DNA from: Mesobacillus subterraneus
Lineage (GTDB): Bacteria > Bacillota > Bacilli > Bacillales > Cytobacillaceae
Direction of reading: 5' to 3'
Length of the DNA: 64,000 bases
NCBI RefSeq assembly: GCF_020524355.2
Contig: NZ_CP129019.1
Coordinates: forward strand, 992,001-1,056,000
Shown: positions 1 through 64,000 of the stretch, one piece after another
Layout of the letters: every line of letters starts with the position of its first letter
Position numbering within the stretch: the first letter of the stretch is position 1
Program-made: the position numbers and the translations under genes
The notes under the pieces: model-generated
Told to the model about the DNA's origin: nothing
What the model saw: only the letters and a program-made list of their open reading frames with translations
Databases searched by the model: none

Positions 1-336
1 CTGTTTTTCGGCGGGCTGGCTCGTTTCGATTATATATCAGGTGGAAGAAGGTCTTTTTCATGCTATGTGCCGAATGAAATCAACATTCATCGAACAAAGC
101 TTGATAATGCGGATGAACTGTATAAGAATCATGCAGGTGAGCTTCTGACACCTCCGCGGCGTGAGCAGATGGATGAATTCCCTGAATTGGTCCGACATGA
201 GTTCACAATTAAGGAAGCCAAAACCGATGTTGTGTTTTCAGGACTCGGCTGGGTAACGGTCAATGAGGCGGGAGCAAAAATCGCGGCGCATGTTCCTAAA
301 GGCGTTCATGTTATGCTGAGAAGGTCACTTATTTAG
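1..336 (+). CDS. yqeH: Ribosome biogenesis GTPase YqeH, C-terminal part (5' end outside window)
   Basis: The frame is open from base 1 to the TAG at 334-336 and gives the last 111 residues of a protein whose GTPase domain lies upstream of the window. YqeH is a circularly permuted GTPase needed for 30S subunit assembly. The visible part matches its C-terminal region, with the segment NEINIHRTKLDNADELY followed by a compact domain ending in VMLRRSLI. The GTG at 67 is internal, because the frame upstream of it has no stop. The assignment rests on this C-terminal sequence together with the downstream order aroE-yhbY-nadD-yqeK, which is the usual yqeH operon. The G motifs cannot be seen here. Confidence 0.85.
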   Translation: MFFGGLARFDYISGGRRSFSCYVPNEINIHRTKLDNADELYKNHAGELLTPPRREQMDEFPELVRHEFTIKEAKTDVVFSGLGWVTVNEAGAKIAAHVPKGVHVMLRRSLI

Positions 337-380
337 AATTCGTTGTTTGGCAGATATAAAGAGAAAGGGTGGGAGGCGGA

Positions 381-1211
381 ATGAAAAAATTGTTCGGCGT
401 TATCGGAGAACCTATCGCACATTCGATGTCTCCTGCCATGCACAATGATTTATTTGATTTTTATGGAATAGATGCAGTTTATTTGCCTTTCCGTGTGAGT
501 AGAGGGGATCTTGCGGATGCCGTGAAAGGCTTGAAAGCGCTGGGTGTAAGTGGATTTAATGTAACCATTCCGCATAAAACGGATATCATCGCTCACCTGG
601 ATAAAGTCGATCCGTTGGCAAGGGCAATAGGAGCGGTCAACACAGTCAAAAATGAAAATGGCCTACTGGTAGGCTATAATACTGATGGTCCTGGTTTTGT
701 TAAAGGGCTTGAATATATGGCTGCTGATCTTGGTTCAAGATCAGCTTTGATTATTGGTGCAGGTGGTGCTTCAAGAGCCATTTACTTTTCGATGGCACAG
801 GCTGGGATCGAGCGAATTGACTTGTATAATCGCACTCCTGAAAAAGCTGAAGAGCTTGTAAACTCGTGTCCTTTCAAAGTGAAATCAAAGGTTTTAGGCC
901 GGGAAGAGGCTGTAAAGTTACTTGCAGAATATCAGCTGATCATACAGACAACTTCCATTGGTATGGTGCCAGACACAGAAAGTTTGCCGCTTTCTCCTGA
1001 AAACATAAGCCAAAATACGATAGTTAGTGATATAATTTATAATCCATTGCAAACAAAGTTTTTAAAAGAAGCTTCGAGGATGGGAGCTGCAGTCCAGAAT
1101 GGATTAGGTATGTTTGTGTTCCAGGGAGCGCTTGCTTTTGAGATATGGACAGGGATTTTTCCTGATGTTGATAGAATGGAAATGAATGTTTTAAGAAATT
1201 TAGGAGGCTAA
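381..1211 (+). CDS. aroE: Shikimate dehydrogenase AroE
   Basis: This 276-residue protein reduces 3-dehydroshikimate to shikimate with NADPH in the cytoplasmic aromatic amino acid pathway. The N-terminal substrate site carries GEPIAHSMSP near residues 10-18 and the catalytic lysine in NVTIPHK near residue 66. NTDGPGF supplies the conserved aspartate, and the nucleotide-binding loop is IIGAGGASRA near residue 130. The ATG at 381 is chosen over an in-frame GTG at 369 because GGGAGG at 371-376 sits directly before it. It follows yqeH by 44 bp and precedes yhbY by 3 bp, so it is co-transcribed in the yqeH operon. Confidence 0.95.
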   Translation: MKKLFGVIGEPIAHSMSPAMHNDLFDFYGIDAVYLPFRVSRGDLADAVKGLKALGVSGFNVTIPHKTDIIAHLDKVDPLARAIGAVNTVKNENGLLVGYNTDGPGFVKGLEYMAADLGSRSALIIGAGGASRAIYFSMAQAGIERIDLYNRTPEKAEELVNSCPFKVKSKVLGREEAVKLLAEYQLIIQTTSIGMVPDTESLPLSPENISQNTIVSDIIYNPLQTKFLKEASRMGAAVQNGLGMFVFQGALAFEIWTGIFPDVDRMEMNVLRNLGG

Positions 1212-1214
1212 CAT

Positions 1215-1508
1215 ATGTTAACAGGTAAGCAGAAACGTTTTTTAAGATCGAAAGCCCATCATCTTTCTCCGATTTTTCAAGTGGGAAAAGGTGGGGTAAA
1301 TGAAAATATGATCAAGCAAATCGCAGATGTGCTGGAGGCTAGAGAGTTGATTAAGGTCAGCATTCTGCAGAACTGTGATGAAGATAGGGATACTGTGGCT
1401 GACCAGCTGTCTCGCGGTGCAAAAGCAGAGCTAGTTCAGGTTATCGGTAATACGATTGTGTTATATAAAGAGTCCCGTGAAAATAAGCAAATCGTTCTTC
1501 CAAGATAA
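1215..1508 (+). CDS. yhbY: YhbY-type (CRM domain) RNA-binding ribosome assembly protein
   Basis: A 97-residue protein made of a single CRS1/YhbY (CRM) domain, a KH-like fold that binds pre-ribosomal RNA. The signature loop VGKGG lies at about residues 23-27, after the basic helix LTGKQKRFLRSKAHHL. In Bacillus the gene is yqeI. The ribosome-binding site is TTAGGAGG directly at the end of aroE. Its position between aroE and nadD, in an operon with yqeH and rsfS, supports a role in ribosome maturation. The exact rRNA target is not visible from sequence. Confidence 0.9.
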   Translation: MLTGKQKRFLRSKAHHLSPIFQVGKGGVNENMIKQIADVLEARELIKVSILQNCDEDRDTVADQLSRGAKAELVQVIGNTIVLYKESRENKQIVLPR

Positions 1509-1526
1509 ATACTGGGAGGTGCCTGT

Positions 1527-2096
1527 TTGAAAAAAGTTGGCATTTTAGGCGGAACCTTCAACCCGCCGCATACCGGACATTTAGTTATTGCGAATGAAGT
1601 GCTTCATGCTTTTGGGCTGGATGAGATTTGGTTCATGCCAAATCAGGTGCCGCCGCACAAAACAGTAGATGAGCCCATCAGCCAATCAGACAGGCTGGCT
1701 ATGCTCGAGCTTGCTATTGCTGATAACGAGCAATTCAGGATTGAGAAAGCAGAGCTCGAGAGAAGCGGTCCATCTTATACGTATGAAACGATGAAAATAT
1801 TAAAAGATATGTATAAAGAAACCGATTTCCACTTTATCATTGGTGGTGATATGGTTGAATATCTGCCGAAATGGCATAAAATAGATGAATTATTGAAAAT
1901 GGTCAAGTTTGTGGGTGTCAGCAGGCCATCATACAGTACTGATTCACCTTATGATATTCTTTATGCAGAGACACCGCAAATGGACATCTCTTCAAGTATG
2001 ATAAGAGACAGAGTGAGGGACAGTCGGAGCATACGCTATCTGCTTCCCGATCCTGTTAGGGTTTATATAGAGGAGCATGGTTTATATGGAGCGTGA
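1527..2096 (+). CDS. nadD: Nicotinate-nucleotide adenylyltransferase NadD
   Basis: This 189-residue enzyme adenylates nicotinate mononucleotide to deamido-NAD, an essential step of NAD synthesis. The nucleotidyltransferase signature [11 protein letters not shown] covers residues 8-18 with the HxGH histidines at 15 and 18. The second motif, [10 protein letters not shown], lies near residue 163. The start is TTG at 1527, preceded by GGGAGGTG, and gives the usual N-terminus [11 protein letters not shown]. The 3' end overlaps the start of yqeK, which indicates translational coupling. Confidence 0.95.
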
Positions 2097-2652
2097 ACAG
2101 GCACTTCAGGTCGTGAAGCCACAATTAACTGAACACCGCTATCAGCATACTATTGGCGTGATGGAGACAGCCGTCAAGCTGGCCGGGAAATATGGGGCAG
2201 ATATTAAAAAAGCGGAACTGGCTGCTATTTTTCATGATTATGCTAAATTCCGCCCGAAGGAAGAAATGAGAGAAATCATTGAGGAACAAAAAATGCCTGC
2301 AATCCTGCTCGAGTTTAACAGCGAGCTCTGGCATGCGCCAGTCGGGGCGTTCCTTGCCGAAAAGGAAGCGGGAATCGAGGATAGGGAAATTCTTGATGCA
2401 ATCCGTTACCACACTTCAGGAAGGATCGGCATGACACTTCTTGATAAAGTCATCTATCTGGCTGATTATATTGAGCCAGGCCGCCATTTTCCAGGAGTTG
2501 ATGAAGTCAGGGAACTGGCAGAGTATGATTTGGACAAAGCATTGATTCAATCAATGAAAAATACAATTCAATTTTTGATGAAGAAAAACCAGCCGGTCTT
2601 TCCAGATACATTTAATGCATACAACAGCATCGTACAAAATTCAGGAGGTTGA
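2086..2652 (+). CDS. yqeK: HD-domain bis(5'-nucleosyl)-tetraphosphatase YqeK
   Basis: A 188-residue HD-superfamily phosphohydrolase. The HD family metal ligands are visible: His 21 in EHRYQHT, the HD pair in AIFHDYAKF near residues 50-51, and further histidines in WHAPVGA and YHTSG. YqeK proteins hydrolyse diadenosine tetraphosphate symmetrically to ADP. ATG 2086 is preferred over the in-frame ATG at 2077 because GGAG at about 2072 is well spaced only for 2086. It overlaps the end of nadD by 11 bp and precedes rsfS by 4 bp. Confidence 0.92.
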
Positions 2653-2656
2653 CTTA

Positions 2657-3010
2657 ATGAGTGAGCGCGAATTATTAATGACAGCGGTAAAAGCAGCAGA
2701 CGATAAAAGAGCAGAGGATATTATGGTACTGAACATGAAAGGCATCTCATTGATTGCCGATTACTTTGTCATCTGCCACGGGAATTCTGATAAGCAGGTT
2801 CAGGCTATTGCTCGTGAAATCAGGGAAAAAGCAGAAGAGCAGGGACATAATCTTAAGAGGATGGAAGGTTTTGACGAAGCAAGATGGGTGCTGATCGATA
2901 TCGGTGATGTCGTTGTCCATGTCTTCCACAAAGAAGAGCGAAGCTACTATAACCTTGAGCGCCTATGGGGAGATGCTCCAATCGAAAACGTACAAAGTGA
3001 GCTAAATTAA
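2657..3010 (+). CDS. rsfS: Ribosomal silencing factor RsfS
   Basis: A 117-residue member of the RsfS/Iojap family, which binds protein uL14 on the large subunit and blocks joining with the 30S subunit during starvation. Conserved segments are KGISLIADYFVICHG and ARWVLIDIGDVVVHVF. The AGGAGG at 2643-2648 is placed for the ATG at 2657, so the 42-residue extension starting at 2615 inside yqeK is rejected. The stop and the yqeM start share bases (TAATG at 3008-3012), a translational-coupling arrangement. Confidence 0.93.
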   Translation: MSERELLMTAVKAADDKRAEDIMVLNMKGISLIADYFVICHGNSDKQVQAIAREIREKAEEQGHNLKRMEGFDEARWVLIDIGDVVVHVFHKEERSYYNLERLWGDAPIENVQSELN

Positions 3011-3756
3011 TGTCTTACGAAAGGTTCGCTTATTTGTATGATGAGCTCATGCAGGATGTTCCCTATGATAACTGGGTTTCGATTGTAGAGGCATACAAAG
3101 AGAAATATCAAGTGAACGGAATGAAGCTCCTCGACCTTGCATGTGGGACAGGGGAGCTATCTGTAAGATTTGCTCAAAAAGGCTTTGATGTGACTGGCGC
3201 GGATTTATCAACAGATATGCTCTCAGTAGCCCAGTCGAAAGCTCAGGCGCTATCGTTGCCAATCCAATTTTTTCAGCAGGACATGACCGAGCTTGATGAT
3301 TTAGGTGAATTCGATATCGTTGGCATCTTCTGTGATTCCTTGAATTACTTGGAGGATGAACAGGCAGTCCGCCTGGCATTCCAGGGAGTGTCCCGCCTAT
3401 TGAAAAAAGGGGGCTTATTCCTGTTTGATGTCCATTCTGTCTATAAAATGGATCATATTTTCTCTGACGCAACATTTACTTGGGATGATGATGAAATCAC
3501 TTATATTTGGAATAGCTTCAAGGGGGAAGGCGTTCACAGTGTTGAACATGAGCTTACATTTTTCGTTCTCGATGGAGAATCAGGAAAGTATGACCGAGTC
3601 GATGAATTGCATTACCAGCGTACATATCCCGAACAATCCTATGTAAAATGGTTAGAGCAGGAAGGCTTTGCAAATATTGAGGTAACCGGGGACTACACCT
3701 TGAATCCCCCAGTGCCAAAAGCTGAGCGATTGTTTTTTGCTATGATAAAGAAGTGA
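3010..3756 (+). CDS. yqeM: Class I SAM-dependent methyltransferase YqeM
   Basis: A 248-residue Rossmann-fold methyltransferase with SAM-binding motif LDLACGTGELS near residues 43-53, acidic residue in TGADLS, and motif QQDMTELD. The family is widespread in Firmicutes next to rsfS, but no substrate is established from sequence. It is the last gene of the yqeH operon: a strong hairpin terminator follows 4 bp after the stop. It is convergent with comER. Confidence 0.9.
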   Translation: MSYERFAYLYDELMQDVPYDNWVSIVEAYKEKYQVNGMKLLDLACGTGELSVRFAQKGFDVTGADLSTDMLSVAQSKAQALSLPIQFFQQDMTELDDLGEFDIVGIFCDSLNYLEDEQAVRLAFQGVSRLLKKGGLFLFDVHSVYKMDHIFSDATFTWDDDEITYIWNSFKGEGVHSVEHELTFFVLDGESGKYDRVDELHYQRTYPEQSYVKWLEQEGFANIEVTGDYTLNPPVPKAERLFFAMIKK

Positions 3757-3760
3757 ATAA

Positions 3761-3790
3761 GAAAGGCTCCCGATTCCTCGGGAGCCTTTC
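3761..3790. terminator. Bidirectional terminator between yqeM and comER
   Basis: A perfect 13-bp stem (3761-3773 with 3778-3790, GAAAGGCTCCCGA) closes on the loop TTCC. T-rich tails are short on the plus strand, and TTC/A-rich bases lie on both flanks. It sits between two convergent genes, so it probably serves both. Confidence 0.8.
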
Positions 3791-3847
3791 TTGTACTAAA
3801 TTTGTCACATTTATAAAGAAGGATTAAGAAGACCGATAGGGAAATCT

Positions 3848-4669
3848 TTAAGGACGGAATTGTTCTTCGGTTTTTTCAACTTCCTTGGCGAATTTATTAT
3901 GTGTGGCCTGAAACAATTTTTCAAACATATCTCCTGTTTCACTTTCAAGAACCTTGATTCCTTCTCCTGTTATACCGCCTTTAACACAAACCTTTTCCTG
4001 TAAAGTTTGTAGTGTATAATGATTTTGGCTCAATAATTCTCCTAGACCAATTAGCATTTCACTTGAAAGTTTGGTGGCAGTTTCAGGGTCAATTTCCGTT
4101 GCTTTGACAGCTCCGTTGATAAAGCTCTGGACAAGGTGACTGAAGAAAGCTGGACCGCAGCTGACAATATCTGATGCCACCCTTGTGATATTCTCCTCGA
4201 TCTCCAGTGGAACAGATACCTTTTTAAAGAGGGTAAACAGTGCCTCCCTCCATTCCGTAGTGCATCGAGTTCCAAACGAGAAGAGTGATACCCCTGCAAG
4301 CGCTCTGTTTGTAATGCTAGGAATGATCCTCATGACAGAACAATTCACTTTGCTTTCGATTTGCCCTGCACTAATAGGACTTGTTATCGAAATTACACAT
4401 TTATCCCTTGTGAGCACAGGATTGATGGCCTCGAGGACTCCCAAAACATGATGGGGCTTCACGCATACGAAAATAGCATCCGCGTTTTCAGCGACTTCTG
4501 CTGCACTTTTTCCAACTGATAAGCCTGGATATATTTTTTGAATCTCTAAAGCTTTTGATAATGTCCTATTTGTAATCATCATTGAAGAAGGGGAAACGGC
4601 ATTCCCATCAATGAGAGCTTCGGCGAGAATTCTCCCCATATTCCCTGTGCCTATAATCCCTATTTTCAT
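3848..4669 (-). CDS. comER: ComER, late competence protein of the pyrroline-5-carboxylate reductase family
   Basis: A 273-residue protein of the ProC/F420-oxidoreductase family. It has the N-terminal NAD(P)-binding motif GIIGTGNMGRIL and the ProC-like C-terminal segment VCVKGGITGEGIKVLE, which matches the family signature for P5C reductases. Divergent placement directly upstream of comEA identifies it as ComER, reported in Bacillus to affect sporulation and biofilm decisions. The start ATG at 4669 has GGAGGG upstream on the minus strand. True P5C reductase activity is not implied by position. Confidence 0.88.
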   Translation of the reverse strand: MKIGIIGTGNMGRILAEALIDGNAVSPSSMMITNRTLSKALEIQKIYPGLSVGKSAAEVAENADAIFVCVKPHHVLGVLEAINPVLTRDKCVISITSPISAGQIESKVNCSVMRIIPSITNRALAGVSLFSFGTRCTTEWREALFTLFKKVSVPLEIEENITRVASDIVSCGPAFFSHLVQSFINGAVKATEIDPETATKLSSEMLIGLGELLSQNHYTLQTLQEKVCVKGGITGEGIKVLESETGDMFEKLFQATHNKFAKEVEKTEEQFRP

Positions 4670-4757
4670 AACCCTTCCCTCCTTCGTACATTTATTCTCC
4701 TATATCCATATGATTTCAAGTTTTAGTTTATGACATTTAGAAAGGTGTTGACACTTT

Positions 4758-5376
4758 GTGGACTGGATCAGAGAAAATAAAATTTATGTTATTGCAGGAA
4801 TAACGGCTGTATTATTTTTTCTTTATTCATCGTTCGGTCATAAAGATGATTTGACCGAAATGAATGAAGGAACTTTAGCTAAGGTTGCAGATGTCGAAAC
4901 ATACAGTGATGAAAAAGAAGAAACGAAAGTTGATGAAGTGGTATTGGTCATGATGGCTGACATCAAGGGCGCAGTCGTAAACCCTGGCGTTTACGAAATA
5001 AATGAGGGTGGAAGGGTGGTTGACCTAATTGAACTGGCGGGAGGGCTTAAGGAGGACGCCGATACGGCTGCCATTAATTTTGCGTTATATGTTCAGGATG
5101 AAATGGCCATATACGTACCGCATATCGGCGAGGAAGTTAATGCTGTCCTTCCTGTACAGGCCGGGGAGACAGCAGGGAAGGGGACGGTGAACCTGAACTC
5201 TGCCGGGTCCAGTGAGCTGCAGACATTGCCAGGGATAGGGGCCTGCAAAAGCAGAGGCCATTATTGAATACCGCGAAAAGAACGGTCCGTATAAATCAAT
5301 CGAAGATTTAAAAGAAATCAGCGGAATTGGTGATAAAACTTTCGAAAAATTAAAAGACTTGATTTCTGTAAAATAG
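4758..5376 (+). CDS. comEA: ComEA, DNA-binding competence protein (frame broken by one extra base)
   Basis: ComEA is the membrane-anchored receptor for double-stranded DNA during transformation. One membrane helix lies at about residues 8-24, followed by a linker, an SLBB-type domain (DIKGAVVNPGVYEI) and the C-terminal helix-hairpin-helix. Translation from GTG 4758 runs to LQTLPGIG and then meets a stop at 5265-5267. Shifting frame at the GGGG run 5238-5241 restores KAEAIIEYREKNGPYKSIEDL-type sequence ending at TAG 5374-5376. The intact product would be about 205 residues. One G too many explains the break. Whether it is a sequencing error or a real mutation cannot be told here. Confidence 0.88.
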
Positions 5377-5482
5377 CTGCATTGAAATTGACTCTTTGAT
5401 GATAAGTATTAAAATTAGAGACATGGCAAGGGTTTATTTAAAATACCTGTACATTTTTGAGCTATTAAAGGGGGATTACAGC

Positions 5483-5896
5483 ATGGATCGAAAGAGTTGG
5501 GATGAATACTTTCTGGATATCGCTGAAGAAGTTGGCACACGTTCTACCTGTCCAAGGCTGCATGTAGGCTGTGTCATTGTAAAGGACAAGCACATTGTAT
5601 CAACCGGTTACAACGGGTCAATACATGGTCATGACCACTGTGAGGATGTCGGCTGCCTGATAAACGAGCAGGGAAGATGTATCAGAACCTTGCATGCAGA
5701 GGAGAATGCAGTCCTCCATGCCGACAGAGGGCTTCTGAAAGGGGCAACAGCCTTTGTAACCCACGAGCCTTGTGAAAAATGCTCCAAGACACTCGCGCAG
5801 TCAGGGATTACAAGAATCGTATACCTCAGTGCCTATCCTAACAAATACAATGAACTTTTCTTAAGGGATGTTGAGGTTGTGCACTTATCTAAATAA
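5483..5896 (+). CDS. comEB: ComEB, dCMP/cytidine deaminase family protein
   Basis: A 137-residue zinc-dependent deaminase with the ligand motifs LHAEENAVLHA and HEPCEKCSKTLAQSG. It resembles dCMP deaminase and lies in the comE operon. ATG 5483 follows GGGGGAT closely and begins MDRKSWDEYFLDIAEEVG, the usual family start, so the 29-residue upstream extension is rejected. It is shorter than the 189-residue B. subtilis ComEB and ends soon after the catalytic core. It is not essential for DNA uptake in the best studied relative; its role in the operon is unclear. Confidence 0.9.
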   Translation: MDRKSWDEYFLDIAEEVGTRSTCPRLHVGCVIVKDKHIVSTGYNGSIHGHDHCEDVGCLINEQGRCIRTLHAEENAVLHADRGLLKGATAFVTHEPCEKCSKTLAQSGITRIVYLSAYPNKYNELFLRDVEVVHLSK

Positions 5897-5916
5897 CTAA
5901 TTAAGGAAAAGAGAAT

Positions 5917-8253
5917 ATGTTGCAAAATCGACTTAAAGGGCAGCTGTTTTACCTGGCAGCTGTCTCCTTACTCGGTCTTTTGACCATAACCGAAAATAAG
6001 TTCATATACGGGGGAATGTTCTTCCTTACCCTGATTTTGTTAAAAAAACGGAAGAAATTCCCCGCTTCCACTCTCGTACTTATGGCGGCTTGTTACCTCA
6101 TTTTTATGATTGCTGGTGTTTCAGATTCACGTTCTGAATCCGTCTTTACAGGCAATGAAAAAAATTTCCTGATCTTATTCTACGATGAAATCCAACTGGA
6201 CGGTGACTTGCTGTTTGCTCATGGAAAAGCATTGCCTACTAACGAAGAACTGCTTGTTAAATACAGAATCAAATCAAATACCGAAAAACAAGTTATTCAA
6301 ACGCTTCTCACTCCTGGAATGGCTTGTGCAGCGTCCGGGGCCCTCAATCGTCCATCTCCTGCCAGAAATCCCAATGCATTCGATTACAAAGATTATCTTC
6401 AACGGAACGATATTTTCTGGAGCTTTGATGTCGACAAACTGTCTGTGGAAACATGTTATCAACAATCCGAGGGGATTTTATCTGCATTAAAAGCCTTCAG
6501 GCATAACGAAATTGCCAGGATCAAAGACACTTTTCCAGAGGAAACCTCAGCACTTGCTGCAGCACTTATATTTGGAGATAGAAAACTCTTTAATCCGGAA
6601 ACAGAACGATCTTATCAGAAAATAGGAATTGTCCATTTGCTGGCAATATCTGACCTTCATGTAGGGTTGCTTACAGGTATGATATATTTTCTTTGTATAA
6701 GGATGGGAGTGACGAAGGAAAAAACCGAAATCTTGCTAATGGCCTACCTGCCTGTTTACGCAGTAATCACTGGGTTATCTCCTCCAGTTGTCAGAGCTGC
6801 AGCGATGCTTGTCATATTGATTGGCTCAAGGCGTATATCGCTCCGCCTGACGCCGCTTGACGCAGTTTCAGCAGCCTTTATGCTAATGGCACTGATCCAG
6901 CCGAGTATCATATTTGATACAGGGTTCCAACTTTCATTTTCGGTCAGCTTCTCCCTGGTCATTTCAGCACCGGTTATACTTAAAAGTTTTACTTCGTTTG
7001 TAAACCAGACTGCTGCAGCCTCTTTTATAGCCCAGCTCTCAAGCCTCCCTGTCATCCTTACTACTTTCTATGAAGTCTCTGCAATTTCGATTTTCGCAAA
7101 TCTCTTGTTCGTACCGCTTTTCTCTTTTGTATTGCTCCCCCTTTTGTTGATTTCCTATGTGGTTTTGATTCTTATGGGAGCATTACCTTCCATCTATTTG
7201 TCCCTTCTCGAGTACCTCGTACACCATGTAAACCTTTCCGCCATGAAACTTTCTGAGCTTCCAATTTCGACAATCATTATTGGTAAGCTTGAGCCATTTT
7301 TGCTGATCGTACAGGTCATTTTGATTCCACTATTTTTATTCAGGTGGGAGGGATTTATTTTTAAAAAGGTAAAACCTCCTCTATCACTTTTTACCTTGCC
7401 GTTACTTCCTCTATTACTGCAAATACTACTGCCCTATTTAAGTCCTTATGGGCAAATCACCTTCCTGGATGTCGGGCAGGGTGACAGCATCTTCATCAGG
7501 CTGCCGTATAATCAGGGCAATTATCTTATTGATACAGGAGGTGTCATGCGTTTCGAAAAAGAAAAATGGCAGCAGAGAGGCACTCCTTATGATCCCGGGA
7601 TGAGAATCGTCGTTCCGTTTTTAAAAAGTGAAGGGATCAGGACAGTGGATAAATTGATCTTGACTCATGGGGACGCGGATCATATAGGGGGAGCTGCTGC
7701 TTTGTTGGAGGAAATACGCGTAAAACAGCTGATAGTCCCGCGTGTCGAAGAGAGGTCAGTATTGGAGCAAGAGATCATGGACAGTGCTTATGAGAAGGGA
7801 GCAGACGTTTATGCAGCTGGTATAGGCACTGGGTGGGAAGCGGCTGGAGGAGACTTTTTAATTCTAAATCCTAGTGAAAATGTTGGGGAGCGAAACGATC
7901 AGTCGATTGTGCTGCTCGCAGCTATTGGCGGAAAAAAGTGGCTTTTTACAGGTGACCTGGGTCTCGAAGGAGAAAATTCTATGGCTAGGAAGATAAAGGA
8001 CATTGACATAGATGTTTTAAAAATAGGACATCATGGCAGCAAATACTCAAGTTCAGAACTTTTCCTGGAAAGAACAAACGCAGATTATGCAGTCATTTCT
8101 GTAGGTAAAAATAACCGGTATGGCTATCCCGGCGAAGATGTCATCAAAAGGTTAGAAGAACGTGGAATGCAGATTTTCAGGACGGATGAACAGGGCGCAA
8201 TCAGTTACAAGTTTAAAGACAAATCAGGAACGTTTACGAAACAACTCCCATAG
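5917..8253 (+). CDS. comEC: ComEC, DNA internalization channel with metallo-beta-lactamase domain
   Basis: A 778-residue polytopic membrane protein that carries single-stranded DNA across the membrane during transformation. Hydrophobic segments fill residues 10-60 and 240-510. The competence domain includes AISDLHVGLLTGMIYFL and GLSPPVVRAAAML. The C-terminal metallo-beta-lactamase domain begins near residue 515 with ITFLDVGQGDSIFIR and carries the metal motif THGDADHIGG, plus TGDLGLEGE and GHHGSKYSSS. Length and architecture match full-length ComEC/Rec2. It lies 20 bp after comEB, preceded by AAGGAAAAGAG, and is the last gene of the comE operon. Confidence 0.95.
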   Translation: MLQNRLKGQLFYLAAVSLLGLLTITENKFIYGGMFFLTLILLKKRKKFPASTLVLMAACYLIFMIAGVSDSRSESVFTGNEKNFLILFYDEIQLDGDLLFAHGKALPTNEELLVKYRIKSNTEKQVIQTLLTPGMACAASGALNRPSPARNPNAFDYKDYLQRNDIFWSFDVDKLSVETCYQQSEGILSALKAFRHNEIARIKDTFPEETSALAAALIFGDRKLFNPETERSYQKIGIVHLLAISDLHVGLLTGMIYFLCIRMGVTKEKTEILLMAYLPVYAVITGLSPPVVRAAAMLVILIGSRRISLRLTPLDAVSAAFMLMALIQPSIIFDTGFQLSFSVSFSLVISAPVILKSFTSFVNQTAAASFIAQLSSLPVILTTFYEVSAISIFANLLFVPLFSFVLLPLLLISYVVLILMGALPSIYLSLLEYLVHHVNLSAMKLSELPISTIIIGKLEPFLLIVQVILIPLFLFRWEGFIFKKVKPPLSLFTLPLLPLLLQILLPYLSPYGQITFLDVGQGDSIFIRLPYNQGNYLIDTGGVMRFEKEKWQQRGTPYDPGMRIVVPFLKSEGIRTVDKLILTHGDADHIGGAAALLEEIRVKQLIVPRVEERSVLEQEIMDSAYEKGADVYAAGIGTGWEAAGGDFLILNPSENVGERNDQSIVLLAAIGGKKWLFTGDLGLEGENSMARKIKDIDIDVLKIGHHGSKYSSSELFLERTNADYAVISVGKNNRYGYPGEDVIKRLEERGMQIFRTDEQGAISYKFKDKSGTFTKQLP

Positions 8254-8306
8254 TATAAAGCAAGAACGATTAGTTCTCTCCCCTGAAAATCACAAGAACA
8301 TGAGAA

Positions 8307-8334
8307 GAGACTGCATTTTTTCAAATGCAGTCTC
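8307..8334. terminator. Hairpin between comEC and yqzM (probable bidirectional terminator)
   Basis: A perfect 12-bp stem (GAGACTGCATTT with its complement, 8307-8318 and 8323-8334) closes a 4-base loop. Neither side has a long T tract, so termination strength is uncertain. It lies between convergent comEC and yqzM. Confidence 0.6.
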
Positions 8335-8359
8335 CAAAGTTTATCCTATGTAGCCGTGA

Positions 8360-8494
8360 TTAATTCCCGATTAACTGCACGACTGTAGCAATAATGAACA
8401 TTGTTGCAAAGAATCCAAAAGAAACGATGAATCCAACACCTGAGTCAACAGCGTCATTGCGATTGCTTTGGACATTTTCTTCGAATTGATTCAC
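8360..8494 (-). CDS. yqzM: YqzM family small membrane protein
   Basis: A 44-residue protein. It starts with GTG at 8494, preceded by GGGGGGA on the minus strand. The sequence has a polar N-terminus (NQFEENVQSNRNDAVDSG) followed by one membrane helix (VGFIVSFGFFATMFIIATVV). It closely resembles B. subtilis YqzM, found at the same place between comEC and holA on the opposite strand. Function unknown. The conservation of such a short peptide and its fixed location support it as a real gene. Confidence 0.9.
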   Translation of the reverse strand: MNQFEENVQSNRNDAVDSGVGFIVSFGFFATMFIIATVVQLIGN

Positions 8495-8847
8495 AGTCAA
8501 TCCCCCCTAATAATTCTATAATAGTATAAGCGATTCAAATTAAAAAATCCAGTGTTCTCTGCGCAGCGATGTAAATGAAAAGTCAAACAGAGTTTGCTGC
8601 CCCTTTCCTATATGTGTGTCAATGTACCAAGAGTTGTCACAAATACTTTTCCCGTCTGCGGCTAAAATAATCTTACCATGATGCACCGCTGAGATATAAG
8701 TATCCTAGGCCTTACATCTCAGCGTTCAATATAAATAGGGGAATTGGTCCGGATAGAAGGCCAATTCCCTTAGAATGCTTGTCAAAATGTCCAAGCTTCT
8801 TTACGATAGATATATGGCGAAACTGGATTGAACGGAGCGGAAAAAAA
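8495..8847. other. Intergenic region with two adjacent hairpins upstream of holA
   Basis: No gene is seen. Two inverted repeats lie back to back. One pairs 8687-8700 with 8711-8724 (CGCTGAGATATAAG, one mismatch). The other pairs 8739-8747 with 8761-8769 (GGGAATTGG). Neither ends in a T tract. They may be leader structures of the holA transcript or relics of a repeat. Confidence 0.5.
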
Positions 8848-9870
8848 GTGGTATTGGACATTTGGAAAAAAATAAGCAAAAAACAGGTGGATCCTGTCTA
8901 TTTAATGTATGGAACCGAAGCTTTTTTAATAAATGAGACAAAACAGCTTCTTGTGGACAATGTTTTGGACGATGAAGAGAAAGATTTCAATTATTCGGTA
9001 TACGATTTAGAAGAAACACCAATTGAGGCAGCTCTGGAAGATGCTGAAACTTTTCCATTCATGGGAGAGAAACGATTGGTCATTCTCCAAAATCCTGTAT
9101 TTTTGACATCGGAAAAGTCAAAAGCTAAGGTAGAGCATAACTTAGCGAAACTGGAGGAATATCTTTCACAGCCTGCACCATACTCGATCGTTGTTTTTTC
9201 TGCTCCATACGAGAAACTGGACGAAAGAAAGAAAGTGACTAAGGAGTTAAAGCGAAAAGCTACGGTCATCGAAGCCAAGAAGCTGAGTGAACCGGAAACT
9301 AAAGCCTGGGTAAAAGAACGCGCTCAAGCCAATGGAGCTGTGATAGATCAAGATGCAATTGAGCTTCTCTTGACGCTTGCAGGGACGAATTTGTTCATGT
9401 TGACGTCTGAAATAGATAAACTGGCACTTTATGCGGGAGAAAACGAGCCAATCAGCAGGGAAATTGTCGACCGACTGACTGCAAGATCGTTGGAACAGAA
9501 TATTTTCTCTCTGGTCGACAAGGTTGTCCACCGTAATGTTGAGTCAGCCTTAAGGATTTATTATGATTTATTAAAACAAAATGAAGAACCGATTAAAATT
9601 CTTGCTGTGATAACGGGGCAATTCAGGCTGATTTACCAGGTGAAGGAGCTTGCCCGCGAAGGCTATGGCCAGCAGCAGATTGCCGGTACTTTGAAAGTCC
9701 ATCCATTCAGGGTAAAATTGGCAGCAGGGCAGGCAGGAGCATTTTCTGATGAGGAATTGACGAGGATCATGAAACTTCTAGCTGATGCTGATTATCAAAT
9801 GAAAACTGGCGGCATGAAAAAAGAAATGTTGATTGAAATGATATTATTCCAGATTAATGGCAGGAAATGA
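8848..9870 (+). CDS. holA: DNA polymerase III delta subunit HolA
   Basis: A 340-residue clamp-loader delta subunit that opens the beta clamp during replication. The N-terminus MVLDIWKKISKKQVDPVYLMYGTEAFLI is typical, beginning at GTG 8848 with GGAG ten bases before. A 23-residue extension to 8779 has no ribosome-binding site and is rejected. The segment TLAGTNLFMLTSEIDKLALYAG belongs to the conserved collar/lid region. It is convergent with rpsT, sharing a strong bidirectional terminator. Confidence 0.92.
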   Translation: MVLDIWKKISKKQVDPVYLMYGTEAFLINETKQLLVDNVLDDEEKDFNYSVYDLEETPIEAALEDAETFPFMGEKRLVILQNPVFLTSEKSKAKVEHNLAKLEEYLSQPAPYSIVVFSAPYEKLDERKKVTKELKRKATVIEAKKLSEPETKAWVKERAQANGAVIDQDAIELLLTLAGTNLFMLTSEIDKLALYAGENEPISREIVDRLTARSLEQNIFSLVDKVVHRNVESALRIYYDLLKQNEEPIKILAVITGQFRLIYQVKELAREGYGQQQIAGTLKVHPFRVKLAAGQAGAFSDEELTRIMKLLADADYQMKTGGMKKEMLIEMILFQINGRK

Positions 9871-9882
9871 TTTTTCATGTAC

Positions 9883-9920
9883 AAATAAAAAAACGACCCA
9901 AGAAGGTCGTTTTTTTATTT
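9883..9920. terminator. Bidirectional terminator between holA and rpsT
   Basis: A perfect 16-bp stem (9883-9898 with 9905-9920) has a core of ACGACC/GGTCGT and an A7/T7 run on the arms. It therefore has a T tract in both directions. Confidence 0.9.
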
Positions 9921-9937
9921 GCATTTAGCATTTAAAA

Positions 9938-10198
9938 TTAGCCATTAGCGTTTAATTTTTTCATTAAACGAGCTTTTTTGCGGGAAGCTGCGTTTTTGTG
10001 GATAAGACCTTTAGCTGCTGCTTTGTCAAGCTTGCTAGCTGCTTCAGCGAAAGAAACTTTTGCTTCAGTATCATTGTTCACGATTGCTGCTTCTGCTTTT
10101 TTAACTGCTGTACGCATAGAAGATTTCACAGTAATGTTTTGAGCTTTGCTCGCTTCACTAGTTTTTACGCGTTTGATTGCAGATTTAATGTTTGGCAT
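9938..10198 (-). CDS. rpsT: Small ribosomal subunit protein bS20
   Basis: An 86-residue basic protein of the 30S subunit. [21 protein letters not shown] and the C-terminal [20 protein letters not shown] are diagnostic. The start ATG at 10198 is preceded by AGGAGGTG on the minus strand. An in-frame GTG 9 bases upstream lies inside that ribosome-binding site and is rejected. It is transcribed toward holA. Confidence 0.97.
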
Positions 10199-10423
10199 TC
10201 CGTTCACCTCCTAAAAAAGCATCGAGATTTTATGGAACTCGATATTTCCAGTACATTTCTTATTTATTAAGAACAAATGATATTTTATCAAACAGGGGTT
10301 AATAATGCAATACTCTGCTCTAATTTAAGTCTAGTGTATCGTGAATGTTTTTTTATGTAAAAGGAAAAGATAGGCAATAGTATGCTGTATTGCAGCCAAA
10401 CTGTATTTGGGAGGAATGCGACA

Positions 10424-11548
10424 ATGAAGGAACCAGTAGACTTGAGCATGTATTCAATCAGGACTGACCTGGCTGTGGAAGCGAGGGAGATGGTGCTGGC
10501 AGACCAGCAAGCTACCGTACATACCCAGGAGAATCTCTCCCATATTGAAGGCGTGATTATAAAAGAAAAAGAAGAAAATGATATAAAGATTTCTCTAGTA
10601 GAGGTCACCGCGGAGGGTGAAAAGAGCCTTGGCAAAAAACAGGGGCATTATTTGACAATCGAAGTGGTCGGCATTCGCCAGCAGGATACCGAACTGCAGG
10701 GGAAAGTCGAAAAATTATTCGCCAATGAATTTGCCAATTTTATAAAGCAATCTGGCATCAAGGAAGATGCATCCTGCCTTATTGTTGGTCTGGGGAACTG
10801 GAATGTTACACCCGATGCTTTAGGGCCGCTTGTATGTGAAAATTTACTTGTTACCAAGCATCTGTTCGATCTCCAGCCTGAGAATGTTGAAGAAGGTTAC
10901 CGTTCTGTCAGCGCGCTTTCACCTGGAGTCATGGGGCTAACGGGGATAGAGACTTCTGATATTATTTTTGGCGTCGTGGAGAAAACGAAGCCTGACTTTG
11001 TCATTGCAATTGATGCACTCGCTTCTCGGTCCATAGAAAGAGTCAATTCGACGATCCAGATTTCAGATACAGGCATCCATCCTGGATCAGGCGTAGGGAA
11101 TAAAAGGAAGGAAATTAGCAAAGAAACTTTAGGTATTCCAGTGATAGCGATTGGAGTTCCAACAGTAGTCGATGCGGTTTCAATTACAAGTGATACGATC
11201 GATTTCATTTTGAAGCATTTTGGCAAGGAAATGAGAGAAGGCGATAAGCCTTCGAGGTCACTTGTGCCGGCGGGCATGAGTTTTGGCAAAAGAAAGAAGC
11301 TGACAGAAGAAGATCTCCCTGAAGCTGAACATCGCCAAACCTTCCTTGGAATGATCGGAACACTTGAAGATGAAGAAAAGAGGAAGCTTATTTATGAGGT
11401 TCTATCTCCTTTAGGACACAACCTTATGGTCACTCCTAAAGAAGTGGATGTGTTCATCGAAGATATGGCTAACCTGATTGCCAGCGGTCTTAATTCAGCG
11501 CTGCATACTAAGGTGGACCAGGATAATACAGGCATGTATACACATTAA
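10424..11548 (+). CDS. gpr: Germination protease GPR
   Basis: A 374-residue aspartic-type protease precursor that degrades small acid-soluble spore proteins during germination. The zymogen is activated in the spore by removal of an N-terminal propeptide. The N-terminal [16 protein letters not shown] contains the region around the processing site. [15 protein letters not shown] and [11 protein letters not shown] are the conserved active-site segments of the family. ATG 10424 follows GGGAGG; the 14-residue upstream extension is rejected. It precedes spoIIP, as in B. subtilis. Forespore-specific transcription is expected, but I do not see a clear sigma-G promoter. Confidence 0.94.
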
Positions 11549-11656
11549 AATAAATTCTATTAGATTTATTTAAAATTCGTTACGGAAAGATTTGAAGTTC
11601 TATCTTCTCTAGCAAAGTCATAACATTTACTAGACTTGCATTAGAGAGGTGGAACA

Positions 11657-12865
11657 ATGAGATTTAATAAACGATCTGGAATAATTGTAGCCGTCCAAGG
11701 GACTCAAGTAGTAAAAGCCGCATTAGCATTTGTGTTCTTTCTCATTGGGATTTTTTCCATAAGCGGAGCAATGACTTCGCTAAAGCCTGAATACAGGATC
11801 ACCTCGGATTCCGTTAATCAGGCAGCAAACAATCTGAATGGCCAACTGCTTTTCAGTTTAATGGGTTGGGAAAACCATCAATTCCTCCAGGCGCTCCCGG
11901 ATGAATATGAGACACCGAAGCTCACAAATATCATGTTCAAGCTTACTACCAATATCAATCTGGATGATCCACGGAGCTTGCTTGGCAGGGAACTACCGGG
12001 TTTCTCGCTTTTTGACGGGAAGATACTAGTCGCAGGTGAAGGAACAAATTATACGAACATGCCAATGGAATCCGCTCCTCCTGTCGATGTATTGAAAGCA
12101 GAGCAGGAAGCGGCGCTGCAAAACACGGAAGGTTTAGATACGGGGAATCCTGAAGATACGGAAGCACCTCCGCTATCCACTGGAGACCGAAAAGCTGTTT
12201 ATGTTTATTTTACACACACAAGAGAATCCTATCTTCCTTATCTTAAGGGAGTGACCGACCCGAATAAAGCCTATCACTCACAGGTGAATGTCACGAAGAT
12301 AGGCGACCAGCTGAAGTCAAGTCTGGAGCAGCGCGGAATCGGAACAACGGTAGATAAGACGGACGTTATGGCTACCAATCTCAACAAGAAAGGGCTTGGA
12401 TTTGGAAAAGCCTATCAGGAATCACGGCCGGTTGTGGAAGCGGCGATGGCTGGAGACCGGAATCTTCAATACTTTATTGATATCCACCGGGATGGGTATC
12501 GAAAAGACAAAACGACGATCCAAATCAACGGTAAGCCATACGCAAAACTGGCATTTGTTATCGGAGGGGAAAATGCCAATTATGAAAAAAACCTTGCTCT
12601 CGCACGAGAACTGCACAATCTACTCGATAAAAAGTACGGCAAGGGATTAAGCAGGGGCGTCATCGAGAAAAAGGGAGCCTCGACGAATGGCAAATTCAAT
12701 CAAGACTTGTCCGGCAATGCACTGCTAATAGAGTTTGGCGGCGTGGACAACACATTCGAAGAATTGAACAGGTCCGCCGATGCTCTGGCAGATGTGTTCA
12801 GTGAATTCTACTGGCAGGCGGAAAAAGTAGATGCCCCAGCGCAGGAATCTTCTGATAACCAATAA
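11657..12865 (+). CDS. spoIIP: Stage II sporulation protein P, cell-wall hydrolase
   Basis: A 402-residue membrane-anchored amidase/endopeptidase of the SpoIID-SpoIIM-SpoIIP complex that thins septal peptidoglycan and drives engulfment. One N-terminal membrane helix lies at about residues 18-38 (VKAALAFVFFLIGIFSISGA). The SpoIIP domain starts near residue 180 with AVYVYFTHTRESYLPYL. The zinc-site segments are THTRES, FIDIHRDGYRKDKT and LLIEFGGVDNT. The ATG at 11657 follows GAGAGGTGG. It forms a pair with yqxA. Confidence 0.93.
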   Translation: MRFNKRSGIIVAVQGTQVVKAALAFVFFLIGIFSISGAMTSLKPEYRITSDSVNQAANNLNGQLLFSLMGWENHQFLQALPDEYETPKLTNIMFKLTTNINLDDPRSLLGRELPGFSLFDGKILVAGEGTNYTNMPMESAPPVDVLKAEQEAALQNTEGLDTGNPEDTEAPPLSTGDRKAVYVYFTHTRESYLPYLKGVTDPNKAYHSQVNVTKIGDQLKSSLEQRGIGTTVDKTDVMATNLNKKGLGFGKAYQESRPVVEAAMAGDRNLQYFIDIHRDGYRKDKTTIQINGKPYAKLAFVIGGENANYEKNLALARELHNLLDKKYGKGLSRGVIEKKGASTNGKFNQDLSGNALLIEFGGVDNTFEELNRSADALADVFSEFYWQAEKVDAPAQESSDNQ

Positions 12866-12886
12866 AAAATCAATTAGGTGATTGAG

Positions 12887-13219
12887 ATGAAAATGTTTAT
12901 GCTTAAAAGCTTAATGCTTGCTTCTTTAATGTTCATATCCGTATTGTTCGGCATGCAGCAGGCAAATGAAGGCATCCATAAAATGAAAGGGTACGAAGAT
13001 CCTGAATTCAAAAGTGCGTTCAGCATCGACGAAAAGGGAAACGGCAGCTTTGAAACCGCCATTTTAGGGAATGAGATTTCAAGCCACGATTTGGAACAAA
13101 AGCGGGAAAAACTTGAAGAAATGAAAGCATTTAACCTCTTTTCATCATTAGGTAAAAATCTGGCAGAAGGAGTCTCGCTGGTTGTGGAAAAAACAGTAGA
13201 TTTAATTACAGGGAAGTGA
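12887..13219 (+). CDS. yqxA: YqxA family protein
   Basis: A 110-residue protein with an N-terminal membrane or signal segment (LKSLMLASLMFISVLFGM) and a polar C-terminal part rich in glutamate and lysine. Position directly after spoIIP and size match B. subtilis YqxA, of unknown function. ATG 12887 is favoured by AGGTG six bases upstream; GTG 12878 overlaps that site. It is probably exported or membrane-anchored and expressed with spoIIP, then followed by a terminator. Confidence 0.8.
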   Translation: MKMFMLKSLMLASLMFISVLFGMQQANEGIHKMKGYEDPEFKSAFSIDEKGNGSFETAILGNEISSHDLEQKREKLEEMKAFNLFSSLGKNLAEGVSLVVEKTVDLITGK

Positions 13220-13225
13220 GTAGAG

Positions 13226-13250
13226 CAGCGGGCTTAAGCCCGCTGTTTTT
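13226..13250 (+). terminator. Terminator of spoIIP-yqxA
   Basis: A perfect palindrome CAGCGGGCTT/AAGCCCGCTG at 13226-13245 is followed by TTTTTG. Confidence 0.85.
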
Positions 13251-13374
13251 GTATTATAGGGCTGTTAAGTACATATGACACACCTATATAGCCGATTAGC
13301 CGCTCGATTAAGCAGGATTTCGGGAAAAAGAGGTTGACGATGGAGCTGGTTGTTATTGTTAAAATCCAAATGTT

Positions 13375-13942
13375 GGTAAAAAAGGTCGCCAATATAGCTG
13401 GTTAGCACGCTTAAAATCCAGATGATGGTAAAACGAGTTGTCAATTGAGTTGATTGGCATCACAAAAATCCAATTTATGGTTAAAATGATCACCAATACA
13501 GGTGATTGATGCATTCATAATCCATATACTGGTAAAATGAATCACCAATACAGGTGATTGGTGCATTCATAATCCATATACTGGTAAAATGAGTCACCAA
13601 TGGAGTTGATTAGAACACACAAAATCCAGATGTTAGTAAAAAGAGTTGCCAATAGAGCTAATTGGTTTTATGAAAATCCATCTTATGGAAAAACGAACCA
13701 CCAATACTGGTGAATGGCACGTTGATAAAGCTGCTGGTAAAATGAGTTGCCAATAGAGCTGCTTGGTATTGTGAAAATCCATTTTATGGTAAATATAATC
13801 ACTAATATAAGTGATCGGCAGGCATACAATCAAATATTGTTAAAATTATTCACCAATGGAGTTGATTGGCACTCTGGAAAATCAGATGCTGGTAAAAAAG
13901 GTCGCCAATGAAGTAATTAGTAATTAGCATTAGGCTAATAAG
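13375..13942. repeat. Degenerate tandem array, 52-bp period, about 11 units
   Basis: The landmark GGTAAA and its variants recur at 13375, 13427, 13479, 13531, 13583, 13635, 13687, 13736, 13788, about 13838 and 13891. The spacing is 52 bp almost throughout (one step of 49, and about 50 then 53 around the tenth unit). Each unit carries CCAAT-N7-ATTGG or a variant. Cleaner units also have a palindrome such as ATCACC-N6-GGTGAT. One unit shows the compensated form ATCACT-N6-AGTGAT and another CACCA-N4-TGGTG. No credible reading frame crosses the array. It lies between convergent yqxA and the NERD-domain gene. The same CCAAT/ATTGG stem forms the terminator of the NERD gene next to it. Confidence 0.9.
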
Positions 13943-13971
13943 AACGCTACTAAAGCTGAATGGTCTACAGT

Positions 13972-14007
13972 AAAAAAAAGATCACCAATGACTACTCATT
14001 GGTGATC
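13972..14007 (-). terminator. Terminator of the NERD-domain gene
   Basis: Read on the minus strand, a perfect 12-bp stem (GATCACCAATGA arm at 13980-13991, complement 13996-14007) with a 4-base loop is followed by eight T residues (A run at 13972-13979). The stem contains the ACCAAT/ATTGGT pair that recurs in the adjacent array. Confidence 0.9.
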
Positions 14008-14018
14008 GAAAGGAAAAA

Positions 14019-14924
14019 TTAATTATAATACGACCATTGGCCATAACCTGACATGATAAAGTTTTCCTTCAATAGTTGCTGGATTTTTAATTTCGGAAAT
14101 ATTTCACCGCACCATTCATAGATAGTATTTGTAGAGATCTTTTTAGTTGGATATAAAATTTGAAGCTCCTCGATACTTCGTAATAATACTTCTTTTGTAT
14201 TTTCATGCTTTCCGCATTTCTTACAAGTTAGTATAACCCCGCTGTATTCCTCCATAACCGTTCCGCACGAATGGCAAAACACTCCTTTTCGCAGCTGGGA
14301 ATATTCAAATGCTGGTATTTTAGTGAATGGAGATTTCGTCAAATGAGAGGATAGTAGTTTTTCTGACAGTCTGGAATGTTGGCTATTTAAAGTAGACTTT
14401 TGGTTATTCATTTTGTGGATAAAACGGTTGAGGTTGGTCGGGAGGATGATTCGCCTGTTGAGAGGAGCCTGGTACAAAGTGAAATCCGGATTGACAAAAA
14501 CGAGATAGGCTTCTATGGGGACTTTAAATCCAATACTATTAAAAAATTGTCTTAATAGAGATTCGTTCCTTTCAAGCTGAAGGAGTGGATTCTTAACTTC
14601 TTTTCCTTTAATTGTCTTGAATTGATCGCCATCAAAATAATACTCTCCTTCAAAGTATTTCACTTCAAATAAGTAGGTGAGAATCTGAGAAATCATCAGT
14701 GAATCAATTTGAAAATGTGAATGATTCTGTTCAAACAGCAGGTCATTAAGGATGTATGATTGAATGAATATTTGTCGCAGATACCCATCAAACATCACCT
14801 CGCCTTCAAATCCTTTTTTGAGATTAAAATAATATTGTTTCTCTTTCTCTGTTAAATCCATCCGCCTGTTCAATACCTTGAATACTCTTAATTCTTCCGA
14901 TTCATAACGATCCTTTTTAAACAT
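14019..14924 (-). CDS. NERD-domain protein with C-terminal zinc ribbon
   Basis: A 301-residue protein. The N-terminal half is a nuclease-related (NERD) domain: GFEGEVMFDGYL near residue 38, then LNDLLFEQNHSHFQIDSLMI and YLFEVKYFEGEYYF. Together these give an E...D...ExK pattern like PD-(D/E)xK nucleases. A four-cysteine zinc-ribbon follows (CHSCGTVMEEY...CKKCGKH). The last 55 residues are helical and could be a DNA-binding segment. The start at 14924 is chosen for AAAGGA upstream. It sits alone, opposite to its neighbours, between yqxA and lepA, which are adjacent in B. subtilis, so it looks like an insertion. Function unproven; DNA processing is plausible from the fold only. Confidence 0.85.
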   Translation of the reverse strand: MFKKDRYESEELRVFKVLNRRMDLTEKEKQYYFNLKKGFEGEVMFDGYLRQIFIQSYILNDLLFEQNHSHFQIDSLMISQILTYLFEVKYFEGEYYFDGDQFKTIKGKEVKNPLLQLERNESLLRQFFNSIGFKVPIEAYLVFVNPDFTLYQAPLNRRIILPTNLNRFIHKMNNQKSTLNSQHSRLSEKLLSSHLTKSPFTKIPAFEYSQLRKGVFCHSCGTVMEEYSGVILTCKKCGKHENTKEVLLRSIEELQILYPTKKISTNTIYEWCGEIFPKLKIQQLLKENFIMSGYGQWSYYN

Positions 14925-15042
14925 AATGCACATCCTTTCTAACTTCATTTTACATAATGAGTTCTTAATTTTCTGTGAACAATTTAAGGACACATTCCAG
15001 CTCGGCTAGCTGGCCCAAACGTGACACTTCCTCCATTATTTA

Positions 15043-15071
15043 TTGAATCTTGATATTCCTGCTGATATAAT
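15043..15071 (+). promoter_or_regulatory. Promoter of lepA (sigma-A type)
   Basis: TTGAAT at 15043-15048, a 17-bp spacer, then TATAAT at 15066-15071 with an extended TGA just before the -10. It lies 43 bp upstream of the lepA start. Confidence 0.8.
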
Positions 15072-15113
15072 CAACAATAGTGTACATGCGCGAGTATAGT
15101 AGGAGTGAACGCA

Positions 15114-16949
15114 ATGAGCAGAGAAGATAGACTTAATAGACAAAGTAAAATACGAAATTTTTCGATTATCGCCCATATTGACCATGGTAAGTCGACGCTG
15201 GCTGACCGTATCCTTGAAAAGACGAATGCATTGACTGCGCGGGAAATGAAGGATCAGCTTCTGGATTCGATGGATCTAGAGCGTGAGCGCGGAATAACAA
15301 TAAAACTGAATTCAGTGCAATTGAAGTACAAGGCGAAGGATGGAGAAATCTACACCTTCCACCTGATCGATACTCCTGGACACGTAGACTTTACATACGA
15401 GGTTTCCCGAAGTCTGGCAGCATGTGAGGGAGCGGTTCTTGTTGTCGATGCGGCACAAGGGATCGAGGCACAGACATTGGCGAACGTATACCTTGCGATC
15501 GACAATGACCTGGAGATCGTGCCAGTCATCAACAAAATCGATTTGCCAAGTGCGGATCCTGAGCGAGTAAGGAATGAAATTGAAGATGTGATCGGGCTTG
15601 ATGCTACTGATGCTGTTCTTGCTTCTGCTAAAGCGGGAATTGGAATAGAAGAAATCCTGGAACAAATCGTCGAGAAAGTTCCGGCTCCACAAGGAGACCC
15701 TGAAGCTCCTTTAAAAGCATTGATTTTTGACTCTTTGTACGACGCATACCGCGGCGTAGTCGCTTATATCCGTGTTGTCGATGGCACCGTAAAAGTTGGC
15801 GATAAAGTCAGAATGATGGCAACAGGCAAAGAATTTGAAGTAACGGAAGTTGGAGTATTTACTCCAAAGGCAACTCCCGCAGCTGAATTGACTGTCGGAG
15901 ATGTAGGTTTCCTGACTGCGGCAATTAAGAACGTCGGCGACACACGTGTTGGTGATACGATCACAAACGCGAAAAATGGAGCTGCCGAAGCACTTCCTGG
16001 ATACCGTCGTTTGAACCCGATGGTATATTGCGGTCTGTATCCAATTGACTCAGCGAAATTCAACGACCTTAGGGAAGCTCTTGAAAAATTAGAGCTTAAC
16101 GATTCAGCGCTTCAATTCGAGCCTGAAACTTCACAGGCGTTAGGCTTCGGTTTCCGATGTGGATTCCTCGGACTTCTTCATATGGAAATCATTCAAGAGC
16201 GAATCGAACGTGAATTCAAGATTGATTTGATTACGACAGCGCCAAGTGTAATCTATGATGTAATCATGACTGATGGTACTGAATTGAAGGTAGACAACCC
16301 ATCAAACATGCCTGACCCTCAGAAGATTGACCGTGTTGAAGAGCCTTATGTAAAAGCAACAATGATGGCACCGAATGAATATGTTGGAGCAATCATGGAG
16401 CTTTGCCAGGAAAAACGCGGTATCTTTATCGATATGCAATATATGGACGAAACGCGCGTCAGCATCGTGTATGAAATCCCGCTCTCTGAAATCGTTTATG
16501 ATTTCTTTGATCAGCTAAAATCAAGCACGAAAGGCTATGCGTCATTCGATTATGAACTGATAGGATACAAGCCTTCAAAGCTAGTGAAGATGGACATTCT
16601 TTTGAACGCTGAAAAAGTTGATGCTTTGAGTTTCATCGTCCATAATGATTTTGCTTACGAGCGCGGAAAGATTATTGTAGATAAGCTTAAGGACCTGATT
16701 CCACGTCAGCAGTTCGAGGTGCCAATCCAGGCAGCAATCGGACAGAAAATTGTTGCCCGTTCGACAATCAAGGCGATGCGTAAAAACGTACTGGCGAAGT
16801 GTTACGGTGGGGATATCTCCCGTAAACGTAAGCTCCTTGAGAAGCAAAAAGAAGGTAAAAAGCGCATGAAGCAAGTTGGTTCTGTAGAAGTTCCGCAAGA
16901 AGCCTTCATGGCAGTCCTAAAAATGGACGACAACAATACGAAGAAGTAA
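15114..16949 (+). CDS. lepA: Elongation factor 4 (LepA)
   Basis: A 611-residue translational GTPase that acts on stalled or mis-translocated ribosomes. The G1 motif [10 protein letters not shown]3 DTPGHVDF and G4 NKID are present, together with the LepA-specific C-terminal domain ending near [11 protein letters not shown] 15114 is preceded by AGGAG at 15101. The in-frame GTG at 15105 overlaps that site and is rejected. It has its own strong promoter. hemW follows after 131 bp. Confidence 0.97.
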
Positions 16950-17080
16950 AATAGCAGGGGAGGCTGGATGTGCTTGGTAAAGCAAGCGATTCTGGACTCT
17001 TTTTTCAATAAATTCATCGTCTCAATAGAAAAATGGATCTAAATCCTGGCCTGAAAAGCCACATTAGGAAGTGAACAAAA

Positions 17081-18214
17081 ATGAAAGCAGCATACATCCA
17101 TATTCCTTTCTGCCACCATATTTGCCATTACTGTGATTTCAATAAGGTATTCATGAAGGGGCAGCCAGTTGATGAATACCTGGCGGCACTAGAAAAGGAA
17201 ATGAGCCTGTCGGTAAACAAGCAAGTAATGGAAACCGTGTTTGTCGGTGGCGGCACACCTACAGCCTTAAATGAAAAACAATTGGATAAGCTTGTTTCCG
17301 CGATCAACAGACAGCTTTATATAGACTCCAATACGGAATATTCCTTCGAAGCCAACCCGGGGGATTTGTCAAAAGAAAAGCTGGCAATCCTGAAGAATGC
17401 CGGTGTCAATCGGCTTAGTTTTGGAGTACAGACTTTCAATGATGAACTTTTGGAAAAAATTGACCGCAGCCATCGGGCTAAGGATGTGTTTGAATCAATT
17501 GAAAATGCAAAAACAGCAGGTTTTGATAATATCAGCATTGACTTGATTTATAGCCTTCCAGGGCAGACAAAGCAGGATTTCAAAGAATCAATCCAAACAG
17601 CCCTTGGACTAGGGCTGGTTCATTATTCAGGATATTCATTAATCATTGAACCGAAAACAGTGTTCTACAACTTAATGCAAAAAGGTAAGCTCCCGCTCCC
17701 AGGTGAGGATGCAGAAGCAGAAATGTATGAAACACTAATGGAGCAAATGGAAAGCGGGGGGCTGAGGCAATATGAGATCAGCAATTTCTCCGTCCCAGGA
17801 TTCGAAAGCAGACACAACATTACCTATTGGAACAACGAAGAGTATTACGGGTTCGGTGCCGGGGCTCATGGATATGTCGGTGGAACCAGGCAGTCAAATT
17901 TCGGACCATTAAAAAAATATATGGAGCCATTATCTAAAGGTGAACTTCCAATCATGGATGCGCATAAAGTGACTCTTGAGGAAAAAATGGAAGAAGAAAT
18001 GTTCCTCGGACTACGGAAGACAGAAGGTGTATCGATTCGACAATTCGAGGAAAAATTCGGGCGGAATCCGCTGAATTTATTTGCAGGTCAAATAAAGGAA
18101 TGGTCAGAGAGAGGCCTTCTGAAAAGTGATGGAGAAAAAATCTCACTAACAAGGCAGGGACGCCTGCTCGGCAATGAAGTCTTTCAATCATTCATTGGGG
18201 TATCAAATCATTGA
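17081..18214 (+). CDS. hemW: Radical SAM heme chaperone HemW
   Basis: A 377-residue radical SAM protein. The cluster-binding cysteines are in PFCHHICHYCDF (CxxxCxxC) near residues 9-18, followed by VFVGGGTPT. It resembles coproporphyrinogen dehydrogenase HemN but has the single-domain size and the short N-terminus of HemW, now regarded as a heme chaperone, so an enzymatic role in heme synthesis should not be assumed. The hrcA promoter -35 box overlaps its stop codon. Confidence 0.9.
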   Translation: MKAAYIHIPFCHHICHYCDFNKVFMKGQPVDEYLAALEKEMSLSVNKQVMETVFVGGGTPTALNEKQLDKLVSAINRQLYIDSNTEYSFEANPGDLSKEKLAILKNAGVNRLSFGVQTFNDELLEKIDRSHRAKDVFESIENAKTAGFDNISIDLIYSLPGQTKQDFKESIQTALGLGLVHYSGYSLIIEPKTVFYNLMQKGKLPLPGEDAEAEMYETLMEQMESGGLRQYEISNFSVPGFESRHNITYWNNEEYYGFGAGAHGYVGGTRQSNFGPLKKYMEPLSKGELPIMDAHKVTLEEKMEEEMFLGLRKTEGVSIRQFEEKFGRNPLNLFAGQIKEWSERGLLKSDGEKISLTRQGRLLGNEVFQSFIGVSNH

Positions 18215-18239
18215 CATCCTCAGCGTTTATTGATAAATT
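18211..18239 (+). promoter_or_regulatory. Promoter of the hrcA-grpE-dnaK-dnaJ operon
   Basis: TTGACA at 18211-18216, a 17-bp spacer and TAAATT at 18234-18239 (4 of 6 matches). The -35 box overlaps the TGA stop of hemW. The predicted start of transcription falls just before the CIRCE element, as needed for HrcA repression. Confidence 0.75.
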
Positions 18240-18249
18240 ATTTTTAGAA

Positions 18250-18276
18250 TTAGCACTCGTTCTTATAGAGTGCTAA
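18250..18276 (+). promoter_or_regulatory. CIRCE operator (HrcA binding site)
   Basis: A perfect consensus TTAGCACTC-N9-GAGTGCTAA at 18250-18276, located 14 bp upstream of the hrcA start. HrcA bound here represses the operon until heat shock titrates GroE away. Confidence 0.98.
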
Positions 18277-18290
18277 CAGAGGTGATGATG

Positions 18291-19322
18291 TTGTTAACAG
18301 ATCGTCAGGTGCTTATTTTGCAGGTGATTGTTGATGACTTTATTCGTTCAGCTCAACCGATAGGTTCCAGGAGCTTGTCGAAAAAGGAAGAAATTAATTT
18401 CAGTTCGGCGACTATTCGAAATGAAATGGCGGATTTGGAGGATTTGGGGTTCATTGAAAAAACCCATACATCCTCTGGAAGGATACCATCGGAGAAGGGA
18501 TATCGTTTTTATGTCGATAATCTTTTGCTGCCTCAAAAAGTCAATCATTCAGATATGGCGACGGTTAAATCGATTTTTGCCGAGCGGATATACGAGCTGG
18601 AAAAAATCGTTCAGAAGTCAGCAAAAATCCTGTCTGAAATGACAAATTATACTTCAATTGTCTTAGGTCCGGCTGTTAAGGACAACAGATTGAAGAAGCT
18701 TCAGATCGTTCCGCTGACAAAGGACACAGCGATCGCCATCATCGTGACGGACACTGGACATGTTGAGAACAGGATGTTCAATTTCCCTACAAGTGTCGAT
18801 CCTTCTGATGTTGAGAAAATGGTCAACATCCTGAACGAACGCCTGGCAGGAGTCCCGCTAACAAGCCTTAACTCTAAGATTTACAAGGAGATAGCCATGC
18901 TGTTACGCCAGCATATAAGCAGCTATGATACTCTCCTGCATTCGATTGCGGATACACTCAATCTGCCTTCACATGAAAAAGTGTTTTTCGGCGGCAAGAC
19001 CAATATCCTAAGCCAGCCAGAATTCAATGATGTTGAGAAAATCCGGAGCCTTATGAACATGATTGAACATGAGGACGGCTTATATCAGCTGCTCAAACAA
19101 AATCCGGCAGGGATTAACGTCAGGATTGGCACGGAAAATGATAATTCTGCGATGGAAAATTGCAGCCTCATAACAGCGACCTATGCAATAGGCGAAGAGA
19201 AATTGGGGACAATCGCGGTGTTAGGTCCGACTCGTATGGAGTATTCACGTGTGATCAGCTTGCTGCAATTGATCAGCACAGATTTATCCAAGGTGTTGAC
19301 TGACCTGTATCAAAATAAATAG
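18291..19322 (+). CDS. hrcA: Heat-inducible transcription repressor HrcA
   Basis: A 343-residue repressor of class I heat-shock genes. The N-terminal winged helix ([20 protein letters not shown], then [20 protein letters not shown]) binds CIRCE; the C-terminal domain contains [15 protein letters not shown]. The start is set at TTG 18291, giving the usual MLTDRQ N-terminus and the same 343-residue length as B. subtilis; ATG 18288 is an alternative one codon upstream. AGAGG at 18278-18282 serves either. The gene represses its own operon through the adjacent operator. Confidence 0.95.
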
Positions 19323-19483
19323 GCATGGAAATATTGATTAAGGGTGGAGCAGCCCGTTCCATCCTGAATCGTCATGTGTTTTCTACTGAAGCATATTTGC
19401 TTCGTTGAAATATAAATCAAACCAGATATTCTGGAACAGTGTGGCAATACAATGCCGCGAAACTTTGAGGGAGGTGAGTTAAC

Positions 19484-20059
19484 GTGACAGAAGAGAGAAA
19501 TACTGAGCAAGAATTGAACAGCCAGATGGAAGAGGAAACGGTTGAGGAAGTTTTTGCTGAAAATGAAGCTTCTGAAAATACTGAAGAGATGCCAGCTCAA
19601 GATCTAATGGAGCAAAAAGTGGCTGAACTAGAAGGGAAGCTTGAGGAAGCCGACAACCGTTACTTGCGCCTTCAGGCTGATTTTGACAACTTCCGCCGCC
19701 GTTCAAGGATTGAACTTGAAGCGAGCGCTAAATATAGAGCTCAAAGCATTATTTCCGATCTGCTGCCAGCAATCGACAACTTCGAGCGGGCTTTGAAGAT
19801 GGATGTGGATAATGAACAGGCTAAATCCCTTAAACAGGGAGTGGAAATGGTTTACCGCAGCTTGCTTGATGCCCTTAAAAATGAAGGCGTAGAAGAAATC
19901 GAAGGTGTTGGCAAGGAATTTGACCCGCATCTTCATCAGGCTGTCATGCAGGCTGAAGATGAGAATTTCGGTCATAACATTGTTGTTGAAGAGTTCCAAA
20001 AAGGCTACATGCTAAAAGACCGCATCATTCGTCCAGCTATGGTGAAGGTGAACCAATAA
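19484..20059 (+). CDS. grpE: Nucleotide exchange factor GrpE
   Basis: A 191-residue cochaperone that releases ADP from DnaK. A glutamate-rich, poorly ordered N-terminal 50 residues is followed by the coiled coil [20 protein letters not shown] and the core [13 protein letters not shown]. The C-terminal beta-domain reads [23 protein letters not shown] 19484 follows GGGAGGTG. It lies 161 bp after hrcA and 114 bp before dnaK in the CIRCE operon. Confidence 0.96.
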
Positions 20060-20155
20060 CAGTTGTATCTGGGCTCTTTTCGAGGAGACATCCGAATAGA
20101 TTGGATGTGTGCTTGAGAAAGCAACGAAGTTTACGAAAAGAACCTACATAAATGA

Positions 20156-22009
<1,854 letters not shown>

Positions 22010-22023
22010 TTTCTTATAGCAAC

Positions 22024-22064
22024 CAAAAAGTCAAAGTCAGGTCATACTTGGCTTTGGCTTTTTG
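22024..22064 (+). terminator. Hairpin after dnaK (attenuating terminator)
   Basis: A 16-bp stem, 22024-22039 with 22049-22064, including two G-U pairs, runs into TTTTTGATTTTA. It lies between dnaK and dnaJ, where partial termination would lower dnaJ expression. Confidence 0.7.
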
Positions 22065-22198
22065 ATTTTATGAGGGGTAACGGACTGGGTCCAATACAGA
22101 AACAAAATAAACGCATATCGAGATATTTTAAATATTGCGTATGGATGTACGGGAATGTTAGAATTATCTTTATGTGAAAAGATTCGGGAGTGGTAATC

Positions 22199-23326
22199 AT
22201 GAGTAAACGGGATTACTATGAAGTCCTCGGAGTCAGTAATTCGGCTTCGAAGGATGAAATAAAGAAGGCTTACCGTAAGCTTTCTAAACAATTCCATCCG
22301 GACATCAACAAAGAGCCGGGAGCAGATGAAAAGTTCAAAGAAGTAAAAGAAGCATACGAGGTCCTTAGTGACGATCAGAAGCGTGCCCAATATGACCAGT
22401 TTGACCATGTCGACCCTAACCAGGGATTTGGCGGCGGCGGGGATTTTGGCGGCGGTTTTGGCGGATTCGAAGACATCTTCAATTCCTTCTTCGGCGGAGG
22501 AGGCGGCAGACGCCGTGATCCTAATGCGCCAAGACAGGGTGCAGATCTTCAGTACACAATGACATTAAAGTTCGAGGAAGCTGTATTTGGCAAGGAAACA
22601 GATATCGAGATTCCTCGTGAAGAAGAATGCGACACTTGTGATGGAACTGGTGCTAAACCGGGTACTAAAGTCGATACATGTAAACACTGTCATGGCAGCG
22701 GTCAGATGAGTGTTGAACAAAACACGCCATTTGGACGTATTGTTAATCGCCGGGTGTGTCATTACTGTAACGGAACAGGTAAGGAAATCAAAGAAAAATG
22801 TACAACGTGTTCAGGTACCGGTAAGGTTACTAGAAGAAACAAGATTCATGTTAAAATCCCGGCTGGTGTCGATGATGACCAGCAGTTGAGAGTAGCAGGA
22901 AAAGGGGAAGCCGGAATCAATGGCGGACCTTCAGGAGATCTTTATATTGTCTTCCATATAAGGTCGCATGAATTCTTTGAACGTGATGGCGATGATATTT
23001 ATTGTGAAATGCCAATCACATTTGTCCAGGCAAGCCTTGGGGATGAAGTTGAAGTCCCTACACTGCATGGCAAAGTAAAATTGAAAGTTCCTGCTGGTAC
23101 ACAGACGGGTACTAAATTCCGCCTGAAGGGCAAAGGTGTCCCGAATGTCCGCGGATATGGTACTGGAGACCAGCATGTCTTGGTTAAAATCATAACTCCG
23201 ACAAAGCTGTCTGAAAAACAAAAGCAGCTGCTCCGTGACTTTGCCGAAGTAAGCGGACAGTCCCCTCTTGGAGAGCAGGAGGAAAGCTTTTTTTCAAAAG
23301 TAAAACGTGCCTTTAAAGGTGATTAA
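22199..23326 (+). CDS. dnaJ: Chaperone DnaJ (Hsp40)
   Basis: A 375-residue J-protein. The J domain occupies residues 1-65 with the HPD motif in QFHPDINKE, followed by a Gly/Phe-rich stretch near residues 75-105. Four CxxCxGxG zinc repeats run from [12 protein letters not shown] to [13 protein letters not shown] 22199 is preferred to GTG 22190 because the conserved [12 protein letters not shown]-terminus starts there. It stimulates DnaK ATPase and delivers substrates. Confidence 0.97.
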
Positions 23327-23345
23327 TCGAATGGAGCTGGTATAA

Positions 23346-24284
23346 ATGAAGTGGTCTGAAATCAGCATTTTAACTACAAATGAAGCGGTTGAGCCGATTT
23401 CCAATATCCTGCATGAAGCAGGTGCAAGCGGAGTTGTTATCGAAGATCCGCTGGAGCTTGAAAAGGAGAGAGAGGACCAGTTCGGAGAAATATACCAGCT
23501 TAATCCAGACGATTATCCGGAAGAAGGAGTCATTGTAAAAGCGTACCTCCCTGTAAATAGTTTCTTGGGTGAGACAGTAGATGAAATAAAAGAAGCAATC
23601 AATAACTTGATTATCTACAATATTGATATCGGGTTGAATAAAGTTTCAATCAGTGAAGTGAACGAAGAAGAATGGGCAACTGCCTGGAAGAAATACTATA
23701 ATCCTGTGAAAATTTCCGAGAAATTCACGATCGTGCCAACCTGGGAGGATTACACTCCAGTCACCACGGATGAATTGATCATTGAGCTTGACCCTGGTAT
23801 GGCATTCGGAACAGGGACCCACCCGACAACGGTAATGTGTATCCAGGCGCTGGAAAGAACAGTCCAGCCTGGTGACCGCGTCGTGGATGTTGGAACTGGT
23901 TCAGGTGTTCTCAGTATTGCAGCGGCAAAGCTGGGTGCTGAAAAAGTAGAAGCGATGGATTTGGATGATGTAGCTGTACAGGTTGCGAAACTTAACCTCA
24001 AGCTGAACAAAGTCCACGATGTTGCAACTATTTCACAAAACAATCTTCTGGATGGTGTAGCAGAAGGAGCGGATATTGTAGTAGCAAATATTCTTGCAGA
24101 AGTAATTCTCCGCTTTGCTGACGATGCCGGCAAGATCGTGAAACAAGGTGGATATTTCATCACATCTGGAATCATTCAGCAGAAGAAAGAAGTCGTTAAG
24201 GATGCAATGATCAATGCAGGTTTTGAAATAGAAGAGATCATTTCTATGGAAGACTGGGTTGCGATCATCTCTAAAAAGAAATAA
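23346..24284 (+). CDS. prmA: Ribosomal protein L11 methyltransferase PrmA
   Basis: A 312-residue SAM-dependent methyltransferase that trimethylates ribosomal protein uL11. The N-terminal substrate domain begins [20 protein letters not shown]. The SAM site is [20 protein letters not shown] near residues 180-199, and the catalytic region is ILAEVILRF. It lies 20 bp after dnaJ with AGCTGG upstream. A strong terminator follows at once. Confidence 0.96.
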
Positions 24285-24288
24285 TGTG

Positions 24289-24330
24289 GAAAAAAGGGGA
24301 AAAGCATAACCCCTTTTTTCTGTCTTTTTT
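24289..24330 (+). terminator. Terminator after prmA
   Basis: An 11-bp perfect stem GAAAAAAGGGG/CCCCTTTTTTC (24289-24299 and 24310-24320) is followed by TGTCTTTTTT. It closes the heat-shock/prmA transcript. Confidence 0.85.
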
Positions 24331-24357
24331 AATCATTTGTCTTAAATCTGAGAAATG

Positions 24358-24404
24358 TCTAGCTCCAGCGCTTGTCGGGGATGACCAAGGCGCTTGCGCT
24401 TTTC
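24358..24404. repeat. Short relic of the CTAGCTCCAGCGC dispersed repeat
   Basis: The segment from TCTAGCTCCAGCGC to GCGCTTGCGCTTTTC matches the ends of the repeat units at 34.7-35.5 kb and 54.1-54.4 kb, with the centre deleted. It lies between the prmA terminator and the rsmE start. Confidence 0.8.
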
Positions 24405-24421
24405 AGAAAGCAGGTGCTGTG

Positions 24422-25171
24422 GTGCAGCGTTATTTTATTGATGAACAAGAGAATATGGAACAATTCAATATTACCGGTGATGATCATCATCACATTGTCC
24501 GTGTTATGAGGATGAAGGCTGGGGACGAAATCATCTGCGTCACGCCTAAGGGCAAAAGCGCGGTTTGCCAGATTGCAGAAATTACCGCTGAAATTGTTGA
24601 GGCACACGTTGTAAAATGGGAGGAAGGGACCACGGAGCTTCCGGTCCATGTCGTGATTGCGAGCGGTCTGCCCAAAGGGGATAAGCTCGAATTGATTATC
24701 CAGAAGGGTACTGAACTCGGTGCCTATGAATTTGTCCCTTTTACCGCATCCCGCTCAATCGTTAAATGGGACGGCAAAAAAGCTGCCAAAAAGGTTGAAC
24801 GCTGGCAGAAGATTGCCAAGGAAGCTGCGGAGCAGTCCCATCGCAGCTATGTTCCAGAAGTGAAAGAACCGGTCAGTCTTAAAGAACTGATCAAAGCTAG
24901 CGGTGAGTATACTTATAAGCTTGTTGCATATGAGGAAGAAGCAAGGGAGGGAGAAGCTTCGGTCCTTTCTTCTACTCTCGGTAAATTGGGGAAAGGCGAC
25001 AGCCTCCTAATTGTATTTGGTCCCGAGGGAGGGCTGACCTCGGAAGAAGTTGACCTTTTAAATAAGAATGGATTTTTAGGTTGTGGTCTCGGGCCGCGCA
25101 TCTTGCGTACAGAAACAGCACCGCTATATGCCTTGTCTGCTGTTTCCTATCATTTTGAATTATTGGGGTGA
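24422..25171 (+). CDS. rsmE: 16S rRNA (uracil-1498-N3)-methyltransferase RsmE
   Basis: A 249-residue SPOUT-class methyltransferase. The N-terminal PUA-like domain contains GDDHHHIVRVMRMKAGDEI; the C-terminal trefoil-knot SAM site includes LLIVFGPEGGLTSEEVDLL and GPRILRTETAPLYALS. The start is put at GTG 24422 (MQRYFIDEQ), where homologues begin; the 46-residue extension to 24284 would read through a terminator and a repeat relic. Upstream AGGTG is the likely ribosome-binding site. The 3' end overlaps the mtaB ribosome-binding site. Confidence 0.92.
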   Translation: MQRYFIDEQENMEQFNITGDDHHHIVRVMRMKAGDEIICVTPKGKSAVCQIAEITAEIVEAHVVKWEEGTTELPVHVVIASGLPKGDKLELIIQKGTELGAYEFVPFTASRSIVKWDGKKAAKKVERWQKIAKEAAEQSHRSYVPEVKEPVSLKELIKASGEYTYKLVAYEEEAREGEASVLSSTLGKLGKGDSLLIVFGPEGGLTSEEVDLLNKNGFLGCGLGPRILRTETAPLYALSAVSYHFELLG

Positions 25172-25176
25172 AGATA

Positions 25177-26529
25177 ATGCCTACAGTTGCTTTTCATACA
25201 TTAGGTTGTAAGGTTAACCATTACGAAACAGAAGCCATTTGGCAGTTATTTAAGGAACAAGGATACGAACGGGTAGAGTTTGAATCTACTTCAGATGTTT
25301 ATGTCATCAACACATGTACGGTAACGAATACAGGGGACAAGAAAAGCCGCCAGGTCATCCGCCGTGCTGTACGTAAGAATCCGGACGCGGTTATTTGTGT
25401 TACCGGCTGTTACGCACAAACGTCGCCAGCGGAAATCATGGCGATTCCTGGCGTTGATATCGTTGTCGGAACGCAGGACCGCGTGAAAATGCTTGAGTAT
25501 ATCGAACAGTACAAGCAAGAGCGCCAGCCAATCAATGCTGTTGGCAATATCATGAAGAACCGTGTATATGAAGAGCTTGACGTACCTGCATTTACGGACC
25601 GTACTAGGGCTTCATTGAAAATCCAGGAAGGCTGCAATAACTTTTGTACTTTCTGTATCATCCCTTGGGCACGTGGCTTGATGAGATCCCGTGATCCACA
25701 GGAGGTCATTCGCCAGGCTCAGCAGCTTGTTGATGCTGGCTACAAAGAAATTGTTCTTACCGGTATCCATACAGGCGGCTACGGTGAAGACATGAAAGAC
25801 TACAACCTTGCTTCCCTGCTTAAAGATCTTGAGGCACAAGTTAAAGGTATAAAGCGCCTGCGCATTTCTTCTATTGAAGCTAGCCAGATCACGGACGAAG
25901 TAATAGAGGTAATTGATCAATCCAATATCATCGTGCGTCACCTGCACATCCCGCTTCAATCAGGTTCTGACACAGTCCTGAAGCGCATGCGCCGCAAATA
26001 CACGATGGAATTTTTCGGTGAACGTCTTGACCGCCTTAAGGAAGTATTGCCAGGTCTTGCGGTTACTTCTGATATAATTGTTGGTTTCCCTGGTGAAACG
26101 GAAGAAGAGTTCATGGAAACTTATAGTTTTATTAAGAAGCACCAATTCTCAGAGCTGCATGTCTTCCCTTATTCAAAACGGACAGGCACTCCTGCTGCGA
26201 GAATGGAAGACCAGGTTGATGAAGAAGTGAAGAACGAACGCGTTCACAGATTGATTGAGCTTTCCAACCAGCTTGCAAAGGAATATGCTTCCCAGTTTGA
26301 AAATGAAGTGCTTGAAGTGATTCCTGAAGAAATCTACAAGGAACAATCAGATAGCGGACTATATGTAGGTTATACAGACAACTACTTGAAGGTTGTTTTC
26401 CCTGCTAATGAAGAGATGGTTGGAAAAATTGTGAAGGTCAAGATTGCCAAAGCAGGCTATCCTTTCAATGAAGGTCAGTTTGTCCGTGTATTGGAAGATG
26501 AAATTTTAGCTGAACAAGCTGTTATGTAG
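25177..26529 (+). CDS. mtaB: tRNA (N6-threonylcarbamoyladenosine-37) methylthiotransferase MtaB
   Basis: A 450-residue radical SAM methylthiotransferase that makes ms2t6A37 in ANN-decoding tRNAs. The N-terminal UPF0004 domain has FHTLGCKVNHYETEAIW, CTVTN and CVTGCYAQ. The radical SAM core has GCNNFCTFCIIPWARG, and a C-terminal TRAM domain follows. This is B. subtilis YqeV. ATG 25177 is chosen over GTG 25168, since GGGG at 25165-25168 is the ribosome-binding site. A terminator follows. Confidence 0.95.
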   Translation: MPTVAFHTLGCKVNHYETEAIWQLFKEQGYERVEFESTSDVYVINTCTVTNTGDKKSRQVIRRAVRKNPDAVICVTGCYAQTSPAEIMAIPGVDIVVGTQDRVKMLEYIEQYKQERQPINAVGNIMKNRVYEELDVPAFTDRTRASLKIQEGCNNFCTFCIIPWARGLMRSRDPQEVIRQAQQLVDAGYKEIVLTGIHTGGYGEDMKDYNLASLLKDLEAQVKGIKRLRISSIEASQITDEVIEVIDQSNIIVRHLHIPLQSGSDTVLKRMRRKYTMEFFGERLDRLKEVLPGLAVTSDIIVGFPGETEEEFMETYSFIKKHQFSELHVFPYSKRTGTPAARMEDQVDEEVKNERVHRLIELSNQLAKEYASQFENEVLEVIPEEIYKEQSDSGLYVGYTDNYLKVVFPANEEMVGKIVKVKIAKAGYPFNEGQFVRVLEDEILAEQAVM

Positions 26530-26538
26530 TTCAATGTG

Positions 26539-26568
26539 AAAGAGCTGGCAAAGTGCCAGCTCTTTTTT
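26539..26568 (+). terminator. Terminator of rsmE-mtaB
   Basis: A 12-bp perfect stem AAAGAGCTGGCA/TGCCAGCTCTTT (26539-26550, 26554-26565) with a 3-base loop is followed by further T residues. Confidence 0.9.
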
Positions 26569-26599
26569 GAAATCAAAGGACGGATTCAGGTATTTAAAC

Positions 26600-26826
26600 G
26601 ACCATTTTTAAGTATTTCGGCAATATTTTCGATAAATCAGGGAAAATATATCGACCAAGTTATAGACCAAAACCGACCAGATTTTTAATATTTAGACCAC
26701 AATTTAGAGATATTTAGACCACACGTTTAAATATATCGACCACATATAGAGATATATCGACCACATTTTAAACTATTTCGACTACACTTTTAAATATATC
26801 AACTACACTTTAAGCTAATTCACCCA
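26600..26826. repeat. AT-rich tandem array, 21-bp period
   Basis: The landmark GACCA(C) and its variants (GACTA, AACTA, ACCCA) recur at 26653, 26675, 26695, 26717, 26738, 26759, 26780, 26801 and about 26822. Steps from 26717 on are exactly 21 bp. The intervening bases are of the form TTTAAATATATC or TAGAGATATATC. An earlier partial copy lies at 26600. No gene is seen in 26530-26863. The array fills the convergent junction of mtaB and yqeW; no hairpin terminator for yqeW is visible on the other side. Confidence 0.85.
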
Positions 26827-26863
26827 CATCTACTGTTTATTAGTCGAAGTGGTATTCCTGCCG

Positions 26864-27796
26864 CTAAATACGTTTTTCTTTCCCGTGAATGAATTCAATC
26901 ATCTTTCCGAACTGATCCGCGACTGGAAGAATGAGCAAAGAAGCAATTATATTGTAAACGACACTGACATGCGCCAGCTGAACTTCTGGTCTTGCGGCTG
27001 TCATCGGAGCCAATGCAGCTATTTGCTCGATGAAAGGGTAGAAGAATACCGCTCCTGCGATATTAAGCCATACGTGGGCAAATGCTGTGAGCCTGGCTTC
27101 TTTGCCTGCACCAATAGATGCCAGCATCGCAGTAATGCAAGTTCCTATGTTTGCACCAAGCATCGCAGAAATTGCTGTATCCATGCTTAATGTTCCTTCT
27201 GATAAAAAGCCCATGATGATTCCTGTCATGGCGGTGCTAGATTGAATCATAGCAGTCACAATGGTACCTGTGAAAATGCTGATTAAATGACTGTTATTCA
27301 GGTTGGTAAGTGCTAGCTCTACAAATGGCAGGCTGGTCAGTGGTTCGGCAAGGAAGGTGAAGCCTCGCATCGCAGCAAAAACAGCAGCCATCCCAAAAGA
27401 AATCGCACCGATGTTTTGCCATGTTTTATTACGGTATACCATTAAAATGGCACCAATAATAGCAAATGGGACGATAAAAGCGTCGATATTGAAAGTAATG
27501 ATTTCAAGAGTGAAGGTTGTTCCTATATTTGATCCAAGAATTATTCCGATTGATTGTGAGAATCTCAGAAGGCCTGCCGATATCAATCCGATCGTAATCA
27601 CCATGACAGCCGAACTGCTGTGCAAAAGTGCGGTCACTATCGCTCCCGCAACCAACCCTTTAAGTGGAGTATCTGTCATGACGGACAGCCAGTTTTTCAT
27701 TCTGGTGGCGGAAAGCTCGAACAAGCCTTTACGAAGCAATGCCATGCCGCCGATGAAAACAGCGAGAAATAATAGGAAAAATAGTAGATAGACCAT
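26864..27796 (-). CDS. yqeW: Na/Pi cotransporter family protein YqeW
   Basis: A 310-residue membrane protein of the Na+/phosphate cotransporter (PF02690) family. The duplicated signature is present: LLHSSSAVMVITIGL with GSNIGTT, then MIQSSTAMTGIIMGFL with GANIGTC. About eight hydrophobic segments are seen. The start at 27796 (MVYLLFFLLFLAVF) has GGAGGGGA upstream on the minus strand, so the 42-residue extension to 27922 is dropped. The family includes true phosphate importers and uncharacterised homologues; the substrate is not proven. Confidence 0.88.
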   Translation of the reverse strand: MVYLLFFLLFLAVFIGGMALLRKGLFELSATRMKNWLSVMTDTPLKGLVAGAIVTALLHSSSAVMVITIGLISAGLLRFSQSIGIILGSNIGTTFTLEIITFNIDAFIVPFAIIGAILMVYRNKTWQNIGAISFGMAAVFAAMRGFTFLAEPLTSLPFVELALTNLNNSHLISIFTGTIVTAMIQSSTAMTGIIMGFLSEGTLSMDTAISAMLGANIGTCITAMLASIGAGKEARLTAFAHVWLNIAGAVFFYPFIEQIAALAPMTAARPEVQLAHVSVVYNIIASLLILPVADQFGKMIEFIHGKEKRI

Positions 27797-27912
27797 TGGA
27801 CTTCCCCTCCCATTTAAATGTATGAAAAGGAGGGCTGGACATGCTAACAAAATTTGTTTCCTGTATGATATCCTGTAAAAATACATAATGTAAAAACAAG
27901 GGCTAAATACAG

Positions 27913-27941
27913 TTGACCTCATGCCAGTGTTATATTATAAT
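27913..27941 (+). promoter_or_regulatory. Promoter of rpsU-yqeY (sigma-A type)
   Basis: TTGACC at 27913-27918, a 17-bp spacer and a perfect TATAAT at 27936-27941. It is divergent from the yqeW start and 65 bp upstream of rpsU. Confidence 0.85.
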
Positions 27942-28006
27942 TGCAAGGTACATGGTTTCCATGTGTTTTGGTGTTAGTGTGTTGTGCTCGGAGGGAGGGA
28001 AAGAGA

Positions 28007-28180
28007 ATGTCTAAAACTGTCGTTCGTAAAAACGAATCGCTTGAAGATGCTCTTCGACGCTTCAAACGTACTGTATCTAAATCAGGTACTATCCAAGAAG
28101 CTAGAAAGCGCGAATTCTACGAAAAACCTAGTGTAAAGCGTAAGAAAAAGTCTGAAGCTGCTAGAAAACGCAAGTTCTAA
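28007..28180 (+). CDS. rpsU: Small ribosomal subunit protein bS21
   Basis: A 57-residue basic protein, [20 protein letters not shown], with a lysine- and arginine-rich tail. The ATG at 28007 is preceded by GGAGGGAGGGA. The longer frame from 27941 crosses the promoter region and is rejected. It is followed 17 bp later by yqeY, the usual Firmicutes arrangement. Confidence 0.97.
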
Positions 28181-28197
28181 GAGAGGGTGGAATCAAA

Positions 28198-28644
28198 TTG
28201 AGTCTGCTCGAGCGTTTAAATAATGATATGAAACAAGCGATGAAGAACAAAGAAAAGGACAGACTCACGACAATTCGGATGGTCAAAGCATCCCTGCAAA
28301 ACGAAGCTATCAAATTCGGCAAGCAGGAATTATCCGAAGAAGAAGAGTTAACTGTACTTTCTCGTGAAGTGAAGCAACGCAAAGATTCCCTCCAGGAATT
28401 TGAAAAAGCAGGTCGTCAAGACCTTGTTGAAAAGATACAAACAGAATTAAAGCATGTCGAAATTTACATGCCACAGCAGCTTAGCGAAGAAGAAGTGACG
28501 GCAATCGTCAAAGAAGCTATCGCAGAGACCGGTGCGGCATCTAAAGCCGATATGGGTAGAGTAATGGCTGTCATTATGCCTAAAGTAAAAGGTAAAGCAG
28601 ACGGATCTCTCGTTAATAAACTTGTACAACAACACCTTTCATAA
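28198..28644 (+). CDS. yqeY: YqeY, GatB/YqeY domain protein
   Basis: A 148-residue protein with the helical GatB/YqeY domain, beginning at TTG 28198 ([20 protein letters not shown]). The same domain forms the C-terminus of GatB, the tRNA-dependent amidotransferase, where it contacts tRNA. The free-standing protein has no established role. It is co-transcribed with rpsU and followed by a terminator. Confidence 0.92.
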
Positions 28645-28652
28645 AAAGCTCG

Positions 28653-28683
28653 AAGGCCGCAGGATATTCTTGTGGCCTTTTTA
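28653..28683 (+). terminator. Terminator of rpsU-yqeY
   Basis: A 12-bp stem (28653-28664 with 28668-28679, two G-U pairs, loop TAT) is followed by TTTTTAG. Confidence 0.8.
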
Positions 28684-28789
28684 GCGTATAATAAAAGTGT
28701 CTTCACATAGTACTTTGTGTTTCATTGAAATTAAATACATAATTTTTACACTTTCAGAAGAATTCTTTTTGAAATCTGTAAAAAATCAA

Positions 28790-28818
28790 TGAAACCTTTT
28801 GTTGTGCGAATGCGTATT
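28790..28818 (+). promoter_or_regulatory. Sigma-W-type promoter of nfeD-floA
   Basis: TGAAAC at 28790-28795 and CGTATT from 28813, 17 bp apart. This fits the sigma-W consensus TGAAAC-N16/17-CGTA. The orthologous yqeZ-yqfA operon of B. subtilis is a sigma-W (envelope stress) target. It lies about 40 bp upstream of the nfeD start. Confidence 0.8.
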
Positions 28819-28856
28819 ACCACTATGACCTTATTTTATAGAATGGAGGTGCCGAA

Positions 28857-30176
28857 TTGAAAATCAAATCAGTGATTGCGAGCATCATCATCCTCTTGTC
28901 ACTGGCCAGTCTGATCAATCCGTTCTCTGCAAATGCAGATGAAAAGGTTGTCTACGTGGTGCCGATTGCAGAAACAGTCGAAAAGGGCTTGCTTGCCTTC
29001 CTGGAAAGAGCGGTGGAGGAGGCTGAAGAGGCTGGAGCAGAAGCAATCATTTTTGATGTGCATACACCTGGTGGAGTCGTTGATGCCGCTGACGGGATTG
29101 GAAAACTTTTGACAGGTACTGACTTGAAAACAGTTGCCTTTGTCAATAAAAAAGCGCTATCCGCGGGTGCCTATATTTCTTTGAATACAGATGAGATATA
29201 CATGGTTCCTGGAGCTACCATGGGATCGGCTGCGATCATAGACCAGCAGGGCAACACTGCGGGAAAGAAAGCAGAGTCTTACTGGTTTGCTGCCATGAAT
29301 GCGGCAGCGGTCGAGAGTGGCAGGGATCCGATTTATGCCCAGGCGATGGCTGATGAGAGCATTGATCTTCCTGAATTAGGGGCTGGCAAGGGTGAACTGC
29401 TGACTCTTACGGCAGATCAGGCCCTTGAAGTGGGCTATTCAGAAGGAACAGTAAAAAACCTCAATGAGGTATTGGAAATGCTCGGTTTGGAGAATGCTGA
29501 AATCACGAATGTGAATGAAACTTTCGCTGAAAAGCTGGCGAGATTCATAACGCATCCAGTCGTGATCCCGATTTTAATGACGATCGGAAGCTTAGGGTTG
29601 GTGCTTGAACTGTATTCGCCAGGATTCGGACTGCCAGGAATTGCAGGCTTGTCATCTTTGCTCCTATTCTTCTATGGTCATATGGTTGCAGGTCTGGCAG
29701 GTTTTGAAACGCTGATTTTGTTCGCGCTTGGGGTTGGGCTCATATTGCTTGAGTTATTCATTCCAGGAGGCATAGCTGGGGCAATTGGTTTACTAGCTAT
29801 CTTTGCAAGCTTTTTTATGGCATCTGATAATGTGGTGCATATGGGGATTTCGTTACTGATCGCCTTGACTGCGTCCATCGTGTTATCTATTTTAATGATA
29901 AGGGTGTTTGGAAAAAAGATGAAATTTTTCAGAAGAATCATTTTAACAGATTCAACAAGCACTGAAAAGGGTTATGTATCCAATAAAAACCGTCTTGAAC
30001 TGATTGGCGTAGAAGGGATTACATTGACTCCGCTCAGACCTTCAGGCACAATCGTTGTTGAAGATGAACGTATTGATGCAGTCAGTGAGGGTGGATTTAT
30101 TGCAAAGGGCAAGAAAGTTAGAATTGTAAAAACGGAAGGCTCGAGAATTGTGGTTAGAGAAATGACAGAGATCTAA
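28857..30176 (+). CDS. nfeD: NfeD family membrane-bound ClpP-class protease
   Basis: A 439-residue protein (YqeZ type). A signal segment (residues 4-27) is followed by a ClpP/crotonase-like serine protease domain with FDVHTPGGVVDAADGI and the serine in KKALSAGAYISL. Several membrane helices lie at about 228-340, and a C-terminal OB-fold NfeD domain spans about 365-439. The start is TTG 28857 after GGAGGTG. It is paired with floA, its usual partner in membrane-domain organisation and envelope stress, under a sigma-W-like promoter. Confidence 0.92.
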   Translation: MKIKSVIASIIILLSLASLINPFSANADEKVVYVVPIAETVEKGLLAFLERAVEEAEEAGAEAIIFDVHTPGGVVDAADGIGKLLTGTDLKTVAFVNKKALSAGAYISLNTDEIYMVPGATMGSAAIIDQQGNTAGKKAESYWFAAMNAAAVESGRDPIYAQAMADESIDLPELGAGKGELLTLTADQALEVGYSEGTVKNLNEVLEMLGLENAEITNVNETFAEKLARFITHPVVIPILMTIGSLGLVLELYSPGFGLPGIAGLSSLLLFFYGHMVAGLAGFETLILFALGVGLILLELFIPGGIAGAIGLLAIFASFFMASDNVVHMGISLLIALTASIVLSILMIRVFGKKMKFFRRIILTDSTSTEKGYVSNKNRLELIGVEGITLTPLRPSGTIVVEDERIDAVSEGGFIAKGKKVRIVKTEGSRIVVREMTEI

Positions 30177-30330
30177 TTTGTTCTTTCATTGGTATTGTTT
30201 AATGAGCTATTCTAGCCGTGACAAATCGATGAGACAGCAAGTGAAGATAAAACCTGTGGTCTTTGAGTTTATTTGGTAAAATAAAGAAGAGTCAAAGAAC
30301 AGGGAATAATATTTTTAGGAGGCAGTTCAT

Positions 30331-31326
30331 ATGGATGCAAGTACAGCATTTGTTTTAGTAGCAATTGCACTTGGGATCATTTTCCTTGGTGTTTTGCTGA
30401 CATTCGTACCGGTAATGCTATGGATTTCAGCATTAGCGGCAGGTGTCAGGGTCAGCATTTTTACGCTGATTGGTATGAGGTTAAGAAGGGTTATCCCGAG
30501 CAGAGTCATCAACCCGATGATCAAAGCGCACAAAGCAGGTTTGAGTGTAACGACAAACCAGCTTGAAAGCCATTATCTTGCGGGCGGTAATGTTGACAGG
30601 GTCGTAAATGCCCTTATTGCTGCACACCGTGCGAATATTGAGCTTTCATTTGAAAGAGCGGCAGCGATTGACCTTGCTGGCCGTGATGTATTAGAAGCTG
30701 TGCAAATGAGTGTAAATCCGAAGGTAATTGAAACGCCATTCATCGCTGGTGTGGCTATGGATGGAATCGAAGTAAAAGCTAAGGCGAGAATCACGGTAAG
30801 AGCAAACATCGACAGACTTGTCGGTGGTGCTGGTGAAGAAACAATCGTTGCCCGTGTAGGTGAGGGTATTGTATCGACAATCGGTTCTTCTGGTAACCAT
30901 AAAAAAGTGTTGGAAAATCCAGATATGATTTCGCAAACAGTCCTTTCAAAAGGTCTGGATGCGGGTACAGCGTTCGAGATCTTATCGATTGATATCGCGG
31001 ACGTTGATATCGGCAAGAACATCGGTGCCGAGCTCCAGACAGAGCAGGCGGAAGCCGATAAGAAGATTGCCCAGGCGAAAGCTGAAGAGCGTCGTGCTAT
31101 GGCCGTAGCTCAAGAACAGGAAATGAAAGCGCGCGTCGAGGAAATGAGAGCGAAGGTCGTCGAGGCTGAAGCGACTGTTCCATTAGCAATGGCGGAAGCG
31201 CTGCGTGAAGGCAATATCGGTGTGATGGATTATATGAATATCCAGAATATCGAAGCGGACACAGACATGAGAGGATCCATTGGCAAACTTTCAAACAATA
31301 AAAAAGATGACAAAAATAATAACTGA
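30331..31326 (+). CDS. floA: Flotillin-like protein FloA
   Basis: A 331-residue scaffold protein of functional membrane microdomains. It has an N-terminal membrane-inserted hydrophobic segment (residues 4-38), an SPFH/band-7 domain, and a C-terminal coiled coil with repeated Ala-Glu motifs ([20 protein letters not shown]). ATG 30331 follows AGGAGG. B. subtilis YqfA/FloA lies at the same place downstream of yqeZ. Confidence 0.96.
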
Positions 31327-31360
31327 TGCGAGAACCCGTTAAAAGAAAGGGGGGCTCCTC

Positions 31361-31927
31361 ATGGAACTTTTATTTGTTTTATTTAGTAATCCGGTAGCCC
31401 TGTTTATTCTGATCGGGGTCATCTCCAGTCTTTTTAATAAAAAGAAGCAGGACGGCCAGCAGCCACAGCGCCGTCCTGTCAGGCCGCCCGGTCCGATGCA
31501 ACAGCCTGGACCAGCGAGGCAGCCTCGTCCTGCTCCTGCCCGGAGACAGCCGGCAGAGGCCAAGGTTGAGCCTCGGGCGGAAATCGAAAAAGATTTTGAG
31601 CCCCGTTATGAAACGAGCAGAGACACACAGCGAAGCCGGGAATCAGAAAAACAAGTTCTGCGTGAAACTGGTGTTGAAATCGTAAATGACCTCCAGACGG
31701 TATATCTGGAAAGAAAGCTTCAGTCTGAAGAGCAGATGAACAAACAGAGATCAAGCAACGGACGCATGTCTGGTGAAGGATCGGGACGATTGCAGCAGAA
31801 AAGAGAAGAAAAAGAAACAGAAGTTGTCTTCCAGCCAGACAGGGACACCCTGGTAGAAGGATTGATTTGGTCTGAAGTCCTTGGCAAACCGAGGGCCAAA
31901 AGACCGTACAATCCGCTTCGAAGGTAG
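31361..31927 (+). CDS. Hypothetical membrane-anchored protein in the yqfB position
   Basis: A 188-residue protein that I do not recognise as a named family. Residues 3-25 form one hydrophobic helix (LLFVLFSNPVALFILIGVIS), followed at once by a basic KKK. Residues 30-75 are rich in Pro, Gln, Arg and Ala and should be unstructured. The rest is charged, with runs of Glu/Arg and a possible helical stretch near 105-150. Position after floA matches B. subtilis yqfB. A cytoplasmic tail tied to the membrane next to a flotillin would fit a microdomain accessory role, but that is inference. Confidence 0.75.
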   Translation: MELLFVLFSNPVALFILIGVISSLFNKKKQDGQQPQRRPVRPPGPMQQPGPARQPRPAPARRQPAEAKVEPRAEIEKDFEPRYETSRDTQRSRESEKQVLRETGVEIVNDLQTVYLERKLQSEEQMNKQRSSNGRMSGEGSGRLQQKREEKETEVVFQPDRDTLVEGLIWSEVLGKPRAKRPYNPLRR

Positions 31928-31989
31928 TAGGGATAGTAATTCGCACTAGTTTTGGAAGAATGCCTATCCATAAAGTTAAAAATGGTGCT

Positions 31990-32040
31990 AGAACCTCCTT
32001 TTTTCTCATACATATGAGATGAAAGGGGGTTCTTTTTTTT
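31990..32040 (+). terminator. Terminator of nfeD-floA operon, overlapping the yqfC ribosome-binding site
   Basis: A 13-bp lower stem (31990-32002 with 32021-32033, two G-U pairs) and a short upper stem (CTCAT/ATGAG) are followed by T8 at 32033-32040. The next three bases are the yqfC ATG. The 3' arm AAAGGGGG is the only purine-rich ribosome-binding site for yqfC. Confidence 0.8.
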
Positions 32041-32325
32041 ATGGCAAAAAAATGGAGCCAGTATGTACGCAAATGGATGACACAAAAAATGGATCTTCCT
32101 CAAGATGTCATGATGGATCTCCCTAGAATCACGATGATTGGGCATGTCCATATTTATATAGAGAATCACAGGGGGCTGCTAACTTTTTCTGATGGAGAAG
32201 TGCGATTGATGATTAAAGGCGGCCAGCTTCTCGTTAAGGGAAAAGCATTTGTGATTAAAACAATACTGCCTGAAGAAATCTTGCTTGAAGGAAAAATAGA
32301 TCAGGTGATTTATATAAATGAGTGA
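32041..32325 (+). CDS. yqfC: Sporulation protein YqfC
   Basis: A 94-residue protein of the YabP/YqfC family, beginning MAKKWSQYVRKWMTQKMDLP. The typical middle reads LPRITMIGHVHIYIENHRG, followed by LLTFSDGEVRLMIKGGQLL. Family members are mother-cell sporulation proteins of unclear biochemical role and are coupled to yqfD. The start abuts the T tract of the preceding terminator, so translation initiation depends on bases in that hairpin. No convincing sigma-E promoter was found, only a -10-like CATACATA inside the loop. Confidence 0.9.
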   Translation: MAKKWSQYVRKWMTQKMDLPQDVMMDLPRITMIGHVHIYIENHRGLLTFSDGEVRLMIKGGQLLVKGKAFVIKTILPEEILLEGKIDQVIYINE

Positions 32326-32340
32326 TTGAGGGGGAGACGA

Positions 32341-33579
32341 ATGAAAAACCAATGGATTCACACCTTTTCTGGCACAGTCAAAGTGAAATTGACCGGAAAG
32401 GGTATAGAAAGATTTTTAAATCAGTTGACACGGAGTGGTGTTTCAATATGGAATGTTAAAAAACATGGATCCGAGGCTGTCACCTTTTATGTTAATCTTC
32501 AGGATGTAAAAAAGCTGAGAATTCCAGCAAGGAACAGCCATTGCAAAATCAGGTTTTTAGAGAGGGTGGGCGGCCCTTTCTTATTGAGGAAATTATGGAC
32601 AAACAGTGGATTTTTAGCGGGAGCATTTTTATTTTTAGGTTTGATGATTCTTCTTTCTAACATGGTTTGGGGCATAGAGATAAAAGGGGCGAGCCCGGCA
32701 ACGGAACACCAGATTCGCAAAGAATTGGACAGGATGGGGATCGGCTTCGGGAAAATGCAATTTTCTATAGATAGTGTGGAGAGTATACAGAGGGAACTGA
32801 CAGATAAAGTAGGAGCCCTGACATGGATAGGTGTGGAACTGAAAGGGACGACCTATCATTTTCAGGCTGTGGAAAAGAGTGAGCCGGAAAAAGCAGAAGT
32901 AATTGGGCCTAGGAACCTGGTAGCAAAAAGGAAAGCAGCCATCGTCAAAATTTTTGTGGAAAAAGGGGAGCCGGTTGTTGAGGTGAATGATTATGTAATG
33001 CCAGGCCAGCTTCTCGTTTCTGGTCTATATGGAAAAGAAGATGACCTGAAAGTTGTGGCGGCTGAAGGTGAAATCCTTGGCGAGACATGGTATTCCACGA
33101 AGGTGGAGTTGCCTTTGAAGAGTACGTTCCAAGTATATAATGGGAATGAGAAAAAGAAATTTTCCCTCGTGATCGGCGGTAAAGCCCTGCCTGTCTGGGG
33201 ATTTGGAAAACCAGAATTCAGCGAATATGAAATAGAAGTATCTGAACAGCCGATAAAGCTTTTGAAATGGGAACTTCCCATAAAGGTTGAAAAAAAGACG
33301 ATCAGGGAGCGGGAACAGGTAACACGCATCTATACAAAGAAGGAAGCGGTTGAAAGTGCAAAAGAATTAGCGAGGAAGAATATAAAAAACTATCTTCCTG
33401 AAAATGCTATCATTAAAGGGGAAAAAATTTTACATCAGTCAATTGAGAATGATAAAGTAAATCTAACCACACATTTTACAATCATTGAAGATATAGCAGA
33501 AGGACAACCAATTATCAAGGAGACTGAGAATGACAGAAGACTTAAAAACGATGGAAATACAACTAGCGAACCCCACTGA
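32341..33579 (+). CDS. yqfD: Sporulation protein YqfD
   Basis: A 412-residue membrane protein of the YqfD family, made in the mother cell during sporulation. A cytoplasmic N-terminus (MKNQWIHTFSGTVKVKLTG) precedes one membrane helix near residues 90-112 (FLAGAFLFLGLMILLSNMVW). A large presumably external domain follows. ATG 32341 is preceded by GGGGGAG; the upstream TTG is rejected. The last 50 bp overlap the start of phoH. Confidence 0.92.
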   Translation: MKNQWIHTFSGTVKVKLTGKGIERFLNQLTRSGVSIWNVKKHGSEAVTFYVNLQDVKKLRIPARNSHCKIRFLERVGGPFLLRKLWTNSGFLAGAFLFLGLMILLSNMVWGIEIKGASPATEHQIRKELDRMGIGFGKMQFSIDSVESIQRELTDKVGALTWIGVELKGTTYHFQAVEKSEPEKAEVIGPRNLVAKRKAAIVKIFVEKGEPVVEVNDYVMPGQLLVSGLYGKEDDLKVVAAEGEILGETWYSTKVELPLKSTFQVYNGNEKKKFSLVIGGKALPVWGFGKPEFSEYEIEVSEQPIKLLKWELPIKVEKKTIREREQVTRIYTKKEAVESAKELARKNIKNYLPENAIIKGEKILHQSIENDKVNLTTHFTIIEDIAEGQPIIKETENDRRLKNDGNTTSEPH

Positions 33580-34489
33580 AGCCATTTCATTATTCGGCAA
33601 TGCAGATATGAACCTTAAGCTGATTGAACAGGAGCTTGGTGTCTCGATCGTGACCCGGGGAGAGGCAGTAGGAATCTCAGGACCGGAGGACAAGGTTGAG
33701 TTAGCTCAGGCTGTTTTGGACAATCTGCTTGCTGTTATCAGGAAAGGAATCAGCATTAGCCAGAGAGAAGCTATTTACGCGATCCAAATGGCTGAAAAGG
33801 GAACCTTGGAATATTTCAAGGATTTATACGATGAAGAAATCAGCAAAAACGTAAAGGGTAAATCGATCAGGGTCAAGACGCTCGGACAAAGACACTATGT
33901 TAACGCTATTAAAAGCCGCGATCTTGTTTTTGGAATTGGGCCTGCTGGTACTGGTAAAACGTATCTTGCGGTCGTTATGGCAGTCATGGCACTTAAGAAT
34001 GGCACTGTATCCAAAATTATCTTAACAAGGCCAGCCGTAGAGGCTGGAGAAAGCCTTGGCTTCCTTCCAGGAGACTTGAAGGAGAAGGTAGACCCTTATC
34101 TCCGCCCGTTATACGATGCCCTGCACGATATCCTTGGTACAGAACATACATTGCGTCTGATAGAAAGAGGGACGATTGAAATTGCACCTCTTGCCTATAT
34201 GCGCGGGAGGACTCTCGATGATGCATTTGTGATCCTGGACGAGGCGCAGAATACGACTCAGGCACAGATGAAGATGTTTCTGACTCGCCTGGGATTTGGA
34301 TCTAAAATGATCATTACTGGAGATACTTCCCAGATTGATTTGCCAAAGGGTGCAAAATCTGGGCTGGTTGAGGCTGATAGAATCTTAAACGGTGTATCTG
34401 GAATCTCCTTTGTGCACCTCGAACAAGCTGATGTAGTGCGACACCCACTTGTTGGTCGCATCATTGAAGCATATGGCAAAAATGAATAA
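33530..34489 (+). CDS. phoH: PhoH family ATPase (PhoL/YbeZ)
   Basis: A 319-residue PhoH-like P-loop ATPase. Walker A is GIGPAGTGKTYLA, Walker B FVILDEAQN. TRLGFGSKMIITGDTSQIDL completes the conserved core. An N-terminal KH-like region is present. PhoH homologues are linked with YbeY and RNA metabolism; ybeY lies three kb downstream in the same direction. The start ATG 33530 is within the yqfD coding region with AAGGAGA before it. Confidence 0.93.
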   Translation: MTEDLKTMEIQLANPTEAISLFGNADMNLKLIEQELGVSIVTRGEAVGISGPEDKVELAQAVLDNLLAVIRKGISISQREAIYAIQMAEKGTLEYFKDLYDEEISKNVKGKSIRVKTLGQRHYVNAIKSRDLVFGIGPAGTGKTYLAVVMAVMALKNGTVSKIILTRPAVEAGESLGFLPGDLKEKVDPYLRPLYDALHDILGTEHTLRLIERGTIEIAPLAYMRGRTLDDAFVILDEAQNTTQAQMKMFLTRLGFGSKMIITGDTSQIDLPKGAKSGLVEADRILNGVSGISFVHLEQADVVRHPLVGRIIEAYGKNE

Positions 34490-34499
34490 ACACCTTAGT

Positions 34500-34528
34500 C
34501 CGCTCTTGGCAACCAAGAGCGGATTTTT
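34500..34528 (+). terminator. Terminator after phoH
   Basis: A 10-bp perfect stem CCGCTCTTGG/CCAAGAGCGG with a 3-base loop is followed by ATTTTTG. Confidence 0.85.
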
Positions 34529-34740
34529 GCTTCCGAAGGTGTATGAAGGAAAAAAGGGAGATAATCATCTTTTCCCCCTCCCTCCGCTTTCCCGCAGTTA
34601 GGTCTAATTTTAAATAGAGATGAAAGTTTAGAGAAAAACTGATATGATGGTACATAAAGTCAGGTGTATTTCCCAGTTATTCTCAAACTGACTCCATTGT
34701 ATTTAATATTTACATAAAATCTAGATACACTTTAAGTAGA

Positions 34741-35508
34741 GTCTAGCCCCAGCGCCTAGCCAATTTTCATCATCGAAAGTGCTTCCTCGAGTATCTTGGG
34801 ATAAGCGTCAGCTTTGAGCAGCTCGAGACGTTTGTCTAGCTGCGGCTCCTAACTCCTCGAGACGCTTCGGTCCTGCCAATGAAGTCAAAGAGCGACTTCA
34901 CTGTCAAGCCCTCCAGCGCTTGTCGGAGTTGGGCAGTCGCCTCCGCTTTTCAAATTCGGTCCTGCCAATGAAGTCAAAGAACGACTTCATTGGCAGGTCC
35001 TCCAGCGCTTGTCGGGCCTGAACGAGGCGCTTACGCTTTTCGTTTTCTAAAAGTATAAACTTTTAAACTTAGATTCGTGTCTAGCTTCAGCGTCTAGCCC
35101 CTCGAGTCGCTTCGGTCCTGCCAATGAAGTCAAAGAACGACTTCACTGACAGGTCCTCCAGCGCTTGTCGGGCCTGAACGAGGCGCTTACGCTTTTCGTT
35201 TTCTAAAAGTATAAACTTTTAAACTTAGATTCGTGTCTAGCTTCAGCGCCTAGCCCCTCGAGTCGCTTCGGTCCTGCCAATGAAGTCAAAGAACGACTTC
35301 ATTGGCAGGTCCTCCAGCGCTTGTCGGGCCTGAACGAGGCGCTTACGCTTTTCGTTTTCTAAAAGTATAAACTTTTAAACTTAGATTCGTGTCTAGCTTC
35401 AGCGCCTAGCCCCTCGAGTCGCTTCGGTCCTGCCAATGAAGTCAAAGAACGACTTCACTGACAGGTCCTCCAGCGCTTGTCGGGCCTGAACGAGGCGCTT
35501 ACGCTTTT
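34741..35508. repeat. 156-bp tandem repeat region with a degenerate leading copy
   Basis: The landmark TTCGGTCCTGCC recurs at about 34866, 34956, 35111, 35267 and 35423. The last three steps are 155, 156 and 156 bp. A full unit contains CTGCCAATGAAGTC and its complement GACTTCATTGGCAG around a 7-base loop, a second hairpin AAAAGT-ATAA-ACTTTT, and GC-rich ends related to CTAGCTTCAGCGCC and GAGGCGCTTACGC. Units alternate between ATTGGCAG and ACTGACAG in the hairpin arm. No coding frame is seen over 34529-35526. The last unit ends 3 bp before the AGGAGGG of pgpH. Confidence 0.92.
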
Positions 35509-35526
35509 CAAATAGGAGGGTTGTTA

Positions 35527-37710
35527 ATGAATAAGCTGCAGGTCCGATTAACTTCCATTTTGAACTTGCTGAATATAAAAATCTTTCGCATTTTGTTATT
35601 TTTGCTGATTGGTGTCGTGATGTATTCGGCGATGTACAGCAATGTTAAGCCTGAAAAGCTTAAGTTGGAGCAGTTCTCTGTGGCTGAGCAAACCATCCGG
35701 TCACCTATTACGATTGAGGATAAAGAAAGTACAGATGCAAACTACAGGAAAGCGGTCGAATTAGTAAAGGATGTTTACAGAGTCAAGAGTGAATATGCAC
35801 AGAACAGGGTTGATTTGGTCACTTCGATTTTTGGTTCGGTTTCAGAAGTGAATGACGAGGTGAAGGAAGAGCTTGACCAAAAGAAAAAAGCAGCCGAAGA
35901 CGCAGATGGGGAAGATGCACCTGCACCTGAAGAGCCAACAATTGAGGAAAAACTGGCTAAGCTGAAAATGAAATTGACTGAGAATGAAACAAAAGCTCTT
36001 TCTGATGAAGTGTTCATTGCTTTGCTTCAATCTTCGAAGGAAGAACTGCTGGTTGCCAAAGACCTGACTGTTACAGCTATCAACAATACGATGAAACGCA
36101 GTGTTCCTGCAGATGAAGTAGAGAATGCAAAACTTAACGTAGAGGAAGAATTAAAGTATACCAGTTTAAGCAGCAGTTTAAAGAAAGCTGTTATCGAACT
36201 CGGCCGGTATGCGGTCGTCCAAAATGAGTTCTACGACCCTGAAGCTACTGAGGAGTTGCGCCAGCAGGCTATGGAAAATGTGGAACCTGTTAGGATCCTT
36301 GAGGGACAAATTCTGGTGGATGAGGGTCAGTTGATCAGCCGGGACGTCTATAAAAAACTCAAGCTGGTCGGTTTGTTGGAAAGTGAAAATTCTTTTAAAC
36401 CTTTTATCGGGCTGGCTATGCTCGTAGCGTTAGTACTATTTGCGCTGTTTGTCGTTTTCAACGAGATGGAAAACCCTGATAAAAAACAGAAGAACCTTTT
36501 GATATTCAGTATTATTTTTATTACTTCTATATTGTTGATGAAGATGGTCAGTCTTTTTGACGAATTTGAATACTCGGAAATTGGCTATATTTTCCCTGCA
36601 GCAATGGGGGCGATGTTGATCAAGATTTTAATCAATGAACGACTGGCTCTGTTTCAGATGGCAATCCTTGCAATCTGCGGGACGATCATCTTTAATGAAG
36701 GCATTACAGGCACATTGAATGTCACCATAGGTATTTACATTTTAATCAGCGGTCTGGCGGCAATTTTGTTCTTACAGAAACAGAGCAGACGATCAAAGAT
36801 TTTACAAGCGGGTCTGAGTGTGTCGGTCGTTAACCTGATTGTTATCCTTTCGATTCTGTTTTTAAGAAACAGTCAATATTCGGGTCTTGAATACGGGTTT
36901 TATTTTATCGCAGCGTTCGTTTCAGGGACCGTTTCAGCAGTATTGACGATTGGTTTGCTGCCGTTTTTTGAAGCAGGGTTTGGCATTCTTTCAACTTTAA
37001 GGCTGATTGAGCTTTCCAATCCAAACCACCCGCTTTTAAGAAAGATACTTACGGAAGCTCCTGGCACTTATCACCATAGTGTCATGGTGGCTAATTTATC
37101 TGAAGCGGCATGTGAGGCAATCGGGGCTAACGACCTTCTTGCCAGGGTCGGATGTTATTATCATGACATTGGGAAGACGAAGCGTCCGCAATTCTTTATT
37201 GAAAATCAGATTAACATGGATAATCCTCATGATAAATTGCCGGCGTTGACAAGTAAAAATATCATCATCGCCCATGCGACTGACGGAGCGGAGATGCTTC
37301 GAAAGCATCGGATGCCAAAAGAAATCATTGATATAGCAGAACAGCACCATGGAACTACGCTGCTAAAATTCTTTTACCATAAAGAAGTGCAAAGCGGGCA
37401 TGAGGTTAAGGAGGAGGATTTCCGCTATCCTGGACCAAAGCCGCAAACGAAAGAGTCTGCGGTCATTGGGATTGCGGATAGTGTGGAAGCTGCTGTGCGT
37501 TCGATGGCGCACCCGACTCATGAACAAATTGAAAATTTGGTACACAATATAATTGGGGATCGGCTTCAGGATGGCCAGCTAAGTGAGTGCGATATTACGC
37601 TGAAAGAGCTGGACACCGTCGCTGATACACTTTGTGAAACCTTAAAGGGAATATTTCACTCAAGAATAGAATATCCAGAAATGAATAAGCAGAAGGTGAA
37701 GCAGGCATGA
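35527..37710 (+). CDS. pgpH: Cyclic-di-AMP phosphodiesterase PgpH (7TM-HD)
   Basis: A 727-residue protein with an N-terminal membrane helix (residues 18-38), an extracellular 7TMR-HDED region, seven membrane helices at about 290-480 and a cytoplasmic HD domain. The HD residues are in [31 protein letters not shown] and IAEQHHGTT. In Listeria PgpH hydrolyses c-di-AMP. ATG 35527 follows AGGAGGG; TTG 35521 overlaps it. It is separated from phoH by the repeat region, and its stop overlaps the ybeY start (ATGA). Confidence 0.93.
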
Positions 37711-38177
37711 GTTTAGAAATCGATTTTTTGGATGAAATAAATGAACTAACACAGGAAGAAATAATTAAAATAGAAAATTTGTTGAACTATACAGCAGATA
37801 AAGAGAATGTCCAGGACGGGAGCGAACTATCCGTTACCTTTGTATCGAATGAAAGGATCCAAGAGATAAACCGTGAATATCGGGACAAGGATCGCCCGAC
37901 AGACGTCATTTCTTTCGCACTGGAGGAAATGGGTGAAGGGGAGCTTGAAATAATTGGTGCTGATATACCGAGGGTGTTAGGCGATATTATCATTTCCATT
38001 CCAAGGGCAAGGGAACAGGCTGAAGAATATAACCATTCCTTCATGAGGGAACTTGGTTTCCTTGCGGTACATGGTCTTTTGCATTTATTAGGCTATGACC
38101 ATATGAACGAACAGGATGAAAAGCAAATGTTTGACAGGCAAAAAGAAATTCTGGATGGGTTTGGTCTTGGCCGCTGA
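37707..38177 (+). CDS. ybeY: Endoribonuclease YbeY (16S rRNA maturation)
   Basis: A 156-residue metalloprotein. The zinc signature [11 protein letters not shown] lies near residues 119-129. [14 protein letters not shown] is the other conserved block. YbeY acts in 16S rRNA 3'-end maturation and ribosome quality control. It shares ATGA with the pgpH stop, and its 3' end overlaps the presumed dgkA start. Confidence 0.95.
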
Positions 38178-38547
38178 TAAACAGAGGAAGCATCCATTGG
38201 CTTCCTCTTTCAAATTTGGTTTCGAGGGAATCATTGCAGCTGCAGCAAAGGAACGAAATGTGCAAATCCATCTGGCTATTTCTGTTATCGTCATTTTAGC
38301 CGGGTTTATTTTTTCGATTAACAAATACGAATGGATGGCCATTATCCTATCCATTGGCGGAATGCTTTCGCTGGAAATGATGAATACGGCAATTGAAAGA
38401 ACCGTTGATATGTACACGAAAGAATACCACCCGCTTGCAAAGGAGGCAAAAGATATCGCTGCAGGTGCCGTCCTGGTATTTGCGATTGCCAGTGTCATGA
38501 TTGGACTAATCATTTTCCTGCCAAGAATAGTTGCATGGTTTAATTAG
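38155..38547 (+). CDS. dgkA: Diacylglycerol/undecaprenol kinase DgkA
   Basis: A roughly 130-residue small integral membrane kinase. The family core [20 protein letters not shown], the catalytic glutamate region [16 protein letters not shown] and three hydrophobic segments are present. Gram-positive DgkA mainly phosphorylates undecaprenol for cell-wall precursor recycling. The start is uncertain: ATG 38155 overlaps ybeY by 23 bp, and TTG codons at 38161 and 38167 are alternatives. In B. subtilis cdd follows dgkA; here era comes next. Confidence 0.9.
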
Positions 38548-38574
38548 TTGTCCATATAGAGGGCAACTTTTTTT
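38546..38574 (+). terminator. Terminator after dgkA
   Basis: An 8-bp stem AGTTGTCC/GGGCAACT (one G-U pair) is followed by seven T residues at 38568-38574. Confidence 0.8.
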
Positions 38575-38828
38575 GTAATTGGTTCATTAGTTTTTTATCC
38601 ATGACGAGCGGGGTTGAAGATTGTTTTACCATCAAAAGCACTGCAATATCCCACCTCATGTTTGTACCAATTTGAAAACAGGGGAAAACTCCAGTAAAAT
38701 ATCATCACAGTGTATAAACAGTGCTTGTATGTTTTTAGAAAATTTAAAATTTTATATTTCATTTTTGCTACAAACGATGAAATCACACTGAAAATAAGTT
38801 AAAATAAAGTGGAGAAGGGAAATACAGT

Positions 38829-39759
38829 ATGAACTTTAATAATCAAGGCAATAACAATGAATCTCACAAATCAGGCTTCATTTCAATCATTGGCAGACCT
38901 AATGTAGGAAAGTCGACCTTTCTTAACAGGGTAATTGGGCAAAAGATTGCGATTATGAGTGATAAGCCGCAAACGACCCGTAATAAGGTTCAGGGTGTCC
39001 TTACACTTGATGATTCACAGCTGATCTTCATCGACACTCCTGGAATCCATAAACCAAAGCACAGGCTTGGCGATTTCATGATGAAGGTTGCACAAAATAC
39101 TTTAAAAGAAGTCGATCTCGTATTGTTTATGGTCAATGCCCAGGAAGGATATGGCCGCGGGGAAGAATTTATTATTGAGAAACTTCAAAATGTTAAAACG
39201 CCAGTTTTCCTTGTCATCAATAAAATTGATTTAATCCATCCTGATGAGTTGTTTAAATTAATCGATTCCTACAATGAAAAGTTCAATTTCGCTGAAATTG
39301 TGCCGATATCTGCTCTTGAAGGAAACAATATTGAGAAGCTTCTGGAGCAAATCAAGGAGAAAATGCCAGAAGGGCCCGCAATTTTATCCCGCTGACCAGG
39401 TAACAGACCATCCAGAGCGTTTCATTGTTTCTGAACTGATCAGGGAAAAAGCGCTGCACTTGACGAGAGAAGAAATTCCTCATTCGCTTGCAGTTGTAAT
39501 TGAAAAGATGGAACGTCAGCCTGAAAAAGAAATGGTGCATGTCATGGCTACGATCATTGTCGAGAGGGATTCCCAAAAGGGCATCATCATTGGCAAGCAG
39601 GGCGGTATGCTGAAGGAAATTGGCAAAAGGGCGCGTCATGATATCGAGAATCTGCTCGGTACTAAAGTATTTCTGGAATTATGGGTAAAGGTTCAGAAGG
39701 ATTGGAGAAACAAAGCCACACAGCTTCGTGATTATGGTTTCAGGGAAGATGAGTATTAA
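38829..39759 (+). CDS. era: GTPase Era (frame broken by one extra base)
   Basis: Era binds 16S rRNA and is needed for 30S maturation. The GTPase domain has [27 protein letters not shown] and NKIDLI. The C-terminal KH domain carries [18 protein letters not shown]. Translation from ATG 38829 stops at 39393-39395 after GPAILSR. Dropping one C from CCC 39375-39377 restores [17 protein letters not shown] and a product of about 309 residues, close to the family norm. Era is essential in most bacteria, so an error in the sequence is more likely than a real mutation. Confidence 0.92.
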
Positions 39760-39929
39760 TCCTGTTTGCAAAATGCTCCCTCATTAACATATTAATGGGT
39801 TGCAAACATTATTCATAAATAGGATTAACAATTTTTATGTAACATGAAAATCTGATTGACAGGCTATGATATTCATAAGGATTTGGGATAAATAAATTGC
39901 TAGTGAAAAATTGAAAGGTGGGGTTTTCG

Positions 39930-40073
39930 ATGTTGGATTTTACCTGGAAGGTGTTCTCTCACACAGGTAACATTGACACATATCTTCTCTTTAAGGAATT
40001 AGAGAAAGACGATCAAGAAATACCCGGTTATCAGGAGGAAGAACTAGCAGAAATTGATTTTCCAATCTCATAG
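39930..40073 (+). CDS. yqzL: YqzL family small protein
   Basis: A 47-residue protein, MLDFTWKVFSHTGNIDTYLLF followed by an acidic tail (KELEKDDQEIPGYQEEELAE). It strongly resembles YqzL, which lies between era and recO in Bacillus. ATG 39930 follows AAAGGTGGGG. It precedes recO by 31 bp. Function unknown. Confidence 0.88.
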   Translation: MLDFTWKVFSHTGNIDTYLLFKELEKDDQEIPGYQEEELAEIDFPIS

Positions 40074-40104
40074 GTTTGTCTGTAGTAATGGATGGTGACA
40101 GCTG

Positions 40105-40857
40105 ATGCTGCAGAAATGTGAAGGCATTGTCATTAGAACGACGAATTATGGTGAAAACAACAAAATTGTTACCTTATATACCAGGGAATTCGGAAAAGTT
40201 GGTGTGATGGCAAGAGGTGCTAAAAAGCCTAATAGCAGGCTTGCTGCTGTCACCCAGCTTTTTACTTATGGATATTTCCTTTTCCAGGCAAGTTCTGGAC
40301 TCGGCGGACTTCAACAGGGAGATATGATATCTTCGATGCGGTCGATCAGGGAGGATATCTTCCTTACAGCCCATGCCAGCTACATTGTCGATTTGACAGA
40401 TAAAGTGACAGAGGACAAGAAGTCCAACCCTTTCTTGTTCGAATTGCTTCTCCAGACCCTAAACTATATGAATGAAGGTTACGATATGGAGATTCTCACT
40501 TTTATTTATGAAATGAAAATGCTGAATGTCCAGGGACTTTACCCTGTTTTGGACAAGTGTGCAAACTGTGGCAATACAGAGGGGGATTTCAACTTTTCGA
40601 TCAGAGAGGGAGGACTGCTCTGCCATCGATGCTTCAGGATGGATCCATACAGGATCAAAACTTCGTCAGGCACGGTGAGGCTGCTGCGCCTATTTTATTT
40701 GCTCGACCTAAGCCGTCTTGGTAATATATCGGTGAAGCCAGAAACAAAAGCAGAGCTAAAAAAAGTGATTTCCGCTTATTATGATGAGTACTCAGGACTT
40801 TATCTGAAAACAAGGAAATTCCTTGACCAAATGGATTCATTCAGGGACAAACTGTAG
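40105..40857 (+). CDS. recO: DNA repair protein RecO
   Basis: A 250-residue recombination mediator that helps load RecA at gaps. The N-terminal OB-fold begins [21 protein letters not shown] zinc-binding cysteine set, CANCGN...CHRC, lies near residues 152-175. ATG 40105 is spaced after a weak site in GATGGTGAC. It stands in the era-yqzL-recO order typical of Bacillus. Confidence 0.95.
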
Positions 40858-40860
40858 CTA

Positions 40861-40889
40861 TTGACATCGCGTCTTCTTTTCGCTATTAT
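40861..40889 (+). promoter_or_regulatory. Promoter of the glyQS T-box transcript
   Basis: TTGACA at 40861-40866, a 17-bp spacer and TATTAT at 40884-40889 (5 of 6 matches). It starts 3 bp after the recO stop. Confidence 0.85.
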
Positions 40890-40895
40890 TCAATT

Positions 40896-41170
40896 CAAAA
40901 GCTAGTAGCAATCAACCTATATGATTAAAGAAATCGTTTCGCTGTATCGGTTGATAAAAATTACATATGTTGCTGTGAAGGAAAAGAGTACTTAATCCCT
41001 CTGTAAAAGCGAGTCCGGGTATGGTGTGAGCCGGATTGCAGTATTTAAGGAAGGCGTTCCGGAGCGACATCACTTTTAAAGAGGCTGCTTTTTTGCAGCA
41101 AGTAGGGTGGAACCGCGGGTAAACTCTCGTCCCTATGCATGAAAAGATGCATAGGGGGCGGGAGTTTTTT
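40896..41170 (+). ncRNA. T-box riboswitch leader of glyQS
   Basis: The canonical T-box AGGGTGGAACCGCG is at 41104-41117, followed by the competing terminator at 41122-41170. That terminator has a long stem containing CCCTATGCAT/ATGCATAGGG and ends in TTTTTT. Upstream lies a stem I region with GCGAGTCCGGG...GTGTGAGCCGGA near 41010-41035, as in other T-boxes. A candidate glycine specifier GGC is at 41053-41055; I am less sure of that. Uncharged tRNA-Gly would favour antitermination and expression of glyQ-glyS. Confidence 0.93.
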
Positions 41171-41301
41171 GAGTTTTAATTCAGGATTTTTTGCTTGGTG
41201 ATTTTCAATAGAATTTGCCAGTGAGCAAGAAAGCCAATAGTAATAAAAGGTATTAGAAACAATCGATTTAAAATTGATTTAAAATTTTCGGAGGTGTAAA
41301 G

Positions 41302-42192
41302 ATGAATATCCAAAATATGATTTTAACATTGCAAAAACACTGGTCTGAACAAGGATGCGTCCTCATGCAGGCTTATGACACCGAAAAAGGTGCAGGAACA
41401 ATGAGTCCATACACGTTTTTACGGGCGATTGGACCGGAACCGTGGAGTGTCGCCTATGTTGAGCCATCACGCCGTCCAGCTGATGGACGCTATGGGGAAA
41501 ATCCAAACAGGCTATATCAGCATCATCAATTCCAGGTAATCATGAAGCCTTCTCCAGACAATATTCAGGAACTGTATTTAGACTCATTGAAAGCTCTGGG
41601 AATTGATCCACTAGAACATGACATTCGCTTCGTAGAGGACAACTGGGAGAATCCTTCTCTGGGCTGTGCAGTCCTAGGGTGGGAGGTCTGGCTGGATGGC
41701 ATGGAAATCACGCAATTCACCTACTTTCAACAAGTAGGCGGACTTGACTGCAAACCAGTTTCCGTTGAAATCACTTACGGAATCGAACGTTTGGCGTCCT
41801 ATATCCAGGACAAAGAAAATGTCTTCGATCTTGTATGGACAAACGATTTTACAGTAAGGGATATTTTTGGGCAGCCAGAATATGAGCATTCAAAATATAC
41901 TTTCGAAACATCTGACAAAGATATGCTTTTCAACCTTTTCAATATTTACGAAAAAGAAGCAAATCGACAAATGGATGAAAGCCTTGTACACCCTGCTTAT
42001 GATTATGTCCTTAAATGCTCTCACACTTTTAACATTCTAGATGCTCGCGGAGCCATTTCAGTTACAGAACGGACCGGTTATATTGCCCGTATCAGAAACC
42101 TTGCAAAGAAAGTTGCGAAAACGTTCTATGAAGAAAGAGAAAAGTTAGGCTTCCCAATCATTAAACGGAAGGAGCAGGTGGAAAATGACTAA
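41302..42192 (+). CDS. glyQ: Glycine-tRNA ligase alpha subunit
   Basis: A 296-residue class II synthetase subunit, [20 protein letters not shown] at the start. The conserved [20 protein letters not shown] and [13 protein letters not shown] carry the class II motifs. It forms the alpha2beta2 enzyme with GlyS. ATG 41302 follows GGAGGTG. It is controlled by the T-box leader directly upstream and overlaps glyS by 8 bp. Confidence 0.97.
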
Positions 42193-44260
42193 ACGTAATT
42201 TATTGCTTGAAATCGGTTTGGAAGAAATGCCTGCCAGATTTATTACTGACTCCATGAACCAGCTGGCTTCCAAGGTGGAGAATTGGCTGAAAACGAATAA
42301 TATTGGTTTTGAAGCCATCCAGCTTTATTCTACCCCGCGCAGGCTTGCACTACTGGTCCTGGATGTTGATGATCGCCAGGAGGACAGCGAGGAAGAAGCA
42401 AAAGTCCCTGCTAAAAAAATTGCCCTTGCTGAAGACGGAGAGTGGTCAAAAGCAGCCATTGGATTTACACGCGGACAAGGCTTAACGGTAGAGGATATTT
42501 ATTTTAAGGAGATCAACGGTGTTGAATATGCTCACGTAAAGAAATTCATCAAAGGAAAAGAAACTTTTGAATTGCTTGTTGAGCTGAAAGCAATCATTTC
42601 TGGGTTGACATTCCCGAAAAACATGCGCTGGGCCGACCTCGAGCTTCGTTATGTCCGTCCAATTAAATGGCTTGTTGCGATGTTCGGAAACGATATCATT
42701 CCATTTGAAATTGCTGGTGTCCAAACAGGCAGCGTGACAAGAGGCTATCGATTCCTTAGTGAGGGTGAAATCCAATTATCCAATCCGCAGGAATATGAAG
42801 AAGCATTGTTAGGACAATATGTGGTTGCTGATGCGCAAAAGCGTAAGGACGCAATAACTTCTCAGCTTGAAAGAATTGAGGAAGAGAACGGTTGGGTTAT
42901 TCCGGTTGATGAGGACCTATTGGAAGAAGTCAATAACCTTGTTGAATATCCAACAGCTTTATATGGCCGGTTCGAGGAAGAATTTCTGGATATTCCAAGC
43001 GAAGTACTGATCACTTCCATGAAGGAACATCAAAGGTATTTTCCGGTGAAATCCACGAGGGGAGAATTGCTGCCTCATTTCGTTACAGTTAGGAACGGTG
43101 ATCATGTCCATATTGAAAAGGTTGCACGGGGGAATGAGAAAGTACTGAGAGCTCGACTGGCAGATGCAGCATTTTTCTATAAGGAAGACCAGAGAATGCA
43201 AATTGATGCAGCCTTGGAAAAATTGAAGAATGTTGTATACCACGAAGAGATTGGAACAATTGCTGAAAAATCAGAACGAGTGCGCAAGCTTGTGGGCTTG
43301 GTTGGCGAAAGATTGGAATTCTCGCAAGATGTTATCAATTTTGCGGATCGGGCGGCACAAATCAGCAAATTCGATTTAGTTTCACAGATGGTATACGAGT
43401 TCCCAGAATTACAAGGGATAATGGGAGAAAAGTACGCCTTGCAAAAAGGCGAAAGCCCAGAAGTGGCAGTGGCTATCAATGAGCATTATATGCCTCGCAA
43501 TGCAGATGATTCAATTCCAGAATCACAAGCAGGAGCGTCAGTTGCAATTGCCGATAAACTGGATACAATTGTTGCGTTCTTCTCTCTAGGTATCATTCCA
43601 AGCGGATCTCAGGATCCATATGCATTGAGGAGACAGGCGACCGGAATCGTGCAGACCCTGATCGAAAAGAAATGGAATATCTCACTTGAAAATCTAGTCG
43701 ACCTTTCACTTAATCTTGTTTCAGAAGCAGGAATTACTAAGCGCACTGACGAAGAAGTTTACCATGACCTAGTCCAATTCTTTAAATTACGTGTCAAGCA
43801 CTTGTTACAGGAGCGAGGGATCCGCTACGATTTAATTGATGCTGTCCTCGGAGGAGAGATTGGGATTGTGTCGAGACTGATTGAAAAAGCAGAAGCGCTC
43901 CAGTCTGCCAGCAGTGGTGAGGGCTTTAAAGAAAGTATGGAGGCATTGAGCCGAGTACTTAATATCGCAAGCAAGAAAGATGTTCAGGGAGATATCGATC
44001 CAGAACGTTTCGAAAACGAGTATGAACAAAGATTGTATAAAAAGTATCTTGAACTCGGAAAGAAAGCCGAGGACGGAATGGATGCAACTTCATATTATAA
44101 CCTTTTGGTTGACATTAAGCCTGAAATCAATGATTATTTTGAACATACAATGGTCATGTCTGATAAGCAGGATGTACGTGAAAACCGCCTGAATCAGATG
44201 GCTGCACTGGCAGCTTTGATCATGAAGCTTGCAAAAGTAAATGACATTGTCGTAAAGTAG
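42185..44260 (+). CDS. glyS: Glycine-tRNA ligase beta subunit
   Basis: A 691-residue beta subunit, beginning [20 protein letters not shown]. It carries the HD-like region and tRNA-binding parts of the heterotetrameric enzyme; [19 protein letters not shown] is a typical block. The start ATG 42185 overlaps glyQ, with AAGGAGCAGG upstream, so the two are translated together. Confidence 0.97.
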
Positions 44261-44288
44261 ACACCTTTTTAATGTTAAGCATGATTTG

Positions 44289-44314
44289 AGTGCCTTCCTA
44301 TACAGGGAGGCACT
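44289..44314 (+). terminator. Hairpin after glyS
   Basis: A 10-bp stem with one G-U pair (44289-44298 with 44305-44314) lies 28 bp after glyS. It lacks a long T tract. The rest of 44261-44573 shows only a TATAAT at 44404-44409 without a clear -35 box, possibly the ccpN promoter. Confidence 0.5.
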
Positions 44315-44573
44315 TTAGCAAGTAACTTTAGTCAGTGGAAATAGCGAGAAAGAATTGTTAATAAGTATAGAATATTTATTCCTATTCATTACCTTGTGTA
44401 GTATATAATTAATGTATTAGTCTTTTTACATAAAGGCTGTTATACGTTCAGTCTAATGCTTTCATGGATCGGTACAGGGTTAGCAATCTGGTCCAAATAG
44501 TAGCAATGATAAATAACTGAATACTTAATAACCAATGCGAGAACAGCTTATTTTAAAAATCTCCCGATGGGTG

Positions 44574-45204
44574 GTGAGGACAATCGAACTGAATAAACGC
44601 CAAGAGCATATTCTGCAAATCGTTAAAGATAACGGACCAATCACTGGGGAGAATATCGCTGAAAAGTTAAATCTGACAAGGGCTACCCTCAGGCCTGATC
44701 TTGCCATTCTGACGATGGCGGGATATTTGGATGCCAGACCTCGTGTAGGTTATTTCTACACAGGAAAATCCGGGAATCAGCTGCTTTCGGAAAACCTGAA
44801 AAAAAATCCTCGTCAGGGATTATCAGTCCATTCCAGTCGTCGTCCCTGAAAATGTATCTGTCTACGATGCGATCGTTACGATGTTTCTTGAAGATGTAGG
44901 CACTTTATTTGTGGTCGATAACGCTTCAAGGCTAGTAGGTGTCCTTTCTCGCAAAGATTTATTGAGAGCAAGCATTGGAAAGCAGGAGCTGACTACTTTG
45001 CCAGTTAATATCATCATGACAAGGATGCCAAATATTACGGTGTGCCGTCGGGATGACTTGCTCATTGATGCTGCCAAGGAATTGATTGAAAAGCAGATTG
45101 ACGCCCTACCGATCATCAAAGATGAAGATGATGGGTACGAGTTAGTAGGAAGATTGACGAAGACGAATATTACAAAGGCGTTTGTAGCCTTGGCAGAGGA
45201 ATAA
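44574..45204 (+). CDS. ccpN: Transcriptional repressor CcpN (frame broken by one extra base)
   Basis: CcpN represses gluconeogenic genes (gapB, pckA) in the presence of glucose. The N-terminal helix-turn-helix is in LNKRQEHILQIVKDNGPITG. Two CBS domains follow, including SVYDAIVTMFLEDVGTLFVV and RMPNITVCRRDDLLIDAA. The N-terminal frame ends at 44847-44849 in nonsense. Removing one A from the 8-A run 44799-44806 restores LKKILVRDYQSIPVVVPENV and a 209-residue protein. The start is uncertain: GTG 44574 (MRTIELNK) fits homologues, GTG 44571 is an alternative. ppsR follows, as in B. subtilis. Confidence 0.88.
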
Positions 45205-45234
45205 GAAGCAAATAGAGAAGGGGTTGGTTAGAAG

Positions 45235-46054
45235 ATGAATAAAACACCTATTATTTATGTGGTTTCTGACTCTGTCGGCGAGACTGCAGAGCTCGTTACG
45301 AAGGCTGCCATCAGCCAATTCGAACATTTGGATGTTTCACTGAAAAGATTTCCTTATGTTGAGGATAAAGTACATATTGATGAAGTCGTTTCACTTGCTA
45401 AGCATGACGGCGGAATGATCGCCTACACATTGGTCAAGCCAGATATAAGCAACTATCTTCAAGAATCTGCGGCCAAAGAGGGAATCTATGCCTGTGATAT
45501 CATCGGGGCCGCTCATGCAGCAGGTTCAGCAGCTAAGTGGTGAAACACCACTATACGAACCTGGCCTTGTCCGTAAACTGGACGAAGACTACTTCAAAAA
45601 AGTTGAAGCAATCGAATTCGCAGTGAAATATGATGATGGCCGCGATCCTAGAGGTATACTGAAAGCAGATATCGTCCTGGTGGGCGTTTCGAGGACATCC
45701 AAGACACCATTATCACAATATCTCGCCCACAAGCGCTACAAAGTTGCGAATGTGCCACTTGTGCCAGAAGTCGACCCACCAGAAGAATTATTCCTTGTAC
45801 CCAAGGAAAAGTGCTTTGGCCTAAGGATAACTCCGGATAAATTGAACCAAATCCGCCGTGAAAGGTTAATCTCACTTGGATTGAACGATCAGGCGATATA
45901 TGCGAATATCGAAAGAATCAAGGAAGAGATAGAATATTTTGATGGGATTGTTGAAAAAATAGGATGTCCAGTCATTGATGTAACAAACAAAGCGGTAGAG
46001 GAAACGGCGAATGTCATTCTGAATATGGTCCGAAATAAGAAAATGGACGATTAG
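45235..46054 (+). CDS. ppsR: Pyruvate phosphate dikinase regulatory protein PpsR/YqfL (frame broken by one extra base)
   Basis: A bifunctional ADP-dependent kinase and phosphorylase that controls pyruvate phosphate dikinase (DUF299). The nucleotide loop [11 protein letters not shown] is in the C-terminal half, with [12 protein letters not shown] nearby; the N-terminus is [20 protein letters not shown]. Translation from ATG 45235 stops at 45541-45543. Losing one G from GGGG 45505-45508 restores [20 protein letters not shown] and gives about 272 residues. It is paired with ccpN and ends at a terminator. Confidence 0.9.
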
Positions 46055-46080
46055 CACATATTTTGTATGTGCTTTTCTTT
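46053..46080 (+). terminator. Terminator of ccpN-ppsR
   Basis: An 8-bp stem AGCACATA/TATGTGCT (loop TTTTG) is followed by TTTCTTTTT. Confidence 0.75.
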
Positions 46081-46323
46081 TTGGCAGTTCTTAGTGAAGC
46101 TATTCTTTTTTGATTGTTAATGCATTATCTGAGAAAAAATAATGGAAAAATAGGCTTTCTTATACTATAATAAAAAATTGTGATAAAAATGTATCTGTTT
46201 AGGTTTAGACTGGACAGATTACGAATAAACTATTTACTATCAGTTGTCAAGATGTTGACCACGAAAAAATTCGACAAAATTCCCTTGAAAAAATACAATC
46301 CTTTAGAAGGAATATGCGGAGTG

Positions 46324-46816
46324 ATGTAGAATTAATACTAGTAAAATCAACAGTCAGACCCTTTTTGTTGATGCGGACTCTTGCCCGGTTATTAAGGAAA
46401 TTGTCGAAATCGCTTCGAAGTTTTCCATCGAAGCTGTTTTTGTGGCTTCATATGCTCATATGAAGAATGACCTTCAAGGGCAGAACTGGGTTTTTGTCGA
46501 TTCTCATAAGGAGGCTGTAGACCTTTATTTAATGAATCACGTTAAGAAAGGTGATTTTGCGGTGACGCAGGACATTGGTCTTGCATCTACCCTCATTGCG
46601 AAAGGGGTTTATGCCATCTCTCCTAGGGGAAGTTTATTTGAAGAAAAGGACATTCAGACTGCCCTTGACTTAAGGTATCTTTCTGCCAAGGCTAGAAGGC
46701 AGGGATCCTATGGTAAGGGACCAAAACCCTTTACAGAAAAAGACAGGGAAAAGTTTATAAAGGAATTGAACATGCTTTTGTCGAATTTTAAGATATGTTC
46801 AAGTAATCACAACTAA
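46324..46816 (+). CDS. yqxD: YqxD/YaiI family protein (UPF0178), 5' end uncertain
   Basis: A protein of about 160 residues of the YaiI/YqxD family. The conserved N-terminal LFVDADSCPVIKEIVEI and the block VTQDIGLASTLIAKGVYAISPRG are present. The coding frame is open from 46325 but contains no ATG, GTG or TTG before 46442, which is inside the conserved domain. An ATG at 46324 lies one base out of frame and is followed at once by TAG. One surplus base just after this ATG would explain it, in line with other breaks nearby. A rare ATT start at 46331 is the alternative. It lies before dnaG as in B. subtilis; function unknown, with a PIN-like fold suggested for the family. Confidence 0.8.
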
Positions 46817-46831
46817 TTAGAGGTCATGCTT

Positions 46832-48642
46832 ATGGCAGAGAGGATTGCCGAGGAAAAAGTAAATGAAATCCGGCAGGCGGTTGAAATAGTCGATGTCATT
46901 GGTGATTACGTCCAATTGAAAAAACAAGGCCGGAATTATTTTGGGCTTTGTCCATTTCATGGGGAAAACTCTCCATCATTTTCAGTTTCACCTGATAAGC
47001 AGATTTATCACTGCTTTGGTTGTGGGGGCCGGCGGGAATGTATTTTCATTTCTGATGGATATTGATGGCCTGTCGTTTCAAGAAGCTGCAGTCAAGCTCG
47101 CGGAAAGTGCGAACATCGAACTGAAGCTAGAAGGACCGGCTTCGGGAAAAAATCCACAACTGCCTGAAGGCTCCAAACAAATGATTGAAGCGCATGAACT
47201 ATTGCGTAAATTTTATCATCATTTGCTAGTAAACACAAAAGAAGGTCAAGAGGCCTTGGAATATCTTCTGAATAGGGGATTTACTCAGGAGTCCATTGAC
47301 ACATTCCAAATTGGCTATTCACTGCCTTCATGGGACTTTGCAGTTAAACTGCTTGAAAAACGGGGTTTTTCCCCTGGATATTATCTCGAGAGCAGGACTG
47401 GTCATCCAGCGTGAAAACGATGGGACATACTTTGACAGGTTCAGGAACAGGATCATGTTTCCGATCCTCGACCATCAAGGAAATACGATCGCGTTTTCAG
47501 GGCGTGCACAGGGGGACGAAGAACCCAAATATCTGAATAGTCCCGAGACGCAGATCTTCAACAAAAGTAAAATTTTATATAACTTTCACCTTGCCCGTGG
47601 TGTGATCCGAAAACAGCAGCATGCTGTACTTTTCGAAGGCTTTGCCGATGTAATTTCCGCTAATCGCGCAGGCGTAGAAAACGGAGTAGCCACGATGGGG
47701 ACATCGTTAACGGAAGAACATATTTCCTTGCTAAAAAGAAATGTTCAAGCTGTAACGATTTGCTACGACTCGGACAAAGCCGGGATTGAAGCGGCTTTCA
47801 GGGCATCTAACATGTTGTCAAAAGCGGGATTCGCTGTCAGGGTTGCAACTATGCCAGATGGGATGGATCCTGATGATTTCATAAAGGTGCATGGCGAGGA
47901 GAAATTCAGGAACGATATTATTGGCTCCAGCGCCACCTTGATGGCTTTTAAATTAATATATTATCGGCGAGGGAAAAACCTTCAGAATGAAGGAGATCGC
48001 CTACAATATATCGAAGAAGTACTTAAAGAAATCAGCACCCTCGATAAAGCAGTAGAAATTGACCTTTACTTGAGGCAGCTTGCAAATGAGTTTTCGCTAT
48101 CACTGGATGCCTTAGCCCAACAGCTCAATCAGCTGGTTCAGGGGTCAAGCCAAAAGAGGGGGCAAAATCAACCGCAAGCAAAATCAAAACCTGTAAGCTA
48201 CGCCAGGAAATCAGAACTGAAGCCTGCATATCACACTGCGGAAAGGCGAATGATCTTTCATATGATGAGAGATGCCGATGTCGCATATAAGGTACAGGAA
48301 ATGCTTGCAGGAAGTACATTTAACATTGATGAACATCAGGCTGTTATTACTTATTTATTTGCATACTATGAAAAAGGACATGATCCTGACCCAAGCGCGT
48401 TCTTAAATTATCTCCAGGATAATAAGCTAAAAAGGGTCGTTGCAGATATAGAGATGATGCCTCTTAACGAGGAGATCAGTGATCAGGAATTATCTGATTA
48501 TATCAAGCAGGTTTTGAATTATCAAAAAATGTTACAAATAAAGGAAAAAACAGCAGAACAAAAACAGGCAGAACGACAAAACGATTTCTTGCGCGCTGCG
48601 GCTATCGCAACGGAAATTATCCAATTGCGCAAGACCTTATAA
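46832..48642 (+). CDS. dnaG: DNA primase DnaG (two frame breaks)
   Basis: The primase makes RNA primers at the replication fork. Domains in order: zinc-binding ([13 protein letters not shown] then CFGCG), TOPRIM catalytic core ([17 protein letters not shown] with [17 protein letters not shown]), and a C-terminal helicase-interaction domain. Frame breaks occur at GGGGG 47024-47028 and at the TTTTTCCCC run 47366-47374. One base too many at each explains them, and the corrected product is 602 residues, the normal size. ATG 46832 has AGAGGT upstream. sigA follows in the classic macromolecular-synthesis order. Confidence 0.93.
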
Positions 48643-48684
48643 AGCTATGCTGATTGTTTTTGATTTTTGGAAGGAGGGGGACAT

Positions 48685-49816
<1,132 letters not shown>

Positions 49817-49824
49817 GATTGCCA

Positions 49825-49870
49825 AGGAATAGTTTACTTTTTAAAATAAAAGTAAACTATTCCTTTTTTA
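49825..49870 (+). terminator. Terminator of dnaG-sigA
   Basis: A 17-bp perfect stem, 49825-49841 with 49848-49864, is followed by TTTTTTA. Confidence 0.92.
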
Positions 49871-49926
49871 CTTTCTTACCGTTGGCTATAAGTTTGGATA
49901 ACCAATAAGACAGGATGTGCCTACAT

Positions 49927-50457
49927 ATGGATGACCATCGCAGGAAAATCATCACCAATGAGATTAAATACTGGAAACAAAACAGGCTGTTGCCAGAGCA
50001 CTATTGTGATTTCCTCTTGAACCTGTATACTGGGGGAAGCTCTGAAGCTGAAACGACTTCCAGATATACTCCGAGCCGCTCTAAAGGAATAATAAGTCTT
50101 ATTTTAATTGGATTGTTATCGTTTTCAGTTTTTTTATTTTATTTTACTGAATTGTCGCTCTTTTTGCAAACGGCCCTTATCCTTTTTTTCGGAATGACTA
50201 CTCTTACAGTAGCTGTTTTCATGGTGAAAAAATCTTTTTATGAATTGGTTCCATTACTTACTTGTGCCCTGCTTTTATTAATCACATCTGTTCAGGCAGC
50301 TGAAATAATATTTCCAAAACACCCGGTCATGATTTACATCGTAACGGGCCTGAACTGTTTAGTGTGGGTTACAGCAGGAATGAGGTGGAAGATGGTGAGC
50401 TTCAAACTATCAGGAATCATCGGGTTAATTGTCCTGTTAATTACTATATTCATATAA
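49927..50457 (+). CDS. Hypothetical five-helix membrane protein
   Basis: A 176-residue protein that I do not recognise. The first 55 residues are soluble and charged (MDDHRRKIITNEIKYWKQN, then LPEHYCDFLLNLYTGG). Five hydrophobic segments follow, from SLILIGLLSFSVFLFYF to IIGLIVLLITIFI. ATG 49927 is preferred, with AGGA about ten bases upstream; ATG 49915 lies against that site. It is placed between sigA and an acyl-CoA dehydrogenase, in a region that differs from B. subtilis. The N-terminal part looks like a short helical regulatory or docking segment; no function is claimed. Confidence 0.7.
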   Translation: MDDHRRKIITNEIKYWKQNRLLPEHYCDFLLNLYTGGSSEAETTSRYTPSRSKGIISLILIGLLSFSVFLFYFTELSLFLQTALILFFGMTTLTVAVFMVKKSFYELVPLLTCALLLLITSVQAAEIIFPKHPVMIYIVTGLNCLVWVTAGMRWKMVSFKLSGIIGLIVLLITIFI

Positions 50458-50484
50458 TTTTTAAAAATTTAAAAGTTTTTAAAT

Positions 50485-50515
50485 GTTGAGAAAATTGTTT
50501 AATCCCCTTTATAAT
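50485..50515 (+). promoter_or_regulatory. Promoter of the acyl-CoA dehydrogenase gene
   Basis: A perfect TATAAT at 50510-50515 with TTGAGA at 50485-50490. The 19-bp spacing is longer than ideal, so the -35 box is uncertain. The expected start of transcription, near 50522, lies at the first bases of the cre site. Confidence 0.6.
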
Positions 50516-50520
50516 GAAGA

Positions 50521-50536
50521 ATGTAAACGCATTCAA
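50521..50536 (+). promoter_or_regulatory. Catabolite-responsive element (cre)
   Basis: ATGTAAACGCATTCAA matches every fixed position of the cre consensus WTGNAANCGNWNNCWW. It lies just downstream of the -10 box at 50510-50515, where bound CcpA would block initiation. It is 20 bp before the start codon of the acyl-CoA dehydrogenase. Confidence 0.85.
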
Positions 50537-50555
50537 TGTTTTAAGGGGGATGGAA

Positions 50556-51695
50556 ATGAATTTTGATTTAACATCAGAACAGACGATGATTAAAAGGACA
50601 ATTAGAGAGTTTGCGGAGGAAGAAGTTGCTCCAGGAGCGATTGAAAGAGATAGAACAAAACAATTCCCGACAGAAATCTTCAAAAAACTGGGAGAACTAG
50701 GAATGCTGGGCTTGCCGTTCCCCGAGGAATATGGCGGAGCAGGAGCTGATACGGTCAGTTTTGCAATTGTCACAGAGGAATTGAGCAAGGCATGCGCCTC
50801 AACTGGGATTACATACTCTGCCCACATATCCCTTGGAGGCGCTCCTATCAATCTATTCGGTACAGAGGAGCAGAAGCAAAAATACCTGGCACCAATTTGC
50901 ACAGGTGAATCACTCGGAGCTTTCGGACTAACTGAACCAAATGCAGGCTCAGACGCTGGAGGAACACAGACGACTGCCAAAGAGCTTAATGGGGAATACA
51001 TCATCAATGGCAGCAAGAATTTTATCACGAATGCAAGCTATGCCAAACATCTCGCAATGACCGCAATCACTGGTAATGTGGATGGAAAAAAGGAAATTAG
51101 CGCAATTATTGTGCCAACAGATGCACCAGGGTTTTCTGTCATCGATAATTATGAAAAGATGGGGTTAAATGCATCGAATACTACTCAGCTGGTGATGGAG
51201 GATGTCCATGTCCCGCTTGAAAACCTGCTTGGCAAGAAAGGGGAGGGCTTCAAGCAATTCCTTGTGACATTGGACGGAGGCAGGATCGGCATTGGAGCGA
51301 TGGCTGTAGGAGTAGCTCAGGCTGCTTATGAAAAAGCCTTGAAGTATGCCAAAGAAAGACAGCAGTTCGGCAGACCGATATCACAGTTTCAGGCTATCCA
51401 GTTTAAGCTTGCTGACATGGCAATGAAAATTGAACTTGCACGCAATATGGTATATAAGGCCGCCTGGTTGAAGGATCAGGGACGTCCATTCTCAAAGGAA
51501 GCATCAATGTGTAAGCTCTATGCTTCTGAAATTGCAATGGAAGTAGCTGATCAGGCAGTCCAGATACACGGCGGTTATGGCTATATGAAGGAATATGAAG
51601 TGGAACGTTATATGAGGGATGCGAAGCTTCTGGAAATTGGTGAAGGCACGTCCGAAGTCCAAAGGATGGTCATTGCAAGATTAATTGGTTGCTAA
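50556..51695 (+). CDS. Acyl-CoA dehydrogenase (short/medium chain type)
   Basis: A 379-residue FAD enzyme that oxidises acyl-CoA to enoyl-CoA in beta-oxidation, passing electrons to ETF. N-terminal FDLTSEQTMIKRTIREFAEE, the substrate and FAD motif GAFGLTEPNAGSDAGGTQT, and C-terminal IHGGYGYMKEYEVERYMRDA are present. The catalytic glutamate is expected in the last block before RDAKLLEIGEGTSEVQ. Chain-length preference (butyryl or similar) cannot be fixed from sequence. ATG 50556 is spaced 7 bases after AAGGGGG; earlier ATG codons lie too close. A perfect cre site overlaps its promoter, implying glucose repression. Confidence 0.92.
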   Translation: MNFDLTSEQTMIKRTIREFAEEEVAPGAIERDRTKQFPTEIFKKLGELGMLGLPFPEEYGGAGADTVSFAIVTEELSKACASTGITYSAHISLGGAPINLFGTEEQKQKYLAPICTGESLGAFGLTEPNAGSDAGGTQTTAKELNGEYIINGSKNFITNASYAKHLAMTAITGNVDGKKEISAIIVPTDAPGFSVIDNYEKMGLNASNTTQLVMEDVHVPLENLLGKKGEGFKQFLVTLDGGRIGIGAMAVGVAQAAYEKALKYAKERQQFGRPISQFQAIQFKLADMAMKIELARNMVYKAAWLKDQGRPFSKEASMCKLYASEIAMEVADQAVQIHGGYGYMKEYEVERYMRDAKLLEIGEGTSEVQRMVIARLIGC

Positions 51696-51724
51696 AAGGA
51701 TATCCTAAATATGCTATGTACCGC

Positions 51725-51753
51725 AAAAACTTCATCATACGATGAAGTTTTTT
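51725..51753 (+). terminator. Terminator after the acyl-CoA dehydrogenase gene
   Basis: A 12-bp perfect stem AAAAACTTCATC/GATGAAGTTTTT (loop ATAC), followed by TG. The T tract is part of the stem. Confidence 0.85.
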
Positions 51754-51880
51754 GTCTAAATTGTGAACAAGTGTGACAAAGTTTGCTTTTTTACTTTCCC
51801 TGTAAACGTTTTTCAAGTAAAATAATATCTGTGTGAAATCATTATTTAAATAGATGTTGTACATAAAAGGAGGGTATATG

Positions 51881-52246
51881 ATGAATCGTAATCCAATTAT
51901 TCCGTTCGTATTGATTATGGTAATGGGGATCGGCTTGATGTTCCTGCTTTCGTTTAAGGGTGTTGGGGATTCCAAGGATCTTGCAAAGGAAAAAGAAGGC
52001 GGCGGTGAAAAGACAGAAGAAACTGCTGATGCAAACCCTGAGGATTTTTACCAGCAATCCTGTGCGATGTGCCACGGAAACCAGTATGAAGGCGTTTCAG
52101 GTCCTTCATTGAAAGGTGTAGGCAGCAAGTACTCACAGGATGAAATCAAAGACATCCTCGTTAATGGTAAAGGAGCAATGCCTCCTGGTCTGGCTGCTGG
52201 CAAGGAAGATCAAATGGCAGAATGGATTGTCAATGAATTGAAGTAA
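51881..52246 (+). CDS. cccA: Membrane-anchored cytochrome c-550 (CccA type)
   Basis: A 121-residue monoheme cytochrome. One N-terminal membrane helix (NPIIPFVLIMVMGIGLMFLL) is followed by a low-complexity linker rich in Lys, Glu and Gly and a c-type domain. The heme motif CAMCH lies near residue 62 in YQQSCAMCHGN, and the distal methionine is probably that in GAMPPG. It passes electrons at the outer membrane face. ATG 51881 follows AAAGGAGGG; ATG 51878 is possible. A cre-like TGTAAACGTTTTTCAA lies at 51801, one base longer than consensus. Its terminator was split by the downstream IS element. Confidence 0.92.
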   Translation: MNRNPIIPFVLIMVMGIGLMFLLSFKGVGDSKDLAKEKEGGGEKTEETADANPEDFYQQSCAMCHGNQYEGVSGPSLKGVGSKYSQDEIKDILVNGKGAMPPGLAAGKEDQMAEWIVNELK

Positions 52247-52254
52247 TGAATGAA

Positions 52255-52280
52255 AGGCTCTTTGCTTTTGCAAAGAGCCT
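52255..52280. repeat. Left copy of 26-bp direct repeat (hairpin) flanking the IS element
   Basis: A perfect hairpin, arms AGGCTCTTTGC and GCAAAGAGCCT around a TTTT loop. The identical 26 bases recur at 54025-54050. This copy lacks the T tract that follows the right copy. It is therefore best read as a target duplication of the cccA terminator. Confidence 0.85.
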
Positions 52281-52292
52281 CAGTTTGTAGAC

Positions 52293-52331
52293 AAAAGGGG
52301 TTCGGAATGCTCTCATTCCGAACCCCTTTTT
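52293..52331 (-). terminator. Terminator-like hairpin at the left end of the IS
   Basis: A 17-bp perfect stem (AAAAGGGGTTCGGAATG with complement, loop CTCT). On the minus strand it follows the transposase stop and runs into TTTTGTC. It may also stop read-through from cccA. Confidence 0.8.
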
Positions 52332-52379
52332 GGATTTCATCGAATTTTTCTAAGGAAATAGACTCTCTTTGCTATACTT

Positions 52380-53741
52380 TTAGGCCATTACTGGACTTCT
52401 CCATGTCCAGTTGGCCATCTTCTTCAGGTTCAATGCAGCGAAAGTAAGCATCGCCTGCATCGACAATTTTTTAAGTCCCCTTAGGGTTGTCCAACGCATG
52501 CCATGCTTTTCTTTTGCATCTGCGAAAACGCGCTCAATGGTTTCTTTGCGCTTCGCATAGATTTGTTTTACTTCTGGTTTGTGTCTCAAGTGGTCTACCT
52601 CTTCTACGTACTCTTGCCAGATATGGCGCGTTACCACCTTTTGGTGGTCCTTGCTTTCTGTGCATTGCGCTAAAAACGGGCAGTTGGCGCAGATATGCTT
52701 GGGGGATATTATATTCACGATATCCCTCTTTAGTGGTGGTTGAATACTTCAAGATTTCACCGGCAGGACACAAGTAACAGTCGTAAAATTCGTCATATAC
52801 ATAGTCATATTTACGGAAGAAGCCATCCTTCGTTCGTGGTCGGGTATAAGGCAAAGCCGGGGTCATTTCATTTTCCATCAGAAACTTCGTAATCGCTGGT
52901 GTTTTATAGGCTGCGTCGTACCGCAACAGCAGTAGGCTTTCCAACTTTCTCTATCACTTGTTCTACCAGTGGCTCAAGAATCAGGCTGTCATGCGTGTTA
53001 CCAGGTGTCACAATTGTCCCCAGGACAAATCCGTTACGATCTGATGCCGCATGGAAAGAGTAGGCAAACTGCTTTGTCCGTTCGTCCTTGACGTAGTATC
53101 CACTCTCAGGATCGGTCGTACTTTCCTTGATTTCCTTCGTTTCTTCCTTATCGAACTTATCAGGTGGAAAAGGTTCCTTCCCATGGTCTTCCCGATCCAG
53201 ATTGATCTCTTCCTGGAGTTTCTCTTGATACGCCCGTGTTTCCTTACGCACCACTTTTTTCTCGAATTTATGTTTATTCGCACTGGCTTTTACGTGGGTT
53301 GAATCAATGAAGACGTGTTCTGCACTAATAAGTTTCTTATCAGCTGCGGTCTTAAGAATTCGATAGAAGATCTGTTCAAACAAATCAGTGTCTTTAAAAC
53401 GGCGTTCGTAATTCTTCCCGAAGGTGGAGAAGTGGGGCACTTTATCATGGAATCCATAACCCAAAAACCAGCGGCGGTACTATGTTCGTTTCTACTTCGG
53501 CAATGGTCTGGCGCATGGAACGGATGCCGAATGTATATTGAATGAATGAGAGTTTAATCAGAATAACAGGGTCAATGCTTGGGCGGCCTACTTCCGAATA
53601 CACATCTTTCACCAAGTCATAAATGAAAGAAAAATCTAGGGCAGCTTCCATCTTACGGACTAAATGTTCCTGAGGAACCAGTTGGTCTAAAGCAACCACT
53701 TCTAATTGATCTCGTTGGATTGGATTATTTTTCGAAAGCAT
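52380..53741 (-). pseudogene. IS1182-family transposase, interrupted by three single-base insertions
   Basis: The transposase runs from ATG 53741 (MLSKNNPIQRDQLEVVALDQ) to TAA at 52380-52382. N-terminal DUF772 region: LVPQEHLVRKMEAALDFSF, and IDPVILIKLSFIQYTFGIRS. Middle: WFLGYGFHDKVPHFSTFGKN and the catalytic aspartate region HVFIDSTHVKASANKHK. C-terminal DDE part: CPFLAQCTESKDHQKVVTRH and RKETIERVFADAKEKHGMRW. Frame changes occur at about 53480, at 52918 and at GGGGG 52701-52705. Each is one surplus base; removing them gives an uninterrupted product of about 452 residues. It may therefore be intact in the real genome. Confidence 0.88.
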
Positions 53742-53816
53742 GTTTATCACCTCAAGCGTTATATATATCTATTTTAAAATAGACTTATGGTTAGTTCCAC
53801 GTTAAGTTTGGAAGTC

Positions 53817-53952
53817 CTGTTGATTGGAGTGGAAGGCGCGTAGACTCCTGCGGGCTCAGCTGGACAGGTGAGACCCCGCAGACGCCAACGGCGGTGAGGA
53901 GGCTCACCGCCAGCCCCGCGGAAAGCGAAGCGCCTGGAACGGAAATCAACAG
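53817..53952. repeat. 136-bp palindromic dispersed repeat inside the IS
   Basis: Outer ends CTGTTGATT and AATCAACAG are perfect inverted repeats. Inner GC-rich blocks include GGAAGGCGCG/GCGCCTGGAAC and GGTGAGACC with GAGGAGGCTCACCGCC. It is much richer in GC than its surroundings. No frame crosses it. A sequence of this kind is common in intergenic regions of Bacillus relatives; that is from memory, not from a search. Confidence 0.75.
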
Positions 53953-54024
53953 CCCCCATTCCAGCACCAACCAAAAAAAAGACTGTAGACAAGCTCGATT
54001 TCCATCGAGTTTGTCTACAGTCTG

Positions 54025-54056
54025 AGGCTCTTTGCTTTTGCAAAGAGCCTTTTTTA
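54025..54056 (+). terminator. Right copy of the duplicated hairpin, with T tract
   Basis: Identical 26 bases to 52255-52280, here followed by TTTTTATT. This is the likely original 3' side of the cccA terminator before the IS inserted. Confidence 0.85.
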
Positions 54057-54058
54057 TT

Positions 54059-54362
54059 GAAAAGTATAAATTTTTGTACTTAGATTAGTGTCCAGCTCCA
54101 GCGCCTAGCCCCTAGAGTCGCTTGTCTGGCTGCGGCTCCTAACTCCTCGAGACGCTTGTCTAGTCTCGCCTCCTAGAAACTCCGAAACTTCAACTCCGCC
54201 GGCAGAAGCAAAAAGCGCTTCTTTGCCAGAGTCTCCAGTTTCTGCGTTTCTGGCCAGTCGGCTATACTTTTCGATTTCGGTCCTGGCAATGAAGTCAAAG
54301 AACGACTTCACTGCCAGGCCCTCCAGCGCTTGTCGGGGCTGACCAAGGCGCTTGCGCTTTTC
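54059..54362. repeat. Diverged copies of the CTAGC-CAGCGCC dispersed repeat
   Basis: It begins with AAAAGTATAAATTTTTGTAC and GTGTCCAGCTCCAGCGCCTAG, continues with a second diverged copy, and ends with a hairpin copy CTGGCAATGAAGTC/GACTTCACTGCCAG and CTCCAGCGCTTGTCGGGG...GCGCTTGCGCTTTTC. The parts match the 156-bp units at 35 kb. With the IS it fills the gap before trmK; no gene is seen. Confidence 0.85.
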
Positions 54363-54436
54363 TTACATAATTGGACAAGAGGCACGTGGTTTTCATATAC
54401 TTATAAAAGCAAAATAAGATTTAGTAGGTGACTTGT

Positions 54437-55147
54437 ATGAATGCTGAAAAACTATCAGACAGGCTTGAAGCCGTAGCAAATTATATTCCTGAAGGTGCAA
54501 GCCTGGCCGATATTGGTTCTGACCATGCTTATCTTCCGTGTAATGTTGTAAAGAAGGGAACTGTTACAATGGCGATCGCAGGCGAGGTCGCCGAAGGGCC
54601 TTTTCAATCTGCCATTGAGCAAGTTCGTGAAGAAAATCTCACTGAGAAGATTTCAGTCAGAAAAGGAGATGGTCTTGAAGTCATTCAACCAGGAGAGGTG
54701 GATTGTATTACCATCGCTGGTATGGGTGGTACATTGATATCAACGATTCTCGAACAAGGGAAATCGAAACTAGAAGGAGTCAGCAGGCTTGTCCTACAGC
54801 CTAATGTTGGAAGCTTTGCGGTCCGCAAATGGCTGGTTGACAGTGGATGGGAATTGGTCAAAGAAGAAATTTTAGAAGAAGACGGGAAAATTTACGAAAT
54901 CCTAGTTGCTGAGAAAGGCGAACCAATGAAGCCATATCAGCATATTGATTTTGATATTGGAATATTGTTTGGCCCATTTTTACTGAAGGAAAAATCAAAG
55001 GTATTCATTGAAAAGTGGAATGGGGAAAAACGAAATTGGGAGCGTATCCTAAAGCAGCTCGATGAGGCTGTACAGAATGATGATACAGAAAGCAAGAGAC
55101 AAGAACTTAAAATGAAACTAAAGATGGCAGAGGAGGCGTTACAGTGA
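54437..55147 (+). CDS. trmK: tRNA (adenine22-N1)-methyltransferase TrmK
   Basis: A 236-residue SAM-dependent enzyme that makes m1A22 in bacterial tRNAs. SAM site SLADIGSDHAYLPC near residues 21-34 and catalytic region DCITIAGMGGTLISTIL. A C-terminal coiled-coil part ends the protein. ATG 54437 is chosen over GTG 54428, since GTAGGTG is the ribosome-binding site. It overlaps yqfO by 4 bp. Confidence 0.93.
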   Translation: MNAEKLSDRLEAVANYIPEGASLADIGSDHAYLPCNVVKKGTVTMAIAGEVAEGPFQSAIEQVREENLTEKISVRKGDGLEVIQPGEVDCITIAGMGGTLISTILEQGKSKLEGVSRLVLQPNVGSFAVRKWLVDSGWELVKEEILEEDGKIYEILVAEKGEPMKPYQHIDFDIGILFGPFLLKEKSKVFIEKWNGEKRNWERILKQLDEAVQNDDTESKRQELKMKLKMAEEALQ

Positions 55148-56259
55148 AAAACGTGAATGGCCATCAAGTGATTCAGCTTTTTGAACAATTTTCGCCTAAG
55201 GTATTTGCAATGGAAGGCGATAAGGTTGGCCTGCAAATAGGTGCGTTGAACTCAGCGGTCAATAATGTCCTGGTTGCGCTTGATGTAACAGAAGAAGTGG
55301 TGGAGGAGGCAATTGCCAAGAATGTTCAATTGATCATTGCGCATCATCCGCCAATATTCAGGCCATTGAAGAAGATCGCGACGGACACCCCTGCTGGAAG
55401 AATGATTGCCAAGTTAATCAAGCATGACATCGCAGTTTATGCGGCCCATACGAATCTTGATGTCGCTAAAGGAGGTGTAAATGACCTGCTGGCTGATGCT
55501 CTCGGTTTAAAGAACCCTCAAGTGCTGGTGCCAACGTATGAGGATAAGTTGAAAAAGCTTGTCGTTTTCGTACCTGAGGAAAATGCTGAGATTCTCAGAG
55601 ATGCCTTAGGGAATGCAGGAGCCGGTGCAATCGGCAACTACAGCCATTGTACGTTCTCCGGGCCCGGAGAGGGACGGTTCCTTCCAGGTCATAATACAGA
55701 TCCTTATATCGGCGAACAAGGAAAGCTTGAAGCGGTCAATGAAGTGCGCGTTGAAACTGTTTTCCCGCAAAGTATTGAAAAGAGGGTGATTCAAGCGATG
55801 ATCAAGGCCCATCCTTATGAGGAGGTCGCCTATGATGTATATCGACTTGAAAATATGGGAGAACAGCTTGGACTTGGTAGAATTGGAACAGTCGAAGAAA
55901 CGACGCTGTCTGAATATGCCAATGTTGTTAAGAAAGCCCTGGGAGTTGATAAAGTTCGGGTTGTCGGTGACTTGAACGCAAAGGTGAAAAAGGTAGCTGT
56001 CCTTGGTGGTGACGGAAATAAGTATTACTCACAGGCGAAATTCCGCGGGGCGGATGTATACATTACCGGAGATATATACTATCACACAGCACACGACGCG
56101 CTGATGGCCGGACTGAATATGATTGATCCGGGTCATAATGTCGAGAAGGTCATGAAAGTGGGAGTCGCCACTGTGATGGAAGCACGATGCCAGGAAAAAG
56201 GGTACGATGTAAAGTTCATTCCATCTGAAATATCGACCGATCCATTTACTCATATTTAG
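55144..56259 (+). CDS. yqfO: Nif3-like dinuclear metal center protein YqfO
   Basis: A 371-residue NIF3/DUF34 protein. Metal-binding segments are IIAHHPPIFRPLK, VYAAHTNLDVAKGG and, near the C-terminus, VYITGDIYYHTAHDAL. A PII-like insertion of about 100 residues sits between the halves, as in the long Gram-positive form. Some annotation calls it GTP cyclohydrolase I type 2; the cellular role is unsettled. Start GTG 55144 overlaps the trmK stop. Confidence 0.92.
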   Translation: MKNVNGHQVIQLFEQFSPKVFAMEGDKVGLQIGALNSAVNNVLVALDVTEEVVEEAIAKNVQLIIAHHPPIFRPLKKIATDTPAGRMIAKLIKHDIAVYAAHTNLDVAKGGVNDLLADALGLKNPQVLVPTYEDKLKKLVVFVPEENAEILRDALGNAGAGAIGNYSHCTFSGPGEGRFLPGHNTDPYIGEQGKLEAVNEVRVETVFPQSIEKRVIQAMIKAHPYEEVAYDVYRLENMGEQLGLGRIGTVEETTLSEYANVVKKALGVDKVRVVGDLNAKVKKVAVLGGDGNKYYSQAKFRGADVYITGDIYYHTAHDALMAGLNMIDPGHNVEKVMKVGVATVMEARCQEKGYDVKFIPSEISTDPFTHI

Positions 56260-56397
56260 GATTTGCCATCGATTCAAGATTGTTCTAGCAACATTCCGCT
56301 CACAGAATAAGAAAAACTGCGCTAGAATAATGAAGTCGAGTACGAGTTCGGTCACAGCACCAAATCTCGGGTTGTATTTATGAGCGCTAAAAATAAG

Positions 56398-56430
56398 AAA
56401 GCAGCCTGAATGGATAATTCAGGCTGCTTT
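56398..56430. terminator. Bidirectional terminator between yqfO and ispH
   Basis: A 14-bp perfect stem AAAGCAGCCTGAAT with complement (56398-56411, 56417-56430) between two convergent genes. Confidence 0.88.
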
Positions 56431-56441
56431 TCATATTATAC

Positions 56442-57395
56442 TTATACGTTTGCTTCGGTCTTCTTGACCTTTGGCAGGATTTTGTGAAGAGGTACTTTTT
56501 TCTCTTTTACCCAAGTTCCTTCGTTTTTCTTGTCAAACTGCTGGAGGAAGGAAATGACCTCTTTTGTGATTGGTGTAGGAGTAGATGCTCCAGATGTTAC
56601 GGCGACAGTATCAGCATCTTTTATCCAATTGATATCAAGTTCGGTGATATCGGCAATTCGATATGCCTTAGTTCCGGCTATTTCTTCAGATACTTGTGCG
56701 AGACGATTTGAATTATTGCTTTTTGGATCTCCAACTACGATCAGCACATCTGCTTCCTTAGCCTGCTCGGCGACTGCCTCCTGGCGTACTTGTGTAGCCA
56801 TGCAAATTTCTCTATGGACTTCTGAGTGCGGATACTTTTCTGTTACTTTCTTCATGATTTCGGCAACGTCCCACTGGCTCATCGTTGTCTGATTGGTTAC
56901 AATCAGTTTTTCAGCATGCAGTTCTAAAGCCTCGACATCAGCTGCTGTTTCCACAAGATGAACGATCCCTGGTGCGACACCTACTGCTCCCTCAGGTTCG
57001 GGATGCCCTTTTTTGCCGATGTAAATAACTTCATAACCTTCTTTTTCTTTTTCCGTGATCAGGTTATGAGTGTTTGTAACGTCTGGACATGTCGCGTCAA
57101 TCGAGACAAGGCCCTTTTCCTTGGCAAGCTCCCTGACTTCGGGGGAAATGCCGTGGGCAGTGAAAATAACTGTCCCGCCTTCAACTTTTTCTAGGATTTC
57201 CTTGCGGTTGTTTCCATCCAATGTAATGATGCCTTCTTCTTCAAATGCATCCGTGACATGTTTATTATGGACAATCATCCCAAGTATATATATTGGACGC
57301 GGCAGGCTTTTATCCAATGCAGCATTACGTGCAATGACCATGGCGTCGACAACACCATAGCAATAACCGCGTGGCGATATTTTTATTACATTCAT
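56442..57395 (-). CDS. ispH: 4-Hydroxy-3-methylbut-2-enyl diphosphate reductase IspH
   Basis: A 317-residue iron-sulfur enzyme, last step of the MEP isoprenoid pathway. Cluster cysteines lie in [23 protein letters not shown] and [14 protein letters not shown]. The motif [11 protein letters not shown] is typical. ATG 57395 has GGAGGTTG upstream on the minus strand. It stands in the yqf cluster as yqfP, opposite in direction to its neighbours trmK-yqfO and cshB. Confidence 0.96.
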
Positions 57396-57502
57396 TGAGT
57401 CAACCTCCTAAGAATACCTCTGATTCTTTCTTTTATTATATAAGACTTGCAGAAAGAATACAAAAGCCACTTTCCAGAAGGAATGAATTAACTGTTTTCC
57501 AA

Positions 57503-58132
57503 TTATATGAACAATTTAGGAGTAGAAGCTGAATTATTGCTTTGCTTTTTGATTGGCGGTTTTTGTGATGGAGAACTGGAACCAGCGTTTTTGGACTTCT
57601 TGGCTTTAATCTTTTTGTCGATTTTTTCGTTCGTTTCTTGTTCGGTTGTTGGTTCATCAGCATCCGGGAGGTCCTTCAATCCTCTGTACAGTTTCCACAT
57701 TGAAGGCAAATTACGGACGAGAGGACCGTATTGCTGGATCATCGGTCCGAATTGCTGTGCGGTGCTAAGAACTTTTTGCGTGTTGGTGAGAAAACCATTC
57801 AGTGCAGATGGATCAGCGAGGGTCTTCAGGATTCCTCCGCCAGAGCTGGCTGCACGAGCAGGCCCACTTCCGCCTCCTGGTATTAAACCCGAGATACCAT
57901 TTCCCTGGCCTCTGCTGCCTTTCCCTAGGATCTTTGAAAGCAAACCTCCACCTTGTCTTGATTGCGGTTTTCTTCCCATCATTCGAGGCATTTGTCCCTG
58001 CGGCATCCTGGGTCCAGGACCAAATTGATTTGGGTACATCTGCCGCTGACCCATGAAGGGACCTCCCATCATGCCAGGACCATAAAACCGATTCTGCATT
58101 CCGCGTGAGTTCATACGGGGTCCATGTAGCAT
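57503..58132 (-). CDS. yqfQ: YqfQ/VrrA-like low-complexity protein
   Basis: A 209-residue protein of the YqfQ-like family. The N-terminal 90 residues are rich in Gly, Pro, Met, Gln and Arg (GPGMMGGPFMGQRQMYP), followed by a compact middle (LKTLADPSALNGFLTNTQKV, QQFGPMIQQYGPLVRNLPSM). The lysine- and serine-rich tail ends the protein. It lies upstream of ispH, where yqfQ is in B. subtilis. Function unknown; related genes carry variable-length repeats. Confidence 0.85.
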   Translation of the reverse strand: MLHGPRMNSRGMQNRFYGPGMMGGPFMGQRQMYPNQFGPGPRMPQGQMPRMMGRKPQSRQGGGLLSKILGKGSRGQGNGISGLIPGGGSGPARAASSGGGILKTLADPSALNGFLTNTQKVLSTAQQFGPMIQQYGPLVRNLPSMWKLYRGLKDLPDADEPTTEQETNEKIDKKIKAKKSKNAGSSSPSQKPPIKKQSNNSASTPKLFI

Positions 58133-58375
58133 CGTGACCCCTCCTTTCCCATTATTTCATCTCCTATTAGAGTATGCATATAATCAGAATTGGTTTAAGA
58201 AAAAAGTATGTTTGCGAAACAGGTTTGTTTTTTTATAAGGAAAGGTTAAGATAGTACTGATTGGAGATTTTCTGCAATCTTTATTATAATTACAGGATGA
58301 ACCTGATGAAATCAGCTTACGGAACGGCTGAAATCCCTTTTTAACAGGGAACAGGGTGAAAGAAGGAGATTCTCA

Positions 58376-59692
58376 ATGAGTGAAACAAAATTTAATCGTT
58401 ATGAATTGAAACCATTCATTATAGATGCGATCAATAAACTAGGTTTTCATGAGCCAACTGAAATCCAGGAACGTCTTATCCCTACGATCATGAAGGGAGA
58501 AAGTGCCATCGGCCAATCCCAGACGGGTACAGGAAAGACGCATGCCTATGTACTGCCTATCATGGACAAGCTTAACCCATCACGCAATGAGGTGCAGGCG
58601 GTAATCACTGCGCCAACTCGTGAGCTTGCCAACCAAATTTACCATGAAGTTCTTAAAATTGCTGAACACGCTCCGCAGGGAGAGCAGATCACAGCTCGTT
58701 GCTATATTGGCGGGACAGACAAGCAAAGAACGATTGAAAAGCTCAAGACACAGCCGCAAATCGTCATTGGCACTCCGGGGAGGATTAACGACCTGGTAAA
58801 GGAAAACGCGCTATTTGTGCATACGGCGAACATGCTCGTGATCGATGAGGCAGACTTAATGCTTGATATGGGATTCATCGAGGACATTGACCAGTTCGCA
58901 TCCCGTATGCCAGAAAAGCTTCAAATGCTTGTATTTTCAGCAACGATTCCTGAAAAATTAAAACCATTCCTTAAAAAGTACATGGAAAACCCAAAATATG
59001 TACAAATCGATCCTAAACAGGCTACAGCAGAGAAGATTGAACATATTCTTCTGCCTGCAAGGCATCGTGATAAAATTGGGCTTGTTTATTCAGCGCTGGT
59101 TGCGTTCAATCCGTATCTTGGTATTGTATTTGCTAATACAAAGAAAAAAGTAGATGAAATTGCTGATGGTTTGATCCAAAAAGGGATGAAGGTTGGCCGT
59201 ATCCATGGAGACCTGAGCCCGCGCGAACGCAAGCGTGTCATGAAACAGATTAAGGACCTTGAGTTCCAGTATCTTGTTGCTACTGACCTGGCCGCCAGAG
59301 GAATCGATATTCAAGGGATCAGCCATGTCATCAACTATGAACTTCCTACAGACCTGGATTTTTATATTCACAGGGTTGGAAGGACTGCCCGTGCAGGTTC
59401 TTCAGGTGTTGCCCTGACGGTCTATGAGCAGAGTGATGAAGATGCACTGATCCGTCTTGAAAAAATGGGCATCACTTTTAGAAACATTGATTTGAAAAAA
59501 GGTGAACTTACCGAAATCGAGGAGCGGAACAGACGCCTGAACAGAAAGAAAAAAGAAACTACAGGCGAGGCGAAGGCAAAGAATCTTGTTTCCAAACCTA
59601 AAAAGGTAAAACCAGGCTATAAGAAGAAAATGAAATATGAGATGGATAAAATTAAAAAGCGAGAAAACCGTATACAAAAAAGAAATAAATAA
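58376..59692 (+). CDS. cshB: DEAD-box RNA helicase CshB
   Basis: A 438-residue cold-shock-type RNA helicase. Motifs: Q region GFHEPTEIQERLIPTIM, I SQTGTGKT, Ia APTREL, II DEAD, III SAT, V ATDLAARGIDI, VI HRVGRTARAG. A lysine-rich tail of about 60 residues follows the core. AGAAGGAGA precedes ATG 58376. A TATAAT at 58285-58290 with a weak TTGGAG box may be its promoter. nfo follows after 21 bp. Confidence 0.94.
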   Translation: MSETKFNRYELKPFIIDAINKLGFHEPTEIQERLIPTIMKGESAIGQSQTGTGKTHAYVLPIMDKLNPSRNEVQAVITAPTRELANQIYHEVLKIAEHAPQGEQITARCYIGGTDKQRTIEKLKTQPQIVIGTPGRINDLVKENALFVHTANMLVIDEADLMLDMGFIEDIDQFASRMPEKLQMLVFSATIPEKLKPFLKKYMENPKYVQIDPKQATAEKIEHILLPARHRDKIGLVYSALVAFNPYLGIVFANTKKKVDEIADGLIQKGMKVGRIHGDLSPRERKRVMKQIKDLEFQYLVATDLAARGIDIQGISHVINYELPTDLDFYIHRVGRTARAGSSGVALTVYEQSDEDALIRLEKMGITFRNIDLKKGELTEIEERNRRLNRKKKETTGEAKAKNLVSKPKKVKPGYKKKMKYEMDKIKKRENRIQKRNK

Positions 59693-59713
59693 AGGGATTT
59701 AGGAGAGATCAAG

Positions 59714-60604
59714 ATGTTAATTGGATCACATGTTTCCATGAGCGGCAAAAAGATGCTGCTTGCTGCTAGTGAGGAAGCTGTCTCATATGGTGCAAATACT
59801 TTTATGATCTATACGGGGGCACCTCAGAATACAAGAAGGAAAAAAATCGAGGACCTGAATATTGAAGCTGGCCGTCTGCATATGGAGCAGAATGGTATCG
59901 ATGAAATCGTCGTCCATGCCCCTTATATCATCAATATAGGGAACAGTCAAAATCCTGATACCTTTGATTTAGGAGTAAGATTTTTACGAAGTGAAATCGA
60001 TAGGACAGAGGCAATTGGTTCCAGGCAAATTGTGCTCCACCCAGGTGCGCATGTTGGAGCAGGTACAGAAAAAGGGATTGAAAAAATCATAGAGGGACTT
60101 AATGAAGTGCTTTCACAGGATGATCGAGTTCAAATTGCTCTTGAAACAATGGCTGGAAAAGGATCGGAGTGCGGAAAATCCTTTGAAGAACTCGCGATGA
60201 TCATCGATGGAGTAACCCATAACGACAAGCTTTCTATTTGCTTCGATACTTGCCATACTCATGATGCAGGATACCGGATCGTTGAAGATTTTGATGGTGT
60301 GCTGAATGAATTCGATAAAATCATCGGTCTTGATAGATTGAAGGTGCTTCACCTCAATGACAGCAAAAATGAGGTCGGGATGAGGAAGGACCGTCACGAG
60401 AATATCGGATTCGGACATATCGGCTTTGAGGCATTAAGCTATATTGTCCATCATCCGCAATTGACACATGTTCCTAAGATTCTCGAAACTCCTTTTGTCG
60501 GTGAGGACAAGAACAGTAAAAAGGCGCCCTACAAACATGAGATTGACATGCTGAAAAGCAAACAATTTGAAGAAAATTTGCTTGATATCATCAGGAATAG
60601 CTAA
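59714..60604 (+). CDS. nfo: Endonuclease IV (Nfo)
   Basis: A 296-residue TIM-barrel zinc enzyme that cuts DNA at abasic sites. [14 protein letters not shown] starts the protein, with [35 protein letters not shown] and [20 protein letters not shown] carrying metal ligands. TTAGGAGAG precedes ATG 59714. It is followed by a terminator and a repeat array. Confidence 0.96.
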
Positions 60605-60606
60605 AC

Positions 60607-60639
60607 AAAAGCTGTGGATTTAGTTCCACAGCTTTTTTT
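60607..60639 (+). terminator. Terminator of cshB-nfo
   Basis: A 12-bp perfect stem AAAAGCTGTGGA/TCCACAGCTTTT (60607-60618, 60625-60636) is followed by TTT. Confidence 0.9.
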
Positions 60640-60696
60640 GCGGGTAAAATAGGACCGGTTATGAGTGACCACTAGGTGGAATGATAGTTACAGGCA

Positions 60697-61060
60697 TGAC
60701 GGACAGAAATAGCCGGAAAAGAGGAAAAAATGTCCGTCAAAAGGGTCATGACGGACAGAAATAGGCGGGAAAGAGGAAAAAGTGTCCGTAATAAGGGTCG
60801 TGACGGACAGAAATAGCCGAGAGAGAGGAGAAAGTGTCCGTCATAAGGGTCATGACGGACAGAAATAGCCGAGAGAGAGGAGAAAGTGTCCGTCATAAGG
60901 GTCATGACGGACAGAAATAGCCGAGAGAGAGGAGAAAGTGTCCGTAATAAGGGTCGTGACGGACAGAAATAGGCGGGAAAGAGGAAAAAGTGTCCGTCAA
61001 GAGAGTCATGACGGACAGAAATAGGCGGGAAAAAGAAAAAAGTGTCCGTCATAGAAATCA
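60697..61060. repeat. Tandem array, exact 52-bp period, seven units
   Basis: TGACGGACA recurs at 60697, 60749, 60801, 60853, 60905, 60957 and 61009, with a last partial at 61061; all steps are 52 bp. Each unit also carries TGTCCGTCA (or TGTCCGTAA in two), so adjacent arms pair as TGTCCGTCAT-N7-ATGACGGACA. Between them lies AGAAATAGSCG and a purine run of the GAGGAAAAAG kind. On the minus strand each hairpin is followed by a T/C-rich tail. This is a degenerate form of the yqfT terminator that abuts the array. Two units with TGTCCGTAA are each followed by CGTGACGG instead of CATGACGG. No credible gene is seen. Confidence 0.95.
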
Positions 61061-61070
61061 TGACGGACAC
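61029..61070 (-). terminator. Terminator of yqfT
   Basis: On the minus strand, an 11-bp perfect stem (GTGTCCGTCAT arm, 61060-61070 with 61042-61052) and 7-base loop are followed by TTTTTTCTTTTTCCC. It begins 6 bp after the yqfT stop and is the template for the repeated units of the array. Confidence 0.9.
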
Positions 61071-61075
61071 ACCTT

Positions 61076-61330
61076 TTATTTAGTGAAATTAACAAATAAC
61101 TTATTAACTTCTTTTGCTGTTTCAGGGCTGGTGATTCTGGCGATTTGTTTGACCAATGCCGCTCTCTCTGAATCAATAAAGATGTTCACTTTTTTACCGC
61201 GTAAGTATCCGGCGATTTTTTCTGCCTGCCCCTTTGTTATGGAAATGTTAAATTGAGAAGCGTATTTCAGCAGTTCATCTGCCGTGATGTTCCCTATTTT
61301 ATGGTTAATGATGTTTTCGAAAATAGCCAA
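61076..61330 (-). CDS. yqfT: YqfT, DUF2624 family protein
   Basis: An 84-residue, mostly helical protein, MAIFENIINHKIGNITADEL at the start. The rest, including ITKGQAEKIAGYLRGKKVNI and the basic helical C-terminus, resembles the DUF2624 family. Size and location between nfo and the zinc transporter genes match B. subtilis yqfT. Function unknown. Confidence 0.85.
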   Translation of the reverse strand: MAIFENIINHKIGNITADELLKYASQFNISITKGQAEKIAGYLRGKKVNIFIDSERAALVKQIARITSPETAKEVNKLFVNFTK

Positions 61331-61408
61331 AGATCATCACTCCTTCATAGTAGGGTATGTGCCCAGTTCTGGATTTGTGACAATTTTATTGGATTATGAG
61401 TTCTTTTA

Positions 61409-61437
61409 TTTACATTATCGTCAGTAAGAGATATACT
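61409..61437 (+). promoter_or_regulatory. Promoter of znuC-znuB-zur
   Basis: TTTACA at 61409-61414, a 17-bp spacer and TATACT at 61432-61437. The predicted transcription start falls at about 61444, next to the Zur box. Confidence 0.8.
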
Positions 61438-61446
61438 ACTAAAAGT

Positions 61447-61467
61447 AAATCGGAATGATTCTTATTT
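61447..61467 (+). promoter_or_regulatory. Probable Zur box
   Basis: An imperfect palindrome AAATCGGAAT-G-ATTCTTATTT; 8 of 10 positions pair. It resembles the Bacillus Zur box (AAATCGTAATNATTACGATTT). Placement over the transcription start suits zinc-dependent repression by the Zur protein encoded third in the operon. Confidence 0.75.
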
Positions 61468-61481
61468 TGCAGGTGATAAAA

Positions 61482-62276
61482 ATGGACACGAATGATTACA
61501 TCGTCCAGGTACAGGATCTTTATTATCGATATGATAAAGAAAATGTTCTTGAAAATATAAATCTGTCTATCCGTAAAGGCAGTTTTTTAGCAATTGTGGG
61601 TCCGAACGGTTCTGGAAAGTCCACATTGCTTAAGCTAATGCTCGGACTGATTAAGCCGCAGCAAGGTTCAATCAGCCTTTTCGGACAAGATATCGGCAAG
61701 TTTAAGGAACAGCAAAAAATTGGATTTGTATCGCAAAAGGCAAATTCTTTCAACACCGGCTTCCCCGCTACCGTTTTTGAAGTAGTCGCAAGCGGGCTGA
61801 CGAAAAAGCTTGGCCTTTTCAACTTCTTGAAGAAGAATGACCATTCAAAAATAAAGGAAGCGATCGACTCTGTCGGAATGGGGAAATTCCTCGACAGGAA
61901 TATTGGGGAACTATCAGGAGGCCAGCAGCAAAGGGTATTTATTGCGAGGGCACTTGTCAGTGAGCCTGAATTGCTGATTTTGGATGAACCAACGGTAGGT
62001 GTGGACGTTCAAAACGTCAATTCTTTTTATGGGATGCTTGAATTACTCAATAAAGAGAAAGGGATCACTCTTCTATTGGTTACTCATGATATAGGGACGA
62101 TTTCAGAAAAAGTCACAAATGTGGCCTGCTTGAACAAAAACATGCATTTCCATGGAAGTGCTGAGGAATTCGAACAATTGAAGATAAATGATGTTTCGGA
62201 GATTTATGGTCATGATGTCCATGTATTGACACACGACCATCATCATCATCATGGAGGGGGGCACCTTCATGATTAG
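61482..62276 (+). CDS. znuC: Zinc ABC transporter ATP-binding protein ZnuC/AdcC
   Basis: A 264-residue ABC ATPase. Walker A GPNGSGKST, Q-loop GFVSQK, signature LSGGQQQR, Walker B LLILDEP, H-loop THD. The last 20 residues are histidine-rich (HDVHVLTHDHHHHHGGGHLH), probably zinc-binding. ATG 61482 follows AGGTGATAAAA. It overlaps znuB by 8 bp. A substrate-binding protein gene is not in the window. Zinc rather than manganese is inferred from the zur partner and the operator. Confidence 0.9.
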   Translation: MDTNDYIVQVQDLYYRYDKENVLENINLSIRKGSFLAIVGPNGSGKSTLLKLMLGLIKPQQGSISLFGQDIGKFKEQQKIGFVSQKANSFNTGFPATVFEVVASGLTKKLGLFNFLKKNDHSKIKEAIDSVGMGKFLDRNIGELSGGQQQRVFIARALVSEPELLILDEPTVGVDVQNVNSFYGMLELLNKEKGITLLLVTHDIGTISEKVTNVACLNKNMHFHGSAEEFEQLKINDVSEIYGHDVHVLTHDHHHHHGGGHLHD

Positions 62277-63111
62277 CGGACTGTTGCAATATGAGTTTTT
62301 GCAGAATGCTTTTTTGACCGGAATGATCATCGGGGTGATTGCTCCGCTTCTAGGCGTGTTTATCGTAGTCAGAAGGCTTTCGCTTATAGCTGATGCACTC
62401 AGCCATGTCACATTAGCGGGAATTGCCGCAAGCCTGCTTCTTGAGAAAAAATTCATGATGTTCAGTGGTGTGAATCCACTTTACATGGGAATGGCTTTCT
62501 CAGTTGGCGGCTCATTGTTCATCGAAAAACTGCGTTCTGTTTATAAACATTACCAGGAGTTGGCGATACCGATTATCCTGTCTGGCGGAATCGGGCTTGG
62601 GGTAATATTTATTTCGCTCGCGGATGGTTTCAATACAGATTTGTTCAGTTATTTATTTGGCAGCGTGAGTGCTGTGAGCAGGGCTGACCTATGGACAATC
62701 CTGATTATCAGCATACTGGTTATCGCTCTTGTTGTATTATTATATAAAGAACTTTTCCTTTTATCATTTGATGAAGAGTATGCAAGAGCAACTGGTATTG
62801 CCGCAAAGATTCTTCACTTTATTTTTATTGTTATGGTGGCACTGGTGATAGCCGCATCAATGAGGATCGTTGGCATCCTGTTGGTCTCATCCCTGATGAC
62901 CCTGCCAGTTGCCGCAAGCATTCGGTTTGCGAAAGGTTTCAAACAAACCATCTTCTTTTCCATCCTGTTCGGTGAGATATCTGTTTTGGGCGGTTTGTTC
63001 CTGTCCTATTACCTTGACCTTGCTCCTGGCGGAACGATTGTGATGATTGCAGTCCTTATCCTTGTGCTATCCATTTGGCTAAAAAAACGAGCGGCTACGA
63101 GATCCATCTAA
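62269..63111 (+). CDS. znuB: Zinc ABC transporter permease ZnuB/AdcB
   Basis: A 280-residue integral membrane permease of the ABC-3 family with about eight hydrophobic segments. GVFIVVRRLSLIADALSHV is the family signature near the N-terminus and LLVSSLMTLPVAASIRFA lies near the C-terminal third. ATG 62269 is preceded by GGAGGGGGG within the end of znuC; earlier in-frame ATG 62251 lies upstream of that site. It forms the membrane channel for ZnuC. Confidence 0.92.
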   Translation: MISGLLQYEFLQNAFLTGMIIGVIAPLLGVFIVVRRLSLIADALSHVTLAGIAASLLLEKKFMMFSGVNPLYMGMAFSVGGSLFIEKLRSVYKHYQELAIPIILSGGIGLGVIFISLADGFNTDLFSYLFGSVSAVSRADLWTILIISILVIALVVLLYKELFLLSFDEEYARATGIAAKILHFIFIVMVALVIAASMRIVGILLVSSLMTLPVAASIRFAKGFKQTIFFSILFGEISVLGGLFLSYYLDLAPGGTIVMIAVLILVLSIWLKKRAATRSI

Positions 63112-63123
63112 TGGGGTGATATC

Positions 63124-63537
63124 ATGAATGTGAACGAAGCAATGGACCTGTTGAAAGAACAGGGTTATAAGCATACTGGGAAAAGGGAAGATATGCTCCA
63201 GTTGTTTTCCGATAATGACAAATATCTGACTGCTCGCGATGTCCTTGAACAAATGAAGGGAAATTATCCTGGCTTGAGCTTCGATACCATCTACCGGAAT
63301 TTGAGCGTGTTTGCTGATCTAGGTATTTTGGAAATGACAGAGTTGTCAGGTGAAAAGCATTTTCGATTCACCTGCTCACACAAAGAGCATCATCATCACT
63401 TCATTTGCCTTGACTGTGGAAAAACGAAGGAGATTGAGACCTGTCCAATGAGGAATATCGAAGCAAGCTTCAAAGGCTATGACATTTCCGGGCATAAATT
63501 TGAAATATACGGTCGCTGCCCTGACTGTGTTCAATAG
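63124..63537 (+). CDS. zur: Zinc uptake regulator Zur (Fur family)
   Basis: A 137-residue Fur-family repressor. The winged helix has YKHTGKREDMLQLFSDNDKY and GLSFDTIYRNLSVFADLGIL. Metal sites: HKEHHHHFICLDCGKTKEIE, and a structural CxxC pair completed by CPDC at the C-terminus. It is third in the znuCB operon and so under its own control through the operator at 61447-61467. GGGGTG precedes ATG 63124. Confidence 0.92.
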   Translation: MNVNEAMDLLKEQGYKHTGKREDMLQLFSDNDKYLTARDVLEQMKGNYPGLSFDTIYRNLSVFADLGILEMTELSGEKHFRFTCSHKEHHHHFICLDCGKTKEIETCPMRNIEASFKGYDISGHKFEIYGRCPDCVQ

Positions 63538-63567
63538 ACAAAATATATAAAATATTGACTGAAACGG

Positions 63568-63595
63568 AAAAACGGCCATGCTAATGGCCGTTTTT
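63568..63595. terminator. Bidirectional terminator between zur and yqfW
   Basis: A 12-bp perfect stem AAAAACGGCCAT/ATGGCCGTTTTT with loop GCTA between convergent genes. Confidence 0.9.
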
Positions 63596-64000
63596 AACTA
63601 TTTTCAAACCAGTTTTTTACCCATTCATTTGCTTCCTGCCAGTCATTCACCCGGATCACTCCATCAGGAATCGGTTCCTGGTTATAAGGAGTGTTGAAAA
63701 GGATCACCGGGATACTAAGTTCCTCGTGCAGGCTGACAGCATTGTCGTGTTTATCCTCGAAAAAGATATCCACTTCATACTTGCGGGCTGCCTCGATTTT
63801 ATCATGTGAGCCAATCAGATGGATGTCATGATACCTCAGTTCATTGGCAGAAAACCATTCTTTAGTCAGATTTAATAAATGTGTTCCCCTTGCGCTAATG
63901 AAATATAATTCGTGCTGTGTCTCCCAGCTCTTTAAAATATCCTTTGCTCCTTCTGCTAACGGGGAGTTGGAATAAATCACGGGTTCCATCTTTTTGAACC
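63594..64000 (-). CDS. yqfW: HAD-family nucleotidase YqfW, C-terminal part (5' end outside window)
   Basis: The last 135 or so residues of a HAD-superfamily 5'-nucleotidase-like protein. Motif II is in LYFISARGT, a lysine candidate in GSHDKIEAARKYEVD, and the acidic motif in IFFEDKHDNAVSL. The frame stays open to the window edge, so the N-terminal DxDG-type motif is not seen. The ATG at 63989 is internal. Position after zur matches B. subtilis yqfW. Confidence 0.85.
   Translation of the reverse strand, partial: FKKMEPVIYSNSPLAEGAKDILKSWETQHELYFISARGTHLLNLTKEWFSANELRYHDIHLIGSHDKIEAARKYEVDIFFEDKHDNAVSLHEELSIPVILFNTPYNQEPIPDGVIRVNDWQEANEWVKNWFENS

Follow-up and report, generated by a model that had tools for sequence, protein, structure and literature searches.

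Arrays of the 52-base satellite class in Mesobacillus subterraneus are nearly always oriented with the replication fork

A distinctive property of the tandem 52-base arrays of Mesobacillus subterraneus is their polarity with respect to replication. With the direction of replication set by GC skew and dnaA located at 4.41 Mb, homologous 52-bp arrays from five sequence families follow the fork at 287 of 305 places across six congeneric genomes, and at 67 of 70 in this genome. Without the five arrays used as queries, whose agreement is built in, 282 of 300 places are fork-oriented, a count in which some places in sister genomes are orthologous to one another and therefore not independent; in this genome the figure is 62 of 65. 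An orientation that merely follows the genes predicts about 82% (the mean leading-strand coding fraction), as against the 62 of 65 seen (p = 0.0014). This is the strongest regularity of the arrays, and it was missed by the earlier note on this DNA, which had taken helical phasing at convergent gene junctions as their common theme and proposed an undescribed kind of element. The kind is already described: two of the three arrays (A1 and A3) in the window, the 64,000-nucleotide stretch analysed here, are 52-nt and the third (A2) is a 20-21-nt constant-length Bacillus satellite as defined in the main text and tables of Subirana and Messeguer (2021, PMC8161180). The fork polarity of the 52-base arrays looks new and was not found in print.

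All three window arrays lie between the end of a plus-strand gene and the end of a minus-strand gene, and they are unrelated in sequence, since searches of the genome with each array never retrieved the other two; the earlier note was right on both points. A1 (about 13375..13950, minus strand), between a DUF3679 gene (+) and a NERD gene (-), is a degenerate array of about 52 bp with CACCAAT..ATTGGTG cores, found by TRF at 13413-13815 with periods of 52, 104 and 156. Its cores stand 53, 51, 52, 52, 104, 101, 51 and 52 bp apart, two of these being double steps, and DNA akin to it occurs at 601340-601517, 670932-671427, 1214410-1214689 and 3119446-3119508 of the same genome. A2 (26674..26829, by TRF), between MtaB (+) and a Na/Pi symporter (-), carries a GACCACA core amid A/T-rich spacers at distances of 22, 21, 21, 21, 21 and 21 bp, and has relatives at 7 other places of the genome. 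A3 (60695..61069, minus strand; TRF, 7.2 copies, 90% match), between Nfo (+) and a DUF2624 (yqfT) gene (-), has its core motif 52 bp apart at all steps. Its unit contains 10-7-10 inverted arms, TGTCCGTCAT/ATGACGGACA, and a 25-base spacer that is purine-rich on the plus (leading) strand; a search of the genome gave 20 matches in 14 places, and its 27-base core gave 91 matches with at most 2 mismatches. Each of the three arrays has four or more repeats, of which 60% or more share one length (+/-1): every step in A3, 5 of 6 in A2 (21 bp) and 6 of 8 in A1 (51-53 bp). The proposed periods of 52, 21 and 52 are thus exact for A3 and hold for A2, but are only approximate for the degenerate A1. Rfam covariance models at the gathering score found nothing at the arrays, the sole match in the window being a T-box elsewhere.

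The 156-bp array at 35 kb (34955..35509, plus strand, TRF), previously read as three times 52, falls outside the 52-bp class. It belongs to a separate GC-rich repeat that is dispersed in the genome; the sample contains 28 of its arrays, with periods of 34, 36, 51, 52, 89, 121-125, 132, 156, 163, 208 and 210, and on this range the threefold relation was rejected. The array sits in a tandem gap (PhoH/7TMR-HD). The words of this unrelated repeat are likewise fork-oriented, an observation that speaks for copying of a general kind rather than for a function specific to 52-bp units.

The sample consisted of a systematic third of the genome, in which intergenic gaps of at least 100 bp (n=831) were scanned. 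Periodicity was found in 103 of the 831 gaps and in 1 of 831 when shuffled; one of the 103, a run of N, was left out of the class counts. Two lengths dominate across many sequences: 44 arrays fall in the 52/53-bp class (period 52 in 34, 53 in 7 and 104 in 3) and 20 in the 20-21/40-42-bp class (20-21 in 12, 40-42 in 8). The GC-rich repeat aside, only 10 arrays have other lengths, so that the spread of periods, set beforehand as a test of the proposal, is narrow. The period stays at 51-53 or 20-21 whatever the sequence, and several unrelated families share a genome. The period classes turn up in other genera too. For comparison with CRISPR, which combines identical repeats, unique spacers and cas genes, the analysis covered the units themselves, which are alike along their whole length within an array (consensus agreement mostly 0.8-0.97).

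These properties agree with those of the Bacillus satellites in the main text and tables of PMC8161180, which reports constant lengths of 52 and 20-21 nt, including in close relatives: the same two lengths, variable sequence, several families per genome, and characteristic short words with their reverse within one unit. Its tables list 82 repeats for selenatarsenatis (30 of 20-21 and 49 of 51-53) and also include mesonae. Species-specificity is presented there as a tendency with exceptions in closely related species, the selenatarsenatis repeats being shared with two relatives. The A3 family is not confined to one species, being matched in 21 of 41 genomes, which belong to 4 of the 21 genera searched, and specificity of sequence was not treated as defining. 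At the nfo/yqfT junction the copy number of the array differs between species and its position is kept; in a second neighbourhood, species differ in the sequence of the unit and even in its length class. In the main text of PMC8161180 the words convergent, intergenic, terminat- and curv- are absent, and "replication" occurs once, with no analysis of orientation. Fork polarity, enrichment per convergent junction, inverted arms compared with nulls, curvature and orthologous junctions go beyond that text.

The polarity also shows in base composition. Arrays in convergent gaps, where the direction of the genes offers no explanation, are purine-rich on the leading strand in 15 of 15 cases (13 of 13 without the window), whereas array-free convergent gaps are so in 32 of 66 (MWU p = 2e-8), indicating that the polarity is not one of background composition. 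In tandem gaps on the leading strand, arrays are purine-rich no more often (16/23) than the background (238/328); only the size of the skew is larger (p = 0.004). Homology allowed 26 of the 39 non-query sample arrays to be assigned, with fork agreement in 9/9 convergent, 3/4 divergent, 2/2 lagging-strand tandem and 8/11 leading-strand tandem gaps; the divergent array at 914356 runs against the fork in this count and weakly with it (41.9 bits) in the six-genome count. Family c is less strictly polar (35/45), and five of its places match the other strand too. Among the 44 arrays, leading to lagging ratios are 32:5 for AGCGG and 29:0 for AGAAGGG, and purine words such as AAGAG lie on the leading strand in 23 and on the lagging strand in 1. 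KOPS, SRS and Chi are single short words oriented with replication; the 52-base arrays share the orientation but are not single short words. SRS- or Chi-like words were rejected as the source of the polarity: the 44 arrays contain the SRS word GAGAAGGG a single time (1:0), and the shorter AGAAGGG, though of interest, did not emerge as a common denominator. The 20-21-bp class showed no polarity: the relatives of A2 agree at 3 of 7 other places, and the purine side at 12 of 20 arrays in the sample.

With respect to genes, the notion that each array fills a convergent junction fails as a rule for the class, as the 44 arrays occupy 15 convergent, 25 tandem and 4 divergent gaps. Convergent junctions are nevertheless enriched per junction (15/181 vs 29/1354, OR 4.1; OR 3.6, p = 6e-4, without the window itself), so that this part of the proposal stands although most arrays are in tandem gaps. 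Convergent gaps are without promoters, and the enrichment, which is common to REPs, may be simple tolerance.

We favour, at a probability of roughly 0.35, an explanation in which the satellites are spread or kept through lagging-strand single-stranded DNA and tolerated where no promoter is hit. While single-stranded, the lagging-strand template would let units of the 52-base class fold into hairpins; strong inverted arms (score 8 or more) are present in 24 of 44 consensus units and in 14 of 150 random intergenic 52-mers, the other 20 units being without them. Through this DNA copies would expand, contract and homogenise, and would occasionally be copied into other gaps, which would fix the direction of an array relative to the fork. 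Arrays would persist mainly where no promoter or gene is broken, which would account for the convergent enrichment. The fixed unit length of five (or two) helical turns is the step least explained by this mechanism; the preferred candidate is a DNA-level constraint, either phased curvature or a protein oligomerising along one face. Slippage itself predicts no fixed length, and the Y1 transposase family, which uses lagging-strand DNA, is absent (PF01797 had 0 matches in this genome; control genomes were positive in 5 of 14); both points stand against the lagging-strand model. Consensus units of the 20-21-bp class have no inverted arms (0/20), and since this class lacks both arms and polarity, a single mechanism fails to account for the two sizes. 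A2 resembles plasmid iterons in that its direct repeats span roughly two turns of the helix and face a single side, but the arrays here are chromosomal and dispersed.

Alternatively, and only slightly less probably, the arrays may be helically phased sites of protein binding or curved DNA that hold supercoils in place or shape the nucleoid and are selected at gene 3' ends, which is in essence the phased binding suggested in the earlier note and lies near a guess already in print. Both dominant lengths are integral numbers of turns, convergent junctions are enriched, and 52-class units are, by prediction from wedge values, more strongly curved than repeats made of random intergenic 52-mers (0.706 vs 0.804, p = 9e-4; A-tract model 0.675 vs 0.822, p = 1e-6). 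A null of block-permuted units, which gave a mean z of -1.6 over 28 arrays, was set aside because permuting breaks A-runs. The helical phasing claimed earlier fits the 52 and 21 classes and, in predicted curvature, the former only: 21-class units are no more curved than random 21-mers (0.641 vs 0.632; A-tract model 0.625 vs 0.654). Lengths close to 31 and 63 bp are equally phased, and random repeats of such lengths have roughly the predicted curvature of 52-bp ones, yet only a single array of 32 bp and one of 61 bp turned up, so that phasing alone fails to explain two sizes. The 25 of 44 arrays in tandem gaps speak against this reading, and the many unrelated core sequences against one sequence-specific protein.

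We consider it unlikely that the arrays are neutral, arising by slippage with orientation-dependent stability, with neither function nor directed copying and with convergent enrichment as passive tolerance. The variable copy number at one junction, the largely gene-independent polarity and the promoter-free convergent gaps all agree with neutrality, from which one would expect neither two fixed lengths across unrelated sequences nor families scattered over dozens of gaps (family d is spread, with 37-54 matches per genome).

Less likely still are tandem intrinsic terminators that halt transcripts running against the fork. On the minus strand the A3 unit reads as a hairpin followed by a T-rich tract, and terminator-like hairpins lie 3' of the NERD gene (13977..14010, minus strand, -19.0 kcal/mol, then T8), where stem words of A1 recur, and behind the DUF2624 gene as the final A3 copy (61020..61085, minus strand, -20.7 kcal/mol, T6 run 3' of the stem). 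At a lax threshold (gmax -7, tmin 1.6), which makes many false calls (125 of 258 gene ends sense, 72 of 258 antisense), the 44 arrays contain 76 sites on the lagging and 34 on the leading strand, with two or more in 14 and 8 arrays; however, neither strand reaches two sites in 24 of the 44 arrays (32 of 44 when stricter), and the strictest setting leaves 5 vs 5 in all. Terminators of this kind would have no gene facing them in tandem gaps of the leading strand. With this dependence on threshold, terminator arrays were rejected as a general explanation: they explain A3 in part (5 sites in 7.2 units), and a hairpin with a T tract per unit does not characterise the 52-base class, so the earlier suggestion of transcript termination survives in part, for A3. 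Identity with REP/RAYT elements was rejected on the absence of PF01797. REP/BIME elements, as described in PMC3733652, are palindromic, intergenic and mostly between convergent or unidirectional genes, likenesses that the arrays share, but the arrays differ in their near-fixed 52-bp period over unrelated sequences, their replication polarity and the lack of a Y1 transposase match.

Returning to lagging-strand copying, a tentative extension, to which we give somewhat less credence, is that the constant-length satellites of Bacillus are replication-polar elements: a putative machinery would copy or keep hairpin units of 52 bp in one orientation alone, which the lagging-strand template would dictate, and more than 100 fork-oriented, helically phased arrays in the genome (an extrapolated number) would mark replication direction independently of genes. 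We know of no accepted explanation for the constant length of these satellites. Fork orientation, if true beyond this genus, would narrow the candidates to processes that sense the direction of replication and, if general, would make the question of length testable by flipping one array at one locus.

The window occupies positions 992001-1056000 of one 4,786,507-bp contig, and by PrmA protein its nearest named genomes are Bacillus sp. ISL strains, Mesobacillus selenatarsenatis SF-1 and M. subterraneus (96-99% identity). All three tandem arrays placed by the earlier note are present: A1, a degenerate array of ~52 bp at 13375..13950; A2, a 21-bp array at 26674..26829; and A3, a 52-bp array at 60695..61069. 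Pfam and NCBIfam assign the flanking genes to DUF3679 and NERD (A1), MtaB and a Na/Pi symporter (A2), and Nfo and DUF2624 (A3); names such as yqxA, yqeW and yqfT are assumed, in part from the earlier note. The sole Rfam match within the window is a T-box leader at 40966-41137 on the plus strand.

A census was taken of each third 20-kb chromosome block together with the window (1.644 Mb after removal of one overlapping block), with genes called by a home-made hexamer model and intergenic gaps of at least 100 bp (n=831) tested for self-similarity over lags from 8 to 259 bp. In this sample 103 of 831 gaps were periodic, and 1/831 after shuffling. Once a run of N and the 28 arrays belonging to a GC-rich dispersed repeat were excluded, there were 74 arrays: 44 with a period of 52, 53 or 104 bp (the 52 class), 20 with 20-21 or 40-42 bp (the 21 class), and 10 others. 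The consensus units form several families with no common sequence evident between them. Since the 52 class reaches 26.8 arrays per Mb of sample, the chromosome total extrapolates to ~130. A 2.3-kb array with periods 54/108/162 at 61944-64231 of the genome is probably a repetitive coding region overlooked by the gene caller.

The earlier note held that the arrays sit at convergent gene junctions. This association is real as an enrichment per junction and is not exclusive, because tandem and divergent junctions carry arrays too: the 52 class occupies 15/181 convergent, 25/1172 tandem and 4/182 divergent junctions (OR 4.1, p 7e-5), and the 21 class 7/181, 12/1172 and 1/182 (OR 4.2, p 0.006). Without the window the enrichment persists (OR 3.6, p 6e-4 and OR 3.6, p 0.017, respectively); for the GC-rich repeat it was not significant in the census sample (5/181, p 0.37). 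REP elements of other bacteria display the same preference, according to the available part of PMC3733652. The absence of promoters from convergent gaps would suffice as a passive cause of this enrichment.

The 52 class is oriented with replication. The dnaA gene is at 4.41 Mb, and the turning points of GC skew fall at ~1.9-2.0 Mb and between 4.3 and 4.6 Mb. Homologous matches of five array families (a, which is A3, and b-e from the census sample) were located in six genomes from the genus, each assembled as a single contig, excluding 33/338 places close to the origin or terminus. The orientation predicted by the fork was found at 287/305 places (a 46/48, b 59/61, c 35/45, d 119/123, e 28/28), and at 67/70 in the genome under study. 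For the five query arrays agreement is built in, and removing them leaves 282/300 overall and 62/65 in this genome; the latter is the fair figure, because some places in the sister genomes are orthologues of one another. The arrays might simply follow their genes, for which the expectation is ~82% (mean leading-strand coding fraction, computed without two rows near the origin); the observed 62/65 lies above it (p 0.0014). Convergent gaps are informative here because gene direction predicts nothing in them, and there the leading strand was purine-rich in 15/15 arrays (13/13 without the window) vs 32/66 array-free gaps. By homology, which assigned 26/39 non-query arrays, agreement with the fork was 9/9 in convergent, 3/4 in divergent, 2/2 in lagging-strand tandem and 8/11 in leading-strand tandem gaps. 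In leading-strand tandem gaps purine-rich arrays (16/23) are no commoner than in the background (238/328), which tells against a stronger reading of the polarity; only the magnitude of their skew exceeds background (p 0.004). The motif AGAAGGG occurs in the 44 arrays 29 times on the leading strand and 0 on the lagging, and 22:11 in array-free gaps.

52-class arrays opposing the fork are rare; those at 478933, 1507439 and 2872791 of this genome's contig C1, which are all of its exceptions in the homology count, and at C1:1112695 of genome G009 are candidate sites of recent inversion. No polarity was seen in the 21 class: 3/7 other A2-related places agreed by eye count, 12/20 arrays were purine-rich, and word counts by strand were mixed.

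The GC-rich dispersed repeat (GGTCCTGCCAATGAAGTC, CTCGAGACG), found at 34720-35510 of the window and in gaps genome-wide with array periods of 34-210, is also fork-oriented. Counted as words, several per array, it gives leading:lagging ratios of 36:1 and 50:5 (4:0 and 14:0 in convergent gaps), and of 59:11 and 61:6 for further words. A 34-bp tandem repeat of 2.1 copies at 54104-54175 of the window carries such words.

Inverted arms scoring at least 8 occur in 24/44 consensus units of the 52 class vs 14/150 random intergenic 52-mers, and the arm score lies above all 20 shuffles in 27/44; the same test found no arms in 21-class units. Predicted curvature, from crude models, is greater in 52-class than in random units and not above random in the 21 class. 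The A3 unit comprises 10-base arms, a 7-base loop and a 25-base purine-rich spacer, reading on the minus strand as a hairpin followed by T-rich sequence. Because this hairpin also stands directly behind yqfT, and one with A1 stem words behind the NERD gene, both resembling ordinary terminators, A1 and A3 may have arisen out of terminators or developed into them. As an explanation for the whole class, terminators fail in the count of terminator-like sites over the 44 arrays, even though at the lax setting such sites are commoner on the lagging strand (76) than on the leading (34).

The nfo/yqfT junction was readable in 20 of 21 genomes of the genus: 12 carry a 51-52-bp array (two, G011 and G020, apparently identical there), in 3 the array is degenerate, 1 has just one half-site word, and 4 have none, among them G009, where another gene replaces nfo as neighbour. 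Around mtaB/yqeW, where gaps often exceed 800 bp and may enclose another gene, 72/80 named loci were readable and 17 had arrays, 15 with a period of 21, 41, 83 or 51-53; 21-bp CGACCACA arrays occupy Mesobacillus-group loci and unrelated 52-bp arrays several Neobacillus. Further afield, one genome of another family (G029) has four arrays of 51-52 bp, and 200 kb from each of two genomes belonging to other families of the order (G030, G033) yielded no arrays of these lengths. The 200 kb sampled from another genus of the same family (G023) held five arrays with periods of 20 or 40 bp, single arrays with periods of 39 and 100 bp, and no 52-bp arrays; a single 20-bp family, TTATGAGCCTTTATTTT, fills five gaps of its contig C3 (L264-L268).

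Such satellites are known from Bacillus. As far as the available text of PMC8161180 goes, 176 genomes hold 4029 tandem repeats, of which 1886 measure 51-53 nt and 781 measure 20-21 nt, with sizes that stay constant and sequences that vary; 20-21 nt is pointed out as two helix turns, and small RNAs or nucleoid proteins are proposed. In B. coagulans they are transcribed, according to the accessible portion of PMC8625621. Those parts of the two papers contain no mention of fork orientation, which the authors' earlier study may treat. The mechanism offered for the arrays is a commitment rather than a demonstration. As a kind the arrays are ordinary; the observation is real, and one regularity among them seems to have gone unreported so far.
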